A DNA stretch of 47,731 nucleotides from Pelagibacterium luteolum (lineage in GTDB: Bacteria > Pseudomonadota > Alphaproteobacteria > Rhizobiales > Devosiaceae). The DNA lies in the NCBI RefSeq assembly GCF_900100665.1, contig NZ_FNCS01000023.1, positions 1 to 47,731 on the forward strand, written 5' to 3'. Below, in pieces: positions 1-47,731 of this stretch (positions are counted from its first letter, which is position 1; every line of letters begins with the position of its first letter). The translations under genes and the position numbers were made by a program. The notes beneath the pieces are model-generated. The model saw only the letters and a list, made by a program, of their open reading frames with translations. It was not told where the DNA came from and searched no databases.

Positions 1-291
1 GAGCTGGGCTATTTGCCCTTCGAGGCCAATGCCGCACACTTGTTCTTCCAGCTCGTGTCGCGGCGCTACGAGAAGGGAGCGATCCTGATCACCTCCAATC
101 GTTCCGTGGGAGAATGGGGAAGCGTTTTTGGAGACCCCGTCGTCGCCACAGCAATATTGGACCGCCTGCTTCACCACTCTACGGTGATCACCATCCGGGG
201 CGACAGCTATCGGCTCCGTGAAAAGCGCCGGTCCGGTCTTCTGCAGAAGACCGGACCGGCGCTCGAAACCAACGAAACAGCAAACCAGTGA
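1..291 (+). CDS. istB: IS21-family helper ATPase IstB, C-terminal part (cut by window start)
   Basis: Open from base 1 in frame 1. The encoded 96 residues match the C-terminal end of IstB, the AAA+ helper that works with the IstA transposase: 'LPFEANAAHLFFQLVSRRYE', then 'ITSNRSVGEWG', which is the sensor-type end of the ATPase core. The Walker motifs lie upstream of the window. The stop at 289-291 is followed at once by the IS terminal repeats, as expected for istB, the last gene of IS21 elements. The family is clear. The exact element cannot be named from this piece. Confidence 0.93.
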   Translation, partial: ELGYLPFEANAAHLFFQLVSRRYEKGAILITSNRSVGEWGSVFGDPVVATAILDRLLHHSTVITIRGDSYRLREKRRSGLLQKTGPALETNETANQ

Positions 292-344
292 GGGGGTCAG
301 TTCTTCAGTTCGCCAAAGGGGTCAAATCCTCGCTTCGCTTGACA
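1..344 (+). mobile_element. IS21-family element, right-hand part
   Basis: Contains the istB tail and a right end with two repeated transposase-binding-like units: GGGGTCAGTTCTTC at 294-307 and GGGGTCAAATCCTC at 317-330. Read from outside inward, the tip starts TGTCAAGCGAAGCGAG and ends at base 344. It aligns with the left tip at 47638 (TGTC, GCGAA, GAG, then GAAGAACTGACCCC in common). The boundary is inferred from that alignment. Confidence 0.85.
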
Positions 345-349
345 CCTCT
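345..349. repeat. Candidate 5-bp target-site duplication (CCTCT), left copy
   Basis: CCTCT directly abuts the IS21 right tip. The same five bases directly abut the IS21 left tip at the other end of the window (47633-47637). IS21-family insertions typically duplicate 4-8 bp of target. Confidence 0.65.
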
Positions 350-867
350 AAAAAGAGTCAACGCAGAGGCACACGTAGGGTTATGCCAGGTCCGTTCCCG
401 TAGGGCCGAGATCGCAGCCTATCTCGCACGTAGCCGCTTAAGTGATCCAGGACTAACCTATGGTCATACGGCTTTGCGAGATGAGGTCCTTCTTCGCACA
501 AATCTCCGGCGGCATTAGCAGTGCGTTCCACGGCTCCGGCGAGCAAAACCTTCAGTTGGGGCATGGATGTGCGAATCCAATGGGAGCGCCTGCATGGCTT
601 CAGGTAAGCGCTGCACCAGCTCGTCGCAGTCGAGTCCTCTTGGCAGATAACAGTGTTCTCGATCGTCCGCTGGTCGTGCGACTTGGTGCGCGCGCTGTTT
701 GCTGACGGGGCGGTGCCGCCTTATCCCGTTTCCCTTCTGGTGCGGCCACGACGGGTTGCGCCGCGGGTCGAGCAGAGAAACGACCAGGGCCATCGCGGGC
801 CTGCCATCCAATCGTCGCATCACGAACTTCTCTGATCTGGTTCCCTTGTCGTTGCCGAGACGCTGCC
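350..867. other. Gene-free stretch after the IS
   Basis: About 520 bases with only short overlapping open frames on both strands, none with a recognisable domain, and no frame preferred over the others. It follows the IS and sits downstream of the DUF1259 gene. It may be decayed DNA. I see no RNA gene or clear terminator. Confidence 0.5.
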
Positions 868-1746
868 TCAGCCGCCCGCGATGGCAATCTGGTCGAGCGC
901 CGCACGAAGGCCGTGCACGAGGTCCTGCGCGTTGCCGTTGGCCCAGAAGTGCACGAAGAACATGCGTGGCTCTTCCTCTAGCATGTGGTTGTGCAGCGGC
1001 ATGACCTGGATGCCGTTCTCCTTCAGCGCCTGGAGAACGGGCTGGACCTCGTCGGCGGTCATGACGAAGTCGCCGGTCGTCGCAGCTTGGCCCTCGCCGG
1101 TCGACTGGAAGTTGATGGCGATCGCCGACCCCATAGCGGCTGGGATCTCCATGCCGTGCATGGTGACAGGCTCTGCGCGGCGGATGCTGTATTTGTAGAT
1201 GCCCCCATCCGCCTCGCCCTCATGCCCCAAGATCTGGTCAACTGCCGCAGTATCAAAGGTGATCTGCGCAGGCTCACCACCACTAGACGCAGCTTCCAGA
1301 GGCGTCCCCGTCATCTCCAGGGCGGCTCGAATGGTCTTGGCCATCTCTACCGGATCGCCATGACCACCGATATGCATGTACATCGGAGTTGGTCCGTCTC
1401 CGAACAGGTGCTTGTGCAGGGCGGTCACCTCAACCCCGCCTTCCAGGAGGCGTTCCATCACCGGGTTGACCTCCTCCTCGGCGAGCACGAGGTCGCCCAT
1501 CAGCATGGCGCCATCCTGTGTATCCTTGAAGGCGACCCAGGTGCCAAGAGCCAGGCCGGGCTCGATCTCCACACCGTCAAGCGAAACGTGGAGATCGGAA
1601 CGAGGAAATCCGACCCGATAGACCTCCCCGGGCTGGAGGCTGCCCTCCTTACCAATCGCTTGGGCGATTGCGTCCCAATTCGACTGAGCCACCGACGGGC
1701 TCGCAAGGCACAAGGCTGCAATTGCAAGTAATGCCACTCTACGCAT
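868..1746 (-). CDS. Secreted DUF1259 (LppY/LpqO-type) protein
   Basis: 292 residues from ATG 1746, which has GAGGA about 8 bases upstream. The frame stays open further upstream, but the chosen start gives a clean signal peptide (MRRVALLAIAALCLASPSVAQ), so the protein is probably exported. It has two similar halves, each with the same pattern HxH then H 12 residues later: H111/H113/H125 and H252/H254/H266. This looks like a metal-binding site, but that is inference; the DUF1259 family has no settled biochemical function known to me. It is transcribed away from chrA with two small neighbours in between. A second DUF1259 gene lies beside the other chrA (9275-10141), which suggests a link to chromate or another metal. 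Confidence 0.85.
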   Translation of the reverse strand: MRRVALLAIAALCLASPSVAQSNWDAIAQAIGKEGSLQPGEVYRVGFPRSDLHVSLDGVEIEPGLALGTWVAFKDTQDGAMLMGDLVLAEEEVNPVMERLLEGGVEVTALHKHLFGDGPTPMYMHIGGHGDPVEMAKTIRAALEMTGTPLEAASSGGEPAQITFDTAAVDQILGHEGEADGGIYKYSIRRAEPVTMHGMEIPAAMGSAIAINFQSTGEGQAATTGDFVMTADEVQPVLQALKENGIQVMPLHNHMLEEEPRMFFVHFWANGNAQDLVHGLRAALDQIAIAGG

Positions 1747-1825
1747 TTTACGTTCCTCTTCGGGTTGGATCCACGCCGGTGCCTGTACTTGAACAGGCAA
1801 ATGCTGCGGTAAAACAGCTCGCGGG

Positions 1826-2032
1826 CTACACGGGCTTTCGCATAAAGGCCCTCGCCAACAAATAGAGACCCGCGAGTGCAATCAGAGCGAAAACGATGTT
1901 GTCGAGTGGGTCCCATATCGCCTCGAGCAGCAGGTCGAGAATGTTGACGTCGAAGACGAAAAACCCCCAGGCAAACGCTCCGAGGATCACCAAGGCAAAT
2001 GCTATCCAATCGACGCTCGTTTGGGGTCGCAT
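1826..2032 (-). CDS. Small DUF378-type membrane protein
   Basis: 68 residues from ATG 2032 (MRPQTSVDWIAFALVILGAF). A longer start at 2065 exists, but DUF378 proteins normally begin near this Met. There are two hydrophobic segments (about residues 9-28 and 38-58) separated by an acidic stretch (FDVNILDLL...IWDPLDN), typical of the DUF378/YuzA-like family of two-helix inner-membrane proteins of unknown role. It is on the same strand as the DUF1259 gene 79 bases downstream and may be co-transcribed with it. Confidence 0.75.
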   Translation of the reverse strand: MRPQTSVDWIAFALVILGAFAWGFFVFDVNILDLLLEAIWDPLDNIVFALIALAGLYLLARAFMRKPV

Positions 2033-2242
2033 GTCGGCCTCCTTCGCACAACCGGTCGCGGTCACCTAGTTGCGGCTGTCTCTCACAAAGCATGACGGTA
2101 CGCGCGTTGCGCTATCCGGTAATGCCTCTACACAACGATGGTTGCCACTCGTCACCGGCCTTCCACCGAACCCTACATCGTCCACCCCGAAAACCTGCAC
2201 CAGTCTAAGTCGTGGATCGGAGCACCTGAACATGAGGCCATT

Positions 2243-3310
2243 TCATGTAGGTCGTGTTGCCAAGCGACTGCGTTCCAAGCCCTGCTTGAACTTTGACCGC
2301 AGTCGATCAGCTACTCGGCGCGCAATCTCAACGGGTGCCTCGTTGGGGATCGGGAACACCGAGCTGGCGTTTATCTCGCCCAATACATAGCTATCAGTGC
2401 CTTCGCGGTCAGGCGGACCGAGCATGAAGTCCGCGTCCCAAATCATGGGGAGGTCTCGCCGAGAAATATCCAACGAGGCGGTCAACTGCGGGATCCACTC
2501 GTCTTCCATAAGGCGGCGCAGGCGCTGGAAGCGCTCGTCGGCATTGGAAGTATAGAGGCGAGGGCCGACCTCCGCCCGCGTCACCAGGTCATCGACCAAG
2601 GCTTTGACCTTCTGGTGGCCGAAGCCAGCGCAGCGATCGCCGACCATGTAGCAGCGCACCACACCGTCGCTCAGGCGGGCCTGGAAAGGCTGGTCGATCA
2701 CAGGACCGTCCTCGAAGTAGTCGGCACACCGATTCAGGAACTCCTCAAGTGGCAGTTGCTCTGCCTTGTCTTGGGTCGCATCTAGCACGCGAACGCCGTG
2801 ACCCACTACTCTCTCGACTTTCCAAACGCCTTGGCCGCCATTGCCACGGCTGCGCTTGATCACGCGCGGACCGCCGGTCAGCCGCTCAGGCAATTCGGCC
2901 CGCATCACCTCGGCGGTTCGGTAGAGGGCGGTGTCGCACCCCCAACTCATCTTCCGTGTATGATAGAGCACCTCCTTGGTCCCCATCTTGAGGATAACGT
3001 CGGGATGGGCACTCACCCAGACACCGCGCGCCGCGACTTCGCGCAGCAGCGCGTCGAGCCGGGCGCGATTGCGCCCATCATGTATCGGATTGACCCAGAC
3101 GAGAACGCCATCGAGCGTCTCCAGCTCTGCTCGCACAGCGTCGATGACGTCATCTTCGTAGACCAAGGGCACAGCTTCGACCCCGGCGCCAGCCAGCGCC
3201 GCGAAGATCGCCTTGAAACGGCAGGTTTCTGGTGTAGCTCCACGGCGTTCCAGTTCATCACCGCGCCAAAGGACGGCTATGCGTCCCAAGTGGGCTGTCA
3301 ACTCTGACAT
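2243..3310 (-). CDS. Cj0069-family ATP-grasp-like protein
   Basis: 355 residues from ATG 3310 (MSELTAHLGRIAVLWRG), with AAAGGA just upstream. The N-terminal part resembles the pre-ATP-grasp region ('VWVNPIHDGRNRARLD'). The middle has 'RVIKRSRGNGGQGVWKVE', the flexible nucleotide-binding loop of ATP-grasp ligases, and the C-terminal part has 'DADFMLG' and 'LGEINASSVFPIPN', which carry acidic and Asn residues of the Mg-ATP site. It probably joins a carboxylate to a nucleophile; the substrate is unknown. ATP-grasp enzymes recur in tellurite (Ter)-type stress loci, and TerB, a TerC relic and a VWA relic all lie within 11 kb. Same strand as DUF378 and DUF1259. Confidence 0.75.
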   Translation of the reverse strand: MSELTAHLGRIAVLWRGDELERRGATPETCRFKAIFAALAGAGVEAVPLVYEDDVIDAVRAELETLDGVLVWVNPIHDGRNRARLDALLREVAARGVWVSAHPDVILKMGTKEVLYHTRKMSWGCDTALYRTAEVMRAELPERLTGGPRVIKRSRGNGGQGVWKVERVVGHGVRVLDATQDKAEQLPLEEFLNRCADYFEDGPVIDQPFQARLSDGVVRCYMVGDRCAGFGHQKVKALVDDLVTRAEVGPRLYTSNADERFQRLRRLMEDEWIPQLTASLDISRRDLPMIWDADFMLGPPDREGTDSYVLGEINASSVFPIPNEAPVEIARRVADRLRSKFKQGLERSRLATRPT

Positions 3311-3507
3311 TGAAAGATCCTTTCAACTCATTGCAACTAGGTGACCTGTGCGACAAAAGCGGTAACGCCGAGCACCGTCGCTCTAGTGTTCCGATCCTCT
3401 GCCTCAGGGCATGGCTACCAGTGACGATGAGGAGCGGCTCGCTCGTGGAGCAGCCATCGTCGACGATTCTCTACGCATATTTTCAGACGAGCCGGGGCTA
3501 AGGTCGC

Positions 3508-3670
3508 CTCCTGCGTCTCCGCATTCGAGGGCAGGGCATAGATGGCGTTCTTCACGGCGACGGCCCCGATCGCCTGCAAGCGACGCCAAGGTGTCACGCG
3601 GAAATAGGCCAGCTTGGCCGGAAGCTGGTGAATTAGGAGGAGAATGTCGGCGGGATTGAGTCATGGCCAT
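3508..3670 (-). pseudogene. chrB: Truncated, frameshifted chrB (N-terminal stub)
   Basis: About 48 codons match the N terminus of the intact ChrB at 11616-12596: 'LLLIHQLPAKLAYFRV' against 'LLLIHQLPSKPAYLRV', then 'WRRLQAIGAVAVKNAIYALP' against 'WRRLQGIGAVAVKSTVYALP'. Similarity stops at about 3508 and the rest of the gene is absent. A good ribosome site (TTGGAGG) precedes ATG 3670, but that ATG is out of frame with the ChrB reading, so there is a frameshift after about four codons. It stands divergent to chrA and shares the promoter region with it. It is probably a relic of an old chrB that once controlled this chrA. Confidence 0.85.
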
Positions 3671-3681
3671 TACACCTCCAA

Positions 3682-3718
3682 TGTTGCTACTGTATCTTTT
3701 ATTCCATATAAAGCAACA
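3682..3718. promoter_or_regulatory. Divergent promoter pair inside an inverted repeat (candidate ChrB-type operator)
   Basis: Perfect 7-bp arms TGTTGCT (3682-3688) and AGCAACA (3712-3718). On the plus strand TTGCTA (3684-3689), a 17-base spacer and TATAAA (3707-3712) form a near-consensus promoter for chrA. On the minus strand TTGCTT and TACAGT at 16 bases spacing point to the chrB stub. The arms overlap both -35 boxes, which fits a repressor operator. ChrB as the binding protein is inference. Confidence 0.65.
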
Positions 3719-3732
3719 AACGTATCAACTGA

Positions 3733-3747
3733 AGGCCGTGAGGGCCT
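3733..3747 (+). promoter_or_regulatory. Hairpin in the chrA 5' leader
   Basis: AGGCC (3733-3737), loop GTGAG, GGCCT (3743-3747), in a leader of about 87 bases between the predicted start site (~3719) and ATG 3806. A second G/C-rich pairing (CGGAGG with CCACC) may follow at 3760-3785. It could be a structured RNA leader or chance. Confidence 0.35.
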
Positions 3748-3805
3748 CCTATGCAGAACCGGAGGTTGTCATCTCTGTCCACCCTCAAAAGGTCCAGCTT
3801 CGATA

Positions 3806-5071
3806 ATGACTCAGACGCCTGACCCTTCCGGTGGCCATGTTGCCGATCAGCGAGAGCCAACTGTGCCTACGCTATCGCAATGGCAGATTTTCGTGCGTTT
3901 TTTGCGCTTTGGCCTTCTCGCATGGGGTGGACCTGTCGCGCAGATTGCTATGATCCGGCGAGAACTCGTTGATGAGGAGCGCTGGATTTCCAGCAGCCGG
4001 TTCAACCGCCTTCTTGCCGTCTATCAGGTGCTTCCGGGGCCTGAGGCGCACGAATTATGCGTCCATATCGGCATGCTTCCAGGTGGGCGCATGGGCGGCT
4101 TCCTTGCGGGGCTCGGCTTCATGCTGCCGGGCTTCCTTCTGATGTTCGCCCTATCGTGGCTCTACTTCACGATCGACATCACGCAATCGGCTCTAGGTCC
4201 GATATTTCTCGGCATTCAAGTTGCGGTCATTGCACTGATCGTGCGTGCGGTCCACAGAATTGGAGAGCACGTACTCCTCGACAAATGGCTCTGGGGCATT
4301 GGGATCGTCAGCGCTTTCGCAGCGTTTCTCGGCGCGAGCTTCTGGATCACGCTTCCGGCAGCAGGGTTGGTCTATGCCTTCGCCTTGCGAAGACAGCATG
4401 CACTTGCGGCCGTGACCCTGGTAGCCGCCACCGTGCTCGCTGTCCTGGTCGGGCCAGAGAGTTCAACAGGTCTGCTCGAAAGCGCCGCGCAGGGCACAGC
4501 ACTCTCCAACGGGCCGATCGCGCAGGACGCATCGCTGGTGGCCCTGTTTTTCTCTGGCCTCAAGGCCGGTCTCCTGACCTTTGGGGGAGCCTACACTGTC
4601 ATTCCGTTCCTGCGTGACGACGCAGTGGGGAACGGCTGGATGACGGACGCCCAATTCCTTGACGGTCTCGCTCTGTCCGGCATCCTGCCCGCACCGCTCA
4701 TCATCTTCTCCACCTTCGTCGGCTATTTTGGGGGCGGTCCGCTCGGCGCCATCGCTATGACGGCCGGGATTTTTCTACCAGCCTTTGGCTTTTCGCTGCT
4801 CTTCCATGAGCGTCTGGAGAGCGTGGTCGAAAACAAGACCCTGCACAGCTTCCTGGAGGGCGTATCCGCAGGTGTCGTCGGTCTGATCGCCGCGACCACG
4901 GTCGAACTCGCGCTTGTCGTCATCGAGCGGCTACCGTCCGTGCTTCTCGGCGGGGTGATCTTCGCGCTCGCTCTGGCCGTCCTTTATCTCTGGAAGTCGA
5001 AGGTGAACGTCGTCCTGGCGGTTCTCGGTGCCGGCTTTCTGGGCTGGCTCAGCTCCGGCTTCCTTGGATGA
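3806..5071 (+). CDS. chrA: Chromate transporter ChrA (copy 1, two-domain)
   Basis: 421 residues from ATG 3806 (MTQTPDPSGG); the frame runs further upstream, but that part lies in the promoter and leader. It is a full-length CHR protein with two homologous halves: 'FGLLAWGGPVAQIAMIRREL' with 'YQVLPGPEAHELCVHIG' in the first, and 'GLLTFGGAYTVIPFLR' with 'ALSGILPAPLIIFSTFVGYF' in the second. These are the conserved GGP/LPGP and FGGAY/PGP-like signatures; here the second reads LPAP. About ten membrane segments. It exports chromate from the cytoplasm. It stands alone on the plus strand behind its own strong promoter, with only a chrB stub beside it, so control may come from the intact ChrB 7 kb away. 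It is clearly diverged from copy 2. Confidence 0.95.
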   Translation: MTQTPDPSGGHVADQREPTVPTLSQWQIFVRFLRFGLLAWGGPVAQIAMIRRELVDEERWISSSRFNRLLAVYQVLPGPEAHELCVHIGMLPGGRMGGFLAGLGFMLPGFLLMFALSWLYFTIDITQSALGPIFLGIQVAVIALIVRAVHRIGEHVLLDKWLWGIGIVSAFAAFLGASFWITLPAAGLVYAFALRRQHALAAVTLVAATVLAVLVGPESSTGLLESAAQGTALSNGPIAQDASLVALFFSGLKAGLLTFGGAYTVIPFLRDDAVGNGWMTDAQFLDGLALSGILPAPLIIFSTFVGYFGGGPLGAIAMTAGIFLPAFGFSLLFHERLESVVENKTLHSFLEGVSAGVVGLIAATTVELALVVIERLPSVLLGGVIFALALAVLYLWKSKVNVVLAVLGAGFLGWLSSGFLG

Positions 5072-5126
5072 TGCGCGACATGTTCGGAAAGGAGCATGAA
5101 GTGAGGAAGCGTACGGTCCTGCGGTA

Positions 5127-5988
5127 TGCAACCTGCCGCTCCTGAGGCGAGCCGTCGGACGCACCTGACCTGGCGGCGGCACGTGCCGCCGGCCCTGCTG
5201 CTCTTCGCCATCGCCCGTCCTGTCGCCATGGTGGAGCTCGCCTCATCGCCCTCCACGGTGATCCTCTCCATCGATATCTCAGGATCGATGCGCGGACCGA
5301 TATGAAGCCACACGCCTTGCTGCGTCGCCTTCGCTGGGTCTGGGGCGCTCGTGCAGGCCCCGACTCTCGTTCGCGACATGCTCGACGCGACCATCAACAG
5401 CTTCGACCTGCGGCGTGGGACGGCGGTCGGCGCCGCCACCATCGCCGCGCTCGCCACCATCTTTCCCGACGAGAAATTCTCCATCGACAGTTTCGACGAT
5501 CCGCGCGACCTGCTGGACCGGCCGAGCAGCGCCGGCCGTTCGCTCGACGTCCCTGAGCCCGAGGAGCCCGAGCATCAGCCCGTCGAGCCCGGCTCCTACC
5601 AGCGCCGTCATCATCCTGTTGACGCACGGGGCAACCACGACGGGACCCGATCCGGTCCTGGCAGCGCGCCTTGCCGCCGACTACGGCGTTCGTGTGCACA
5701 CCGTCGGCTTCGGCTCGACCGAGGGTGACGTCGTCGATTTCGGCGGGCGCTCGATGCGGGCGATGCTCGACCTGACGACCCTGCAGACCATAGCCGATCT
5801 CACCCGAGGTGAGTATTTTTGCAGCTCACTCCCCCGAGGCCCTGATGGAGGTTTATGAAACGCTCTCGACGCGCCTGGTGCCCGAACGCAAGCTCACCGA
5901 GATCGCCTTCATCCTCGCCGGCATCGCCGCCCTCGTCTCTATTGCCGCGGCCTCGCTTTCGGTTCTCTGGTTTGGCAGGATCACCTAA
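5127..5988 (+). pseudogene. Broken von Willebrand factor A (VWA) domain membrane protein
   Basis: Pieces of one VWA/BatA-like protein lie in three frames. 5127-5303 encodes a membrane helix followed by 'VILSIDISGSMR', the MIDAS metal site DxSxS, then stops at TGA. 5351-5560 encodes 'QAPTLVRDMLDATINSF' and 'TAVGAATIAALATIFPD'. 5590-5820 encodes 'VIILLTHGATTTGPDP' and 'GVRVHTVGFGS'. 5845-5988 encodes the C-terminal 'EIAFILAGIAALVSIAAAS' helix. Compared with the family, sequence is missing after the MIDAS site and at least two further frameshifts are present. Not functional as it stands, unless the sequence carries errors. Confidence 0.8.
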
Positions 5989-6436
5989 CCTTCGAAGCGT
6001 GCGGTGCATACCACTGACCATTGCCTCCAAGACCGCCGCTCCGGGCATAGCTCGGTAAGGAAGCGGACGCTGCTTCTTCACACATGGCGCACTCGGTCGC
6101 GTGCCCCAAGAGCCTTACGCGCTCTGACGCAACCAGAGCGCCGGCTCTAGTTCTTGCCGTCGCAGCGTTTCTTGCGAAAGGCCGGTACCACCTTTCGCAC
6201 GTTGCTCTAGAACCAACAATCGGGAGGCAGAACCTGGCGCGGCACGTCAGGACAACTCATATTGACAACCGCTTAGGATTCCTTCACTTCGCCAGTATGG
6301 CGGTCATCTGACTGTCGTCCAGCACAGGACAAATCATGCAACCGGACAGTCGAAGTCGATCTTCGATCGCGCCGCCAGTGCGCCTTTGAACAAGGGGCTC
6401 CAGGGACGGCGCAAGCCTCGCCAATAGGAGCCGCAA
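5989..6436. other. Gene-free region upstream of corA
   Basis: No recognisable coding sequence in about 450 bases. It ends with a good ribosome site (TAGGAG, 6 bases before ATG 6437). GACTGTC (6311-6317) and GACAGTC (about 6345-6351) form a 7-bp inverted repeat about 100 bases upstream of corA that could be an operator or the base of an RNA leader. Function not established. Confidence 0.4.
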
Positions 6437-7420
6437 ATGCTGCGCATCTACTCGGGCCAGAATGGTCACCTCGCGCCAGTTGAGAACCTTCAGCAGCCAC
6501 AAGACCGAGTTGCTCTCTGGCTCGATCTCCTGAATCCTACGGGAGACGAGGTGAAGCAGGTCGAAGCGCACCTTGGTGTGAACATCCCAACGCGCGACGA
6601 GATGGCGGAAATCGAGCTTTCGGACCGGCTCTACCGCGAGGACGGTGCCGCATTCATGACAATGACTGCGGTGACCAACATGGAAACCGAAGATGCCGTC
6701 AAGGTGCCGGTCTCCTTCATCCTGAAGGGCAAGACGTTGGTTACGGTCCGTCATGGCGACTCCAAGCCCTTCGCGACATACACGGCACGAGTGCAGCGCG
6801 AAGGCGCCGAGCCATGCACGTCTGGCGAAATGGCAATGGTAGGCCTTATTGAGGCGATCATCGACCGAACGGCTGACGCCCTTGAGCGCATTGGTGACGA
6901 GGTCGACGCGATCTCCCAGGAGGTATTCCGCAATAAGTCGAAGAGCGCCACCAAGAAGACCCGAGACCTGCAATCCCTCATTGAACAGATTGGACGAAAG
7001 GGCGATCTCCTGACCAAAATCCGGGAAAGCCTCGTCAGCATTGCCCGGTTGGCCGCTTACCACAGCGCAGTTGAGACTGGTCCCGTCAAATCCGGAAAAG
7101 AACTCCGGCAGCGCATCCGGCTTGTCCAGCGCGACGCGACTTCATTGGGTGATCACGCGATCTTCCTGTCCGGCAAGATCACCTTCTTGCTCGACGCCAC
7201 CCTGGGGCTCATAAATCTGGAACAAAGCCAAATCATCAAGATTTTTTCGGTCGCAGCTGTCGTGTTCCTGCCGCCAACTTTGGTGGCATCAATCTACGGC
7301 ATGAACTTTGATTACATGCCGGAATTGCACTGGCTCCTCGGGTATCCTTGGGCTTTGGGGCTGATGGTTCTCTCTGCCCTGCTTCCGTTTGTGTATTTCA
7401 AACGACGCGGTTGGCTTTAG
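6437..7420 (+). CDS. corA: CorA-family Mg2+/Co2+ transporter
   Basis: 327 residues, the usual CorA length. A large cytoplasmic alpha/beta N-terminal domain is followed by long helices (about 150-260, 'LIEAIIDRTADALERIGDEV') and two C-terminal membrane helices. The first ends in 'VASIYGMNFDYMPELHW' with the signature GMN at 288-290, the selectivity loop; the protein ends with basic residues ('YFKRRGWL'). It forms pentameric channels for divalent cations. A good ribosome site (TAGGAG) fixes the start. It stands alone between the VWA relic and a gene-free stretch and fits the metal theme of the region. Confidence 0.95.
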   Translation: MLRIYSGQNGHLAPVENLQQPQDRVALWLDLLNPTGDEVKQVEAHLGVNIPTRDEMAEIELSDRLYREDGAAFMTMTAVTNMETEDAVKVPVSFILKGKTLVTVRHGDSKPFATYTARVQREGAEPCTSGEMAMVGLIEAIIDRTADALERIGDEVDAISQEVFRNKSKSATKKTRDLQSLIEQIGRKGDLLTKIRESLVSIARLAAYHSAVETGPVKSGKELRQRIRLVQRDATSLGDHAIFLSGKITFLLDATLGLINLEQSQIIKIFSVAAVVFLPPTLVASIYGMNFDYMPELHWLLGYPWALGLMVLSALLPFVYFKRRGWL

Positions 7421-7926
7421 GACATGCGCATAAAGCTGAATGCGCCCAGTTCCCGAGAACATCGAAGCTCACATGAACCAGCCGGCTAGAATGCCGACGG
7501 CGCAGAGAGCCCTGACGATCATCTACGCCCAACCGAGGCAGCGGAGAGCCGCCGCCCTGGATGTGGGCAATGATCCGGGACGCTCTCGAGGGCAACCGGC
7601 TGGCGTGTGAAGGGGCACATGGCCGCGATCCGCCGCACATCACCTTGTCCGGAGGTCACTGTCCTCGACGTCCTGACGCTGGCGATCACGCTCGGCGACG
7701 ATTTCCTGCTTCACGCCTTCCTGGACGGCCTAGTCTAGGTGTCCGAAGTGCTGGGGAACGCTGGTCAACATCGACTGGGTGGCGCCACCGACGACACCGG
7801 AGCTATACGCGCCGCCGACGTCCGAGGTGACGCGTCTTCGTTTGAAGCCGACAGGAGCGGACCTCGCCCGCAAGCGCCTCAGGGTGGTGAACGGAGGCAA
7901 TGAGCCCGGCGGTGGTCAGCTGCAAC
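7421..7926. other. Gene-free region between corA and the MFS gene
   Basis: About 500 bases with interrupted short frames and no recognised protein, between two convergent genes. One fragment (7615-7738, plus strand) reads as a short hydrophobic/acidic peptide ending at TAG, but it matches nothing I know. Probably decayed DNA. Confidence 0.4.
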
Positions 7927-9159
7927 CTACTTCCGCTCTTCCGGCGGCTTGATGTGGCGGAACTGCGCAAGCAGCAGCAGGTCGTAGGTGATCTTGAGCA
8001 CGCCGCAGATCAGGAACGGCCAAGCCTTGTAGGATGCGGCGAACAAGGCGCCGGCGAGTGCGGGACTGGCAGCCGCGGCGAGGCTGCGGGGGACGGAGGT
8101 GAAGCTCGCGGCGGCGGCGCGTTCCGCCTCTGTCACCACGGCCATGACGTAGGACGAACGCGTCGGCACGTCCATCTGGGAGAGCGCTGCTCGGATCAGC
8201 AGCAGGGCAAGCGCAACGCCCAGGTTGGGGGCGAGCGCCGCCAGCATCAGGGCGATGCTGGAGGGAATGTGGGTGAACACCATCGTGTTGATGAGCCCGA
8301 TGTGCCGCGACAGCCAGGCGGCGACCGGGAAAGAGAAAGCCGACAGTACACCCGACCAGAAGAAGAACACACCGGCGGCAGACAGCGACAGGTCGAACCG
8401 CTCGAACAGCCAGAGCGCCAGCAGCGACTGCACGACGAACCCGCCGGCAAAGGCGTCGAGGCTGAAGAGTGCCGCGAGCCTGAAGACGATGGCGCGGGAG
8501 GGACCAAGCGCGGCGGCGGCCTCGCTTGCGGGCGGGCGCTTCGGGATGCGTGCATAGAACACGCCACCCAGGAGCCCGACAACCGCGTAGAGGACGAACA
8601 TCAGCTTGATCGCCGTGAGCTGGCCGAGCCCGACCGTGGTCATCACATCGGGAATGGCCGAGGCGAGCGCGCCGACGGCGCTTGCGAGCGCTCCTACAAG
8701 GCTGTAGCGCGCGAACATCCTCGTCCGGTTGGCGTCACTCACTTCCCGCGTCAGCGCCGCGTGCTCGATCGGCACGAACACGCTCACACTGCCGGCCGAC
8801 GGGTTGATCGTACCGGCGAAGGCGACGACCAGCAGGAGCGCATAATCGTGAACCACGGCGAAAGCGACGCCGGTTGCGATCATCAGGCTCGCGGCCGCAA
8901 GCAGAAGCTGGCGATGATCGAAACGCGGGCCGAGGAAGCCGACCGCGATGGTCAGCAGCGCCGAGCCGAGCAGCGATGCGGTGGCGATGATGCCGACCTG
9001 GAGCGGCGAGAACCCCAAAGCGAGCAAATAGACCGGCAACAGGACCGCCACGAAGCCGTCGCCGAAGTCGCGTAAGGCGCGTGCCGCGAGGAGATGGGTC
9101 GCCGGACCGAGCAATTGCCTCGGTGGGGCGCTTAGTTTGGATCTCGCGTACAACCGCAT
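7927..9159 (-). CDS. MFS transporter
   Basis: 410 residues with about 12 predicted membrane segments in two six-helix halves. The first half begins after 'RALRDFGDGFVAVLLPVYLLALG' and has an MFS motif-A-like loop ('GFLGPRFDHRQLLL'). The second half starts near residue 210 after a cytoplasmic linker ('YARIPKRPPASEAAAALGPS'). The substrate cannot be predicted; this type (DNRTRMFARY and MDVPTRSSYVMAVV loops) is common among putative drug or metabolite exporters. It lies downstream of the DUF1259-chrA-chrB block on the same strand after a 115-base gap, so it may be the last gene of that transcript. Confidence 0.88.
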   Translation of the reverse strand: MRLYARSKLSAPPRQLLGPATHLLAARALRDFGDGFVAVLLPVYLLALGFSPLQVGIIATASLLGSALLTIAVGFLGPRFDHRQLLLAAASLMIATGVAFAVVHDYALLLVVAFAGTINPSAGSVSVFVPIEHAALTREVSDANRTRMFARYSLVGALASAVGALASAIPDVMTTVGLGQLTAIKLMFVLYAVVGLLGGVFYARIPKRPPASEAAAALGPSRAIVFRLAALFSLDAFAGGFVVQSLLALWLFERFDLSLSAAGVFFFWSGVLSAFSFPVAAWLSRHIGLINTMVFTHIPSSIALMLAALAPNLGVALALLLIRAALSQMDVPTRSSYVMAVVTEAERAAAASFTSVPRSLAAAASPALAGALFAASYKAWPFLICGVLKITYDLLLLAQFRHIKPPEERK

Positions 9160-9274
9160 CGGCGCTCAGTTCAAATGGATTATCGCATGTCCGGTTGCCG
9201 GCTGATCCGCTCTCCGCAGCTCGCAGCCCGATCCCTGTCGCCGGGGGGGCCAAACGGGCGACCACCTCGACCAA

Positions 9275-10141
9275 TTATGGCGAACAGCACGCGTCATCGG
9301 ACTGGACCTGTTTCTGGGTTGCCAAGGCACGGCCCAAAATAGTGGCCAGGTCAGTGGCTTTGCCGATGCCCCAATAGTGGAGGAAGATGATCCGGGGTTC
9401 CTCAAAAAACATGTGGTTGTGGACGGCGACCACCTCGATCCCGCCGGCGCGAAGTTCCCGGATAATCGGAGCGACTTCGAGTTCGAGCATCGCGAAGTCG
9501 CCGCACACCGCGGCCCGCTCCTCAGTGCCTTGGAATGCCGCCCAGGTGTTGTATCCCATCACCGAGTTGATTTCCAAACCGCCGCAGCGGCTGCATCTGA
9601 CGGGAACCTCCGGGCGCCCCAGCGTGAATTTGAAGACCCCGTCCTTGAGTTCGCCCGGGGCGCCGATGATGTCTTCCAACTGCCTGGTATCCAGTTGGTT
9701 GGGGACCTCCTTGATGGCAGGGTTGACGGGACGAGCCTGGCGAACCGTTTCGACTGCATCCAGTATTTTGCGAACACCTTGTCCCAATGTGGCTTCGTCG
9801 GCCGTAGCTTCGATGTGCATGAACAGCACCTCGGGCTGCGCGCGGATGAAGTGGTTGTGCAGCGCGGTCACATAGAATCCCCCCTCGATTGCTGCGGAAA
9901 CGGCAACACCGACTTCGTCTTCCATCAGAACGATGTCGCCCATCACCGTCGTCTGCTCAGTGCCTTTGCGGAACGCTGCCCAAGTGGTCAGGCCCATAAA
10001 GGGAACTATCTCAAAGCCATCCACAGTCACCTTTACATCGCTGCGCGGCACCGACATTTTGAGTACGTCGCCGGTCATTGTTCCCGCGATACCTGCAGCC
10101 GCCTCAAGGTTTTTTTGATCCAACATAGTGCCATCAGTCAT
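9275..10141 (-). CDS. Cytoplasmic DUF1259 protein next to chrA
   Basis: 288 residues from ATG 10141, without a signal peptide, unlike the exported DUF1259 protein at 868-1746. It has the same duplicated design with HxH...H motifs: H95/H97/H109 ('ALHNHF', then 'LFMHI') and again in the second half ('AVHNHMFFEEPR', then 'FLHYWG') with identical spacing. A CxxC pair ('RCSRCGG') sits in the middle and CC near the C terminus, which adds possible metal ligands. It is 41 bases downstream of chrA copy 2 and co-directional, so very likely in the chrB-chrA-DUF1259 transcript. A role in sensing, binding or delivering a metal or oxyanion is inference. Confidence 0.87.
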   Translation of the reverse strand: MTDGTMLDQKNLEAAAGIAGTMTGDVLKMSVPRSDVKVTVDGFEIVPFMGLTTWAAFRKGTEQTTVMGDIVLMEDEVGVAVSAAIEGGFYVTALHNHFIRAQPEVLFMHIEATADEATLGQGVRKILDAVETVRQARPVNPAIKEVPNQLDTRQLEDIIGAPGELKDGVFKFTLGRPEVPVRCSRCGGLEINSVMGYNTWAAFQGTEERAAVCGDFAMLELEVAPIIRELRAGGIEVVAVHNHMFFEEPRIIFLHYWGIGKATDLATILGRALATQKQVQSDDACCSP

Positions 10142-10182
10142 AGCCAGTCTCCTTCCGAAGGGATGTCACTCACGCAGGCTGC

Positions 10183-11598
10183 CTAAAGTGTTCCCGAAAC
10201 GAGCCCAGAGAGCAAACCTGCGCCCGAACAGGCGGCAAGCACCGGCAGCATGCCGACCTTGAAGCGGAACACGGCGATCAGCGCGCCGAGGGTGAGCACG
10301 AGCGAGGCCACGTTGACCGAGCTCAGGACCGGCACATCGACGCTCATGCCGAAGCCGCTCACCTCGATCAACTCGCCGAAGAGCACGTGCAACCCGAACC
10401 ACACCGCGAGATTGAGGATGACGCCGACGACGGCCGCTGTGATCGTCGCCAGCGCCGCCGACAGCGCCCGGTTGCTGCGCAGCGCCTCGACAAAGGGCGC
10501 GCCGAGAAAGATCCACAGGAAGCAGGGCGTAAAGGTCACCCAGGTGGTGAGCAGGCCACCGAGCGTGGCCGCCAGCAACGGATCGAGCGATCCGGGCGCG
10601 CGGAAGGCGCCCATGAAGCCCACGAACTGCGTGACCATGATGAGCGGCCCAGGCGTGGTCTCGGCCATTCCGAGCCCGTCCAGCATCTCTCCGGGCTGGA
10701 GCCAGTGATAGGTCTCCACGGCCTGCTGCGCGACATAGGCAAGAACGGCATAGGCGCCGCCGAAGGTCACCACGGCCATCTTGGAGAAGAAAACGGCAAT
10801 GTCGGCAAAGACATTGCCGGGACCGAGCGCGGCAAGAAGGGCCGCAACCGGTGCGAGCCACAGAATGAGGAAAACACCCGCGATCTTCAGCGCCCAGGCG
10901 AGCGAGGGCCGCGCATGAGCGGGGATCGTCTCCCCGAGGACACTGTCCGCGTCGGCAACCTGCTTGTCACCCACCTTGCCGTGCCCGTTGGCGGCAAGGA
11001 AGGGCGCAAGGCCCGCGCGCCCGCCGGCAAAGCCGATGATGGCCGCGGTCAGGATGATCAGGGGAAACGGCACCTGGAAGAAGAAGATGGCGATGAAGGC
11101 GGCGGCGGCCAGCGCCACCATGACGTTGTTCTTGAGGGCGCGCTTGCCGACCCGCACGACGGCCTCGAGCACGATGGCGAGCACCGCCGCCTTCAGCCCG
11201 AAGAACAGCGCCTCTACGGCACCGACATTGCCGAAGAGCGCATAGATCCAGCTCAGTGCCATGATAGCGACAACGCCCGGTAGCACGAACAGCGTGCCGG
11301 CCACGAGCCCGCCCTTGGTTTTGTGGAGGAGCCAGCCGATATAGACGGCGAGCTGTTGCGCCTCCGGTCCCGGCAGGAGCATGCAATAGTTGAGCGCATG
11401 CAGGAAGCGGTTCTCGCCGATCCAGCGCTTCTCCTCGACGATGATCCGGTGCATCACAGCGATCTGCCCGGCGGGGCCGCCGAAGGAAAGCGCCGCTACT
11501 CGAGCCCAGACGCGCACGGCCTCTCCGAAAGGGATGCCGTGGTCGGGCGCTTCGTCGCGCCCGATGGATTGTGTGTCGTTGCTTGCGACCTTGTTCAT
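10183..11598 (-). CDS. chrA: Chromate transporter ChrA (copy 2, two-domain)
   Basis: 471 residues from ATG 11598, preceded by AGGGA. A GTG at 11619 that overlaps the chrB stop is an alternative start giving seven more residues. Both CHR halves are present: 'AALSFGGPAGQIAVMHR' and 'NYCMLLPGPEAQQLAVYIGW' in the first, 'AVVTFGGAYAVLAYVAQQ' and 'GMAETTPGPLIMVTQFVGF' in the second, with a hydrophilic linker near 220. It is a membrane chromate efflux protein. Directly downstream of chrB, the classic chrBA order, and followed by a DUF1259 gene. It keeps the canonical PGP in both halves, whereas copy 1 has LPAP in the second. Confidence 0.96.
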   Translation of the reverse strand: MNKVASNDTQSIGRDEAPDHGIPFGEAVRVWARVAALSFGGPAGQIAVMHRIIVEEKRWIGENRFLHALNYCMLLPGPEAQQLAVYIGWLLHKTKGGLVAGTLFVLPGVVAIMALSWIYALFGNVGAVEALFFGLKAAVLAIVLEAVVRVGKRALKNNVMVALAAAAFIAIFFFQVPFPLIILTAAIIGFAGGRAGLAPFLAANGHGKVGDKQVADADSVLGETIPAHARPSLAWALKIAGVFLILWLAPVAALLAALGPGNVFADIAVFFSKMAVVTFGGAYAVLAYVAQQAVETYHWLQPGEMLDGLGMAETTPGPLIMVTQFVGFMGAFRAPGSLDPLLAATLGGLLTTWVTFTPCFLWIFLGAPFVEALRSNRALSAALATITAAVVGVILNLAVWFGLHVLFGELIEVSGFGMSVDVPVLSSVNVASLVLTLGALIAVFRFKVGMLPVLAACSGAGLLSGLVSGTL

Positions 11599-11615
11599 CG
11601 ATCCATCCCTGTGCG

Positions 11616-12596
11616 TCACCGGCGCTTCTTGCGGAAATACTGGTAAAGGTTATCGAAGACGGGTGCTCCCTGAGCGATGCGCGCCTCGTCGTCCGCATGA
11701 GCGATCGCGATGCCGGCGATGAGATGAGCAATACCGGCCGCTTCCTCGCGCGCGAACTTGCCGTCTTTCAGGTCGATGTCATGGACGATCTCGGCGAGCG
11801 CCTGGAGGGCCGGGTCGTCGAGATCGACGCGGGCAAGCAGCACTTCGAAGCTGCAGCGGTCGCCCTCGTGGGTGAACTCGCCTTCGAACATGTCGAAGCG
11901 CAACTCGCCCGGCTTAGGGACATAGTCCTTGCCCGGCACGAAGCGGATGACGGCATCGGAGTCGATGAAGCGGCGGATCAGCCAGCTGCAGGCGATGCGG
12001 TCGACGTGGACGCCTTTGCGCGTAACCCAGATGTGCCCCTTGAGGTCCGCAAGTGTCGGCGCAGCCTGTGGCTCTGCGGCGTCCAGGTCCTCGTTCGCCG
12101 TAAGCCGGCTCTCGAGTTCAGCGACGGCACCTTCCGCACCGAGTTGCCCGGTGGCGCCGAAGAAGTCGATCGCCATGACGTCGGCGAGCCGCTTGCGCAT
12201 GCGCCGGATCTGGTTGCGCGCTTCTGTCTTCTCCTCACCGCCCGCCGCCGCATCTAGCGTCTCTGCGAGCGCACGAGCCTCGTTCGCGATCGCCTCATAG
12301 TCAGCATCGCGCGCCGCATCGAACAGCGCCCGCGCCTGGTCGTCCGAAAGGCCATCGATCAGCCGCGCCTCGCACACCATCGCCTCGCCGCCGCCCTCGA
12401 CGATCTCCTTCAGGAGCCACGCGAAATCCTCCCGCGTCTCGGCGGTCGCCGGCAGCGCGTAGACGGTACTCTTTACTGCGACGGCGCCGATTCCCTGCAG
12501 CCGACGCCAGATCTTGACGCGCAGATAGGCCGGCTTGCTGGGAAGTTGGTGGATCAAAAGTAGCCATGGTTGGCTTGATGGCCGGTCGTCTTTCAT
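11616..12596 (-). CDS. chrB: Chromate resistance regulator ChrB
   Basis: 326 residues from ATG 12596. The N-terminal domain ('LLLIHQLPSKPAYLRVKIWR', 'GIGAVAVKSTVYALP') is the ChrB winged-helix-like part. A charged linker (about 95-160) follows, then the C-terminal chromate-resistance domain ('HIWVTRKGVHVDRIACSWLI', 'RCSFEVLLARVD', 'EAAGIAHLIAGI'). In characterised chr operons ChrB is a chromate-responsive regulator of chrA. The gene runs into chrA with a stop/start overlap or an 18-base gap. Its promoter must lie in the short AT-rich stretch 12597-12660, directly against the broken end of terC. Confidence 0.95.
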   Translation of the reverse strand: MKDDRPSSQPWLLLIHQLPSKPAYLRVKIWRRLQGIGAVAVKSTVYALPATAETREDFAWLLKEIVEGGGEAMVCEARLIDGLSDDQARALFDAARDADYEAIANEARALAETLDAAAGGEEKTEARNQIRRMRKRLADVMAIDFFGATGQLGAEGAVAELESRLTANEDLDAAEPQAAPTLADLKGHIWVTRKGVHVDRIACSWLIRRFIDSDAVIRFVPGKDYVPKPGELRFDMFEGEFTHEGDRCSFEVLLARVDLDDPALQALAEIVHDIDLKDGKFAREEAAGIAHLIAGIAIAHADDEARIAQGAPVFDNLYQYFRKKRR

Positions 12597-12667
12597 GAAA
12601 ATACCGTATCACTCAAGACATAGTTTGCAACACTTGTATCAAGAATATGAATTGAAAAAAGGGCCGC

Positions 12668-13273
12668 TCATCGAACCTTTCCCGCGACATCGGGTTGGCG
12701 CACAAAGAATTTCTCTCCGTGCAGCTCCTTTGATCATGTTCAGGTGCTTGCTCATGAATTGCACCGCAGCACTTTTTGGCATGTCGTGCTTCTTGTCGTC
12801 CGTGAACAGCATCTTGATGCCGGTCACAACGAGGAAGGCCGCGAAGAGGTAGAGGACCCACGAGAATTCGGTGATGATTGCCGAGCCGGCGGCGATCATG
12901 ATGGCGCGCAGGATCACGACACCGAGAATGCCGTACACCAGAACGCGATGCTGATAGGCGGGGGGGATGGCGAAGTAGGAAAAGATCATGGCGATGACGA
13001 AAATATTGTCCATCGCGAGGCTCTTTTCGACAACGAAGCCGGTCAGATATTCCATACCGGCCTGCGAGCCGAGCCATAGCCAGAAAATGCCACCGAAGCC
13101 AAGGCCAATGGTAATGTAGAACGCCGAAAGGCCGAGGGACTCCCCGACGCCGATCGCATGACTCTTGCGGTGCAGCACGCCCAGGTCGAAGCGAGCAGCA
13201 GCCCGACGCCCGCGACGAAAGCAAGTCAGGTCCAGACCGGCTTGCCCATGAAGTCGAGGAAAAGGAAGTCCAT
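12668..13273 (-). pseudogene. terC: TerC/Alx-family membrane protein, nonsense, frameshifted and truncated
   Basis: The natural start is ATG 13273 (MDFLFLDFMGKPVWT). Codon 16 is TGA, and a one-base shift follows near 13185 before the frame resumes as 'LHRKSHAIGVGESLGLS...'. The middle is well kept ('VVEKSLAMDNIFVIAMIFSY', 'LVVTGIKMLF'). After 'HLNMIKG' a second one-base shift leads to 'LHGEKFFVRQPDVAGKVR' in another frame, which stops at 12668. The C-terminal half, including the second acidic metal-site helices, is gone. The truncation point adjoins the chrB promoter, so insertion or recombination of chr DNA probably cut the gene. TerC proteins act in tellurite or Mn handling. Confidence 0.88.
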
Positions 13274-13295
13274 CTATATCACTCCCGCCGGTCGA

Positions 13296-13772
13296 TTACC
13301 GGTAGCCCCACGGTCGCATCGAGGCGACTTCTGCGAGCGCCTCTTCCTCGAAGGAGTGACGGATGCCGTCAGCTTCCAGTACCGACATGCAGATCTGGAT
13401 CAGCGATCTAAACTGCGGATTCGTGAGGTCTGCCGTAACGATGTAGGCGCGCGCCCTGCCGAGAGCCGAATCCCGGTCCGCAGCGAAGGCATGGGTGTGG
13501 GCTTCTATCTCGCGGGCAACATCGTCGGTCGAAAAGCCCTGCAGCATCGGATTTGTCCGAAATAGGGACACGATCCTGCGCCGCTCGGCATCGTCCGCCT
13601 CGCCGTCGGCATGGGCGATAATCATGGCCGCTGCAATGGCAGCTTCCATAAAGGCTTCCTGGCCCGCTACATCGGCCTCGGCCGCAAGCGTATGCCGATC
13701 AAGCCGGGCACGCAGCTCGGCGAGCGGGCGGCGAGCAAAGATGTCGTCGTCGTTCGAGTGGAATTTTGTCAT
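13296..13772 (-). CDS. terB: TerB-family tellurite-resistance-type protein
   Basis: 158 residues from ATG 13772. Helical cytoplasmic protein with the TerB signature: 'AAIAAAMIIAHADGEADDAE' (acidic DGExDDAE, metal-binding in TerB structures), 'FSTDDVAREIEAH', and near the end 'EADGIRHSFEEEALAEVA'. These acidic loops bind Ca2+-like cations in known TerB proteins. It is 22 bases upstream of the broken terC on the same strand, so a terB-terC pair once existed here. TerB itself looks intact. Confidence 0.9.
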   Translation of the reverse strand: MTKFHSNDDDIFARRPLAELRARLDRHTLAAEADVAGQEAFMEAAIAAAMIIAHADGEADDAERRRIVSLFRTNPMLQGFSTDDVAREIEAHTHAFAADRDSALGRARAYIVTADLTNPQFRSLIQICMSVLEADGIRHSFEEEALAEVASMRPWGYR

Positions 13773-14008
13773 GGCGGAACTCCTCTTGCCGTGTTTGACA
13801 AGGGACCTGCTCCACTACCAGTGAAGCGAGAAAAGCCGGCCCCTGAGGTGAACCGACATCGTGCGGGTTACGCACCAGAGGGGCCCGGATCACGGCTGAA
13901 GAGATAAAGACGCAAAAGCACCTTTCAAGAGCGGTTACGAGAATTTTTCGCCGCGTGTGGAGGTCGGGCGGTAGCTCGGCCGGTAGCCGATGTGGCGTAC
14001 ATAGACCT

Positions 14009-14211
14009 GGCGCTTGCCGGACTCCCTCCGACGCGCCGCGAGCAGGCTGGTGGCGAGTTCGGGCAGCGAGGTCCTGACAGCGACGATTGTGAGCCCGATA
14101 GCGGCTTCCGAAATGTCGAGGCCCACGGCAAGGTTGATGGCGGATGCGACCAGCAGTTACCCGCCTCCGGCGAGCAATACCAAACCGGCGACCGCTCCCA
14201 GCAGGAGCACT
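14009..14211 (-). pseudogene. Fragment of a Na+(cation)/Ca2+ exchanger
   Basis: Minus-strand reading gives 'VLLLGAVAGLVLLAGGG', an in-frame TAA (14157-14159), then 'LLVASAINLAVGLDISEAAI' followed by 'GLTIVAVRTSLPELATSLLAARR', the conserved alpha-repeat of CaxA/YrbG-type exchangers (usual form GTSLPELATS; here RTSLPELATS). Only this one repeat remains. The upstream edge coincides exactly with the start of the duplicated LysR-tail segment at 14212, a recombination joint. Confidence 0.82.
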
Positions 14212-14627
14212 GACACGGAAATGGCGCTGATCGAGGCCCTGCCCTGAGCCCGCTGCGGCCCGGCTAAGAGTCGTTCGCGAGCTTGAACATTGACCCGCGC
14301 GCTTTCCTTTCGATTCCACGTCGCATCCGTGACTCGATGTCATGGATTCATTGATCGACTTCTCCAGAGTTTCGCGCTTGGGCCACTGTGCAACCGAGGC
14401 ATTCCACTGCGTTGAAACGTCGTCTGGACTTATCCAAATTCTCGACGGGCAGGGAGGAGGAAATGATGAATATCTCGGGAGGAACCTCTGGTTAGGTCTG
14501 GTTGCCTTAGCCGAGTTGATCGTGATTGGCTATGCCACCAGCTGGTTCGGCGGCTCACCGCAACCCGCACCGCAGCAGTAAGAGTCCGCCTCGAAACTTG
14601 GCGGATGCCGTTTGGGCAACGGCCTGA
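14212..14627 (+). repeat. Degenerate second copy of the LysR-tail/small-ORF segment
   Basis: Closely resembles 34990-35412 in the same order: the tail of the LysR gene (GACACGGAAATGGCGCTGAT at 14212), the spacer 'GCATCCGTGACTCGATGTCA', the small ORF, and its downstream 'GATGCCGTT...AACGG'. The LysR tail carries an early stop and a deletion here. The intact copy is at 34-35 kb, so this is the degenerate one. Confidence 0.85.
14466..14581 (+). pseudogene. Frameshifted copy of the 39-residue membrane peptide gene
   Basis: Counterpart of the gene at 35250-35369. ATG 14466 follows a strong ribosome site (GGGAGGAGG) and begins MNISG, but one base is missing from the CGGGCAGGAAC stretch, so the frame breaks after five codons. 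The shifted frame continues as 'RNLWLGLVALAELIVIGYAT' and 'SWFGGSPQPAPQQ', still close to the intact peptide. An upstream in-frame ATG at 14342 could give a 79-residue fusion, but it has no good ribosome site. Confidence 0.75.
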
Positions 14628-14628
14628 A

Positions 14629-14682
14629 GGACACGCACGAGGCGTTCATCGAAGCCTCTGACGTTCGCGACGCGGCACGACG
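14629..14682 (+). repeat. Direct repeat flanking the DUF4010 gene, copy 1
   Basis: Starts GGACACGCACGAGGCGTTCA. The first 21 bases are identical to 16128-16148 and the next ~33 are similar. It overlaps the DUF4010 stop codon region at its edge. Confidence 0.75.
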
Positions 14683-14683
14683 C

Positions 14684-16000
14684 TCAGGCCATGATCATGC
14701 TGCTGATGGCAGCTGCAAACCACCACCCCGCCCAGACAGCGGCGGCGGTCAGCAGCAGGCCGCCGGCGACCGTCCAGCCGAACGGCGTCGCCCTTCCACG
14801 CAGGGCCAGGACGATCCGCACACCGGCATTCACGCTGATCGCTGCTGCCAGCGGCACGACCGCCTCGGACGCCGGCAACTGCCCGGCCACAACCAGCGAG
14901 GCCAGCGCAACCGCGGCGGACCCGGTGCTGACGAGCCCCGCGAGCGCGGCTGACAAGAGGACGGCCTCGCTCCCGAAACGGTCGTTCAACAAGGCGGAAA
15001 CGACGATCACCGTGGCCACAATCAGGGCAAAGTTGATGGCTTCCCGGACGCTGAAGATACGGCTGGGAAGTTCGAGCCCCTGGCCCTCGCCCCCGTCGCG
15101 CAATCCGAAACGCGCAAGCGTCACCCCGAAGAGCAGCGTAACCACCATCGGGACCAGCAGGACCGGGGCTGCAAGCGAAAACATCAAGGGGCTCAGGAAC
15201 AGCAGCACGATCCCTGTCTGCACGAGCGAGGAGACCGAGGAGAATGTCGCACCGGCGGCGGCCGGGTAGGTTTCGACCGGTCGATCCTGCACTTTCCTCG
15301 CCATGGCGACGACGGTCGCGGTGCTTGAAACGAACCCGGACAGAAAACCGCTCAATGGTAGGCCCAGCCGGTCACCGAAGACCCGTGTGCAGATGTGGCT
15401 GACCGCGCCGATCGCCATCACAAGGATGATGATGACGAACAGGTTCTGCGGGTTGATCGCCCCGCCCGGACCGAAGCCTTCGTTCGGCAGGATCGGGAGG
15501 ATCAAGAGCGCTGAGACGCCCAGGATCAGCCCGTCGCGGATCTCGAAATCGTTGAGTGCCGAGCGGCTGAACTCGCGCAGCACGGTGCGCGCGGCCAAGA
15601 GCGCCGCGACCAGAACGCCTGAGGCCGCCGCGAGGAAGGTGTGGTCGATCGACAGCGCACCCAGCACGACCACGATCAGCAGCGCAAGGCTGGTGGTCAG
15701 GCCCGCCTGCCGATCTGGCTGTGACAGATGCGTCACCATGCGCAGGCCGCCGATGACGGCGAGGGCGACGGAGAGCATCGGCCAGCCCCCGGCAATCTGA
15801 CTCAGCGCGCCGGTCAGCGAGGCGAGCGCGAAGGTGCGCACGCCTGCTGGGGCGGGGCCTCCGGGCTCGCCTGCATTCCGCTCGCGCTCGATCCCGATCA
15901 GAAGGCCGATGCCGAGGGCCTCGAGCAGCAATAAAGCCTGAGAGGTTTCCAAGGATATCCCGCCATATGTTACCGCACCCGCAAAAACGAGTTGGCCCAC
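14684..16000 (-). CDS. MgtC/SapB-DUF4010 type membrane protein
   Basis: About 438 residues. An N-terminal MgtC/SapB-like region ('ALLLLEALGIGLLIGIERER', 'GVRTFALASLTGALSQIAGG') is followed by a DUF4010 C-terminal part with about eight helices ('GLPLSGFLSGFVSSTATVVAMA' and 'LSAALAGLVSTGSAAVALASL', two similar membrane motifs). The role is unknown; Mg-related transport is only suggested by the MgtC link. The start is uncertain: GTG 16000 gives a plausible N terminus, TTG near 15950 is an alternative. It lies between two ~54-bp direct repeats, so it may have moved as a unit. Confidence 0.88.
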   Translation of the reverse strand: MGQLVFAGAVTYGGISLETSQALLLLEALGIGLLIGIERERNAGEPGGPAPAGVRTFALASLTGALSQIAGGWPMLSVALAVIGGLRMVTHLSQPDRQAGLTTSLALLIVVVLGALSIDHTFLAAASGVLVAALLAARTVLREFSRSALNDFEIRDGLILGVSALLILPILPNEGFGPGGAINPQNLFVIIILVMAIGAVSHICTRVFGDRLGLPLSGFLSGFVSSTATVVAMARKVQDRPVETYPAAAGATFSSVSSLVQTGIVLLFLSPLMFSLAAPVLLVPMVVTLLFGVTLARFGLRDGGEGQGLELPSRIFSVREAINFALIVATVIVVSALLNDRFGSEAVLLSAALAGLVSTGSAAVALASLVVAGQLPASEAVVPLAAAISVNAGVRIVLALRGRATPFGWTVAGGLLLTAAAVWAGWWFAAAISSMIMA

Positions 16001-16127
16001 GGTAGGCGGGTCAGGCTACTACAGCAATAAGGCCCACTTTGAATCCTTGGCCATGCCGTTTGGCAACTGACCTCTGTCCATGGAACGAGAGTACTTACCT
16101 CGCGCGGCCGATAGTGGCCCTGTTGAG

Positions 16128-16182
16128 GGACACGCACGAGGCGTTCATGGGAGCCACTGACGTTGGCACCGCGGCAAGATGG
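16128..16182 (+). repeat. Direct repeat flanking the DUF4010 gene, copy 2
   Basis: Same orientation as copy 1 at 14629, about 1.5 kb away. The shared core is GGACACGCACGAGGCGTTCA followed by GAGCC/AAGCC and CTGACGTT. Confidence 0.75.
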
Positions 16183-16205
16183 GTCGCCAGAACGGTATCC
16201 TGAGA

Positions 16206-17123
16206 TCAAGGATTGCACTGGTTGCACAGTCCAGGATCGGCCGTGGGACGTTCTGCAACCGACCGTGCGACGCGATGGCCGCACGCCGCACAGCTCAAGA
16301 CCTCCGCCTTAATCACCTGGGTCGGCTCGCCGCACCATTCGCAAGGTAGCCCAGGCACGCGCTCGGTGACGTCGAAGCCGGGATAGGCGCAAGCCGGGCA
16401 GCGGCTGCGAAACCGGCGAACGAGATCGACGGTGGCGCGCTCGATGGCCTGCATTCTGGTCGGGTTGAAATGGGCGCGCATATCGGTCTCGATGAAGGCC
16501 GCGCCACAGCGCGCTACGGCTTCGCGGACGGCACGATCGAGAGCGTCAGCAGCAACAATTCCTTTCCATAGCGCAATGTCCGGTGCCGGTTGGTCGCCGC
16601 GGCAACCCATCACAATCAAGCCATGCTCGGGAAATTGCATCCGTTCGGCGAACGCGAAGGCCGCAGCGGGGCCGTCGACGACACGGTGGGCGAAGTGAGT
16701 GTCGATGGTTGCATCGTGGCCCGTAATCTCAAGCCCAGTCTGCCGGTCGACAAGCAGCACGAGCTCGCGGCCGAGCGGGGCGAACGGAATCCATGGGTGT
16801 GGCCCGAAGCTGCCCTCGCTTGCGATAGCCACACGGGTGTGCGGTTCATGCTCGAACGCCGCGGCGATCTTGGCACGCGCGGCGTCGAGCTGCGTGCCGG
16901 TCCGCTCGATCTCGCGGGTGAAGGTCCCGAAGCGGTCGGTATCGAAGGCCCCCGGCACAACGCAATCGAGGCCAAGCGCCTCGGTGAGCAACGGGGCGAT
17001 CACACGCTCCTTGCCGTGCATCGTGGCGATCACGGCCCTTGCGCCCGCCAGATGAAATTGGTCGCCGCCGGCCTGATCGGGAAGCGCGTGAGAGAGGGTG
17101 TCGCGGGGATCAGGGATCGGCAT
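16206..17123 (-). CDS. DUF6671-family protein with C-terminal zinc ribbons
   Basis: 305 residues from ATG 17123. The main domain begins 'ARAVIATMHGKERVIAPLLT' and contains 'DTDRFGTFTREI', 'VAIASEGSFGPHPWIPF' and 'ETDMRAHFNPTRMQAIE', the hallmarks I associate with DUF6671. The last ~65 residues carry four Cys pairs: 'CPACAYPG', 'CEWCGEP', 'CAACGHR' and 'CNQCNP', i.e. two zinc-ribbon-like knuckles. Function unknown. It follows cysNC by 66 bases on the same strand and may be in its transcript. Confidence 0.8.
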   Translation of the reverse strand: MPIPDPRDTLSHALPDQAGGDQFHLAGARAVIATMHGKERVIAPLLTEALGLDCVVPGAFDTDRFGTFTREIERTGTQLDAARAKIAAAFEHEPHTRVAIASEGSFGPHPWIPFAPLGRELVLLVDRQTGLEITGHDATIDTHFAHRVVDGPAAAFAFAERMQFPEHGLIVMGCRGDQPAPDIALWKGIVAADALDRAVREAVARCGAAFIETDMRAHFNPTRMQAIERATVDLVRRFRSRCPACAYPGFDVTERVPGLPCEWCGEPTQVIKAEVLSCAACGHRVARSVAERPTADPGLCNQCNP

Positions 17124-17189
17124 GGAGGCGCGACCCCGCGTCGATTCGGAAATGGCTGTCCGCGGTGCTGTACATTGGGCGAAGGCTCC

Positions 17190-19115
17190 CTAGTTATCGG
17201 TTACTTTGAGGGTCCGGCCGAGTTGCAAGAGATGGAGAACCCGATCGGCCAGCGCCTCGGCTGGCGCGTCGTGGGAGGTGAGCCGCAATTCCGGCGCCTC
17301 CGGCGCCTCGTAGGGCACATCGATGCCGGGGACATGTGTGATTTTTCCCGCCCTGGCCTTCGCATAGAGTCCCTTGGGATCGCAGGCTTCCACCAACGGC
17401 AGCGGCGCGTCGACGAAGATCTCGTGAAATGGATGGGAGCCGGCGATCTCACGCGCGAGCGCGCGGTCGCGGGCATAGGGCGAGATCACGCAGACCAGCA
17501 CGATCAGCCCGGCATCGGCCATCAGCTTTGCGACCTCGGCCATGCGGCGGATGTTCTCGACCCGATCCGCCTCGGTGAAGCCCAGATCGCGATTGAGCCC
17601 GTGGCGGACATTGTCGCCGTCCAGCACAAATGGATGGAAGCCGGCGGCCATCAGCTTGCGGTCGACGATGTTCGCAATCGTCGACTTGCCAGCCCCCGAC
17701 AGGCCGGTGAACCACAGGATCGCCGGACGCTGCCCCTGCGCTGCGGCACGCGCATCGGGAGCAGTATCGAAGTCTTGCCAGGGGATATTGCCGGCACGCC
17801 GCAGCGCGAAGTCGATCATCCCGGCGCCAAGCGTGGCATGGGTGATACGATCGATCAGCACGAAGCCGCCCATGTCGCGGTTTTCGGCATAAGGGTCGAA
17901 GGCCACGGGGCGATCGGCCGCAAGATTGACCATCGCGAGTTCGTTCATTGCGAGCTGGCGGGCAGCCAGGTGCGCACGCGTGTCGATGTCGATCCGATGC
18001 TTCAGTGCTGTGACGGTCACCGGGATCTCATCGGTGCCGAGCCGCATCAGGTACTGGCGGCCGGGGATCATGGGTATCTCGCCCAACGACAGCAGATGCG
18101 CCTGAAACTGATCCGCGATGACGGGCGGCCTATCGGCCGCAGCCAGCACGTCGCCACGGCTTACGTCTACGTCGCGGTCGAGCACCAGCGTGACCGACTG
18201 CCCGGCGACGGCCTGGCCCAAATCATATTCCGGCATGATCCGAGCGACGACGGCACGCGCGCCGGAGCGGGTCACCATCAACTCGTCTCCCGGCCGCACC
18301 CGGCCGCCGACGATCCGTCCGCAGTAGCCGCGAAAATCCTGACCGGCGCGACTGACCCATTGCACCGGCATGCGGAACGGTCCCCTCACGACGGCGGCGG
18401 CGACGTCGACCGACTCCAGCCATTCAATGATCGTAGGGCCGTCGAACCAGGGCATTGCGGCCGAGCAGGTCAGCACATTGTCGCCCTTGAGCGCCGAGAC
18501 CGGGATGGCAACCGCTTCGGCGAAGCCGAGCGCTTCGGCGAGGGCGGCAATCTCGGCCGCATGACGCTCGAACGCAGCAGGTTCGAAGCCCACCAGGTCC
18601 ATCTTGTTCACCGCCACGGCGACGTGGCGGATGCCCATCAAGGCGAGGATATGAGCATGACGCCGCGTCTGGGTGAGGACGCCCTTGCGCGCGTCGATCA
18701 GCAGCAAGGCGGCATCCGCCTGCGATGCGCCGGTGGCCATGTTGCGCGTGTATTGCTCGTGGCCCGGACAGTCGGCGACGACAAACTTGCGCTTGTCGGT
18801 TTCGAAGAAGCGCCAGGCGACGTCGATGGTGATGCCCTGCTCGCGCTCGGACATGAGCCCGTCGAGCAGCAGCGCGAAGTCGAGGTCGCCCTCCGGCACG
18901 CGGCCTCTGCTCTCATTGAACAGGCGCGCAAGCTGGTCCTCGTAGACGCAGTCGGCATCGTAGAGGATTCGTCCGAGCAGCGTGGATTTGCCGTCATCGA
19001 CGCTGCCGCACGTCAACAGGCGAAGCTGCGACTTGGCTTGCTCGGCGGCGATGACGCGGGCGATGATGGCGTCCGGGCTTTCCTCTTCCGGCATCTGATG
19101 GGGCGTGTCGCGCAT
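17190..19115 (-). CDS. cysNC: Sulfate adenylyltransferase large subunit fused to APS kinase (CysNC / NodQ type)
   Basis: 641 residues from ATG 19115, where TGATG overlaps the cysD stop; the longer frame upstream is antisense-like and not used. The N-terminal ~450 residues are the GTPase CysN: P-loop GSVDDGKST at 36-44, 'ADCPGHEQYTRNM', 'VNKMDLVGF', then two EF-Tu-like beta domains. The C-terminal APS kinase has its P-loop GLSGAGKS at 471-478 and 'DGDNVRHGLNRDLGF'. Together with CysD it makes APS from sulfate and ATP, powered by GTP, then PAPS. The fusion is typical of rhizobia, where it is called CysNC or NodQ. No nodulation gene is visible, so assimilation or stress is the safer reading. Confidence 0.96.
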   Translation of the reverse strand: MRDTPHQMPEEESPDAIIARVIAAEQAKSQLRLLTCGSVDDGKSTLLGRILYDADCVYEDQLARLFNESRGRVPEGDLDFALLLDGLMSEREQGITIDVAWRFFETDKRKFVVADCPGHEQYTRNMATGASQADAALLLIDARKGVLTQTRRHAHILALMGIRHVAVAVNKMDLVGFEPAAFERHAAEIAALAEALGFAEAVAIPVSALKGDNVLTCSAAMPWFDGPTIIEWLESVDVAAAVVRGPFRMPVQWVSRAGQDFRGYCGRIVGGRVRPGDELMVTRSGARAVVARIMPEYDLGQAVAGQSVTLVLDRDVDVSRGDVLAAADRPPVIADQFQAHLLSLGEIPMIPGRQYLMRLGTDEIPVTVTALKHRIDIDTRAHLAARQLAMNELAMVNLAADRPVAFDPYAENRDMGGFVLIDRITHATLGAGMIDFALRRAGNIPWQDFDTAPDARAAAQGQRPAILWFTGLSGAGKSTIANIVDRKLMAAGFHPFVLDGDNVRHGLNRDLGFTEADRVENIRRMAEVAKLMADAGLIVLVCVISPYARDRALAREIAGSHPFHEIFVDAPLPLVEACDPKGLYAKARAGKITHVPGIDVPYEAPEAPELRLTSHDAPAEALADRVLHLLQLGRTLKVTDN

Positions 19116-20047
19116 CAGAAATATCCTTCCTGCTTCTTGCGCTCCATGGAGCCGGGCTGGTCGTGGTCGATCAATCGTCCCTGGCGTTCGCTCGCACGGG
19201 TTGAGCGCATCTCGAGCAGGATGTCGACGAGCGTGGCGGCGGTGCTTTCGGTTGCGCCGGTGTATGGGTAGCAGCCGATCGAGCGGAATCGGACCGACCT
19301 CTTTTCGGGGGACTCTCCCGCCTCGAGCGGCATGCGGTCGTCGTCCACCATGATCCAGGTGTCTTGGCGCCGAACGACGGGCCGAGGTTTCGCGAAGTAA
19401 AGGGGAACGAGGGAGATGCCTTCGATCCAGATGTAGTCCCAGACGTCGCGCTCGGTCCAATTTGACAGCGGAAACACGCGCATCGACTCGCCGGGGGCGA
19501 GGCGCGTGTTCCAAGCATGCCAGAACTCCGGCCGCTGCGTCTTTGGCTCCCAGCGCTGCGCTGGGTTGCGGTGTGAGAAGATGCGCTCCTTGGCGCGCGA
19601 CTTCTCCTCGTCGCGGCGTGCGCCGCCGATCGCGGCATCGAAACCCCAGCGCGCCATTGCTTGCTTCAGTCCCTCGGTCTTCATCGCATGGTTGTAGACC
19701 GCCGAAGAGGCGGTGAACGGCGTGATGCCAGCGCGCGCGGCTTCCTCGTTCGTGTGAACCAGGAGTTCGAACCCAAGGCGCGCGGCTGTGCTGTCGCGGT
19801 GGGCGATCATTTCCCGGAACTTCCATCCGGTATCGACATGCAGCACCGGGAACGGCGGCGGTGCCGGTGCGAATGCCTTTTGCGCCAGATGCAGCAGGAC
19901 CGAGCTGTCCTTGCCGATCGAGTAGAGCAGCACGGGCCGCTGAAAACAGGCGGCAACCTCGCGGATAATCGCGACGGACTCGGCCTCGAGCCGGCGTATG
20001 TGCGAGAATCGTTCATCAACTCGGCTGGGAGCTTCGATGACTGTCAT
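19115..20047 (-). CDS. cysD: Sulfate adenylyltransferase small subunit CysD
   Basis: 310 residues from ATG 20047 ([20 protein letters not shown]); the frame is open to 20146 but the family length (about 300) supports this start. PP-loop ATP pyrophosphatase motif '[16 protein letters not shown]' (SxGKDS), then '[14 protein letters not shown]' and '[17 protein letters not shown]', all characteristic of CysD. It forms the heterodimer with CysN that adenylates sulfate. Stop and start overlap with cysNC, so the two are translationally coupled. The 153-base gap to ilvD leaves room for its own promoter. Confidence 0.97.
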
Positions 20048-20200
20048 ATCAGCATGGTCTCTCGACTTGTGCGGCCGCCGAGAAGATGGCGGCTTCTTGA
20101 GCTTCCAAGTGTCACTTGCAGAGGCGGCGCGCGGCCAGGTCGCCACGACACGGTGCGTGCAGCCGCGAATGGCCGTGGGGCATTCAGCTTCGCCCGGCTT

Positions 20201-21922
20201 TCAAATGTCGGCATAGCAGTGCGTCTCCGCGGCGGACCCAGGGTGGGTGACCGCGCCTTTCGAGGCGGGCCCCACGGTCTGCGCAAATTTCCAAAGCGCG
20301 CCTGACTGGAAGTCGTGACGATGCGGTCGCCACGCCTTGCGCCGAACCTCCAGCTCTTCGGCCGAGAGCTCCACGTCAAGCGTACCCGCCTCGGCATCGA
20401 TGGCGATGATGTCACCGTCCTTCAGCAATGCGATCGGGCCGCCAACGGCCGCTTCCGGATCGACATGCCCAATGCAGAAGCCGCGCGTGGCGCCGGAGAA
20501 GCGCCCATCGGTGACGAGCGCCACCTTGTCGCCCATGCCCTGGCCGTAAACGGCTGCCGTGGTCGCCAGCATCTCGCGCATGCCGGGCCCGCCTTTTGGC
20601 CCTTCATAGCGAATGACGATGACCTCCCCCGGCTGGTATTTACGCTTCTGGACGGCGTCGAAGGCCGCTTCCTCGGAGTCGAAGCACCGGGCCGGCCCGC
20701 GGAATTGGAGGTTCGTCATACCAGCCACCTTGACGATCGCGCCCTCGGGGGCGAGCGTGCCGCGCAGACCGGCCACGCCGCCGGTGGTGGTGATCGGGTC
20801 GGAGATCGGGCGAACGATGTCCTGGTCGGTCGGGAAGGCCACGTCGGCCAGGTTCTCGGCGATCATCTTGCCTGTCACCGTGATGCAGTCGCCGTGCAGA
20901 TAGCCGCCGTCGAGCAGCGCCTTCAGCAGCACCGACACGCCGCCGATCTCGAACAGATCCTTGGCAAGGTAGCGCCCACCGGGTTTGAGATCGGCGATGT
21001 AGGGCGTGCGCTTGAAGATCTCGGCGACCGCATGCAGGTCGAAGTCGATGCCCGCCTCGTGCGCGATCGCCGGCAAGTGCAGCGCCGCATTGGTCGAGCC
21101 GCCAGAAGCCGCCACCACGGTAGCGGCGTTCTCCAGTGCCTTGCGGGTGACGATGTCGCGCGGCCTGAGATCGCGCGCCAGCAGGTTCATCACGGCCTTG
21201 CCGGACGCTTCCGCGAAGGCGTCGCGGCTCTCGTAGGGCGCCGGGGTACCGGCCGAGCCGGGCAGTGCGAGCCCAAGCGCCTCGGAGACGCAGGCCATGG
21301 TATTGGCAGTGAACTGGCCGCCGCAGGAGCCTGCGGAAGGGCAAGCGACACATTCGAGCGCGTGCAGCTCGTCGGCGGAAATCTGGCCAGCCTGATAGCC
21401 GCCCACCGCTTCGTAGACGTCCTGCACGGTGACGTCCTTGCCGCGGAAGCGCCCGGGCAGGATTGTTCCGCCGTAAAGGAACACGCTCGGGACGTTGAGG
21501 CGGACCATCGCCATCATCATGCCGGGCAGCGACTTGTCACAGCCGGCAAGGCCAACCAGCGCGTCGTAGCAATGGCCGCGCATGGTGAGCTCGATCGAAT
21601 CGGCGATCACTTCCCGGCTCACCAGCGACGACTTCATGCCCTGGTGACCCATGGCGATGCCGTCGGTCACGGTGATGGTGGTGAACTCGCGCGGCGTGCC
21701 GCCGGCCGCCTTGACGCCCAGCTTGACCGCCTGCGCCTGGCGGCTGAGCGCGATGTTGCACGGCGCCGCCTCGTTCCAGCAGGTGGCGACGCCGACAAAG
21801 GGCTGGGCAATCTCCTTTTCGGTCAGCCCCATGGCGTAGAGGAACGAACGATGCGGCGCGCGCTCGGGACCAACGGTCGTGTGGCGACTCGGCAGCCTGG
21901 ATTTGTCGAAGCTATGTGTCAT
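20201..21922 (-). CDS. ilvD: Dihydroxy-acid dehydratase
   Basis: 573 residues from ATG 21922. IlvD removes water from dihydroxy acids in valine, isoleucine and leucine synthesis and uses an oxygen- and metal-sensitive Fe-S cluster. The cluster Cys residues are present: C55 ('EAAPCNIAL'), C128 ('[11 protein letters not shown]') and C200 ('[15 protein letters not shown]'). The carbamylated-Lys region and the C-terminal '[20 protein letters not shown]' are intact. 37 bases downstream of pyrC on the same strand. Members of the IlvD/Edd family also act on sugar acids; branched-chain synthesis is the best guess. An unusual gene for a plasmid. Confidence 0.93.
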
Positions 21923-21959
21923 GGGTCGGCCTCGGTTTGTGAATAGGGATCCGTTGCTT

Positions 21960-22991
21960 TCAATCCGTCGGCGCAATGCGCCAACGGACCACGCCTTCCG
22001 GGCAGAACACCCGCACCTGCTCCCTTCCAACCGGCTGGGTTTCGGGCGGCTTCCAAGCTGACTGCACGAGCGTGACGGTCTCGGTATTGGGCGGCAGGCC
22101 GTAAAAACGTGCGCCGTTGAGCGACGCGAAGGCTTCGAGCCGATCGAGCGCCCCTTCCTCATCAAAGACCTGGGCGTACAATTCGAGCGCAACCGGCGCC
22201 GTAAAGATGCCGGCGCAGCCGCAGGCCGATTCCTTGTCCCGGACCAGGTGCGGCGCCGAATCCGTGCCGAGGAAGAAGCGGGGGTTGCCGGAGGTCGCGG
22301 CGTTCCTTAATGCGAGGCGATGGCCCTCCCGCTTGGCCACGGGCAAACAGAACATATGCGGCCGGATACCGCCCGCGAACATCGCGTTGCGATTGATCAT
22401 CAAATGATGAACAGTAATGGTGGCTCCGATGGGCCCCTCGGCGTCCTGCACATAGTCCACGGCTTCGGCGGTCGTGATGTGCTCCAGGACGATCCGCAGC
22501 GCCGGGAAATCGGACCGCAGCCGGACAAGCACCCGGTCTATGAACGCCTTCTCCCTGTCGAAGACGTCGACCTCGCCGTCGGCCACCTCGCCATGGACCA
22601 GAAGCGGCATGCCGATGGCCTGCATCCGCTCCAACACCGGATAGACCCGGCGGACATTCGTGACACCGGCGGCGGAATTGGTCGTGCTGCGCGCCGGATA
22701 CATCTTGACCGCGGTGATAACTCCCTCGGCGAAGCCTCGAGCTACCTCCACTGGATCGGTCTCATCGGTGAGGAAGCAGGTCATCAGCGGCACGAACCTG
22801 GAGCCGTCGGGCAAGACGCGCCGGATCCGATCGCGATACGCCGCAGCTTGGGCAGCCGTCGTGATCGGCGGATCGAGATTGGGCATGATAATGGCGCGGC
22901 CGAAGGTGCTCGCCGTCCATGGCAGCGCCATCTGCAGCATGGCCCCATCCCGAAGGTGCACGTGCCAGTCGTCAGGCCGAAGGAGGGTCAT
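21960..22991 (-). CDS. pyrC: Dihydroorotase (PyrC, homodimeric type)
   Basis: 343 residues from ATG 22991 ([16 protein letters not shown]). GTG codons at 23000 and 23009 are in frame; the one at 23009 overlaps the pyruvate-kinase stop (GTGA) and may be the true coupled start. Zn-binding HxH at 10/12, the carboxylated Lys96 in 'AVKMYPA', 'LLVHGE', 'VLEHITT' and 'LGTDSAPH' are all present. It closes carbamoyl-aspartate to dihydroorotate in pyrimidine synthesis. About the length of E. coli PyrC. Part of the minus-strand metabolic run. Confidence 0.94.
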
Positions 22992-23005
22992 CTCGTTCAC
23001 CGGGG

Positions 23006-24580
23006 TCACCTTCGCTCCGCTTCGCGCGCCTGACGCGCATCTTGCGGTTCTATCCAGAGCTCCAGCGGCATGAGGCGGGCCGACTTCTTCGACTGATGGC
23101 GATCCATGCGGCGGAGCACATTGTCGAGAAAACGTACTGCCTCGACGATGAAAGGTCCTTTGTTGAGCATCACGCATTCGGCGCGCTGCGCCATGGCCGC
23201 ATCGGTTACTTCCGCTCGGCTGGGCGCTCCTTGTTCGACCATCCCGGCCAACACCTGGGTCGCCCAGATGACCGGCACATGGGCCGCCTCGCAAAGCCAG
23301 AGAATATGCTCTTGGACTTCGCCGATGTTCTCGAAGCCACTTTCGACCGCGAGATCGCCTCGCGCGATCATGACCGCCAGTGGCTGTTGCCCGGCGCCAT
23401 GCACGATCAGCTCGGGAAGGTTCCTGACGGCGAGCGCGGTTTCGATCTTGATCACGAGAGGCTGCACGGGACGTCCGCCGCGTCGTGCTGCCAATTCCCT
23501 CTGAATAAGCGTGATGTCCGACGGACGCTGAACGAACGAGAACCCGACGAGGTCGGCATTCTCAGCAACGAAATCGAGATCGTGGATATCCTTCTCGGTC
23601 AGAGGCGGAAGATCGAGCGCCGTATCCGGGAAGTTCAGTCCCTTTTTGCGTCTGAGCTTCTCCCCTTTGCCGCGCGCCTGCTCCACGCGAAGCATCGCGC
23701 CGTCAGGCTCAATCCTTTCGACACGCGCTCCAATGCGGCCATCGTCGATGAAGACCCGTGCTCCGACTTCAAGCTGATCAAGTACGGCAGGGAACGTCAC
23801 ACGGATGACGATATCGCCAGCCTTTAGCTGAGCGGGCATTCGACCGGCCAACATGAGAAGGTCGCCGCGGTGGAGCCGCGTCTTCTTCGGCGCGCAGACT
23901 TCGGCGATCCGGCATTTCGGGCCGGCGATATCCATGAGGATTGGACAGGTCCTGCCTTGCTCAGCCGCCGCGGCGCGGCTGTTCTCGATCATGGCCGCCC
24001 AGGTCTCGGGTCCCCCATGCGCGCAGTTGATGCGCAGGCAATCGGCGCCGGCCCGAATGATGTCAGCCACCAGGGCGCGATCTTCACTGGCTCTGGTCGG
24101 CAACGTGACCATGATCCGCGTGCCGGGCCCGTGCGGATCGCTCCCGAAAATCCTGGCCTGCTCTCGCCTCAAAATCCGCTTTCCGTTCCGGAAGGCTAAG
24201 GGGACGGGATGGGACACGGCGGGCTCGCCGGCGATTTCGGTCAGCCTCGCGCAGACGGCGTCAAGGGTCGCCATGACGCGGCCCTCACTCCGCCCGAGCG
24301 AAGTCAGTCCAAGCGCCGAGAGCTGATGTTGTAGACCGCTTAAATCATGGCGACGAAACGCTAGATACTGCGCGAGATTGATGGCTCCAGGCAGAAAACT
24401 CGGCCGAGCCACGTTGGGGGTCCAGTCCTCCACAATGGCTTGGCTCTCCCGAATGACGGCAGCTCGGATGCGAACGATCCTGGACAGGAGGCGCTTCGCA
24501 GACACCTTCCGGTCTGCCTCACGGGTGCGGCCCGCAGCAGGACGTTTCAAGCTCGAACGTTGGATCGCATTCAGCGTCAT
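23006..24580 (-). CDS. pyk: Atypical pyruvate kinase-like protein
   Basis: 524 residues from ATG 24580 (MTLNAIQRSSLKRP). An N-terminal extension of ~140 residues without a known domain precedes the kinase barrel. Barrel motifs are present: 'RINCAHGGPETW' (usual RLNFSHG), 'ILMDIAGPKCRI', 'VIKIET', 'MIARGDLAVE' and 'ATQVLAGMVEQGAPSRAEVT'. The usual start of the barrel, CTIGP, is replaced by 'MVTLPTRAS', and the allosteric C-terminal domain is missing: the protein ends soon after 'VMLNKGPFIVEAV'. It may transfer phosphate from PEP to ADP without normal allosteric control, or have a changed substrate. It overlaps the possible pyrC start. Confidence 0.82.
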   Translation of the reverse strand: MTLNAIQRSSLKRPAAGRTREADRKVSAKRLLSRIVRIRAAVIRESQAIVEDWTPNVARPSFLPGAINLAQYLAFRRHDLSGLQHQLSALGLTSLGRSEGRVMATLDAVCARLTEIAGEPAVSHPVPLAFRNGKRILRREQARIFGSDPHGPGTRIMVTLPTRASEDRALVADIIRAGADCLRINCAHGGPETWAAMIENSRAAAAEQGRTCPILMDIAGPKCRIAEVCAPKKTRLHRGDLLMLAGRMPAQLKAGDIVIRVTFPAVLDQLEVGARVFIDDGRIGARVERIEPDGAMLRVEQARGKGEKLRRKKGLNFPDTALDLPPLTEKDIHDLDFVAENADLVGFSFVQRPSDITLIQRELAARRGGRPVQPLVIKIETALAVRNLPELIVHGAGQQPLAVMIARGDLAVESGFENIGEVQEHILWLCEAAHVPVIWATQVLAGMVEQGAPSRAEVTDAAMAQRAECVMLNKGPFIVEAVRFLDNVLRRMDRHQSKKSARLMPLELWIEPQDARQAREAERR

Positions 24581-24608
24581 TGGCTCTCCGATCGCGCGTC
24601 CTACAAGA

Positions 24609-25367
24609 TCACGCGGTACCGCGGCCGGCGGCCTCGATGTTCCTGCGCAAAAGCGGATCGAGGCCGAGCTTGTTGGCCAAATCGTCGAGCCAAGCCGCTT
24701 CGGCGGGAGTATCGGCATCAATTGCGATGAAGGCTGCCAGGTACACCTGCGCGGCCTCCTCAGGAGAATTCGCAGCGGCGGCGAGTTGCTCCGGCGTATC
24801 CGGATGGGCGATCAGAGACTCGAGAAAATGCCGCTCCTCGCCCGGGAGAGCGCTCGCTTCGACGCGCTCGATCAAACGGGAACGCTCGGTCTCGTCAAGG
24901 CGACCATCGGCCATGGCCGACGCGATCATCGCACGCAACAGGAGGGTGGCGCTGCTGTCTGCCGGCAGAGCACTTGGTGGCGACAACAGACCGCCCGAAG
25001 CCGGTTGTGCCGCACCGGCCTGCTGCGGCGAGAGGCCGCCAAGCGCATCGCGGATGGTTTGCGGAACGAGCGGCTTGCCGTCGCGATAGTTGCTGTAGGC
25101 CTTATAGGCGAGCCCTCCGAGCAGGGCGACAGCCCCGATCTGCAAAACGCTGCCGCCGAGCTTCCGCGCGTGCTTGGAGGTCAGGAGCGTGCCCGCCAAA
25201 CCACCCGCGAGCGCGCCAGTTCCGAGTGCGCCCACATTGCTGGAGAGGTAATCGCCGAGGCCCGCGCGTCTACTGCGGTCGACCGGCAGTCCGACTTCCG
25301 CGTTGCCTTGCCGTGATGCCGGGTCACCCGCCAGCACGGTGTTCAGCAGCTTGTTCACGTCGATCAT
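24609..25367 (-). CDS. DUF533 (TerB-like) protein
   Basis: 252 residues from ATG 25367 (MIDVNKLLNTVLAGDP). The N-terminal part has Gly/Ala-rich hydrophobic stretches ('ALGTGALAGGLAGTLL', 'LGGSVLQIGAVALLGGLAYK') with a basic turn, suggesting membrane attachment. The C-terminal half is TerB-like: 'LLLRAMIASAMADGRLDETE' and 'AAFIAIDADTPAEAAWLDDL', with the acidic loops of that fold. Family of unknown role (YebE-like). First gene of the run leading to pyk, 28 bases away. It links the metabolic block with the Ter-type genes at 13 kb. Confidence 0.88.
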   Translation of the reverse strand: MIDVNKLLNTVLAGDPASRQGNAEVGLPVDRSRRAGLGDYLSSNVGALGTGALAGGLAGTLLTSKHARKLGGSVLQIGAVALLGGLAYKAYSNYRDGKPLVPQTIRDALGGLSPQQAGAAQPASGGLLSPPSALPADSSATLLLRAMIASAMADGRLDETERSRLIERVEASALPGEERHFLESLIAHPDTPEQLAAAANSPEEAAQVYLAAFIAIDADTPAEAAWLDDLANKLGLDPLLRRNIEAAGRGTA

Positions 25368-25590
25368 TCTGTTCTCCTGTGATGGACCGGTCGGCTCGTG
25401 CCTTTTGCAGACATGCATTCACAGCGCTGCGCCGCGGCAGCAGCGCAGCGGCGATTCAGTGCTACGGCACGTGCAGTTCGCACGCGATGGCGCGTCATCT
25501 ATACGTGCCGAGCGATTTGCCTTCGCCAGTCGTCTCTTCCGGGTCATTCAGTCGGTCTCGCGGGTCTGCACGATCGCCTGACGACGGAAC

Positions 25591-25941
25591 TCACAGAGCT
25601 TGCGGCGTACTTCCTCGCGCGTGATGGCAACTCCGCAACGGGTAAGGTCGCCGCAGGCGGCGCCCCAGAGATCGCTTGGCCCGATCCGCGGCGCGATTCA
25701 CCGCGACATGAAAGTCCGCCTCTGTCTCCTCGATGACGATATCTGACCGCCCGTTCAGCCGAACGCGCAGACTGCAGCGCTTGTCTATGCCGCCCTTCGG
25801 TCCGTTGATATCGGACAAGACTACCGCAACGCCGCGAATGTGCTCTGGAAATTGCGACAGTGCGAATGCCAGCCGATATTCCACATGCTCACGCAGCTCC
25901 TCTGTGAGGTCCGCGTTACGCACTTGAATCGCGATTCTCAT
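25591..25941 (-). CDS. HPF/RaiA-family ribosome-associated protein
   Basis: About 116 residues from ATG 25941, with GGAGG at a good distance (ATG 25944 is too close). 'MRIAIQVRNADLTEELREHV' and 'ADFHVAVNRAADRAKRSLGRRL' match the short ribosome hibernation or dormancy factors that bind the small subunit in stationary phase or stress. The last ~20 residues ('PYPLRSCHHARGSTPQAL') do not look like the family and may come from a small frameshift near the end. Divergent from nhaR. Confidence 0.82.
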   Translation of the reverse strand: MRIAIQVRNADLTEELREHVEYRLAFALSQFPEHIRGVAVVLSDINGPKGGIDKRCSLRVRLNGRSDIVIEETEADFHVAVNRAADRAKRSLGRRLRRPYPLRSCHHARGSTPQAL

Positions 25942-26056
25942 CATTCCTCCATCCACCAGCCGAGTTCGCGCAGTATTAGGCTTGATCGATCATCAGAAAA
26001 AGCAGATAATCCGGTGTGTTTCAGTCGAAAAAAACTGCTGATTGGATTGGCCGGCC

Positions 26057-26974
26057 GTGTTGAATTACAAGCAGCTGCACTATTTCTGGCGGGTCGCGAA
26101 GGCCGGCAGCATTGCGCGCGCCGCCGAGCAGCTGCATCTGGCGCCGCAGACCATCAGCGCCCAGATCGGCACGCTGGAGGAAGCGCTCGGAACCGAGCTG
26201 TTCCGCCGCGCCGGGAGGCGGCTGGAATTGACTGCGGCGGGGCAGTTGACCCTTTCCTACGCCGACGAGATCTTCCAGATCGGCAGAGAACTGGAAGAAA
26301 CGGTGCGCAACCGCCCCGGCCGCAGCGACATGCTGTTCCGGGTGGGGGTGGCCGATGTCGTTCCCAAGTCGATGGCCTATCACCTGCTGGCTCCGGCACT
26401 GACCAGTGCGGGGCGTGTGCGGTTGATCTGCCGGGAAGACAAGCTGGACCGGCTGTTCGCGGAACTCGCCATTCACAAGGTGGATCTCGTGATCGCCGAC
26501 CGGCCGCTACCCTCCGAACTGGGGGTGAAAGGCTACAGCCACTCTCTCGGGCGCACACCTGTCGCCTTCTATGCCGTGCCCGGACTTGCCGAACGCTACC
26601 AGGAGGGCTTTCCGCGATCTCTGGACGGCGCACCCATGCTGATCCCAAGCGACGGCGCAACAATACGGGGGGCGCTCACGCGGTGGTTCAGCGAACATCA
26701 GATCGAGCCGCGCATTGTCGGCGAATTCGACGACACCGCGCTGATGAAGGCCTTCGGCAAGGCGGGCGCAGGCATTTTCCCTGCACCGGCAATATTGGCC
26801 GACGAAATCCGCGAACAGTACGCAGCCGAGATCATTGGCCGTGCCGACAGCGTCGCAGCGAGGTATTATGCCATCTCGGTTGAGCGCAAATTGACTCATC
26901 CTGCCGTCGTGGCGATCAGCGAAGCAGCGAAGACGGACCTGTTCGTCGACGACAAAGCGCCAGCCAAGTCTTAA
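26057..26974 (+). CDS. nhaR: LysR-family regulator of the NhaR type
   Basis: 305 residues from GTG 26057 (the ORF can be opened at TTG 26042). N-terminal winged helix with the NhaR-like start 'LNYKQLHYFWRVAKAGSIAR' and recognition helix 'LAPQTISAQIGTLEEALG'. The effector domain follows with 'RVGVADVVPKSMAYHLL' and 'DLVIADRPLPSELGVKG'. NhaR in enterobacteria activates Na+/H+ antiporter genes in response to Na+. Here no nhaA is visible; the nearest plausible targets are the divergent HPF gene or the Na+-dependent SbtA at 28.2 kb. The target is inference. Confidence 0.88.
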   Translation: MLNYKQLHYFWRVAKAGSIARAAEQLHLAPQTISAQIGTLEEALGTELFRRAGRRLELTAAGQLTLSYADEIFQIGRELEETVRNRPGRSDMLFRVGVADVVPKSMAYHLLAPALTSAGRVRLICREDKLDRLFAELAIHKVDLVIADRPLPSELGVKGYSHSLGRTPVAFYAVPGLAERYQEGFPRSLDGAPMLIPSDGATIRGALTRWFSEHQIEPRIVGEFDDTALMKAFGKAGAGIFPAPAILADEIREQYAAEIIGRADSVAARYYAISVERKLTHPAVVAISEAAKTDLFVDDKAPAKS

Positions 26975-27024
26975 GCGGGTCCGCTCGCTGCTATCGTCAA
27001 CCACGAAGACAAAGATAGATGCCG

Positions 27025-27381
27025 TCAGGCGCGGCGAACGCCTTTGCGGGAGGGTTCGGCGCGCCTTCGCGTTCCAATCACCATCTCAATTAGTTCGGCG
27101 ATCGTGCAATGACTTTCGACAGGATGCCTGAGGAACAAGTCCTCATGGACGATGTAGCGATTGGCGCGCCCTTCACGCATGCGGCTGAGATAGCCTGCCT
27201 CCTCCAGTTCGGCGACGATGCGCTGCACGGCGCGCTCCGTGATCCCGACCCGAACGGCAACCTCGCGCATTCTCGCCTCTGGGTTCTCGACCAAGCATAG
27301 CAGCACGTGGGCGTGGTTGGTCAGAAACGTCCAGCTGGCGGATGGTGATGCGTCAGATTGGGACCTTGCTGTTGCCAGCAT
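27025..27381 (-). CDS. Winged-helix transcriptional regulator
   Basis: 118 residues from ATG 27381. MarR/ArsR-like winged helix: 'NHAHVLLCLVENPEARMREV', recognition helix 'VGITERAVQRIVAELEEAGY', then wing 'LSRMREGRANRYIVHEDLF'. No Cys or His metal cluster of the ArsR type. Ends with a short basic tail. Convergent with nhaR (50-base gap); AT-rich sequence upstream (27382-27450) probably holds its promoter. Target unknown. Confidence 0.8.
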   Translation of the reverse strand: MLATARSQSDASPSASWTFLTNHAHVLLCLVENPEARMREVAVRVGITERAVQRIVAELEEAGYLSRMREGRANRYIVHEDLFLRHPVESHCTIAELIEMVIGTRRRAEPSRKGVRRA

Positions 27382-28168
27382 GAACGAGACCTCCTATATG
27401 GAAATACGAAATGAGTGTCGCGTCTCTTATATCGTGATACAGCGTTCGCATCCATAGCGGATGCGGGCTGATTGTGTGCTGGCACCCCGCGTTCAGGCGG
27501 GGATGCGGCAACTTGGGGGCGCAGGACGCGTACGAGCTCGCCCGGCTGGGGCTAATGAAGGGGTGCTGCCAGTGTCACAATTAGCCAACTGCCTTTTACT
27601 CCTAGTGCGGTCCAGAGACGATGTTCCCCGCACTTGCCGGGAGGCTGGGGAGTTTCTGGCATTTCAGCGCGCGCGGCTCCCGACAGTGCGTGCACAACAG
27701 GACCGGAGATTGGTCGGAATATGGATAGATCCCGTGATGGTGGACGCGCCGCCTGAAATATGCGGCTTCGGCTTGGCGTCTCGCCTGTGCCACTTCCAGA
27801 TTCGCGAAAGCGTCGGCGTGAGTGGAATATGGTGTCTGTGCTGGCTCGATGCCGACCATGGAGGAGCATCGTCTGACCCCATCACTCTCCGCGAAACACT
27901 GGTATCAGCCCTGATCAAGCAGCAGCCATCACGCCAACACCCAAGCGCAGGCCAGTTTCATCCCGTCTTCGATGCGGATGACGACAGCAATTCTATTCTG
28001 CTTCAGACCGAGCAGTTGCGAAAGGTGTTCCAGGGCCTGATCGGTGAACCCATGTCGTGGGACAGTTCTACCGGAGCGTTGACGAACGTCATTGGAGGCC
28101 GCCGACGCAACTAATCACTTCGATCTCCTCGCTCAACCCTAGCTTTCATAACAGCAGGACAATTCCTT
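27382..28168. other. Long stretch without a convincing gene
   Basis: About 790 bases. The first ~60 bases are AT-rich and likely promoter for the winged-helix gene. A plus-strand frame is open at 27461-28114 and a minus-strand frame at 27602-27859, but codon use does not single out either. The last 60 bases lead into sbtA. May hold decayed coding DNA. Confidence 0.5.
27602..27859 (-). CDS. Possible hypothetical protein (weak)
   Basis: 85 codons from ATG 27859. The sequence 'HADAFANLEVAQARRQAEAA' followed by 'YFRRRVHHHGIYPYSDQS' and a lone CxxC ('CTHC') reads more like a real protein than the opposite strand, but no family is recognised and a plus-strand frame overlaps it completely. It could be a remnant. 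Confidence 0.25.
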   Translation of the reverse strand: MVGIEPAQTPYSTHADAFANLEVAQARRQAEAAYFRRRVHHHGIYPYSDQSPVLLCTHCREPRALKCQKLPSLPASAGNIVSGPH

Positions 28169-29164
28169 GTGGATACGCTGCTCCAGCTTGCCATCGGCAA
28201 CCTACTGTCACCGATGGTCCTGTTCTTTGCCTTGGGCGTCACAGCCGGCTGGCTCAAATCCGATCTCGCCATCCCCGAGGCAATCAGCAAGGGTTTGTCG
28301 CTCTATCTGATGCTGGCGATCGGATTCAAGGGCGGCGTCGAGCTCGCCTCGAACGGCGTTGCCGGCGCAGTCGCAGTCGCCTTGGTCCTGGCGCTCGCGC
28401 TCAGTTTTTGCCTGCCTCTCCTTGCCTATGCCTTACTCCGCGCGGCCACACGGCTCGATATTCCAAACGCAGCCGCCGTAGCGGCGCACTACGGTTCCGT
28501 CAGCATCGTAACCTTCGTTGCGGCGACCGGCTTTCTCGGATACCGAGCCATACCGTATGAAGGTTACGTGGTGGCGATGCTCGCCCTCATGGAGACGCCG
28601 GCGATCGTAACCGGCCTTCTCCTTGCCCGTCGCTCTAACGCTGCCGGACCGACCGCGTCGCGCGCGCCTTTCCTTTCGAGAGAGGTCGCCCGCGAGGTGT
28701 TCCTGAGCGGCGGCGTCGTGCTGCTCGGCGGCAGTTTCGCGATTGGCTGGATCACAGGCGACAAGGGCATGGCGGTAATGGCGCCGGCAATTGTCGATCC
28801 GTTCAAGGCCGTGCTTGCCGTCTTCCTTCTCGACATGGGCTTGCTTGTCGGCCGCCGCCTGCACGACTTCAGAGCGGTGGGCTGGCCGGTGGTGGCGTTC
28901 GGCCTCTACATGCCCCTGATCGGAGCCATGATCGGGCTGCTCGCAGCCCATGCCATCGGCCTGTCTTTGGGCGGCATGACGCTCGTCGCCGTACTCGCCG
29001 CAAGCGCCTCCTATATCGTGGTTCCGGCGGCAATGCGCCTGTCGCTGCCGCAGGCCAATCCGGCGATCTACATTCCCTTGTCTTTGGCCGTCACCTTTCC
29101 GTTCAATTTGATTGTCGGCATCCCGCTCTATTACGCTGGCGCGCAATGGCTCGTCGCACTGTGA
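28169..29164 (+). CDS. sbtA: SbtA-like sodium-dependent bicarbonate transporter
   Basis: 331 residues, ten or so membrane segments. 'SPMVLFFALGVTAGWLKSDL' and 'ISKGLSLYLMLAIGFKGGVE' at the start, 'AAHYGSVSIVTFVAATGFL' in the middle, and 'LAASASYIVVPAAMRLSLPQ' then 'ANPAIYIPLSLAVTFPFNL' near the end are the signature SbtA (DUF897) regions; in cyanobacterial SbtA these Ser/Asn-rich helices bind Na+ and HCO3-. Followed 16 bases later by the PII-like sbtB, the same pairing as in cyanobacteria. No carboxysome or Rubisco gene is seen, so the role is likely anaplerotic bicarbonate supply or pH/Na+ handling (inference). Confidence 0.92.
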   Translation: MDTLLQLAIGNLLSPMVLFFALGVTAGWLKSDLAIPEAISKGLSLYLMLAIGFKGGVELASNGVAGAVAVALVLALALSFCLPLLAYALLRAATRLDIPNAAAVAAHYGSVSIVTFVAATGFLGYRAIPYEGYVVAMLALMETPAIVTGLLLARRSNAAGPTASRAPFLSREVAREVFLSGGVVLLGGSFAIGWITGDKGMAVMAPAIVDPFKAVLAVFLLDMGLLVGRRLHDFRAVGWPVVAFGLYMPLIGAMIGLLAAHAIGLSLGGMTLVAVLAASASYIVVPAAMRLSLPQANPAIYIPLSLAVTFPFNLIVGIPLYYAGAQWLVAL

Positions 29165-29180
29165 TCGAAAGGACTGTCCC

Positions 29181-29492
29181 GTGACGCAACTCTACCGGAA
29201 GAAGAGGATCGAGATCATCGTGGAAGCGGCGCGCGCCCGCGCCATCATTGAGATGATCGAGGCGGTAGGCGCCAAGGGCTACACCATCGTGCCCAATGTC
29301 TCTGGCAAAGGCAATCGCGGCATACGTGACGAGGCTCACCTCTCCGATGTGTTTCGCAACGTCATGATCATCGTGGTTGCCGCGGAGGAGATCGTGCGCC
29401 GCATCGTGGAACAATCCCAGCCACTTCTCGAAAACTACGCCGGGATCGTGGTGGTTTCCGACGTCGAGGTTATTCGTGACGAGCATTTCTAG
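29181..29492 (+). CDS. sbtB: SbtB-like PII-family regulator
   Basis: 103 residues from GTG 29181 (AAAGGA upstream); the frame is open earlier but overlaps sbtA. Ferredoxin-like PII fold: 'KRIEIIVEAARARAIIEMIE', T-loop region 'GYTIVPNVSGKGNRGIRD', and 'FRNVMIIVVAAEEIVRRIVE', ending 'GIVVVSDVEVIRDEHF'. Cyanobacterial SbtB binds adenine nucleotides including cAMP and blocks SbtA; a similar job is expected here. It lacks the C-terminal CxxxxC-type redox loop of some SbtB proteins. In one transcript with sbtA. Confidence 0.9.
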   Translation: MTQLYRKKRIEIIVEAARARAIIEMIEAVGAKGYTIVPNVSGKGNRGIRDEAHLSDVFRNVMIIVVAAEEIVRRIVEQSQPLLENYAGIVVVSDVEVIRDEHF

Positions 29493-29493
29493 A

Positions 29494-29508
29494 GCCTGAT
29501 GCTCAGGC
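29494..29508 (+). terminator. Short hairpin right after sbtB
   Basis: GCCTGA, loop TGC, TCAGGC: a perfect 6-bp stem two bases after the sbtB stop. No T-tract follows, so it may be an mRNA end protector rather than an intrinsic terminator. Confidence 0.4.
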
Positions 29509-29633
29509 GCGAAGCGTTCGGCTTCGTCAAAGGCTTTCACAACCGGCATCGCATGCACTCGGCTTTCGGGGCAACTGTCCCGATGTTGGAATGGCACCAT
29601 TCTACCTACCGCCGGACCAGGGGCACGGACCGG

Positions 29634-30917
29634 CTATTCCGCTGCAGCGGCCAGATTCAGGCCGACGACGCCGCTGGAGCGAGGCGGGGCGGTGCCGACA
29701 CGGTTTCGACCTTCCTGCTTGGCCCGATAGAGAGCGGCATCGGCATCGGCGAGGAGATCCCCTGCCTTTGCCGAAGTCTCCGAAATCGTCGCGACTCCAA
29801 AAGATGCGGTTATGCGCGTACCGTAGTTTTCTGAGAGGCTCTCAATCCGGGCGCGAATCATCTCAGCTTTCGCAACCCCTTCGATCAACGCACAGTCGGG
29901 CAGCAGCACGACCAACTCCTCGCCGCCATATCGACATGCGATATCGCAGGGTCGGATAGCGCCGACGATCGCCGCCGCGACCCCGCTTAGGACTGAGTCG
30001 CCAAGCGCATGGCCATGTTCGTCGTTGAGGCGCTTGAAATGGTCGAGATCGATCATGATCGCGGTGAGCGGGCTGTCATTGCGCTTGGCCAGATTGGCAT
30101 AGCGCTCGAGCACATCCTCCATATAGCGGCGATTATAAAGGCCGGTCAGCGGATCGCGCAGCGCTTGCGTGCGAAGCTTTTCTCGAAGGGCGATGTTGGA
30201 AAGCGCCAGTGACATTGCATCAGCGATGGCCCCCGCAAGCGGAGCGACCCCAGAAAGGCGTGCCTCCGCGTCCGGGCCGCTCGCCTGCACGTTGAACAGC
30301 CCATAGATCTCTGCCCGGGCCATCATCGGGATTTCAAAGACTACAACGCTCTGATCGTGATGCTCGCAGCGCAACGCTCCGGGACCGGCTTGGTTCACAT
30401 GCGGCTTGCCCCGCTTTAGCGCCCAGCAATGCGAAGGGGAAACGGTGTCGGCTGGTTGGCTGTCTTCTGGCCAATCCCAGGCTATCGACAGGTCGAGCCG
30501 GTCACCTGAGTTGTTGAAGACGTAAAGCGCTCCGCCGAAGCCGGGGAGCAGTTGACCTGCCGTCGCCCGAAGCACTGCATTCGCATCAGCATAGCACATC
30601 GCGCTTTGTAGCATGTCGGTCATCTTGAGGAGCATCTCGACCTGCCTGCGCGCCTCGATCGCAGTTGTCGCCAGTTGGCGGCGTCCCCTCATCTCTCGAA
30701 GTGCCAGCGGGGCGGCCATCGCGATTGTGACAACGACCGTTATCTCAGCCGCGACTTCTGCCCAAAAGATCACCCCTGCGAACGGGCTATCGTGAGTCCA
30801 CTGTCCTACGACTTGGAACGCCAGCATGAGCGTAGCCGCGGCGGCAATGATAAGCGCCGCGCCGCGAATCTTGCGGTGCGATAAAGTGCCGGGGGCGTGA
30901 AACTCTGGAGCGTTCAT
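29634..30917 (-). CDS. Membrane-bound GAF-GGDEF diguanylate cyclase
   Basis: 427 residues from ATG 30917 (MNAPEFHAPG). Two membrane helices (about 20-40 and 52-75), a GAF-like sensor domain (~100-250, 'VLRATAGQLLPGFGGALYVF'), then a GGDEF domain with 'RDPLTGLYNRRYMED', 'MIDLDHFKRLNDEHGHALGD' and the active site 'YGGEELVVLLPD' (GGEEL, a competent variant). It makes c-di-GMP from GTP. No RxxD inhibitory site is seen directly before GGEEL. The input signal is unknown. Convergent with sbtAB. Confidence 0.95.
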   Translation of the reverse strand: MNAPEFHAPGTLSHRKIRGAALIIAAAATLMLAFQVVGQWTHDSPFAGVIFWAEVAAEITVVVTIAMAAPLALREMRGRRQLATTAIEARRQVEMLLKMTDMLQSAMCYADANAVLRATAGQLLPGFGGALYVFNNSGDRLDLSIAWDWPEDSQPADTVSPSHCWALKRGKPHVNQAGPGALRCEHHDQSVVVFEIPMMARAEIYGLFNVQASGPDAEARLSGVAPLAGAIADAMSLALSNIALREKLRTQALRDPLTGLYNRRYMEDVLERYANLAKRNDSPLTAIMIDLDHFKRLNDEHGHALGDSVLSGVAAAIVGAIRPCDIACRYGGEELVVLLPDCALIEGVAKAEMIRARIESLSENYGTRITASFGVATISETSAKAGDLLADADAALYRAKQEGRNRVGTAPPRSSGVVGLNLAAAAE

Positions 30918-31231
30918 AACGATAAATCCGACCTCAATTCTCAAGAACCATCAGGTAGTAAAGTAGTAAAGTCGGGTTGATAGTCCTTTAAGATCTTTCG
31001 TATTTCTTTCAGTATCGGTTGAGTGGCCTGCTGCCAGAGGTCGAAGTTGTGACTCAATTTCTGCAGGAGGTGCGACGCCGAAGACCCTTTCGACCGATTT
31101 CCGTATCCATATCGAGCATTATGTTGTATGGGCATTCCCGCTGGAAAGTCTGCCGAGAAATTCGCGGTCTCGGGGAGTTCATAACCAAGCTGGGTTAAGG
31201 CGTCCCTTGCAAAAGCGCCTTATCTGATCAC

Positions 31232-32548
31232 TCAAATCGATGGCAGGCCGTTCGCGGCAAGCACCTCTCCGGCTAAATAGAGTGAGCCGGTGATGAGGAT
31301 TCGCGGAGCTGGATCGAGGCCAAGCGCGGGGATGGAGGCAAGCGCTTCAGCGATGCTGTCGTGGGTCTCTGCCGGAATGCCGACGCGACGGGCCGTTTGC
31401 GCGATCTCCTCGCGCGGCAAAGCGGTGTCTTGCTGAACTGGAACGGCGATAACGGCGCTGGCGAGGCCGGCGAAGTTCATGAGAAAGCCTTGGCAGTCCT
31501 TGTTCGCGAGCATGCCGACGACGAGTATGAGCGGCCGCGCATCGCGCCTATCAAGATCGGCCAGCGCTCCCGCCACCGCGCGGCCGCCGTCCGGATTGTG
31601 GCCGCCGTCCAGCCATAGTTCGGCGCCGTGAGGCGCCATTACAGCAATCCGACCGCGGACGAGACGCTGCATGCGCGCGGGCCATTCGACGCTCGTGATC
31701 CCCTGCCCGAAGGCTGCGTTCGGAATCTGCAGCGCAGGAAGGCAACGCAATGTTGCTATCGCTGTGCCCGCGTTATCGAGCTGATGACGGCCAACCAGAC
31801 GCGGCGCAGGCAGTTCCATGATTCCGTTGCCGTCCCGAAAGACCATGCGGTCGCGATCAGGCGTCGCTCTCCAGTGCTTGCCACCGATCCGCAGCGGCGC
31901 GCAGAGACGCGCCGCCTGCCGCTGGATCACCGCGAGCGCCGCCGGCGACTGCGGCGCGATAATTGCCGGCACAGTAGGCTTGAGGATACCTGCCTTCTCG
32001 GTCGCGATCAGTTCAATCGTATCGCCAAGGAACTCCTGATGGTCATGCGAAATGGAAGTGATGACTGTCGCAAGCGGGCGGTCCACCACATTCGTTGCGT
32101 CGAGCCGTCCGCCGAGGCCAACCTCGAGCAGGAGCACATCCGCGGGATGGCGCGCAAACAGCAGAAGAGCCGCAGCCGTGGTGATTTCAAAGAACGTGAT
32201 CGGATCGCCGGCGTTCAGCCGTTCGCACGTCGCGAGTGCATCCGACAATTCGTCGTCGCCCACCAGCACGCCGCCGCCCGGTCGCGCAAGACGGATGCGC
32301 TCGTTGAAGCGCACGAGGTGGGGCGAGGTGTAGACGTGAACGCCGAACCCGGCCGCTTCCAGGATCGCACGCAGAAAAGCAACGGTCGAACCCTTGCCGT
32401 TGGTGCCGGCAACATGAATCACCGGCGGCAGGCGGCGCTCAGGATGGCCAAGCCGGGCAAGAAAGCGCCACATGCGGTCGAGCGAGAGATCGATCCGCTT
32501 GGCATGGAGCGCGAGCAAGCGCGCAAGGACGACATCAACTGCAACCAC
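31232..32548 (-). CDS. folC: Bifunctional folylpolyglutamate / dihydrofolate synthase
   Basis: 438 residues from GTG 32548. Mur-ligase-type ATP site GTNGKGS at 48-54, 'VHVYTSPHLVRFNERIRL', 'EVGLGGRLDATNVVDRP' and 'ISHDHQEFLGDTIELIATEK', then the C-terminal domain with 'LWLDGGHNPDGGRA'. It adds glutamate to dihydropteroate or tetrahydrofolate. A complete, normal-length enzyme, 53 bases downstream of icd on the same strand. A chromosomal-type gene on a plasmid. Confidence 0.95.
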   Translation of the reverse strand: MVAVDVVLARLLALHAKRIDLSLDRMWRFLARLGHPERRLPPVIHVAGTNGKGSTVAFLRAILEAAGFGVHVYTSPHLVRFNERIRLARPGGGVLVGDDELSDALATCERLNAGDPITFFEITTAAALLLFARHPADVLLLEVGLGGRLDATNVVDRPLATVITSISHDHQEFLGDTIELIATEKAGILKPTVPAIIAPQSPAALAVIQRQAARLCAPLRIGGKHWRATPDRDRMVFRDGNGIMELPAPRLVGRHQLDNAGTAIATLRCLPALQIPNAAFGQGITSVEWPARMQRLVRGRIAVMAPHGAELWLDGGHNPDGGRAVAGALADLDRRDARPLILVVGMLANKDCQGFLMNFAGLASAVIAVPVQQDTALPREEIAQTARRVGIPAETHDSIAEALASIPALGLDPAPRILITGSLYLAGEVLAANGLPSI

Positions 32549-32601
32549 TCTGAATCACATTCGCCCGCCAATTAACAGGTCCTGAGCCCAGCGCGAATTC
32601 T

Positions 32602-34104
32602 TCATTGACCTTGACCAAGTGAGAAACCTGGCTCCCCATCAAAATTGTAAAGATGCTCGGTCTTGATGAAGTCGACGCCCGTATAGGTGAGATTCTTGAG
32701 CAGCTCCACGATCATCGCTTTGTTGAATTGCTTGCCCGGCCGCGCGAGATACCGACAGCGCCAGTGGTCGGTGCAGAAGGTCTCGGGCAGACCATCCGGC
32801 CAGACCTTGACGCCACGATTGGTGATCATGGTGAGCGCGAACAATTCGTTGGCCGCCGCCTGCATGTCGCGGGCGAGTTCCTCCACGGGCTTGGTTGCAT
32901 GGACGAAGACGTCGATCCCGACCAATTCCTTCTTGGCCGGCTTCGTTGGCCGGGCCTGCGGCACGGCGAAAGGCTTTGACGCAGCGCCGTGCGCGACACT
33001 GCGCAACGTCTTCGGCGTCTGGTCAAGCCGCTCGATCACGGCCTCGGCAAAGGCTGCTGTGCCGACCTTCTGCTTGGATAAGCCTTCCTTGAAAACATCA
33101 TAGGTATGAATGCCGTCCTCGATCGTCTTGAGCCAGGCATTGTGCACGCGCCTGGCGACCTCGGGCTGGCCGATATGCGCCAGCATCATGACACCGGCTA
33201 AGAGAAGGCCAGACGGGTTGGCCACATCCTGGCCGGCTCGCCGTGGTGCGCTGCCGTGGATCGCTTCAAACATGGCGCATTGTTGGCCGATATTGGCCGA
33301 CGGCGCGAGGCCGACGGAGCCTGCGATCTGGGCGGCTACATCGCTCAAAACATCGCCATAGAGATTGGGCATCACGATCACGTCGAAGGCCTGCGGTGTA
33401 TCGGCCAGCTTCGCTGCGCCGATGTCGACGATCCAGTGCTCGCTCTCGATGTCGGGATAGTCAGCGGCGATTTCGTCAAAGACCCTGTGGAACAGGCCGT
33501 CGGTCAGCTTCATGATGTTGTCCTTCGTGAAGCAGGTGACCTTCCGGCGGCCGTGCGCGCGCGCGTATTCGAAGGCGTAGCGGACGATCTTCTCGCACCC
33601 CGGCCGCGAGATCAGCTTCAGGCACTGGTAGACTTCATCGGTCTGCCGGTGCTCGATGCCCGCGTACAGATCCTCCTCATTCTCGCGAATGATGACCACG
33701 TCCATGCCGGGATGCTTGGTCGCGATAAAGGGCGGATAGGCGACGCAGGGCCGGACGTTGGCGAATAGGCCGAGCGTCTTGCGCACCGTCACATTGAGGC
33801 TCTTGTAGCCGCCGCCCTGCGGCGTCGTGATCGGCGCCTTGTAGAAGACCCTGGTGCGCCGCAGGCTATCCCAGGCTTCCGGTCCGATCCCGGAGGTGTT
33901 GCCTGAAAGATAGAGGCGCTCTCCGATATCGATCGGTTCGATGGCGATGTCCGCCCCGGCCTGAACCAGGACCTTGAGACTGGCTTTCATGATCTCCGGC
34001 CCGATACCGTCACCGAAGGCGACTGTGACCGGGACGGCGCCACGCTTCCCGGAAGGGTTCTCCAAGTCGGTTAGGCCTTCCGACTTCAGCCGAGTGCTCA
34101 TCAT
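32602..34104 (-). CDS. icd: Isocitrate dehydrogenase (long, ~500-residue type)
   Basis: 500 residues from ATG 34104 (MMSTRLKSEGL), which has an excellent AGGAGG site; the frame extends 32 codons upstream into the divergent promoter region. Isocitrate/isopropylmalate dehydrogenase fold: 'VAFGDGIGPEIMKASL', 'VVIIRENEEDLYAGIEHRQT', 'KVTCFTKDNIMKLTDGLF', 'MPNLYGDVLSDVAAQIAGS' and 'AIHGSAPRRAGQDVANPSG'. The C-terminal ~120-residue extension ('GIDVFVHATKPVEELARDMQ') is typical of the Thermus/Rickettsia-type enzyme and not of E. coli Icd. Divergent from a LysR gene that may control it. Confidence 0.95.
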   Translation of the reverse strand: MMSTRLKSEGLTDLENPSGKRGAVPVTVAFGDGIGPEIMKASLKVLVQAGADIAIEPIDIGERLYLSGNTSGIGPEAWDSLRRTRVFYKAPITTPQGGGYKSLNVTVRKTLGLFANVRPCVAYPPFIATKHPGMDVVIIRENEEDLYAGIEHRQTDEVYQCLKLISRPGCEKIVRYAFEYARAHGRRKVTCFTKDNIMKLTDGLFHRVFDEIAADYPDIESEHWIVDIGAAKLADTPQAFDVIVMPNLYGDVLSDVAAQIAGSVGLAPSANIGQQCAMFEAIHGSAPRRAGQDVANPSGLLLAGVMMLAHIGQPEVARRVHNAWLKTIEDGIHTYDVFKEGLSKQKVGTAAFAEAVIERLDQTPKTLRSVAHGAASKPFAVPQARPTKPAKKELVGIDVFVHATKPVEELARDMQAAANELFALTMITNRGVKVWPDGLPETFCTDHWRCRYLARPGKQFNKAMIVELLKNLTYTGVDFIKTEHLYNFDGEPGFSLGQGQ

Positions 34105-34227
34105 CGATCCTCCTGGCGCATCTCTGAACGCCGGCAGGATAGGGACCAAGGATGAATTGTTGAAATTGATTGTTCTCGTCTCTACGATTGCGATGCTCAA
34201 TCTTCATCCAGATCCCTGGTAACATGC

Positions 34228-35079
34228 ATGAACATCCATCCCGACCTCTTGCGCGCTTTCGTGACCGTTGTGGAATGCGGAGGGTTCTCGCGGGCCGCCG
34301 AGCGGCTGCGGCGCGGCCAATCGGCCATCTCGCTGCAAATGAAGCGCTTGGAGGACAGCCTCGGGGTGAAGCTGCTCGACCGGACTCCCCGACATCTGTC
34401 GCTGACAAGCGAAGGCGAGCTTTTGCTCGACCACGCCCGGCGCCTTTTGCGCCTAAACGACGAGCTGGTCGGGCGCTTTACCGAGCGCGAGCTTTCGGGT
34501 GTCGTTCGCCTCGGGGCGCCAGAGGACTTCGCGACCAGCCACCTGCCGAGCGTGCTGGCCAAGTTCGCGCGCGCCCATCCTTGGGTTGCCCTGGAAGTGA
34601 CCTGCGAGCTGACGCTCGAGGTATTCGAGCGCTTCCGGGCTGGCGGTCTCGACATCGCGCTGGTCAAACGGGAGCCCTCAGGCGCGATGGGCGGCATCCG
34701 CGTGTGGCGGGAACCGCTGGTCTGGGTCGCCGCCGACCGACAGATCGCAGAGGCAGAGGGCCCACTTCCGCTCATTGTCTCGCCGCGGCCGTGCGTCTAC
34801 CGGAAACGGGCGACCGATTCGCTCGACACGATGGGGCGCCTTTGGCGTGTCGCCTATACGTGCGGCTCCCTGGCCGGCACCCACGCGGCCGTTCGCGCGG
34901 GCCTCGGCATCACCGTATTGCCGAAGGAGATGGTTCCAACTGATCTCGCCATTCTCAATGATGAAGCTCTAGGGCTTCCCGACCTGAAGGACACGGAAAT
35001 GGCGCTGATCGAGGCGCCTGATCTGAGCCCCGCTGCTGCCCGGCTACGGGACACGATCGTTCGAGAGCTTGAGCATTGA
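34228..35079 (+). CDS. LysR-family regulator divergent from icd
   Basis: 283 residues from ATG 34228. Winged helix at 4-62: 'LLRAFVTVVECGGFSRAAER', recognition helix 'RGQSAISLQMKRLEDSLGVK'. The effector domain follows ('VRLGAPEDFATSHLPSVLAK'). The 123-base gap to icd is the usual LysR arrangement, so icd (and folC) are likely targets; the ligand is unknown. Its last ~90 bases and the DNA downstream have a decayed copy at 14212-14627. Confidence 0.92.
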   Translation: MNIHPDLLRAFVTVVECGGFSRAAERLRRGQSAISLQMKRLEDSLGVKLLDRTPRHLSLTSEGELLLDHARRLLRLNDELVGRFTERELSGVVRLGAPEDFATSHLPSVLAKFARAHPWVALEVTCELTLEVFERFRAGGLDIALVKREPSGAMGGIRVWREPLVWVAADRQIAEAEGPLPLIVSPRPCVYRKRATDSLDTMGRLWRVAYTCGSLAGTHAAVRAGLGITVLPKEMVPTDLAILNDEALGLPDLKDTEMALIEAPDLSPAAARLRDTIVRELEH

Positions 35080-35412
35080 CCCGCGCTTTCCTTTCGATCC
35101 CGCGTCGCATCCGTGACTCGATGTCACGGATTCGTTGACCAACTTCTCAAAAGTCCGCGCTTGGGCTATTGTAATTTTGGGGTAATCCACTGCGCTGAAG
35201 CGTAGACCGGTATCTCCTAAGACTTGTGACGGGTGGGAAGGAGGCAACGATGAATTTCTCGGGCAGGAACCTCTGGTATGCTTTAATCGCCATTGCCGTG
35301 GTGTTGATCGTGACTGGTTATGCCACCGGCTGGTTCGGCGGCACACCGGAACCCGCGCCGCAGCAATAAGAGCCCGCCTCGAACCTTGACAGATGCCGTT
35401 GGTAACGGGCCT
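34990..35412 (+). repeat. Intact copy of the LysR-tail/small-ORF segment
   Basis: Covers the LysR 3' end, a ~170-base spacer, the small membrane peptide gene and ~40 bases beyond. The diverged copy is at 14212-14627, 20 kb away in the same orientation. Confidence 0.85.
35250..35369 (+). CDS. 39-residue single-pass membrane peptide
   Basis: Too short for routine gene callers. ATG 35250 follows a very strong ribosome site (GGGAAGGAGGCAACG). The peptide starts MNFSGRNLWY, has one hydrophobic helix ('ALIAIAVVLIVTGYAT') and ends 'GWFGGTPEPAPQQ'. Similarity to the frameshifted copy at 14466-14581 is highest inside this frame and the downstream copy still keeps the Trp-Phe-Gly-Gly and Pro-rich tail, which argues that it was translated. 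170 bases downstream of the LysR gene. Function unknown. Confidence 0.72.
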   Translation: MNFSGRNLWYALIAIAVVLIVTGYATGWFGGTPEPAPQQ

Positions 35413-35498
35413 CCTCATTGATTGAGAAGTTTTCTCTTCACCACTGAGTGCGGCCTGAGCGTCCAGTAGTTCGTCGCGACCGATAGAGGCGCAGCTAG

Positions 35499-35950
35499 AT
35501 GTTCAACAGTTTCGCTCGTGCTCTGGCCTTCACGGCGGTGGCGCTGATCCAGCCAGGCATCCTGGGCGGCAGGGTCCATTGAGGTGCTGAAGTCGGCCTT
35601 GTTGCGGCTGCGGCCTTTCCTGGGGCAAGCACATGCGCGATGCGGGCTTCACCGTGACCGAGACCGACCTGCCGCTGGCCGACCTCAAGGCCGCGAAGGC
35701 GGCAACCGGGCTGAAGCCCGGGCAGACCTCGTGCCATACGGGAAAGATCGAAGGCTACGTGATCGAGGGGCATGTTCCCGCCCGCGAGGTCCAGCGCCTG
35801 CTCGAAGAGCGGCCGGACGCGATCGGGCTGACGGTGTCCGACATGCCATACGGCTCGCCGGGCATGGGCGACATGGCCAACGCAGACCCCTGCGACGTCC
35901 TTCTGGTCAGGCGGGATGGTTCCACCGAGGTCTACGCGAGCTATCGCTGA
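35499..35950 (+). pseudogene. DUF411 (CopG-like metal-binding) protein, frameshifted
   Basis: ATG 35499 begins a signal-peptide-like sequence (MFNSFARALAFTAVALIQ). The frame shifts near 35580 before 'IEVLKSA', and one extra T lies in the Cys motif: with it removed the DNA reads SACCGCG then 'LSWGKHMRDAGFTVTETDLP', the DUF411 metal-binding core. The rest (from 35633) is open: 'SCHTGKIEGYVIEGHVPARE' and 'MPYGSPGMGD'. Intact DUF411 proteins are periplasmic and linked to copper. As read here the Cys motif is lost. Confidence 0.85.
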
Positions 35951-35979
35951 CATTGCAGGAACGGCAGCGCTGTATCTGC

Positions 35980-36018
35980 AAGGAAGGCGGCGAGAGAAAT
36001 GTCTCGCCGCCGTTCCTT
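35980..36018. terminator. Strong hairpin terminator, usable from both sides
   Basis: Arms GGCGGCGAGA (35986-35995) and TCTCGCCGCC (36002-36011), 6-base loop, extended by AAGGAA/TTCCTT with one bulged G. T- and A-rich flanks on each side fit a bidirectional intrinsic terminator between the DUF411 relic and the convergent small ORF. Confidence 0.75.
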
Positions 36019-36039
36019 TACTGATCTGCGGACCTGCGA

Positions 36040-36240
36040 TCAGTCGGGCTTTGCAGCCGGCGCATCGGGGTCGAATTCCTCAAGAGTTCGAAGGATCATT
36101 CTCTTGGCGGCCGTGGGCTCGTTTCCGCCGTCCAGCTCAACAACAGTGAAGGACTCGATGCGGGGCTGGATAACCCAGGCGACCTCTATGTCGTACATCG
36201 GCAGGCGCTTGCGGGCGAAGCATTCCAGGCTCTGTATCAC
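36040..36240 (-). CDS. Hypothetical small protein
   Basis: 66 codons from GTG 36240, or 52 from ATG 36198 (MYDIEVAWVIQPRIES). Contents: 'TVVELDGGNEPTAAKRMILR' and an acidic/Pro-Ala end. No family is recognised. It faces the terminator at 35980-36018, which would suit its 3' end. Upstream the same region looks broken (two stops), so it may be part of a remnant. Confidence 0.4.
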   Translation of the reverse strand: MIQSLECFARKRLPMYDIEVAWVIQPRIESFTVVELDGGNEPTAAKRMILRTLEEFDPDAPAAKPD

Positions 36241-36385
36241 GTCGAGATCCTACTAAGGCGTCCCGTTGGGCGGAACGACGATGAAGGATCCTGACGTTAC
36301 GAACCCGCTGAGACCTGAAGGGCAAGCGGGATGTGACATGGCGACCTACATCATCCGCTTGATGTCGGAGTAGGCGCCGCTGGTC

Positions 36386-36905
36386 TTAAGCGTCACGGTG
36401 GCGCAGGAGACGCGCTCGGACGAGGTATCCTTCTCGCTCGCGCCCGGCGAAGGGGCCGAGGTCAAGCTCGTCACGATCAGGTAGGCGCTGACGGTAGATG
36501 TTCAGATCGCCGACGTGCCTGAGGCCTTCCCATGCCTGTTCGATGTGCCGAAGCCACATCGATAGGTGGAACCAGTCAAGAATGTGGGTTACGGATTGCC
36601 GCGTTGCGCTGAGCACAATGCCTTGCAGCCCCACGTCTCCATCGCTGAAAACAGTGACGTCTCGGCCAGGCAACCATCCCTGCGGACACCGCGCTGGCTC
36701 TGGCGGCCTTCGGCGGCGGCTCCATGCTGGTCGCGCTTGTCGGCCATGCGGAATGCAGGTCGTCGATGCGTCATCTCCTTTGGAGCGGCTACGTCAGGGA
36801 GGCCACGAGAGCATTGAAGAATATGCTCTACCAGCTGGAGCAGTACGGTCGACTGCAGGACGCCAGCAACCTCTCTATCGCCTACAACGCGCTGGCGCTG
36901 TCCTT
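36386..36905. mobile_element. Scrambled ISKra4-family transposase remnants
   Basis: On the minus strand 36386-36673 reads 'VFSDGDVGLQGIVLSATRQS' and 'HILDWFHLSMWLRHIEQAWE', typical of ISKra4-type transposases. On the plus strand 36768-36905 reads 'RHLLWSGYVREATRALKNML' and 'YQLEQYGRLQDASNLS', which should follow in the same protein. The two parts now point in opposite directions, so the element has been broken and one part inverted. Its right edge cuts luxI. Confidence 0.7.
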
Positions 36906-36995
36906 GAACACCCTTGCGCGCAGTTCGTGCATGCGCTCGAGCAGACGTTGCTCACTACTGGTTGCCCTCGTGCGGCAAATGGCGACGACGCGCAT
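36900..36995 (-). pseudogene. luxI: N-terminal stub of an acyl-homoserine-lactone synthase (LuxI type)
   Basis: From ATG 36995: 'MRVVAICRTRATSSEQRLLE' then 'RMHELRARVFKD'. This is the conserved LuxI start in which M-x-x-LR-x-x-VF-x-x leads to RLGW; here the match ends just before RLGW, where transposase sequence begins. The frame ends 5 codons later. So about 32 of ~200 codons remain. It is divergent from luxR, 153 bases apart, the common arrangement of quorum-sensing pairs. Based on pattern recognition of a short stretch, but position and orientation support it. Confidence 0.65.
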
Positions 36996-37027
36996 GACCC
37001 CAATCCTTAACCCATTGAATTGGGGTC
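36996..37027. repeat. Inverted repeat at the luxI start
   Basis: GACCCCAAT (36996-37004) and ATTGGGGTC (37019-37027), perfect 9-bp arms with a 14-base spacer, ending directly before the luxI ATG. Operator or RNA hairpin in the luxI leader. Confidence 0.5.
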
Positions 37028-37058
37028 TCTTGAATCCCGTACGGCGGCGCACCACCAG

Positions 37059-37074
37059 CTGTGAAAAGTCACAG
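37059..37074. promoter_or_regulatory. Candidate lux box between luxI and luxR
   Basis: CTGTGAAAAGTCACAG: perfect 6-bp arms around a 4-base centre, near the middle of the 153-base divergent region. Size and place fit a LuxR/TraR-type binding site; the sequence is not the classic lux or tra box. Confidence 0.5.
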
Positions 37075-37148
37075 GGGTCGCAAAGTCGTTGCCGTGATAG
37101 ACAGGGGGAGCGCCGAGGCGCCGTTGCCGCACTTATGGCTGAATTGCC

Positions 37149-37910
37149 ATGCAACTCGAAATTGCGACTACCCGAATTGAGGACGAAACACCCGGAGAGG
37201 GACACTTGCCGAGCAGAGCCTTCGACCAGTTGCGAGATGCACTAGAAACGGCCCAGGGGATGGCGCCGGTCAAAGCCGCGGTGAAGGAATTCGCCGGCCA
37301 ACTGGGATTTGACTGGTTCGCCTATCTCTCGGTCTGTGGACCGGAGATCGACACGTTTTCGACGTACCCGCGCGCATGGCAAGGCCACTATATCAACAAG
37401 AAATACGCGACGATCGATCCCGTCGTGCAGGAAGCCCGCCGCTCTGAGCGCTGCTTTGCGTGGTCCGAACGCGACCTTGCACGAGCATTGTCGCCGGACC
37501 AGGTGCGCTTCCTTGGAGAAGCCGGGGATCATGGCATCGCATCGGGGATATCTGTGCCGGTGTCGGCCGGATTCGGCAGGACAGTATTGTTCACTCTCGC
37601 GTCCTCGAACCGGTGTGACAATTGCCTGGTGGAATGCCCCTTCCTTGCCGCTTCGATTGCATCGCACGTGGATGTCTATGCGCGGCGCTGGATGCTTGAG
37701 CCAATGCCTGCTGTCGCCGTCAAGCTAAGCCCTAGAGAGAGGCTCTGCCTGAGCTGGATGGCTAAAGGCAAACGCATGTCCGAAATCGCGCAAATCGTCG
37801 GAACCAAGGTCCGGACGGTCGAGTATCACCTGCAAAATGCTCGGCGGAAGCTGGATGCCACCAATGTCACTCACGCCGTGGCGCTTGCGGTGCGTCAACA
37901 GTTGATCTGA
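37149..37910 (+). CDS. luxR: LuxR-family quorum-sensing regulator (AHL-binding type)
   Basis: 253 residues. The N-terminal autoinducer domain keeps the ligand residues with TraR spacing: W77, Y81, D90, P91 and W105. The C-terminal LuxR helix-turn-helix reads 'KLSPRERLCLSWMAKGKRMS' then 'EIAQIVGTKVRTVEYHLQNA'. It should dimerise on binding an acyl-homoserine lactone and control promoters. Its likely partner luxI, divergent, is truncated, so it now works as a LuxR solo responding to other producers or not at all. In Rhizobiaceae such pairs often control conjugation and repABC copy number. Confidence 0.93.
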   Translation: MQLEIATTRIEDETPGEGHLPSRAFDQLRDALETAQGMAPVKAAVKEFAGQLGFDWFAYLSVCGPEIDTFSTYPRAWQGHYINKKYATIDPVVQEARRSERCFAWSERDLARALSPDQVRFLGEAGDHGIASGISVPVSAGFGRTVLFTLASSNRCDNCLVECPFLAASIASHVDVYARRWMLEPMPAVAVKLSPRERLCLSWMAKGKRMSEIAQIVGTKVRTVEYHLQNARRKLDATNVTHAVALAVRQQLI

Positions 37911-38053
37911 TCTTGTTCGACCGCGAGAAGGCCGTTCCGCCTCTACCTCGTGTAAGTTGTGGTTGGCGACGGCAAGAGACTTGTCCGCGATGGCGCCTAC
38001 TGCCCCTACCCTACCCGGCGGGCCGTTTGAGGCGTGTTCGGGTTCGCGTCTTG

Positions 38054-38166
38054 ATCGGCTGCCGATATCGGCAAGGGAGATCGGCAACTAATATCGGCAA
38101 TTGTGCTGACTTGTTGTCTCTAATGCCTTACATTGCAATCCATTGAGGCACGATAGAGATCGGCAA
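38054..38166 (+). repeat. 13-bp-spaced iterons upstream of fic
   Basis: ATCGGCAA at 38067-38074, 38080-38087 and 38093-38100, with a related ATCGGCTG at 38054-38061: an exact 13-bp period. A further ATCGGCAA is at 38159-38166, just before the fic ATG. The first units form a perfect 14-bp palindrome TGCCGATATCGGCA (38060-38073). Probably binding sites for a regulator of fic. Confidence 0.75.
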
Positions 38167-38169
38167 AGA

Positions 38170-39399
38170 ATGCTTGAAACCCCTGCCCGGATCGAGCCGC
38201 TGTTTTTTGACGACGCGGTGCCGACCGTTCTGGCCGATCTTGCAATCGAGCTGCAGAAGGCCGCCGATGAACTCGGCCGAGGCTTGCATCCTGAGTCCGC
38301 TGACGAATTGGCCGATCTCGTACGAGTCATGAATTCGTACTATTCGAATTTGATCGAAGGCCACAACACCCGACCTCGAGATATCGAGAGCGCACTGGCT
38401 GGCGCCGAGATAGATCCCCAACGTCGTCCCCTCGCCCTGGAGGCGAAGGCCCATGTTGAAGTTCAGAGGATGATTGACGGCCTCGGGTTGCGCGGCGAGC
38501 TGCCGAGCCCGACTTCGATCGATTTCATTCGGTGGGTTCATCGCGCCTTCTATGACGAGATGCCCGAAGAGTTCCGGTTCATCGACAAACCTGATGGCGC
38601 CAAGGCTGAGATTGTTCCCGGCGTGTTCAGGATGTCCACCGAACATGATGTCGCTGTCGGCCGTCATCAGCCACCGTCCTCTGACAGGGTGGTGGCTTTT
38701 ATGGAGTATTTCCAGAAGCGGTTTGCCATGGCCGAAAAGCAGGCGAGCCTGCGGATCATCGCGATTGCGTCAGCTCATCAACGCCTCAACTACATCCACC
38801 CGTTTCCAGACGGTAACGGCCGCGTCAGTCGCCTGATGTCTCACGCCATGGCGCTCAAGGCTGGTATTGGCGGTAATGGCCTGTGGTCGATATCTCGTGG
38901 CCTCGCTCGTGGCCTGAAAGATCGTGGCGAATACAAGCGCATGATGGATCACGCCGACAGTCCCAGACAAGGCGATCGTGATGGACGAGGAAATCTTTCG
39001 GAATCGGCACTCAAGGATTTCGTCGAATGGTTTCTTACGGTCGCGCTGGACCAAGTACGGTTCTCGACTGCAATGTTCGACCTCGGACGGCTCGATGCTC
39101 GCTACCGCGCCCTAATAAAAGATGTCGTCGACGACAGACGAGCACCTGATCTGGTGGCGGCCGTATTGCGGCACGGCAGGTTGCCCCGTGGCGAGGCCAA
39201 TTTCGTGCTGAAAACATCCGAGCGCACGGCCCGGAACACGCTGTCGGATCTCGTCGAGCGCGGGTTTCTGAAATCGGACACTCCGAAGGCACCGGTGCGC
39301 ATTGCCTTCCCCCTCGATTTCAGGGAACGGCTGTTTCCGAATCTCTTCACCGACGCCGAAGTCAATGTCCCGGAACCGCCTTCACCGTCTTTCAAGTGA
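38170..39399 (+). CDS. Fic-domain AMPylase with autoinhibitory motif and C-terminal winged helix
   Basis: 409 residues from ATG 38170; a TTG at 38143 would add nine, but the last iteron overlaps that region. Fic motif HPFPDGNGR starting at H210, the catalytic loop that transfers AMP (or another nucleotide part) to target proteins. Upstream, 'YYSNLIEGHN' carries the S-x-x-x-E-G inhibitory motif (S59, E63, G64), so it is a class II Fic that is held inactive in cis. The C-terminal winged helix ('FVLKTSERTARNTLSDLVER') may let it bind its own iterons. Lies between luxR and repA; target unknown. Confidence 0.93.
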   Translation: MLETPARIEPLFFDDAVPTVLADLAIELQKAADELGRGLHPESADELADLVRVMNSYYSNLIEGHNTRPRDIESALAGAEIDPQRRPLALEAKAHVEVQRMIDGLGLRGELPSPTSIDFIRWVHRAFYDEMPEEFRFIDKPDGAKAEIVPGVFRMSTEHDVAVGRHQPPSSDRVVAFMEYFQKRFAMAEKQASLRIIAIASAHQRLNYIHPFPDGNGRVSRLMSHAMALKAGIGGNGLWSISRGLARGLKDRGEYKRMMDHADSPRQGDRDGRGNLSESALKDFVEWFLTVALDQVRFSTAMFDLGRLDARYRALIKDVVDDRRAPDLVAAVLRHGRLPRGEANFVLKTSERTARNTLSDLVERGFLKSDTPKAPVRIAFPLDFRERLFPNLFTDAEVNVPEPPSPSFK

Positions 39400-39498
39400 G
39401 TGGAATTTCAGGGCGACCACTTGCCAGAACTGCTCCGGCAGCCCCGCCAAATGTGGACGCCGTATAGCCGGCTAAGAGTCAGATGTTCTCGGGTGAAA

Positions 39499-39537
39499 GT
39501 GAGTCGCCGCAATGGAGCGGCAGTCGCGCCGACTCAC
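39499..39537. repeat. Nested inverted repeat ~290 bp upstream of repA
   Basis: Outer arms GTGAGTCG (39499-39506) and CGACTCAC (39530-39537), inner arms CCGC and GCGG. It lies in the 430-base gene-free region between fic and repA. RepABC plasmids often carry operator or partition palindromes here; role not shown. Confidence 0.5.
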
Positions 39538-39773
39538 CCAGTTTGACGCAATGCACGACTGTGAAACTTCTCAGGGTTCTGCATGGATCAAGCCAGCGGC
39601 ACGTGGCATTGAATGTTCTCTCGGAATGGCCAACCGCGGAGTAAGTAAGCGATTGAAAACGCAATGGAAAGCGTAATTGCCGACGCCGCGGATCCAGACT
39701 GTGATGCTCCGCTGAGTGATCTTATTGGAGTGGACCTGGGCATGTCGGTAAGGTTTCGTTAACCCAAAATCGC

Positions 39774-39801
39774 TTGCCAGAGAACGGGAATCGCTCATAC
39801 T
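39774..39801 (+). promoter_or_regulatory. Candidate repABC promoter
   Basis: TTGCCA (39774-39779), 16-base spacer, CATACT (39796-39801). It would start RNA about 20 bases before ATG 39829. Usually repressed by RepA with RepB. The rest of 39400-39773 shows no gene. Confidence 0.5.
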
Positions 39802-39828
39802 GGCGCCAGATTGGCCGAAAGGTCGAAT

Positions 39829-41052
39829 ATGGCGCTATTTTCTCGTTCGGGGGACAAAGCGGAGATGGCATTTCTCCCAAGTTTTGAGTTTGACGACAAG
39901 ATCCTTGCCCAGGGTGCCGAGATCTCGCGCAAGCTCGACCAATTGCGCGTCGAGAAGTTTCCGACCGAGGGGCAGAAGACCCTTCGGCGGTTCTCGATGG
40001 CCGAAGTCGCCCACTATCTTGGGATCAGTCCGAACAATCTGAAGCGCCTCCATCTTGAAAAGAAAGGTCCTGAGCCTTTCGTCGGTGCCGGCGGGCGGCG
40101 CTTTTACGCGGCCGAGCAGATGACCGAGCTTCGGGACTATCTCGATAAGCACGGGCGATCGGATTCCAAGAAGTATGTGCCCTACCGCAAACCTGGCGAG
40201 AAGCTGCAGGTCATTGCGGTCGTCAACTTCAAGGGTGGATCGGGAAAGACCACCACCACGGCGCACCTCGCGCAGCATCTGGCGCTCACCGGTCACAGGG
40301 TCCTGACGGTGGATCTCGATCCGCAGGCTTCGCTTTCAGCCCTCCATGGCTTCCAGCCGGAGCTCGACAAGAACCCCTCGCTCTACGACGCGATCCGGTA
40401 CGACAACCCCGCCCCGGCCGAAGATGTCATCCGCAAGACGAACTTCCCCTTGCTCGATATCATCCCGGCGAACCTAGAGCTGCAGGAATATGAGTACGAG
40501 ACGCCGCTTGCCATGCAGTCTCCGTCTCAGGAAGGAAAGCGGTTCTTCACGAGGGTCGCCCGGGCATTGGATTCGGTCAGTGAGCGCTACGACGTCGTGG
40601 TCGTCGATTGCCCTCCGCAGCTTGGCTATCTGACGCTGTCGGCACTGTCGGCCGCCACCTCGGTTCTGATCACCGTCCACCCGCAGATGCTGGACCTGAT
40701 GTCCATGAGTCAGTTTCTGCTGATGCTGGGCAATATCATGAAGTCCATCAAGAGTGCTGGCGCGACGGTCCAGCTGGACTGGCTGCGCTATCTCATCACC
40801 CGATACGAGCCCACGGACATTCCCCAGGCGCAGATGGTCGGCTTCATGCAGTCGATGCTTGCCGAGGAAATCCTGAAGAACCCGATGCTCAAATCCACAG
40901 CGATTTCTGACGCCGGCCTCACCAAGCAGACGCTCTATGAGGTCGAGCGATCGAACTTCAATCGCGATACCTATGATCGGGCGATCGACAGCATGGATGC
41001 CGTGAACTTCGAGATTCAGGGACTGATCCACCAGGCATGGGGGCGGTTATGA
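39829..41052 (+). CDS. repA: RepA, ParA-type partition ATPase of the repABC operon
   Basis: 407 residues from ATG 39829 (a TTG at 39811 lies too close to the predicted start site). N-terminal MerR-like helix-turn-helix ('FSMAEVAHYLGISPNNLKRL', about 55-74) for operator binding. Walker A KGGSGKTT at 135-142, 'VLTVDLDPQASLSALHGF' and 'YDVVVVDCPPQLGYLTLSAL'. RepA drives plasmid segregation with RepB and represses the operon. Usual length for the family. Confidence 0.97.
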   Translation: MALFSRSGDKAEMAFLPSFEFDDKILAQGAEISRKLDQLRVEKFPTEGQKTLRRFSMAEVAHYLGISPNNLKRLHLEKKGPEPFVGAGGRRFYAAEQMTELRDYLDKHGRSDSKKYVPYRKPGEKLQVIAVVNFKGGSGKTTTTAHLAQHLALTGHRVLTVDLDPQASLSALHGFQPELDKNPSLYDAIRYDNPAPAEDVIRKTNFPLLDIIPANLELQEYEYETPLAMQSPSQEGKRFFTRVARALDSVSERYDVVVVDCPPQLGYLTLSALSAATSVLITVHPQMLDLMSMSQFLLMLGNIMKSIKSAGATVQLDWLRYLITRYEPTDIPQAQMVGFMQSMLAEEILKNPMLKSTAISDAGLTKQTLYEVERSNFNRDTYDRAIDSMDAVNFEIQGLIHQAWGRL

Positions 41053-41053
41053 T

Positions 41054-41069
41054 GTTGACTGCCGTCAAA
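41054..41069. promoter_or_regulatory. Candidate parS (centromere-like) site
   Basis: GTTGACTGCCGTCAAA matches the repABC parS pattern GTTNNNNGCNNNNAAC in all but the last fixed base. The repA-repB gap is a known location for parS. Only one near-match was noticed. Confidence 0.4.
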
Positions 41070-41126
41070 ACCGCCAAAAAAACCCACGGTTTCAAGCGCA
41101 TAAGTCGCATAAGGGGGTGCTAGTCA

Positions 41127-42137
41127 ATGGCGCGGAAAAATCCCTTTGCCAGCATCATGGACAACCGCGACGCTCCCGCTGAGCGCCCAGTTGCACGAGA
41201 CTACACCTTCAAGGGGGCATCACGCTCGCTCATAAGCTCGATCGACGAAATGGCGGCCCAGGCAGGCAAGCTGCTCGAGGGTGAGACGATAGTCGAGGTT
41301 GACCCCGACCTGGTGGACCAATCTTTCGCCAACGACCGGCTCAACGTCGATCAGGAAGATTACGAGGCCGACTACGCTCAGGTGTTGGAGTCGATCCGCA
41401 GTTCCGGCCAGAACTCCCCGGCACTCCTTCGCCCTCACCCGCAGCGGCCCGGCCGCTACATGCTGGTCTTCGGTCGCCTCCGCTGGCGCGCCGCAAAAGA
41501 GCTTGGCCTCAAGCTTCGCGCTGTCATCAAGGATATCTCCGAGCGCGATCATGTGATCGCCCAGGGACAGGAAAACAACGCGCGAGCGAACACGTCCTTC
41601 ATCGAGAAAGCACTGTTTGCCGCCGACATCGTTCAGCGGAAATTCGACGAGGACAACGCCACGGCCCTCGCCGCGATCGGTGTCGATCGGCCGACGCTTT
41701 CAAAGATGCTCTCTGTCGCCTCGATGCCCAAGGATCTGCTCGAAGCGATCGGCCGCGCGAAGGCTGTCGGTCGTGATCGCTGGTATGAGCTCAAGCTCCT
41801 CCTCGACAAGCCGGGCAATGTCGACACTGCCTTGGCTCTGGCATCGAGTTCCGATTTTCATGGGATGCCAAGCGAAGCGCGGTTCGATGCGATCGTCGCG
41901 AAGCTGAAGGCATCCAAGCCGCGCCGCCGTGCCGCGCAGGCGCCATCCAAACGCAGCTGGGCGCCGTCTGATGGGCGTGTCGCCGCGGAGATGGTGGCCA
42001 GTGGCAAGAAATTCACCATCGCCCTCAAGGCGAAGGGGACCGACGCAGCAGCGTTCGGTGACTACCTCTCGGAAAATCTCAGCGAGTTGTATGAGGCTTT
42101 CCGTCGGGAAAAACGAGCAACCACGAACGGAGATTGA
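41127..42137 (+). CDS. repB: RepB, ParB-type partition protein of the repABC operon
   Basis: 336 residues. ParB N-terminal domain with 'LRPHPQRPGRYMLVFGRLRW' and 'GQENNARANTSFIEKALFAA' (box II), a helix-turn-helix around 'AIGVDRPTLSKMLSVASMPK', and a C-terminal dimer region. It binds parS and works with RepA in segregation and in repression of the operon. 74 bases after repA. Confidence 0.96.
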   Translation: MARKNPFASIMDNRDAPAERPVARDYTFKGASRSLISSIDEMAAQAGKLLEGETIVEVDPDLVDQSFANDRLNVDQEDYEADYAQVLESIRSSGQNSPALLRPHPQRPGRYMLVFGRLRWRAAKELGLKLRAVIKDISERDHVIAQGQENNARANTSFIEKALFAADIVQRKFDEDNATALAAIGVDRPTLSKMLSVASMPKDLLEAIGRAKAVGRDRWYELKLLLDKPGNVDTALALASSSDFHGMPSEARFDAIVAKLKASKPRRRAAQAPSKRSWAPSDGRVAAEMVASGKKFTIALKAKGTDAAAFGDYLSENLSELYEAFRREKRATTNGD

Positions 42138-42144
42138 GCGCAAA

Positions 42145-42197
42145 AGAAAAAGGCCCCGAAACGGCAATTCCGGAAGACCTTCTCTTTAAGTTTGGCG
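42145..42197 (-). ncRNA. Antisense RNA (ctRNA) controlling repC
   Basis: The repB-repC gap encodes a short minus-strand RNA of about 50 bases. It begins a few bases after the -10 box at 42204-42209 and ends in a hairpin (42152-42179, GGTC-CCGGAA paired with TTTCGG-GGCC, two-base bulge) followed by TTTTT (42147-42151 on the minus strand). In repABC plasmids this RNA base-pairs with the repC leader and sets copy number and incompatibility. Confidence 0.82.
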
Positions 42198-42203
42198 ACT
42201 GAG

Positions 42204-42232
42204 AGAATCCCACTTCCGCGAATCATAGTCAA
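42204..42232 (-). promoter_or_regulatory. ctRNA promoter
   Basis: On the minus strand TTGACT (42232-42227), exactly 17 bases, GATTCT (42209-42204). The strong -35 and perfect spacing fit the constitutive promoters known for repABC ctRNAs. Confidence 0.75.
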
Positions 42233-42302
42233 GACCATTCAGGTCGGTTTGAGCGTCGATTCGGCGAGCAGGTTTCTTTTGCCTAGCGATAGGTGAAGGA
42301 CA

Positions 42303-43613
42303 ATGCAGACGCATACCCCAACGACGCCCTTTGGGCGGCGAACGATGTCGCTTGGCATGATGGCAAGTCAGGCCGTGGCGAAGGCAGTCCCGGAAGGGGC
42401 GCAGGTCCAGAAATGGAAAGTGTTCCAGACGATCCGGGAAGCGCGCGAGCTGATCGGCGCTACGGACCGCGCACTCGCCATTCTCAACGCCCTGCTCTCG
42501 TTTCATCCGGAAACGGAGCTCACAGGCGACGGCGAACTGATTGTCTGGCCGTCGAACGAGCAGCTCATGGCCCGTGCAAACGGAATGCCGGCGACGACGC
42601 TGCGGCGCCACCTGGCCGTCCTGGTCGACTGCGGGCTGATTATCCGCAGAGATAGTCCGAACGGCAAGCGCTTCGCCCGCAAGGGCAGGGGGGGACAGGT
42701 CGAACAGGCCTATGGGTTCGACCTGTCCCCGATCGTTGCCCGGGCTGAGGAATTCAAGGAGCTGGCGGACACCGTCCGGGCCGAAAAGAACGCCTTTCGG
42801 ATCGCCAAGGAGCGTCTCACGCTCCTGCGCCGCGATATCGTCAAGCTAATCGAGACCGGCATTGAGGAGAACGTTCCAGGCAATTGGGGCAGGGTCCACC
42901 AGACCTATCAGGCCATCGTCGGCCGGTTACCGCGCTCAGCGCCGAGGCAACTCATCGAGGATATCTGCTGCGATCTCCACGGCCTCTACACGGAGATACT
43001 CGAGGTACTGGAATCATTTGTAAAAACACAGAATTCGGACGCCAATGAGTCCCATTCTGGTCGCCACATACAGAATTCAAACCCAGACTCCATATTTGAA
43101 TCTAAAGAGGGCTCTGGAAAAGAAGAGGAAGCGGGCGGCAGCGCCGCGGAAACCGACAACGTACGGAGCTTGCCGAAGCGGGAATTGCCTTTGGGCATTG
43201 TGCTGGATGCCTGCCCGAACCTGCGAGAATTGGCCCAAGGCGGCGAAATCCGTCACTGGCGCGACTTTCTGGCCGCGGCGGAACTGGCGCGGCCGATGCT
43301 GGCGATCAGCCCCAGCGCGTGGCGAGACGCCTGCGAGGTCATGGGCGAACAGCATGCGGCGATCACGCTCGCTGCGATCTACCAGCGATCAGACCAGATC
43401 AACAGCGCTGGCGGCTATCTACGCAGCCTGACCGACAGGGCAAGGGACGGCAAATTCTCGACCTGGCCAATGATCATGGCGCTGCTGCGCGCCAAGCTGG
43501 ACGCCGACAAATCGGCAGGGAAGGCTGGCCACGAACCGCCAAGCGGCGGCGGGGAAGGGCGGCTTGAGGTCTCGGAAGCCCTTCTGCGGTCGCTGAACAA
43601 GCCCAGATCGTGA
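42303..43613 (+). CDS. repC: RepC replication initiator
   Basis: 436 residues from ATG 42303. N-terminal winged-helix part: 'RTMSLGMMASQAVAKAVPEG', 'DRALAILNALLSFHPETEL' and 'GMPATTLRRHLAVLVDCGLI'. The C-terminal part reads 'LGIVLDACPNLRELAQGGEI' and 'ACEVMGEQHAAITLAAIYQR'. RepC is the only protein needed to start replication in this family and acts mostly in cis at an origin inside its own gene. Expression is held down by the ctRNA at 42145-42197. The reading frame is complete, so the plasmid should be able to replicate. Confidence 0.97.
   Translation: MQTHTPTTPFGRRTMSLGMMASQAVAKAVPEGAQVQKWKVFQTIREARELIGATDRALAILNALLSFHPETELTGDGELIVWPSNEQLMARANGMPATTLRRHLAVLVDCGLIIRRDSPNGKRFARKGRGGQVEQAYGFDLSPIVARAEEFKELADTVRAEKNAFRIAKERLTLLRRDIVKLIETGIEENVPGNWGRVHQTYQAIVGRLPRSAPRQLIEDICCDLHGLYTEILEVLESFVKTQNSDANESHSGRHIQNSNPDSIFESKEGSGKEEEAGGSAAETDNVRSLPKRELPLGIVLDACPNLRELAQGGEIRHWRDFLAAAELARPMLAISPSAWRDACEVMGEQHAAITLAAIYQRSDQINSAGGYLRSLTDRARDGKFSTWPMIMALLRAKLDADKSAGKAGHEPPSGGGEGRLEVSEALLRSLNKPRS
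43010..43110. other. AT-rich stretch inside repC, probable oriV
   Basis: A clear AT-rich island in GC-rich DNA, between the N- and C-terminal parts of RepC. ACAGAATTC occurs at 43028-43036 and 43070-43078, 42 bp apart (about four helical turns). The replication origin of repABC plasmids lies in such a stretch of repC. Confidence 0.65.
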
Positions 43614-43650
43614 TGACGGTTCGATCTGAATTTCGCGGGTGGCAACTCGG

Positions 43651-43857
43651 TCAGTCTCTGTCGTCGTCGATCAAACCGTCAAAGGTTTCGAGTAGTGCAT
43701 CGATGATCGCCTGGCCGAGGGCGTTTGCAGCTTCGCCCATCCGGGCATCGTCTCCGCTACGCGCCGCGGAAGCGAGATCCGAACCCTGGTCGGTCAGGAT
43801 CGACTTGGTTCGCTCGATGGCCCATTGCGCGAAATCGTCTCGGCTGTTGACGGTCAT
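43651..43857 (-). CDS. Small acidic hypothetical protein
   Basis: 68 residues from ATG 43857 (MTVNSRDDFAQWAIERTKSI), rich in Asp and helical, ending 'DGLIDDDRD'. Another ATG three codons upstream is possible. No family is recognised. Convergent with repC, downstream of the recombinase gene on the same strand. Confidence 0.55.
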   Translation of the reverse strand: MTVNSRDDFAQWAIERTKSILTDQGSDLASAARSGDDARMGEAANALGQAIIDALLETFDGLIDDDRD

Positions 43858-43972
43858 GGCTTCCACTGCTGCGCGCTCCGGAGTTTGCGGACTGTTTGGG
43901 ATATTCTGGCTACGATCGAGCCCCGCAAATTGTACTTCTTACGGGCCACAAAATCAGTCCTCGGTTGCGTGT

Positions 43973-44896
43973 TCAGGCCGCCTCAAGCAAGCCGCTGCGC
44001 TTTGCCCTGTCGATGAGGTTCTTGACGGACGATGGTGCCCATTTCGTACCGCCACGGGGCGTACGCTCATGAAGGCGCTCGAGCTGGTTGGCTATTTCGC
44101 GCAAGGTCAGCTCCGGATTGGAGGAATGGATGCCCGCCACCAGGGTCATCAGACGATCCTCAGCTGGCCGAGGCGGCGACTTCCTCAGAAGCGACTTGTC
44201 GGCCATTCCCTCGCTGACAATCCACTTCACCGCGCGCCGTAAACGCTCAGGAGTCCAATCGAGGCCACGTTGCCTGAGAACGCGGGAGATATCGTCCCAT
44301 GTGTGGTCCGGTCGCATGCGCCGCACAATGGGAAGCCACTGGTTCGCGGATGACTGGAGACGCGCTCCATAGGCTGCCTTTTGCGCGGCCGTCATTTTGG
44401 CCAGCGCGTCCGGCCGACGTTCGCGGATCCCTGGATTGCCCGGCATCCGGCCTTTTGCCCTGGCGGCTTTGATGCCCGCCTTGGTCCGCTCGGAGTTGAG
44501 AGCCCGCTCCAGCTGGGCCACGGCGCCAAGAACCTGCAGGGAAAACATGCCTTGCGGCGTCGTGGTGTCGATCGGGTCGCTGAGCGACCGGAAATGCGCA
44601 CCTTTTGCCGTCAGGTCCTCGATGACATCGAGCAGATGGCTTACCGAGCGCGCCAGACGGTCGAGCCGAACGACGACAAGCGTGTCGCCAGCGTCGATCT
44701 CGCGGACAATCTTGGCAAGGGCAGGGCGGGCTCGTGAGGCCCCGGAGCCGTGCTCCCGGACGATTGTCTCACATCCGGCGGACCGCAACTCCATCTCCTG
44801 GGCTTCTGTAGCCTGCTCGTCTGTCGAGACGCGCGCATAGCCGAGTTGCCGGCCCTGTGGTCGACGGGAGGAGTGATTGTGCGGTGTTTTGGCCAT
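43973..44896 (-). CDS. Serine recombinase (resolvase/invertase family)
   Basis: 307 residues from ATG 44896. The catalytic domain begins 'LGYARVSTDEQATEAQEM' with the nucleophile Ser24, and contains 'VVVRLDRLARSVSHLLDVI' with the active-site Arg residues. A longer C-terminal part than in Tn3 resolvases (about 110 extra residues, with 'WDDISRVLRQRGLDWTPERL' and a last helix-turn-helix-like 'LTLREIANQLERL'). Likely resolves plasmid multimers or cointegrates. A candidate res site lies 25 bases upstream. No transposase accompanies it. Confidence 0.93.
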   Translation of the reverse strand: MAKTPHNHSSRRPQGRQLGYARVSTDEQATEAQEMELRSAGCETIVREHGSGASRARPALAKIVREIDAGDTLVVVRLDRLARSVSHLLDVIEDLTAKGAHFRSLSDPIDTTTPQGMFSLQVLGAVAQLERALNSERTKAGIKAARAKGRMPGNPGIRERRPDALAKMTAAQKAAYGARLQSSANQWLPIVRRMRPDHTWDDISRVLRQRGLDWTPERLRRAVKWIVSEGMADKSLLRKSPPRPAEDRLMTLVAGIHSSNPELTLREIANQLERLHERTPRGGTKWAPSSVKNLIDRAKRSGLLEAA

Positions 44897-44920
44897 TTGG
44901 AGCGCCTGAGAACCGTATCG

Positions 44921-44975
44921 GAGACGAAATTACAAACGTAGAAGATACGGATAACCGATCGTTTGTAAACGTCTC
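44921..44975. promoter_or_regulatory. Candidate res site of the serine recombinase
   Basis: Nested inverted repeat: GAGACG-aaat-TACAAACG at 44921-44938 and CGTTTGTA-aa-CGTCTC at 44960-44975, separated by 21 bases. It lies between the recombinase start and the opposite gene, where res sites and resolvase operators usually are. Confidence 0.6.
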
Positions 44976-45179
44976 TTGAAGGCCTTCCTGACACTCGGCC
45001 GAGCTTGAAACCTCCGCAAATCGGCGTTTCTCGTCAATCTGAGCCACGATCGAGGAGCATCTGTTCAATCCGGAAGCCGCTGACGCATCTTATTGTACGC
45101 GCGCGTGGCAAAAGTACCGCTGTGACGGAAGTGAAGACTATGATAGCTTCCGCATGGAGAACAAAGTGAAGTTATTACA

Positions 45180-46289
45180 ATGCGGTATGAGATCGGAGAT
45201 TTGCCCCTCCAAGCCCTCCTGCCGGCGATCGGCAGAGCGGAGGATCAGGTCGCTCGCCTCGACGAGGCGGTGCGGCGTAGTCCTGTGGGGAAAGGCTTTG
45301 TCGAAAGGGCGCATTTCTTCGATGCGGCCGCAAGCATGTGGATTTCGGGCGAGCTTGTGCACGTCGAGGATCTCGTCCTTCATGACGCCCACATGGACGT
45401 GCGGGCGCCGACGCATGAGCTTACCATATCGCATGCGATACTGCGCGCCCGCCGACGGATCGCGGATGCCGATCCCGCCTGTGCTGTCAGCGGCTCGGGC
45501 CTTTTAGCGCTTTTGGGCCTGAGAGGCGCGCCCGATGGGGCAGCCGAGTTTGACCGAGGCCCGGTTGATGATGGCGGTGGGAACGACTCTCTAAGAGGAG
45601 AGGAGGCATTGTCCGCGGAATTCGCCGCGATCGATGCGGTTCTCGAACGTTCCCGGCGCATTCTGGAAGGGGCTCCTGCCGTTCATACCGAGAGGCCCCA
45701 AAGTGTCATCGTGGGAGATCTGGTCGTCCGCGATGCTGAATGGGATGAGCGCGGCAGGATCGAGCAATGGCAGGCGGTCGGTCGTGAGGTCGAAGACATG
45801 CCACCGACGCTCGCGGCCGCAGTTCTTTGGGAGGCGTGGGAAACCCTGGAACCACTCCAGAACAAGCACTGGCTCGGCCCTTTGGTGGTCGGCGCCTGGC
45901 TCCGATCCCGGCGCAAGGTGGCCTCACATCTGTTTTGCATCAATGTCGGGCTGAAGACGATCCCACGCGAACGCCGACGGTCGCGGAGCAAGACGACGCG
46001 TCTACTGGCGGCTCTCGACGCCATGTCGGCCGCCGGCGACGCCGGCATGAAGGAGATCTCTCGGCTTGCCCAGGCGCGGGAGCAAATGCAGCGACGGCTG
46101 CGGTCCAGGCGTTCGTCGAGCAGTCTGCCAGGTGTGATTGATCTGATCCTGTCGCGGCCGATCGTGTCTGCGACGATGATCGCCAAGGAGGTGAATGTAA
46201 CGCCGCGCGGCGCGCTTAACCTCATTACTGAGCTTGGCGTGCGGGAGATGACGGGCAGGGGACGGTATCGCGCATGGGGAATTCTCTGA
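45180..46289 (+). CDS. RHE_PE00001-family plasmid protein (DUF1612 with helix-turn-helix)
   Basis: 369 residues from ATG 45180. N-terminal DUF1612-like region ('LPAIGRAEDQVARLDEAVRR', 'HFFDAAASMWISGELVHVED', 'MDVRAPTHELTISHAILRAR'). C-terminal part with 'LWEAWETLEPLQNKHWLGPL', 'ASHLFCINVGLKTIPRERR' and a terminal helix-turn-helix 'IVSATMIAKEVNVTPRGALN'. Common on rhizobial plasmids near the replication region. The fold resembles Fic/DOC-type wHTH proteins of unknown role. Intact. Confidence 0.87.
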   Translation: MRYEIGDLPLQALLPAIGRAEDQVARLDEAVRRSPVGKGFVERAHFFDAAASMWISGELVHVEDLVLHDAHMDVRAPTHELTISHAILRARRRIADADPACAVSGSGLLALLGLRGAPDGAAEFDRGPVDDGGGNDSLRGEEALSAEFAAIDAVLERSRRILEGAPAVHTERPQSVIVGDLVVRDAEWDERGRIEQWQAVGREVEDMPPTLAAAVLWEAWETLEPLQNKHWLGPLVVGAWLRSRRKVASHLFCINVGLKTIPRERRRSRSKTTRLLAALDAMSAAGDAGMKEISRLAQAREQMQRRLRSRRSSSSLPGVIDLILSRPIVSATMIAKEVNVTPRGALNLITELGVREMTGRGRYRAWGIL

Positions 46290-46340
46290 AAACGCGCGCC
46301 AACGGACTCACTGAACCATGGCATCTGCAGCGAGCAGTGG

Positions 46341-46370
46341 TTGACGGCGGCGCTAGCGTATCTATATAAT
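46341..46370 (+). promoter_or_regulatory. Strong promoter of the toxin-antitoxin operon
   Basis: TTGACG (46341-46346), 18-base spacer, perfect TATAAT (46365-46370), 25 bases before the antitoxin ATG at 46396. One of the best sigma-70-type promoters in the window. Antitoxin binding across it is likely but not shown. Confidence 0.75.
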
Positions 46371-46395
46371 CCCTAAGACAACCAGCGAGGTTATC

Positions 46396-47001
46396 ATGGT
46401 TCGCACCGCGCCAAACCCGAGCAGCACTCGTTCTGATTCCCTGCAGGCGGCCTTTCTTCGGCGCGCAACATCTGCGCTTGAGCGCATGGCGGCCACCGCG
46501 TCGCCGAAGACACTGTCCGACGCTTTGGCTGCGCCAACCGATGCGGGTTCGCTTGCATGGCTCCTCAGCCGGTCCGAGGTTGTCGGTCCAGCCGTCATCG
46601 AGCTCGACCCGCTGGTCCCTGCCTTGGCGAGGAACGTCGAACACCGCAAGCTCCTGCTTGAGCGCGCCGGCGGCACTTTGTCGGCAGAGGATACGGGTCG
46701 GCTGCTCGGCATCTCGCGCCAGGCGGTCGACAAGCGCCGGCGAGCCGGAGCGTTGCTTGCTGTTCGCGAGGGGAGCGACTGGCGTTATCCCGCCTGTCAA
46801 TTCGAAGAGACGGACGTCGTCGCCGGTATCTCGGATGTCATTCGAGCGTACGCTTCGGCTGGGCCGTGGGTGGCGCTCGATTTCCTGCTCGCGCCCGACT
46901 CGGCGCTTGGAGGACGATCGGCCCTTGAGACGCTGAAGTCCGGCGATCGGGCCGCGGTCCTGCGCCTCCTGCGCAGTGAGGCGCAGGACGGGTTTGCATG
47001 A
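46396..47001 (+). CDS. Xre/MbcA-type antitoxin of a RES toxin
   Basis: 201 residues. A helix-turn-helix near 95-120 ('AEDTGRLLGISRQAVDKRRR'), then the toxin-binding DUF2384/MbcA-like C-terminal part ('AGPWVALDFLLAPDSALGGR', 'SALETLKSGDRAAVLRLLRS'). It neutralises the RES toxin and represses the operon. Overlaps the toxin start by four bases (ATGA). Strong promoter directly upstream. Confidence 0.9.
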   Translation: MVRTAPNPSSTRSDSLQAAFLRRATSALERMAATASPKTLSDALAAPTDAGSLAWLLSRSEVVGPAVIELDPLVPALARNVEHRKLLLERAGGTLSAEDTGRLLGISRQAVDKRRRAGALLAVREGSDWRYPACQFEETDVVAGISDVIRAYASAGPWVALDFLLAPDSALGGRSALETLKSGDRAAVLRLLRSEAQDGFA

Positions 47002-47684
47002 CGCCGAGGAAGCGGACCGCACCCCGCGGTCCCTCCGGTCTGGCGCCTCCTCCTCCCGAATGGCTCGCTGACATATCGCTGCCGATCGACGAGATTCAGG
47101 CCGGACAAGTGTTGCACCGTGTCCACCGTTCGTCGCTCGCCCCGATCTTCTTCGGCCCCGGCTCCAACGTGCCGCCCACGAACCGCTTTGACAGCGCCAG
47201 CGGACGGTTCGGAGTCCTCTATGCCGGTCTCACCCTTCGCAGCGCCCTGGCCGAAACCCTCGTGCGCAGTCCGCAACGTCTCACGGTGGCCATGACCGAT
47301 ATCATTGGGCGCTCCGTATTCGGGCTTGTCTCTGACAGACCTATGCGGATTGTGCGCCTGTATGGATCGGGACTGCAGACGGTCGGGACGGACAACTCGA
47401 TTTCGACCGGACCCTATGAGCCTTGCGGCCTTTGGTCAGACGCCCTCTGGGATCACTCAGACCGTCCGGATGGATTAGCCTACCAGTCGCGCCATGACTC
47501 CACCGAGATCTGTTTCGCGATCTTTGAAAGAGCCGATCTTCGCCTTAAAGCTGAGGGAACCCACGCGTTGTCGAGCATGCTTAGAGACGTGGCCGCAGTG
47601 CTCGACAGCTATGGCAAATCCGTGTCCCCACCCCTCTTGTCGGGCGAAATGAGAAACTGCCCCCCAAACGAAACGAAGAACTGA
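46998..47684 (+). CDS. RES-domain toxin, C terminus changed by IS21 insertion
   Basis: 228 residues as read. RES-domain hallmarks: 'VLHRVHRSSLAPIFFGPGS' (first Arg), 'NRFDSASGRFGVLYAGLTLR' and 'SALAETLVRSP' (Glu), then 'QSRHDSTEICFAIFE' (Ser). RES toxins (MbcT type) break down or ADP-ribosylate with NAD+. The last 14 residues ('LSGEMRNCPPNETKN' region) are encoded by the IS21 left end, which starts at 47638. Joining 47637 to the bases after the left IS tip (350 on) would give a stop codon TAA immediately after ...SVSPPL, so the natural protein is probably about 213 residues. Confidence 0.9.
   Translation: MTPRKRTAPRGPSGLAPPPPEWLADISLPIDEIQAGQVLHRVHRSSLAPIFFGPGSNVPPTNRFDSASGRFGVLYAGLTLRSALAETLVRSPQRLTVAMTDIIGRSVFGLVSDRPMRIVRLYGSGLQTVGTDNSISTGPYEPCGLWSDALWDHSDRPDGLAYQSRHDSTEICFAIFERADLRLKAEGTHALSSMLRDVAAVLDSYGKSVSPPLLSGEMRNCPPNETKN
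47633..47637. repeat. Candidate 5-bp target-site duplication (CCTCT), right copy
   Basis: Matches 345-349 and directly abuts the IS21 left tip. Confidence 0.65.
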
Positions 47685-47731
47685 CCCCTTGTTTTTGAGA
47701 GGATCAGTAGATGCACGATGAATTTCCCTCC
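47638..47731 (+). mobile_element. IS21-family element, left-hand end (cut by window end)
   Basis: Tip TGTCGGGCGAAATGAG, then two repeated units GAGAAACTGCCCCC (47651-47664) and GAAGAACTGACCCC (47675-47688), inverted relative to those at 294-330. A possible istA start, ATG at 47711, is cut off after seven codons, too short to judge. Same strand order as the istB end at the window start. Confidence 0.82.

What the first reader, a model, noticed from the sequence alone, without database searches (positions are those of the whole stretch)
345..47637. Window appears to be a circular repABC plasmid opened inside one IS21 copy
IS21 right-end sequence stops at 344 and IS21 left-end sequence starts at 47638, both in the same orientation. 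The bases outside the tips are the same, CCTCT, as after a single insertion in a circle. Two separate insertions or a composite transposon would not give matching inner flanks. The window also has one full replicon.
Basis: partly seen in the sequence, partly recalled or inferred. Interest (0 to 1): 0.72.

Follow-up and report, generated by a model that had tools for sequence, protein, structure and literature searches.

The report
Ordinary repABC plasmid, cut at IS21
The window is most likely an ordinary circular bacterial plasmid that an assembler cut open inside a repeated jumping gene, although sequence alone cannot exclude that it is inserted in a larger molecule through that same jumping gene.

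Summary
The window is the whole contig C18 of a 50-contig draft genome, starting with 344 bp of an IS21-family (ISSme2-like) right end and finishing with 94 bp of the left end, same orientation, with CCTCT outside both tips. Relatives of this IS duplicate 5 bp in 6 of 6 copies with both tips found, of 8 fetched. Readable genome sequence has three left and two right ends; of six pairings only C18-C18 (CCTCT) and C8-C29 (GGAGC) match. A chance 5-bp match is about 1 in 640. A complete repABC unit lies inside. One replicon of about 49.5 kb opened inside one IS copy is the best reading (0.82). Reads, depth or PCR are needed to separate these. No relative with both flanks was found. Cargo: chromate, sulfate and central-metabolism genes. 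A new member of a well-known kind; low interest.

The parts
1..344 (+). Right end of an IS21-family element (ISSme2-like), 3' part of istB plus terminal region, ending ...GCTTGACA
   Evidence: 100% identical to C29:16-359; 90.7% to S. medicae copies annotated istB, ISSme2 family
345..349 (.). CCTCT, right copy of the 5-bp target duplication
868..5071 (.). DUF1259 gene (868-1881 -), DUF6815 gene (2243-3310 -), chromate transporter (3644-5071 +)
   Evidence: Pfam
9275..12596 (-). Second DUF1259 gene (9275-10141), second chromate transporter (10183-11619), ChrB (11616-12596)
   Evidence: Pfam
14684..25418 (-). Metabolic cargo: MgtC/DUF4010, DUF6671, GTPase/APS kinase (CysNC-like), IlvD/Edd dehydratase, amidohydrolase, pyruvate kinase, DUF533
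   Evidence: Pfam
28169..35079 (.). Sbt_1 transporter, GGDEF protein, Mur ligase-like protein, isocitrate dehydrogenase, LysR regulator
   Evidence: Pfam
37149..37910 (+). TraR/LuxR-type autoinducer-binding regulator
   Evidence: Pfam; NCBIfam TraR 147.6 bits, under the cut-off of 250
38143..39399 (+). Fic family protein
   Evidence: Pfam
39811..41052 (+). repA
   Evidence: TIGR03453, over cut-off
41127..42137 (+). repB
   Evidence: TIGR03454, over cut-off
42140..42305 (.). Possible ctRNA (42140-42183 -) and S-element (42242-42305 +) between repB and repC
   Evidence: Rfam RF00489 and RF00490, both below gathering score
42303..43613 (+). repC
   Evidence: NF040974 RepABC_RepC, over cut-off
43973..44896 (-). 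Resolvase/recombinase
   Evidence: PF00239
45180..46289 (+). RHE_PE00001 family protein
   Evidence: NF040876
46396..47001 (+). Probable partner (antitoxin) of the RES gene; the M. amorphae counterpart is annotated as a helix-turn-helix protein
   Evidence: no Pfam or NCBIfam match; homologue annotation
46998..47637 (+). RES-domain gene up to the IS; the reading frame as it stands runs on into the IS to 47684
   Evidence: PF08808 for 46998-47684, no NCBIfam match for 46998-47637; relatives
47633..47637 (.). CCTCT, left copy of the 5-bp target duplication
47638..47731 (+). Left end of the same IS21-family element, starting TGTCGGGC
   Evidence: 100% identical to C3:49692-49785 and C8:335-242

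Best explanation
Contig C18 is one circular repABC replicon of about 49.5 kb (47,293 bp outside the IS plus about 2.2 kb of IS, the length taken from relatives). A single ISSme2-like IS21 element inserted at the 3' end of a RES-domain gene of a probable Xre/RES pair and duplicated CCTCT. The same IS has ends at no fewer than two other sites of the genome, so an assembler could not bridge it and opened the circle there. Replication and partition run by repABC. Shown: the tips, the duplications, IS ends on other contigs and the gene content. Inferred: circularity, an intact IS core in between, short-read assembly, and autonomous replication.
For: Tips and CCTCT on both sides. Of six left-right pairings only C18-C18 and C8-C29 match over 5 bp. 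Chance of a 5-bp match 0.00156. In relatives of this IS, 6 of 6 copies with both tips found have a 5-bp duplication and no other length from 4 to 8; in the other 2 of 8 fetched no left tip was recognised. PMC10122671 gives 5-bp direct repeats as observed for its IS21-family element (passages). repA, repB and repC score over cut-off. The backbone 36898-47636 is collinear at 96% with contig C89 of G021, and 36898-44971 in two pieces (92.8% and 95.5%) with Aminobacter pMET2, a circular complete plasmid. repC genes lie on three contigs, so several repABC replicons are expected here.
Against: No overlap joins the ends. The IS core is not in readable contigs; nine small contigs read wholly as N. No relative with both flanks was found: 345-2240 has no match in G021, the one family genome of 136 with a long match to the left flank; 345-900 has only matches of 25-52 bases outside its own genome in 397 order genomes; the gene next to the right flank is at most 55% identical to 46 loci found. 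Fusion with another molecule predicts the same flanks.
Confidence: 0.82

Rival explanations
1. The plasmid is fused to another molecule through the IS. Homologous recombination between IS copies, or IS21 cointegrase, has placed C18 between two IS copies in the C8/C29 locus (or at the C3 copy), so the order is C8-IS-C18-IS-C29.
For: It predicts inner CCTCT/CCTCT and outer GGAGC/GGAGC, which is exactly what is seen. IS ends on other contigs are identical over the compared 94-344 bases. An IS21 cointegrase acting on tandem IS21 is described in PMC10122671, which cites a paper whose title speaks of replicon fusion (passages). repABC plasmids of Rhizobium etli fuse by site-specific or RecA recombination (PMC3224233, passages).
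Against: It needs an extra event. A simple insertion at C8/C29 explains the GGAGC pair without it: C8-like and C29-like sequences lie side by side in counterparts from same-genus genomes and on C31 of this genome. A whole replicon is present. None of this excludes fusion.
Confidence: 0.14
2. C18 is one arc of a larger molecule bounded by two independent IS21 insertions whose flanks agree by chance.
For: IS ends lie on three other contigs; the right partner of the C3 copy is not in readable contigs.
Against: A chance 5-bp match is about 0.0016, and each of the two right ends found has exactly one matching left end.
Confidence: 0.02
3. The contig is misassembled, for example joined inside at the 14.2/35.0 kb direct repeat.
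For: A direct repeat of 425 aligned nt at 79.5% identity lies at 14212-14622 and 34990-35408.
Against: At 79.5% identity the repeat is too diverged to confuse ordinary assembly (general knowledge). The backbone 36898-47636 is collinear with an independent genome; the rest of the window has only scattered matches there.
Confidence: 0.02

Closest known systems
   Same: pMET2: TraR-like, Fic, repABC and recombinase genes in the same order, 95.7% DNA identity over the 4.6-kb repABC query. G021: 96% over 36898-47636, including the RES gene, and 88% over 16203-23048
   Different: pMET2 has a trb operon and AHL synthase beside traR; none was seen among 50 of 145 listed window ORFs scanned. Most of the cargo differs.
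ISSme2 (IS21 family)
   Same: 88-91% identity over the right 344 bp to listed copies annotated as ISSme2 family; tips TGTCGGGC and GCTTGACA; 5-bp target duplication
   Different: Only 344 bp and 94 bp are present in the window; istA and most of the element lie outside it

Membership tests
repABC plasmid | repA, repB, repC in that order on one strand | tested here: met
   39811-43613 +, all three over NCBIfam cut-offs
repABC plasmid | Counter-transcribed RNA between repB and repC | tested here: inconclusive
   RF00489 32.1 bits (gathering 50) and RF00490 42.3 bits (gathering 47) at the expected place; neither reaches gathering
repABC plasmid | parS-like palindrome | tested here: inconclusive
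Variant sites were not searched.
repABC plasmid | Free circular replicon | not testable with these tools
   No reads or depth; target duplication only
IS21 family (ISSme2-like) | 5'-TG...CA-3' tips with short imperfect inverted repeats | tested here: met
   TGTCGGGC at the left tip, GCTTGACA at the right tip; inverted likeness judged by eye
IS21 family (ISSme2-like) | Target duplication of constant length | tested here: met
   5 bp at C18 and at C8/C29; 5 bp in 6 of 6 relatives with both tips found, of 8 fetched
IS21 family (ISSme2-like) | istA and istB in an element of about 2.2 kb | not testable with these tools
   Core not in readable contigs; six relatives with both tips are 2190-2218 bp

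The most novel reading that the evidence does not exclude
The plasmid alternates between a free circle and a form fused to the C8/C29 locus through identical IS21 copies, so that a chromate-resistance replicon is captured and released by its own IS.
Probability: 0.08. Interest if true: 0.35.

Novelty: new member of a known kind. Interest (0 to 1): 0.12.

Why it matters
It turns a loose contig into a probable closed replicon of about 49.5 kb, and it shows that IS target duplications can pair contig ends across a repeat (C18 with itself, C8 with C29). It also shows the limit of that reasoning: a matching inner duplication does not separate a free plasmid from one fused through the IS. Biologically it is a common alphaproteobacterial plasmid type with metal and metabolic cargo.

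Tried and rejected
Rejected: two independent insertions and a composite transposon, because the inner flanks match and only two of six pairings match.

Led nowhere: an exact 25-base pattern from the right flank had 0 matches in genome contigs. The gene next to the right flank (868-1881) has only distant relatives (46 loci confirmed of 68 stretches, at most 55% identity). 345-2240 matched 8 of 136 family genomes, one being its own, the rest in part only, and G021 not among them; in plasmids it matched 60 records, and none of the 20 listed begins before window 861. The left flank 46390-47637 matched 8 of 136 family genomes, one its own and only G021 over full length. 345-900 matched 5 of 397 order genomes, one its own and four over 25-52 bases. 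Downstream of the RES gene, G021 and M. amorphae show no match to window 345 onward. The right partner of the C3 copy was not found. GC skew gave no clear origin or terminus; G+C of the contig stretches compared (57-64%) did not set C18 (62%) apart. No tRNA in the window. Five paper searches (listings only, and passages of three papers) showed nothing on this plasmid; none searched a strain or plasmid name. I did not name the host genus.

Full report
Observation. The window is the complete contig C18 of a draft genome of 4,296,818 bases in 50 contigs. Positions 1-344 are the right end of an IS21-family element and 47638-47731 its left end, in the same orientation. The bases just outside are CCTCT at both ends. 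The ends share no exact overlap of 10-299 bases, so the circle is not shown by overlap.

Is the match more than chance? Random 5-bp flanks in this window agree at 0.00156. I fetched eight relatives of the element: seven of the 277 records and the one record. In six of the eight both tips were found; these six measure 2190-2218 bp and have a 5-bp duplication and no other length from 4 to 8. In the other two (Sinorhizobium medicae) no left tip was recognised. Passages of PMC10122671 also speak of 5-bp repeats. Against a fixed length for the whole family, a table in PMC3281130 gives three Paracoccus IS21-family elements with 8, 8 and 7, which I take to be the duplication length though the column heading was not in the passages seen; so 5 bp belongs to this element, not to the family.

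Other copies in the genome. Readable sequence holds three left ends (C18, C3, C8) and two right ends (C18, C29). Of six pairings, C18-C18 (CCTCT) and C8-C29 (GGAGC) match and the other four do not. The C3 copy (AGAGT) has no right partner in readable contigs; nine contigs under 3 kb read wholly as N, as do the first 5,000 bases of C14. C8 and C29 are plausibly neighbours split by the IS. Of six same-genus loci compared, three gave matches to both sides: in two (from G123 and G119) the aligned parts are 69 bases apart, and in the third (G128) a short 34-base match to C29 lies 192 bases from the C8 match, about the distance expected; the other three loci matched C29 alone. On C31 of this same genome the two like sequences are 33 bases apart. 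These counterparts are only 66-74% identical over the longer matches and may be paralogues.

What the molecule is. It carries repA, repB and repC over cut-off, a resolvase, an RHE_PE00001 gene and a RES-domain gene with its probable partner. The genome has two more repC genes, on C34 and C47. The stretch 36898-47636 is 96% identical and collinear with contig C89 of G021, which also matches 16203-23048 at 88% in a different arrangement. The repABC stretch is 95.7% identical to three Aminobacter plasmids. No relaxase or type IV secretion family appeared among 50 ORFs given to Pfam, of 145 listed; two relatives carry trb genes near repABC. The cargo includes two chromate transporters, ChrB, two DUF1259 genes, a CysNC-like protein, dehydratase, pyruvate kinase and isocitrate dehydrogenase genes.

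Where the IS sits. It lies at the 3' end of the RES gene. In G021 the match ends 6 bases before the end of the corresponding ORF, and in M. amorphae 10 bases before the end of the annotated gene. Downstream DNA in both relatives does not resemble the window's right flank, so neither gives an independent view of the uninterrupted site. The flanks were compared apart.

Interpretation. One circular replicon opened inside one IS is the best reading (0.82). If a circle carrying CCTCT-IS-CCTCT fuses with a molecule carrying GGAGC-IS-GGAGC, the product has CCTCT on both inner sides and GGAGC on both outer sides. The contig ends fit this too (0.14). Fusion of repABC plasmids by recombination is known in Rhizobium etli (PMC3224233, passages), and an IS21 cointegrase is described (PMC10122671, passages). 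No held data give depth or linkage, so this stays open. The odds are judgements, not computed.

Verdict. An ordinary new member of the repABC plasmids, cut at an ISSme2-like element. Interest is low.

Noticed in passing
14212-14622 and 34990-35408: Direct repeat of 425 aligned nt at 79.5% identity, with a short related piece at 16124-16179; a small reading frame with like endings seems to lie in both copies.
   Followed up: partly
13844-13896 (-): terC RNA (RF03067, over gathering score) upstream of a TerB-domain ORF at 13296-13772 -.
   Followed up: no
32602-34200 (-): Isocitrate dehydrogenase on the plasmid; the one other match to PF18324 in the readable genome is on C39.
   Followed up: partly
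C3:49692-50033 of G000: A third IS left end with flank AGAGT and no right partner in readable contigs.
   Followed up: partly
C34 and C47 of G000: Two further repC genes, so the strain may have three repABC replicons.
   Followed up: no
345-900: Stretch with no match over 52 bases outside its own genome in 397 order genomes; none of 20 listed of 60 plasmid matches to 345-2240 begins before 861.
   Followed up: partly

Follow-up and report, generated by a model that had tools for sequence, protein, structure and literature searches.

Does the short inverted repeat beside the serine recombinase gene of a Pelagibacterium luteolum contig mark a site at which DNA is recombined, and if so, what would the recombinase accomplish there? 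The window, that is, the whole stretch of 47,731 nucleotides analysed here, carries the recombinase next to repABC genes. An earlier note on this DNA, made from the letters only, had described a res-like nested inverted repeat and had suggested that it belongs to a plasmid multimer-resolution module.

The recombinase gene begins with an ATG at 44896 on the minus strand, and the gap between it and the repeat (44921-44975) is 24 bp, in agreement with the roughly 25 bp first reported. Its 307-aa product contains the resolvase catalytic domain PF00239 (residues 18-150, E 1.7e-41), and the enlarged C terminus noticed earlier is evident when the protein is set against the 183-209 aa of the longer small-resolvase and invertase chains recovered in a PDB search. 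Among solved structures the catalytic domain is nearest by sequence to the Gin invertase (4m6f, E 3.6e-36; 3uj3) and then to the gamma-delta resolvase. Arg22, Ser24, Asp79, Arg80 and Arg83, which we take to be the catalytic set by comparison with gamma-delta resolvase, are invariant in 35 aligned relatives, and with these serine and arginine residues and its resolvase domain the protein falls among the small serine resolvases and invertases. Large serine integrases are about 500 aa long and carry PF07508 and a zinc-ribbon domain; this identity was rejected on account of the 307-aa length and a PF07508 score of only 14-16 bits (cut-off 21.1). Residues 150-307 matched no Pfam family above cut-off. 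An AlphaFold model based on 32 sequences (mean pLDDT 78, pTM 0.42) predicts three-helix modules at residues ~162-228 and ~245-301, which suggests two DNA-binding modules per subunit; a fold search run with the model as a whole gave resolvase and invertase chains at the top (1gdt, E 4e-10).

Over 304 of its 307 residues the protein is 61% identical (E 2e-133) to the product of a gene beside repC on Rhizobium etli p42d, which we take to be rinQ because that recombinase adjoins repC. This full-length homology, together with the position of the window gene after repC, places it in the RinQ family and bears out the earlier supposition that the module is plasmid-borne. In 16 of 17 plasmid stretches repC lies on the 3' side of the recombinase (it is named in 15, and L009 has an unnamed gene in the same place), and the seventeenth, L017, begins at the start of its record. 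RHE_PE00001 is named on the other side of the recombinase in 14 of the 17, and on pTiC58 the order is repC, recombinase and RHE_PE00001, with the site between the last two. The reported lack of a transposase nearby also held: ten neighbouring ORFs in the window gave no Pfam match to a transposase family, two of them having no match of any kind, and no Tn3-family transposase is annotated in the 17 plasmid stretches, whose PLSDB gene tables are not complete. L002 lists a Mu-type transposase C-terminal protein 3.6 kb away. Upstream of repA, the window encodes a LuxR-type autoinducer-binding regulator (37149-37910, plus strand) and a Fic-domain gene (38143-39399, plus strand), and its sole Rfam match above the gathering score is a terC RNA (13844-13896, minus strand, 46.2 bits).

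The family is widespread. At E 1e-40 or better, tblastn found it in 729 plasmid records, 685 of which align in one place with 80% or more of the protein; most of those listed name the gene only 'recombinase family protein'. The hosts are soil and marine bacteria, and crown-gall plasmids are included. At E 1e-12 there were at least 5,000 records, of which at least 690 cover at least 80% of the query, the other matches listed being mostly to the catalytic domain.

The 55-bp repeat has the form GAGACG-AAA-TTACAAACG ... CGTTTGTAA-A-CGTCTC, and its outer arms (GAGACG/CGTCTC) and inner arms (TTACAAACG/CGTTTGTAA) both match exactly. The nested repeat of the earlier note is present, but the two pairs of arms are out of register owing to indels, and the local-alignment score of 19 is at chance level, as 20 dinucleotide shuffles of the window each yielded a best repeat of 21-32. 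Since every shuffle held a better repeat, the repeat by itself is not evidence. It was also absent from the output of an exact-seed repeat search of the window (seed 9, minimum length 12). The strongest inverted repeat of the window is a 40-bp perfect palindrome at 224-263, possibly a terminator, whose score of 40 exceeds those of all 20 shuffles. The real evidence for a candidate element at 44929-44976 is its conservation across relatives, not the inverted repeat.

To survey this conservation, we compared upstream regions of the recombinase from four sources: the window, plasmid relatives, the best 80 of 113 genome loci and the rest of the genome of this strain. Similarity of the recombinase decided which loci were included, and 84 of the 104 scanned served to train the profile. 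An element above threshold was found in 93 of the 104, once in each and never twice in one locus. Among the 11 without a scored site, L020 and L021 (distant enzymes of the same genome) and L103 (the repABC end of p42d) do not represent homologous positions, L086, L090 and L099 have little upstream DNA (~0.1 kb in the first two), L033 and L097 have the right half only, L017 and L102 are of RinQ type with a diverged site, and in L101 no site was found. Thirteen loci have other DNA directly upstream of the recombinase; as the site or one half of it was found further out in 10 of these, its proper place is apparently the head of the operon. A fic gene directly upstream of the recombinase is annotated in L016, and L075, L076 and L097 look alike, while L091, L092, L096 and L101 have a putative vapC-like gene directly upstream of the recombinase. 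In L033, L034 and L058 about 4 kb separates the recombinase from the site or half-site; this DNA begins with a common stretch, TTGTCAAAGTTAGCTTC, which also opens the upstream DNA of L086 and L090.

Over 59 loci nonredundant on the left, the consensus from -30 to +17 consists of TTTyCAAA, three free bases, AGAaGATAcGGATAACcGATC and then GTTTGTAAACGTCTC. The best dyad centre of the conserved columns is GA/TC (44958/44959), with a score of 7.8 against 2.4 for the runner-up, and the dyad is smaller than the arms described earlier and off-centre to them, which does not sustain their description as one inverted-repeat unit. When the arms were sought in relatives, the right one proved to be the standard right half-site in 72 of the 93 loci with a site, but the GAGACG of the left arm is not conserved, and where the left arm has TTACAAA relatives more often carry TTTCCAAA. 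With its left arm not conserved and the repeat at chance level, the arm pair was ruled out as the binding unit; since, moreover, the right arm is a standard half-site, the putative functional unit is the ~48-bp element centred on GATC. Its coordinates and those of the neighbouring features are collected in the table.

Features of the window and of the DNA to the right of the candidate site in related loci
Feature	Position	Strand	Remarks
Conserved candidate recombination element	44929..44976		Positions -30..+17 about the centre; column conservation in 59 left-nonredundant loci
Upstream TTTyCAAA element (ATTACAAA in the window)	44929..44936		Inside the left arm of the inverted repeat; possible third half-site
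Left half-site of putative crossover site	44940..44958		Stays with the recombinase lineage, whose gene tree its variable bases follow
GATC centre, probable strand-exchange point	44957..44960		Best dyad centre; homology breaks; linkage step between -3 and +2
Right half-site TCGTTTGTAAACGTCTC	44959..44975		Travels with the right-hand module
Promoter-like TTTACA-16-TATCTT	44942..44969	-	Overlaps the site, reads into the recombinase; consensus scan
Serine recombinase gene, 307 aa, RinQ family	43973..44896	-	Catalytic domain 18-150; C-terminal extension 150-307
repA, repB, repC replication/partition genes	39811..43613	+	ParA-type ATPase, RepB and RP-C domains
RHE_PE00001-family gene (DUF1612 + HTH_13)	45180..46289	+	PF07756, PF11972; NF040876, 512 bits; 221 bp right of the centre; usual right-hand module
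HigBA/RelE-MqsA-like module	Toxin match from +68 to +71		9 of the 21 loci with other right halves
Gp49/RelE-XRE module	+95 to +96		4 loci
Xre-RES module	+101 to +126		3 loci
PIN-domain gene	+521		One locus
Other right-hand contents			4 loci, L005 among them, with an annotated RES gene further right

Six of the eight columns of TTTyCAAA are conserved at 90-100%, the others being -30 (86%) and -27 (63%). The central dyad is consistent with a crossover site of about 28-30 bp, as in small serine resolvases and invertases, to judge from the dyad centre, the half-sites and the break in linkage described below. Known resolvases need accessory subsites. Here just one extra short conserved element, TTTyCAAA, lies beside the crossover site, 23-30 bp to the gene side of the centre; to the right, no column from +17 to +39 reaches 70% among the 21 other right halves. 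The promoter-like sequence over the site was the single match of a consensus scan that averaged 0.3 in shuffles, which is not evidence of function; it may give the enzyme a means to control its own gene.

The number of such sites per replicon bears directly on the kind of reaction to be expected. In 16 plasmids searched whole with up to three mismatches, the right half-site occurred exactly once in 14 and not at all in two, both of which have other right halves; a reversed control pattern had no match in any of them. Elsewhere in the genome of this strain, the only exact copy of the right half-site is on contig C47, beside a recombinase 75% identical to that of the window. Matches with three mismatches on C31 and C42 look like chance, and the left-half pattern gave two matches in this genome against six for its reversed control. 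One site per replicon fits the resolution of dimers, in which two direct copies are present, and not inversion. The recombinase on C47 (28504-29415, L019) belongs to the same family, and its site (28424-28442) combines a perfect 14-bp palindrome, CAAACGATCGTTTG, with the exact right half-site of the window, so the two systems could cross-recombine.

Natural recombinants indicate where crossing-over has taken place. In several plasmid pairs one flank of GATC is almost the same and the other shows no relationship, with the match stopping 7-13 bp to the right of the centre. The window and Aminobacter pMDW3 (L002) share 5,068 bp at 96.0% identity, L082 and L084 share 6,987 bp at 99.8%, L015 and L066 share 4,767 bp at 96.9%, and L087 and L088 share 1,173 bp at 99.6% and another 4,972 bp at 99.9% further left. 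In L087/L088 and in L082/L084 the lineage-specific variants of the left half remain with the gene up to GATC. The converse pattern is seen between the window and L082, in which 50 of 50 bases to the right of GATC are identical and 60% of 50 bases to the left. Two Agrobacterium vitis contigs, L075 and L076 (the latter named pTi), match pTiC58 over 4,753 bp at 99.7-99.8% from -26 rightwards; their left side differs and holds an extra gene. L041 is a chimera: its left half is of the window type, and its right flank is 74% identical to p42d between -6 and +117, no match to p42d being found from -114 to -7. When long matches (at least 400 bp, at least 93% identity) with right ends within 3.5 kb of the centre were counted, 26 of the 61 right ends fell at +1..+21. 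Five of these 26 are two standard right halves that part at +17..+21 (L007, L008 and L009, each with L013; L027/L030; L037/L039), and several others share a partner, which leaves roughly nine independent events that involve a different right half. Another 21 ends cluster at -2000..-1401, near repC, and make the site one of two places where matches end.

The DNA joined to the right of the centre differs with the half-site. The standard right half-site is followed by RHE_PE00001 in 63 of 72 loci; the gene starts 219-223 bp from the centre in 62 of these and at 324 bp in one. Three of the nine remaining loci have less than 1 kb of sequence; the other six have a tyrosine integrase match from +156 to +396 and, as they retain the standard right half, must have changed elsewhere than at the site. 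RHE_PE00001 is found in none of the 21 loci with other right half-sites, 18 of which have a tyrosine integrase within 4 kb; no such integrase lies within 4 kb in any of the 63 RHE_PE00001 loci (58 of them with at least 3 kb of sequence). A quickly built tree of the 93 recombinase genes has 85 inner branches, 37 with good and 25 with weak support; the broken recombinase of L098, with three stops, was entered unmended. On this tree the type of right half-site changes 20 times, much as shuffled labels do (263 of 300 as low), and the RHE_PE00001 label changes 24 times, at least 19 of these being forced by well-supported branches. The nine HigBA-like loci account for eight changes yet share one common junction; exchange between sites, occurring again and again, accounts for this better than a fresh capture each time. 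L137 has a HigBA-like relative right after repC, with neither recombinase nor half-site; it is homologous to L087 only from about +54 on, past the half-site, which indicates that such modules also move by other means. A wide search for the HigB-like toxin, with matches in 19 of 297 genomes at no more than 65% identity, was uninformative.

Other contents of these flanks may be recorded here. About 0.1 kb to the right of RHE_PE00001 the window encodes, on the plus strand (46396-47684), a 201-aa protein without Pfam match and then a RES-domain protein (PF08808), which from their position are probably an antitoxin and a RES toxin. To the right of the site in L083 there is a weak HamA match (PF08878, 19.7 bits, cut-off 25), possibly a defence gene. 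The available text of one study describes RHE_PE00001 of the R. etli plasmid pRetCFN42e as essential for growth in rich medium (PMC3898782).

The frequent changes of right half-site and module, and the recurrence of HigBA-like, RelE-XRE and RES modules at the same junction, could be taken to mean that the enzyme serves chiefly for module exchange or integration, in a plasmid cassette system in which the swapping of toxin-antitoxin genes is what is selected and multimer resolution is secondary. Against this, 63 of the 93 loci keep RHE_PE00001, and with none of the 16 whole plasmids found to hold two right half-sites, neither a cassette array nor an excisable unit is seen; we consider such a role unlikely.

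If crossing-over occurs at GATC, sequence to its left should share the history of the recombinase gene and sequence to its right should not. We therefore counted parsimony changes per column on the recombinase tree against shuffled labels. From -45 to -3 there are 29 scorable columns, and 28 of them, all except -23, track the gene, no more than 2 of 100 shuffles giving so low a count; the median ratio is 0.62. From +2 to +16 the median of 11 scorable columns is 1.01 and none clearly tracks the gene, the lowest, +13, being matched by 7 of 100 shuffles; the difference between the left columns and these is significant (Mann-Whitney, p = 5e-6). Most variation in the right half is contributed by the 21 loci whose right halves are of other kinds, and these loci are dispersed over the tree. 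Further right, from +17 to +59, 28 of 43 columns again follow it (median 0.84), because in RHE_PE00001 carriers this flank is to some extent inherited along with the gene. When the 63 carriers are taken separately, the medians are 0.60 on the left and 0.76 on the right, with only three scorable columns at +2..+16. In a control past the other end of the gene, 100 of 100 columns are linked (median 0.56, 0 of 60 shuffles as low), and bases -27, -16 and -3 are likewise unlike shuffled labels (0 of 300 as low). On the left-to-right passage, linkage begins to be lost between -3 and +2, at GATC, which is where strand exchange by a serine recombinase would be expected.

Mantel tests on 53 loci correlate the right flank more with RHE_PE00001 (0.70) than with the recombinase (0.34), and the left flank more with the recombinase (0.53) than with RHE_PE00001 (0.32). 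The correlation between recombinase and RHE_PE00001 (0.38) is not below that between recombinase and RepC (0.36), so the test did not single out the site. In two of the three clusterings tried, the subtypes of RHE_PE00001 agree with the recombinase tree (with five clusters, 10 changes against 25.4 for shuffled labels; with three clusters, 30 of 300 shuffles were as low). Taken together with the Mantel values, this means that most plasmids keep the pair: joint inheritance of recombinase and RHE_PE00001 is the usual state, with some twenty replacements.

These data also bear on whether the recombinase need be involved at all. Many plasmids carry the element in nearly the same form, so that it could act as a short homology, and a promoter-like match overlaps it; ordinary homologous recombination within a ~48-bp promoter or regulator sequence might have joined the chimeras. 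The break in linkage, however, falls between -3 and +2 rather than across the conserved stretch, it coincides with the dyad centre, the left-half variants of the pairs named above stay with the gene as far as GATC, and no such break is present in the 100 bp beyond the other end of the gene. We judge this explanation to be quite improbable.

The res of Tn3 is about 120 bp long and has three dyad subsites. A linked transposase, in the incomplete gene tables of the 17 plasmid stretches, and a res of this kind, in the conserved columns, were looked for and neither was seen, by which a Tn3-family resolvase was rejected, and the ~48 bp conserved here agree with the earlier suggestion of a module that differs from Tn3 types. 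A variant of this idea is that a long resolvase like that of ISXc5 was stranded together with its res after loss of the transposon. Some Tn3-family transposons are described, in the available part of the source, as encoding resolvases of ~310 aa with a ~110-aa C-terminal extension (PMC12217951), a length that the window enzyme shares (307 aa, Pfam domain ending at 150), and toxin-antitoxin pairs abut res in Tn3 elements according to the accessible text of PMC7157771. On the other side, the annotations of the 17 plasmid stretches, incomplete as the gene tables are, name no Tn3 transposase, strong conservation is confined to -30..+17, at least 690 of at least 5,000 records cover 80% or more of the query, and the five Xanthomonas matches listed align with residues ~6-138 only, so that no C-terminal kinship was detected among them; such an origin appears very improbable. 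Inversion needs two inverted sites in one replicon, and a DNA invertase that flips a segment, although suggested by the closeness of the catalytic domain to Gin and by the annotation of one homologue as 'putative DNA-invertase y4cG', is scarcely credible given that no second site was found in the same replicon, either in the 16 whole plasmids or in this genome, whose only other exact copy sits on another contig.

We therefore regard it as probable that the window encodes a RinQ-family plasmid multimer resolvase whose site also recombines between plasmids. The comparisons point strongly to the site itself, to its centre, to natural crossing-over there and to one right half-site per replicon; they suggest, with less force, that the adjacent recombinase makes the crossovers, that it resolves multimers and that fusion is the route to the chimeras. 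A recombinase dimer would bind the compact site at the head of the operon, composed of two half-sites around GA/TC and the one conserved element 23-30 bp to the gene side, which may hold a third subunit. Two sites would then pair, and each would be cut and rejoined at its central bases in the manner usual for serine recombinases. In plasmids that carry a single site, this would chiefly split dimers; a reaction between two plasmids would fuse them, and later breakdown of the fusion elsewhere would yield chimeras joined at GATC. In this manner the right-hand modules, RHE_PE00001 or toxin-antitoxin genes usually accompanied by a tyrosine integrase, could be exchanged next to repABC. As for the earlier note, its observation is partly confirmed and its interpretation partly supported, and the underlying idea of a plasmid resolution module is largely supported.

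A broader reading, for which we see an even chance, is that RinQ-type resolution sites are a common joint of repABC plasmids across the Hyphomicrobiales, Ti plasmids included, at which core and module units are reassorted with base precision by the plasmids' own resolvase. The replicon core would be repABC with the recombinase and the left half-site, and the maintenance module would be the right half-site with either RHE_PE00001 or a toxin-antitoxin pair and tyrosine integrase. Were this so, RinQ-mediated incompatibility would be the laboratory face of the intermolecular reaction. The natural recombinants predict the crossover point to within a few bases. The system also offers a testable route by which repABC plasmids, symbiotic and tumour-inducing ones included, might swap stability and toxin-antitoxin genes.

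Among known systems, the TnpR-res pairs of Tn3 and gamma-delta resemble the present one in the predicted fold, in the position of the site upstream of the gene and in the promoter-like overlap, and differ from it in the shorter enzyme, in the linked transposase and in the three-subsite res. The long resolvases of ISXc5 type, so far as described in the consulted part of PMC12217951, share the length of ~310 aa, the C-terminal extension and an invertase-like catalytic domain, here Gin-like; a title in the reference list of that paper calls the ISXc5 resolvase close to DNA invertases. The toxin-antitoxin genes that abut res in Tn3 elements, as portrayed in the available text of PMC7157771, are a close parallel to the right-hand modules.

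By sequence the enzyme belongs with the presumed RinQ of R. etli p42d, and the right flank of p42d resembles the right side of L041. RinQ was described through incompatibility (Quintero, Cevallos and Davila 2002, as related in the accessible part of PMC10194956), whereas the present analysis maps the crossover centre and the exchange of modules across plasmids. The words 'resolvase', 'recombinase' and 'invertase' do not occur in two Ti plasmid papers (PMC6546132, PMC10410297), and a third (PMC5613091) has one unrelated mention of a recombinase. In a mostly open-access literature, to which the 2002 RinQ paper does not belong, we found no description of the site or of module exchange there, and its novelty is accordingly provisional.

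A functional parallel may be Sin of staphylococcal plasmids. According to the available text of PMC3276174, sin is not tied to a transposon and its res sites are rearrangement hot spots; the window system likewise has a plasmid-borne serine recombinase without ties to a transposon, a site beside the gene and a concentration of rearrangements at that site. It differs from Sin in the longer C terminus of the enzyme, in a catalytic domain nearer to Gin, in the ~48 bp of conserved element and in its alphaproteobacterial repABC context. By analogy, the system appears to work like a plasmid resolvase of the Sin kind, while its sequence places it with the p42d gene taken to be rinQ.
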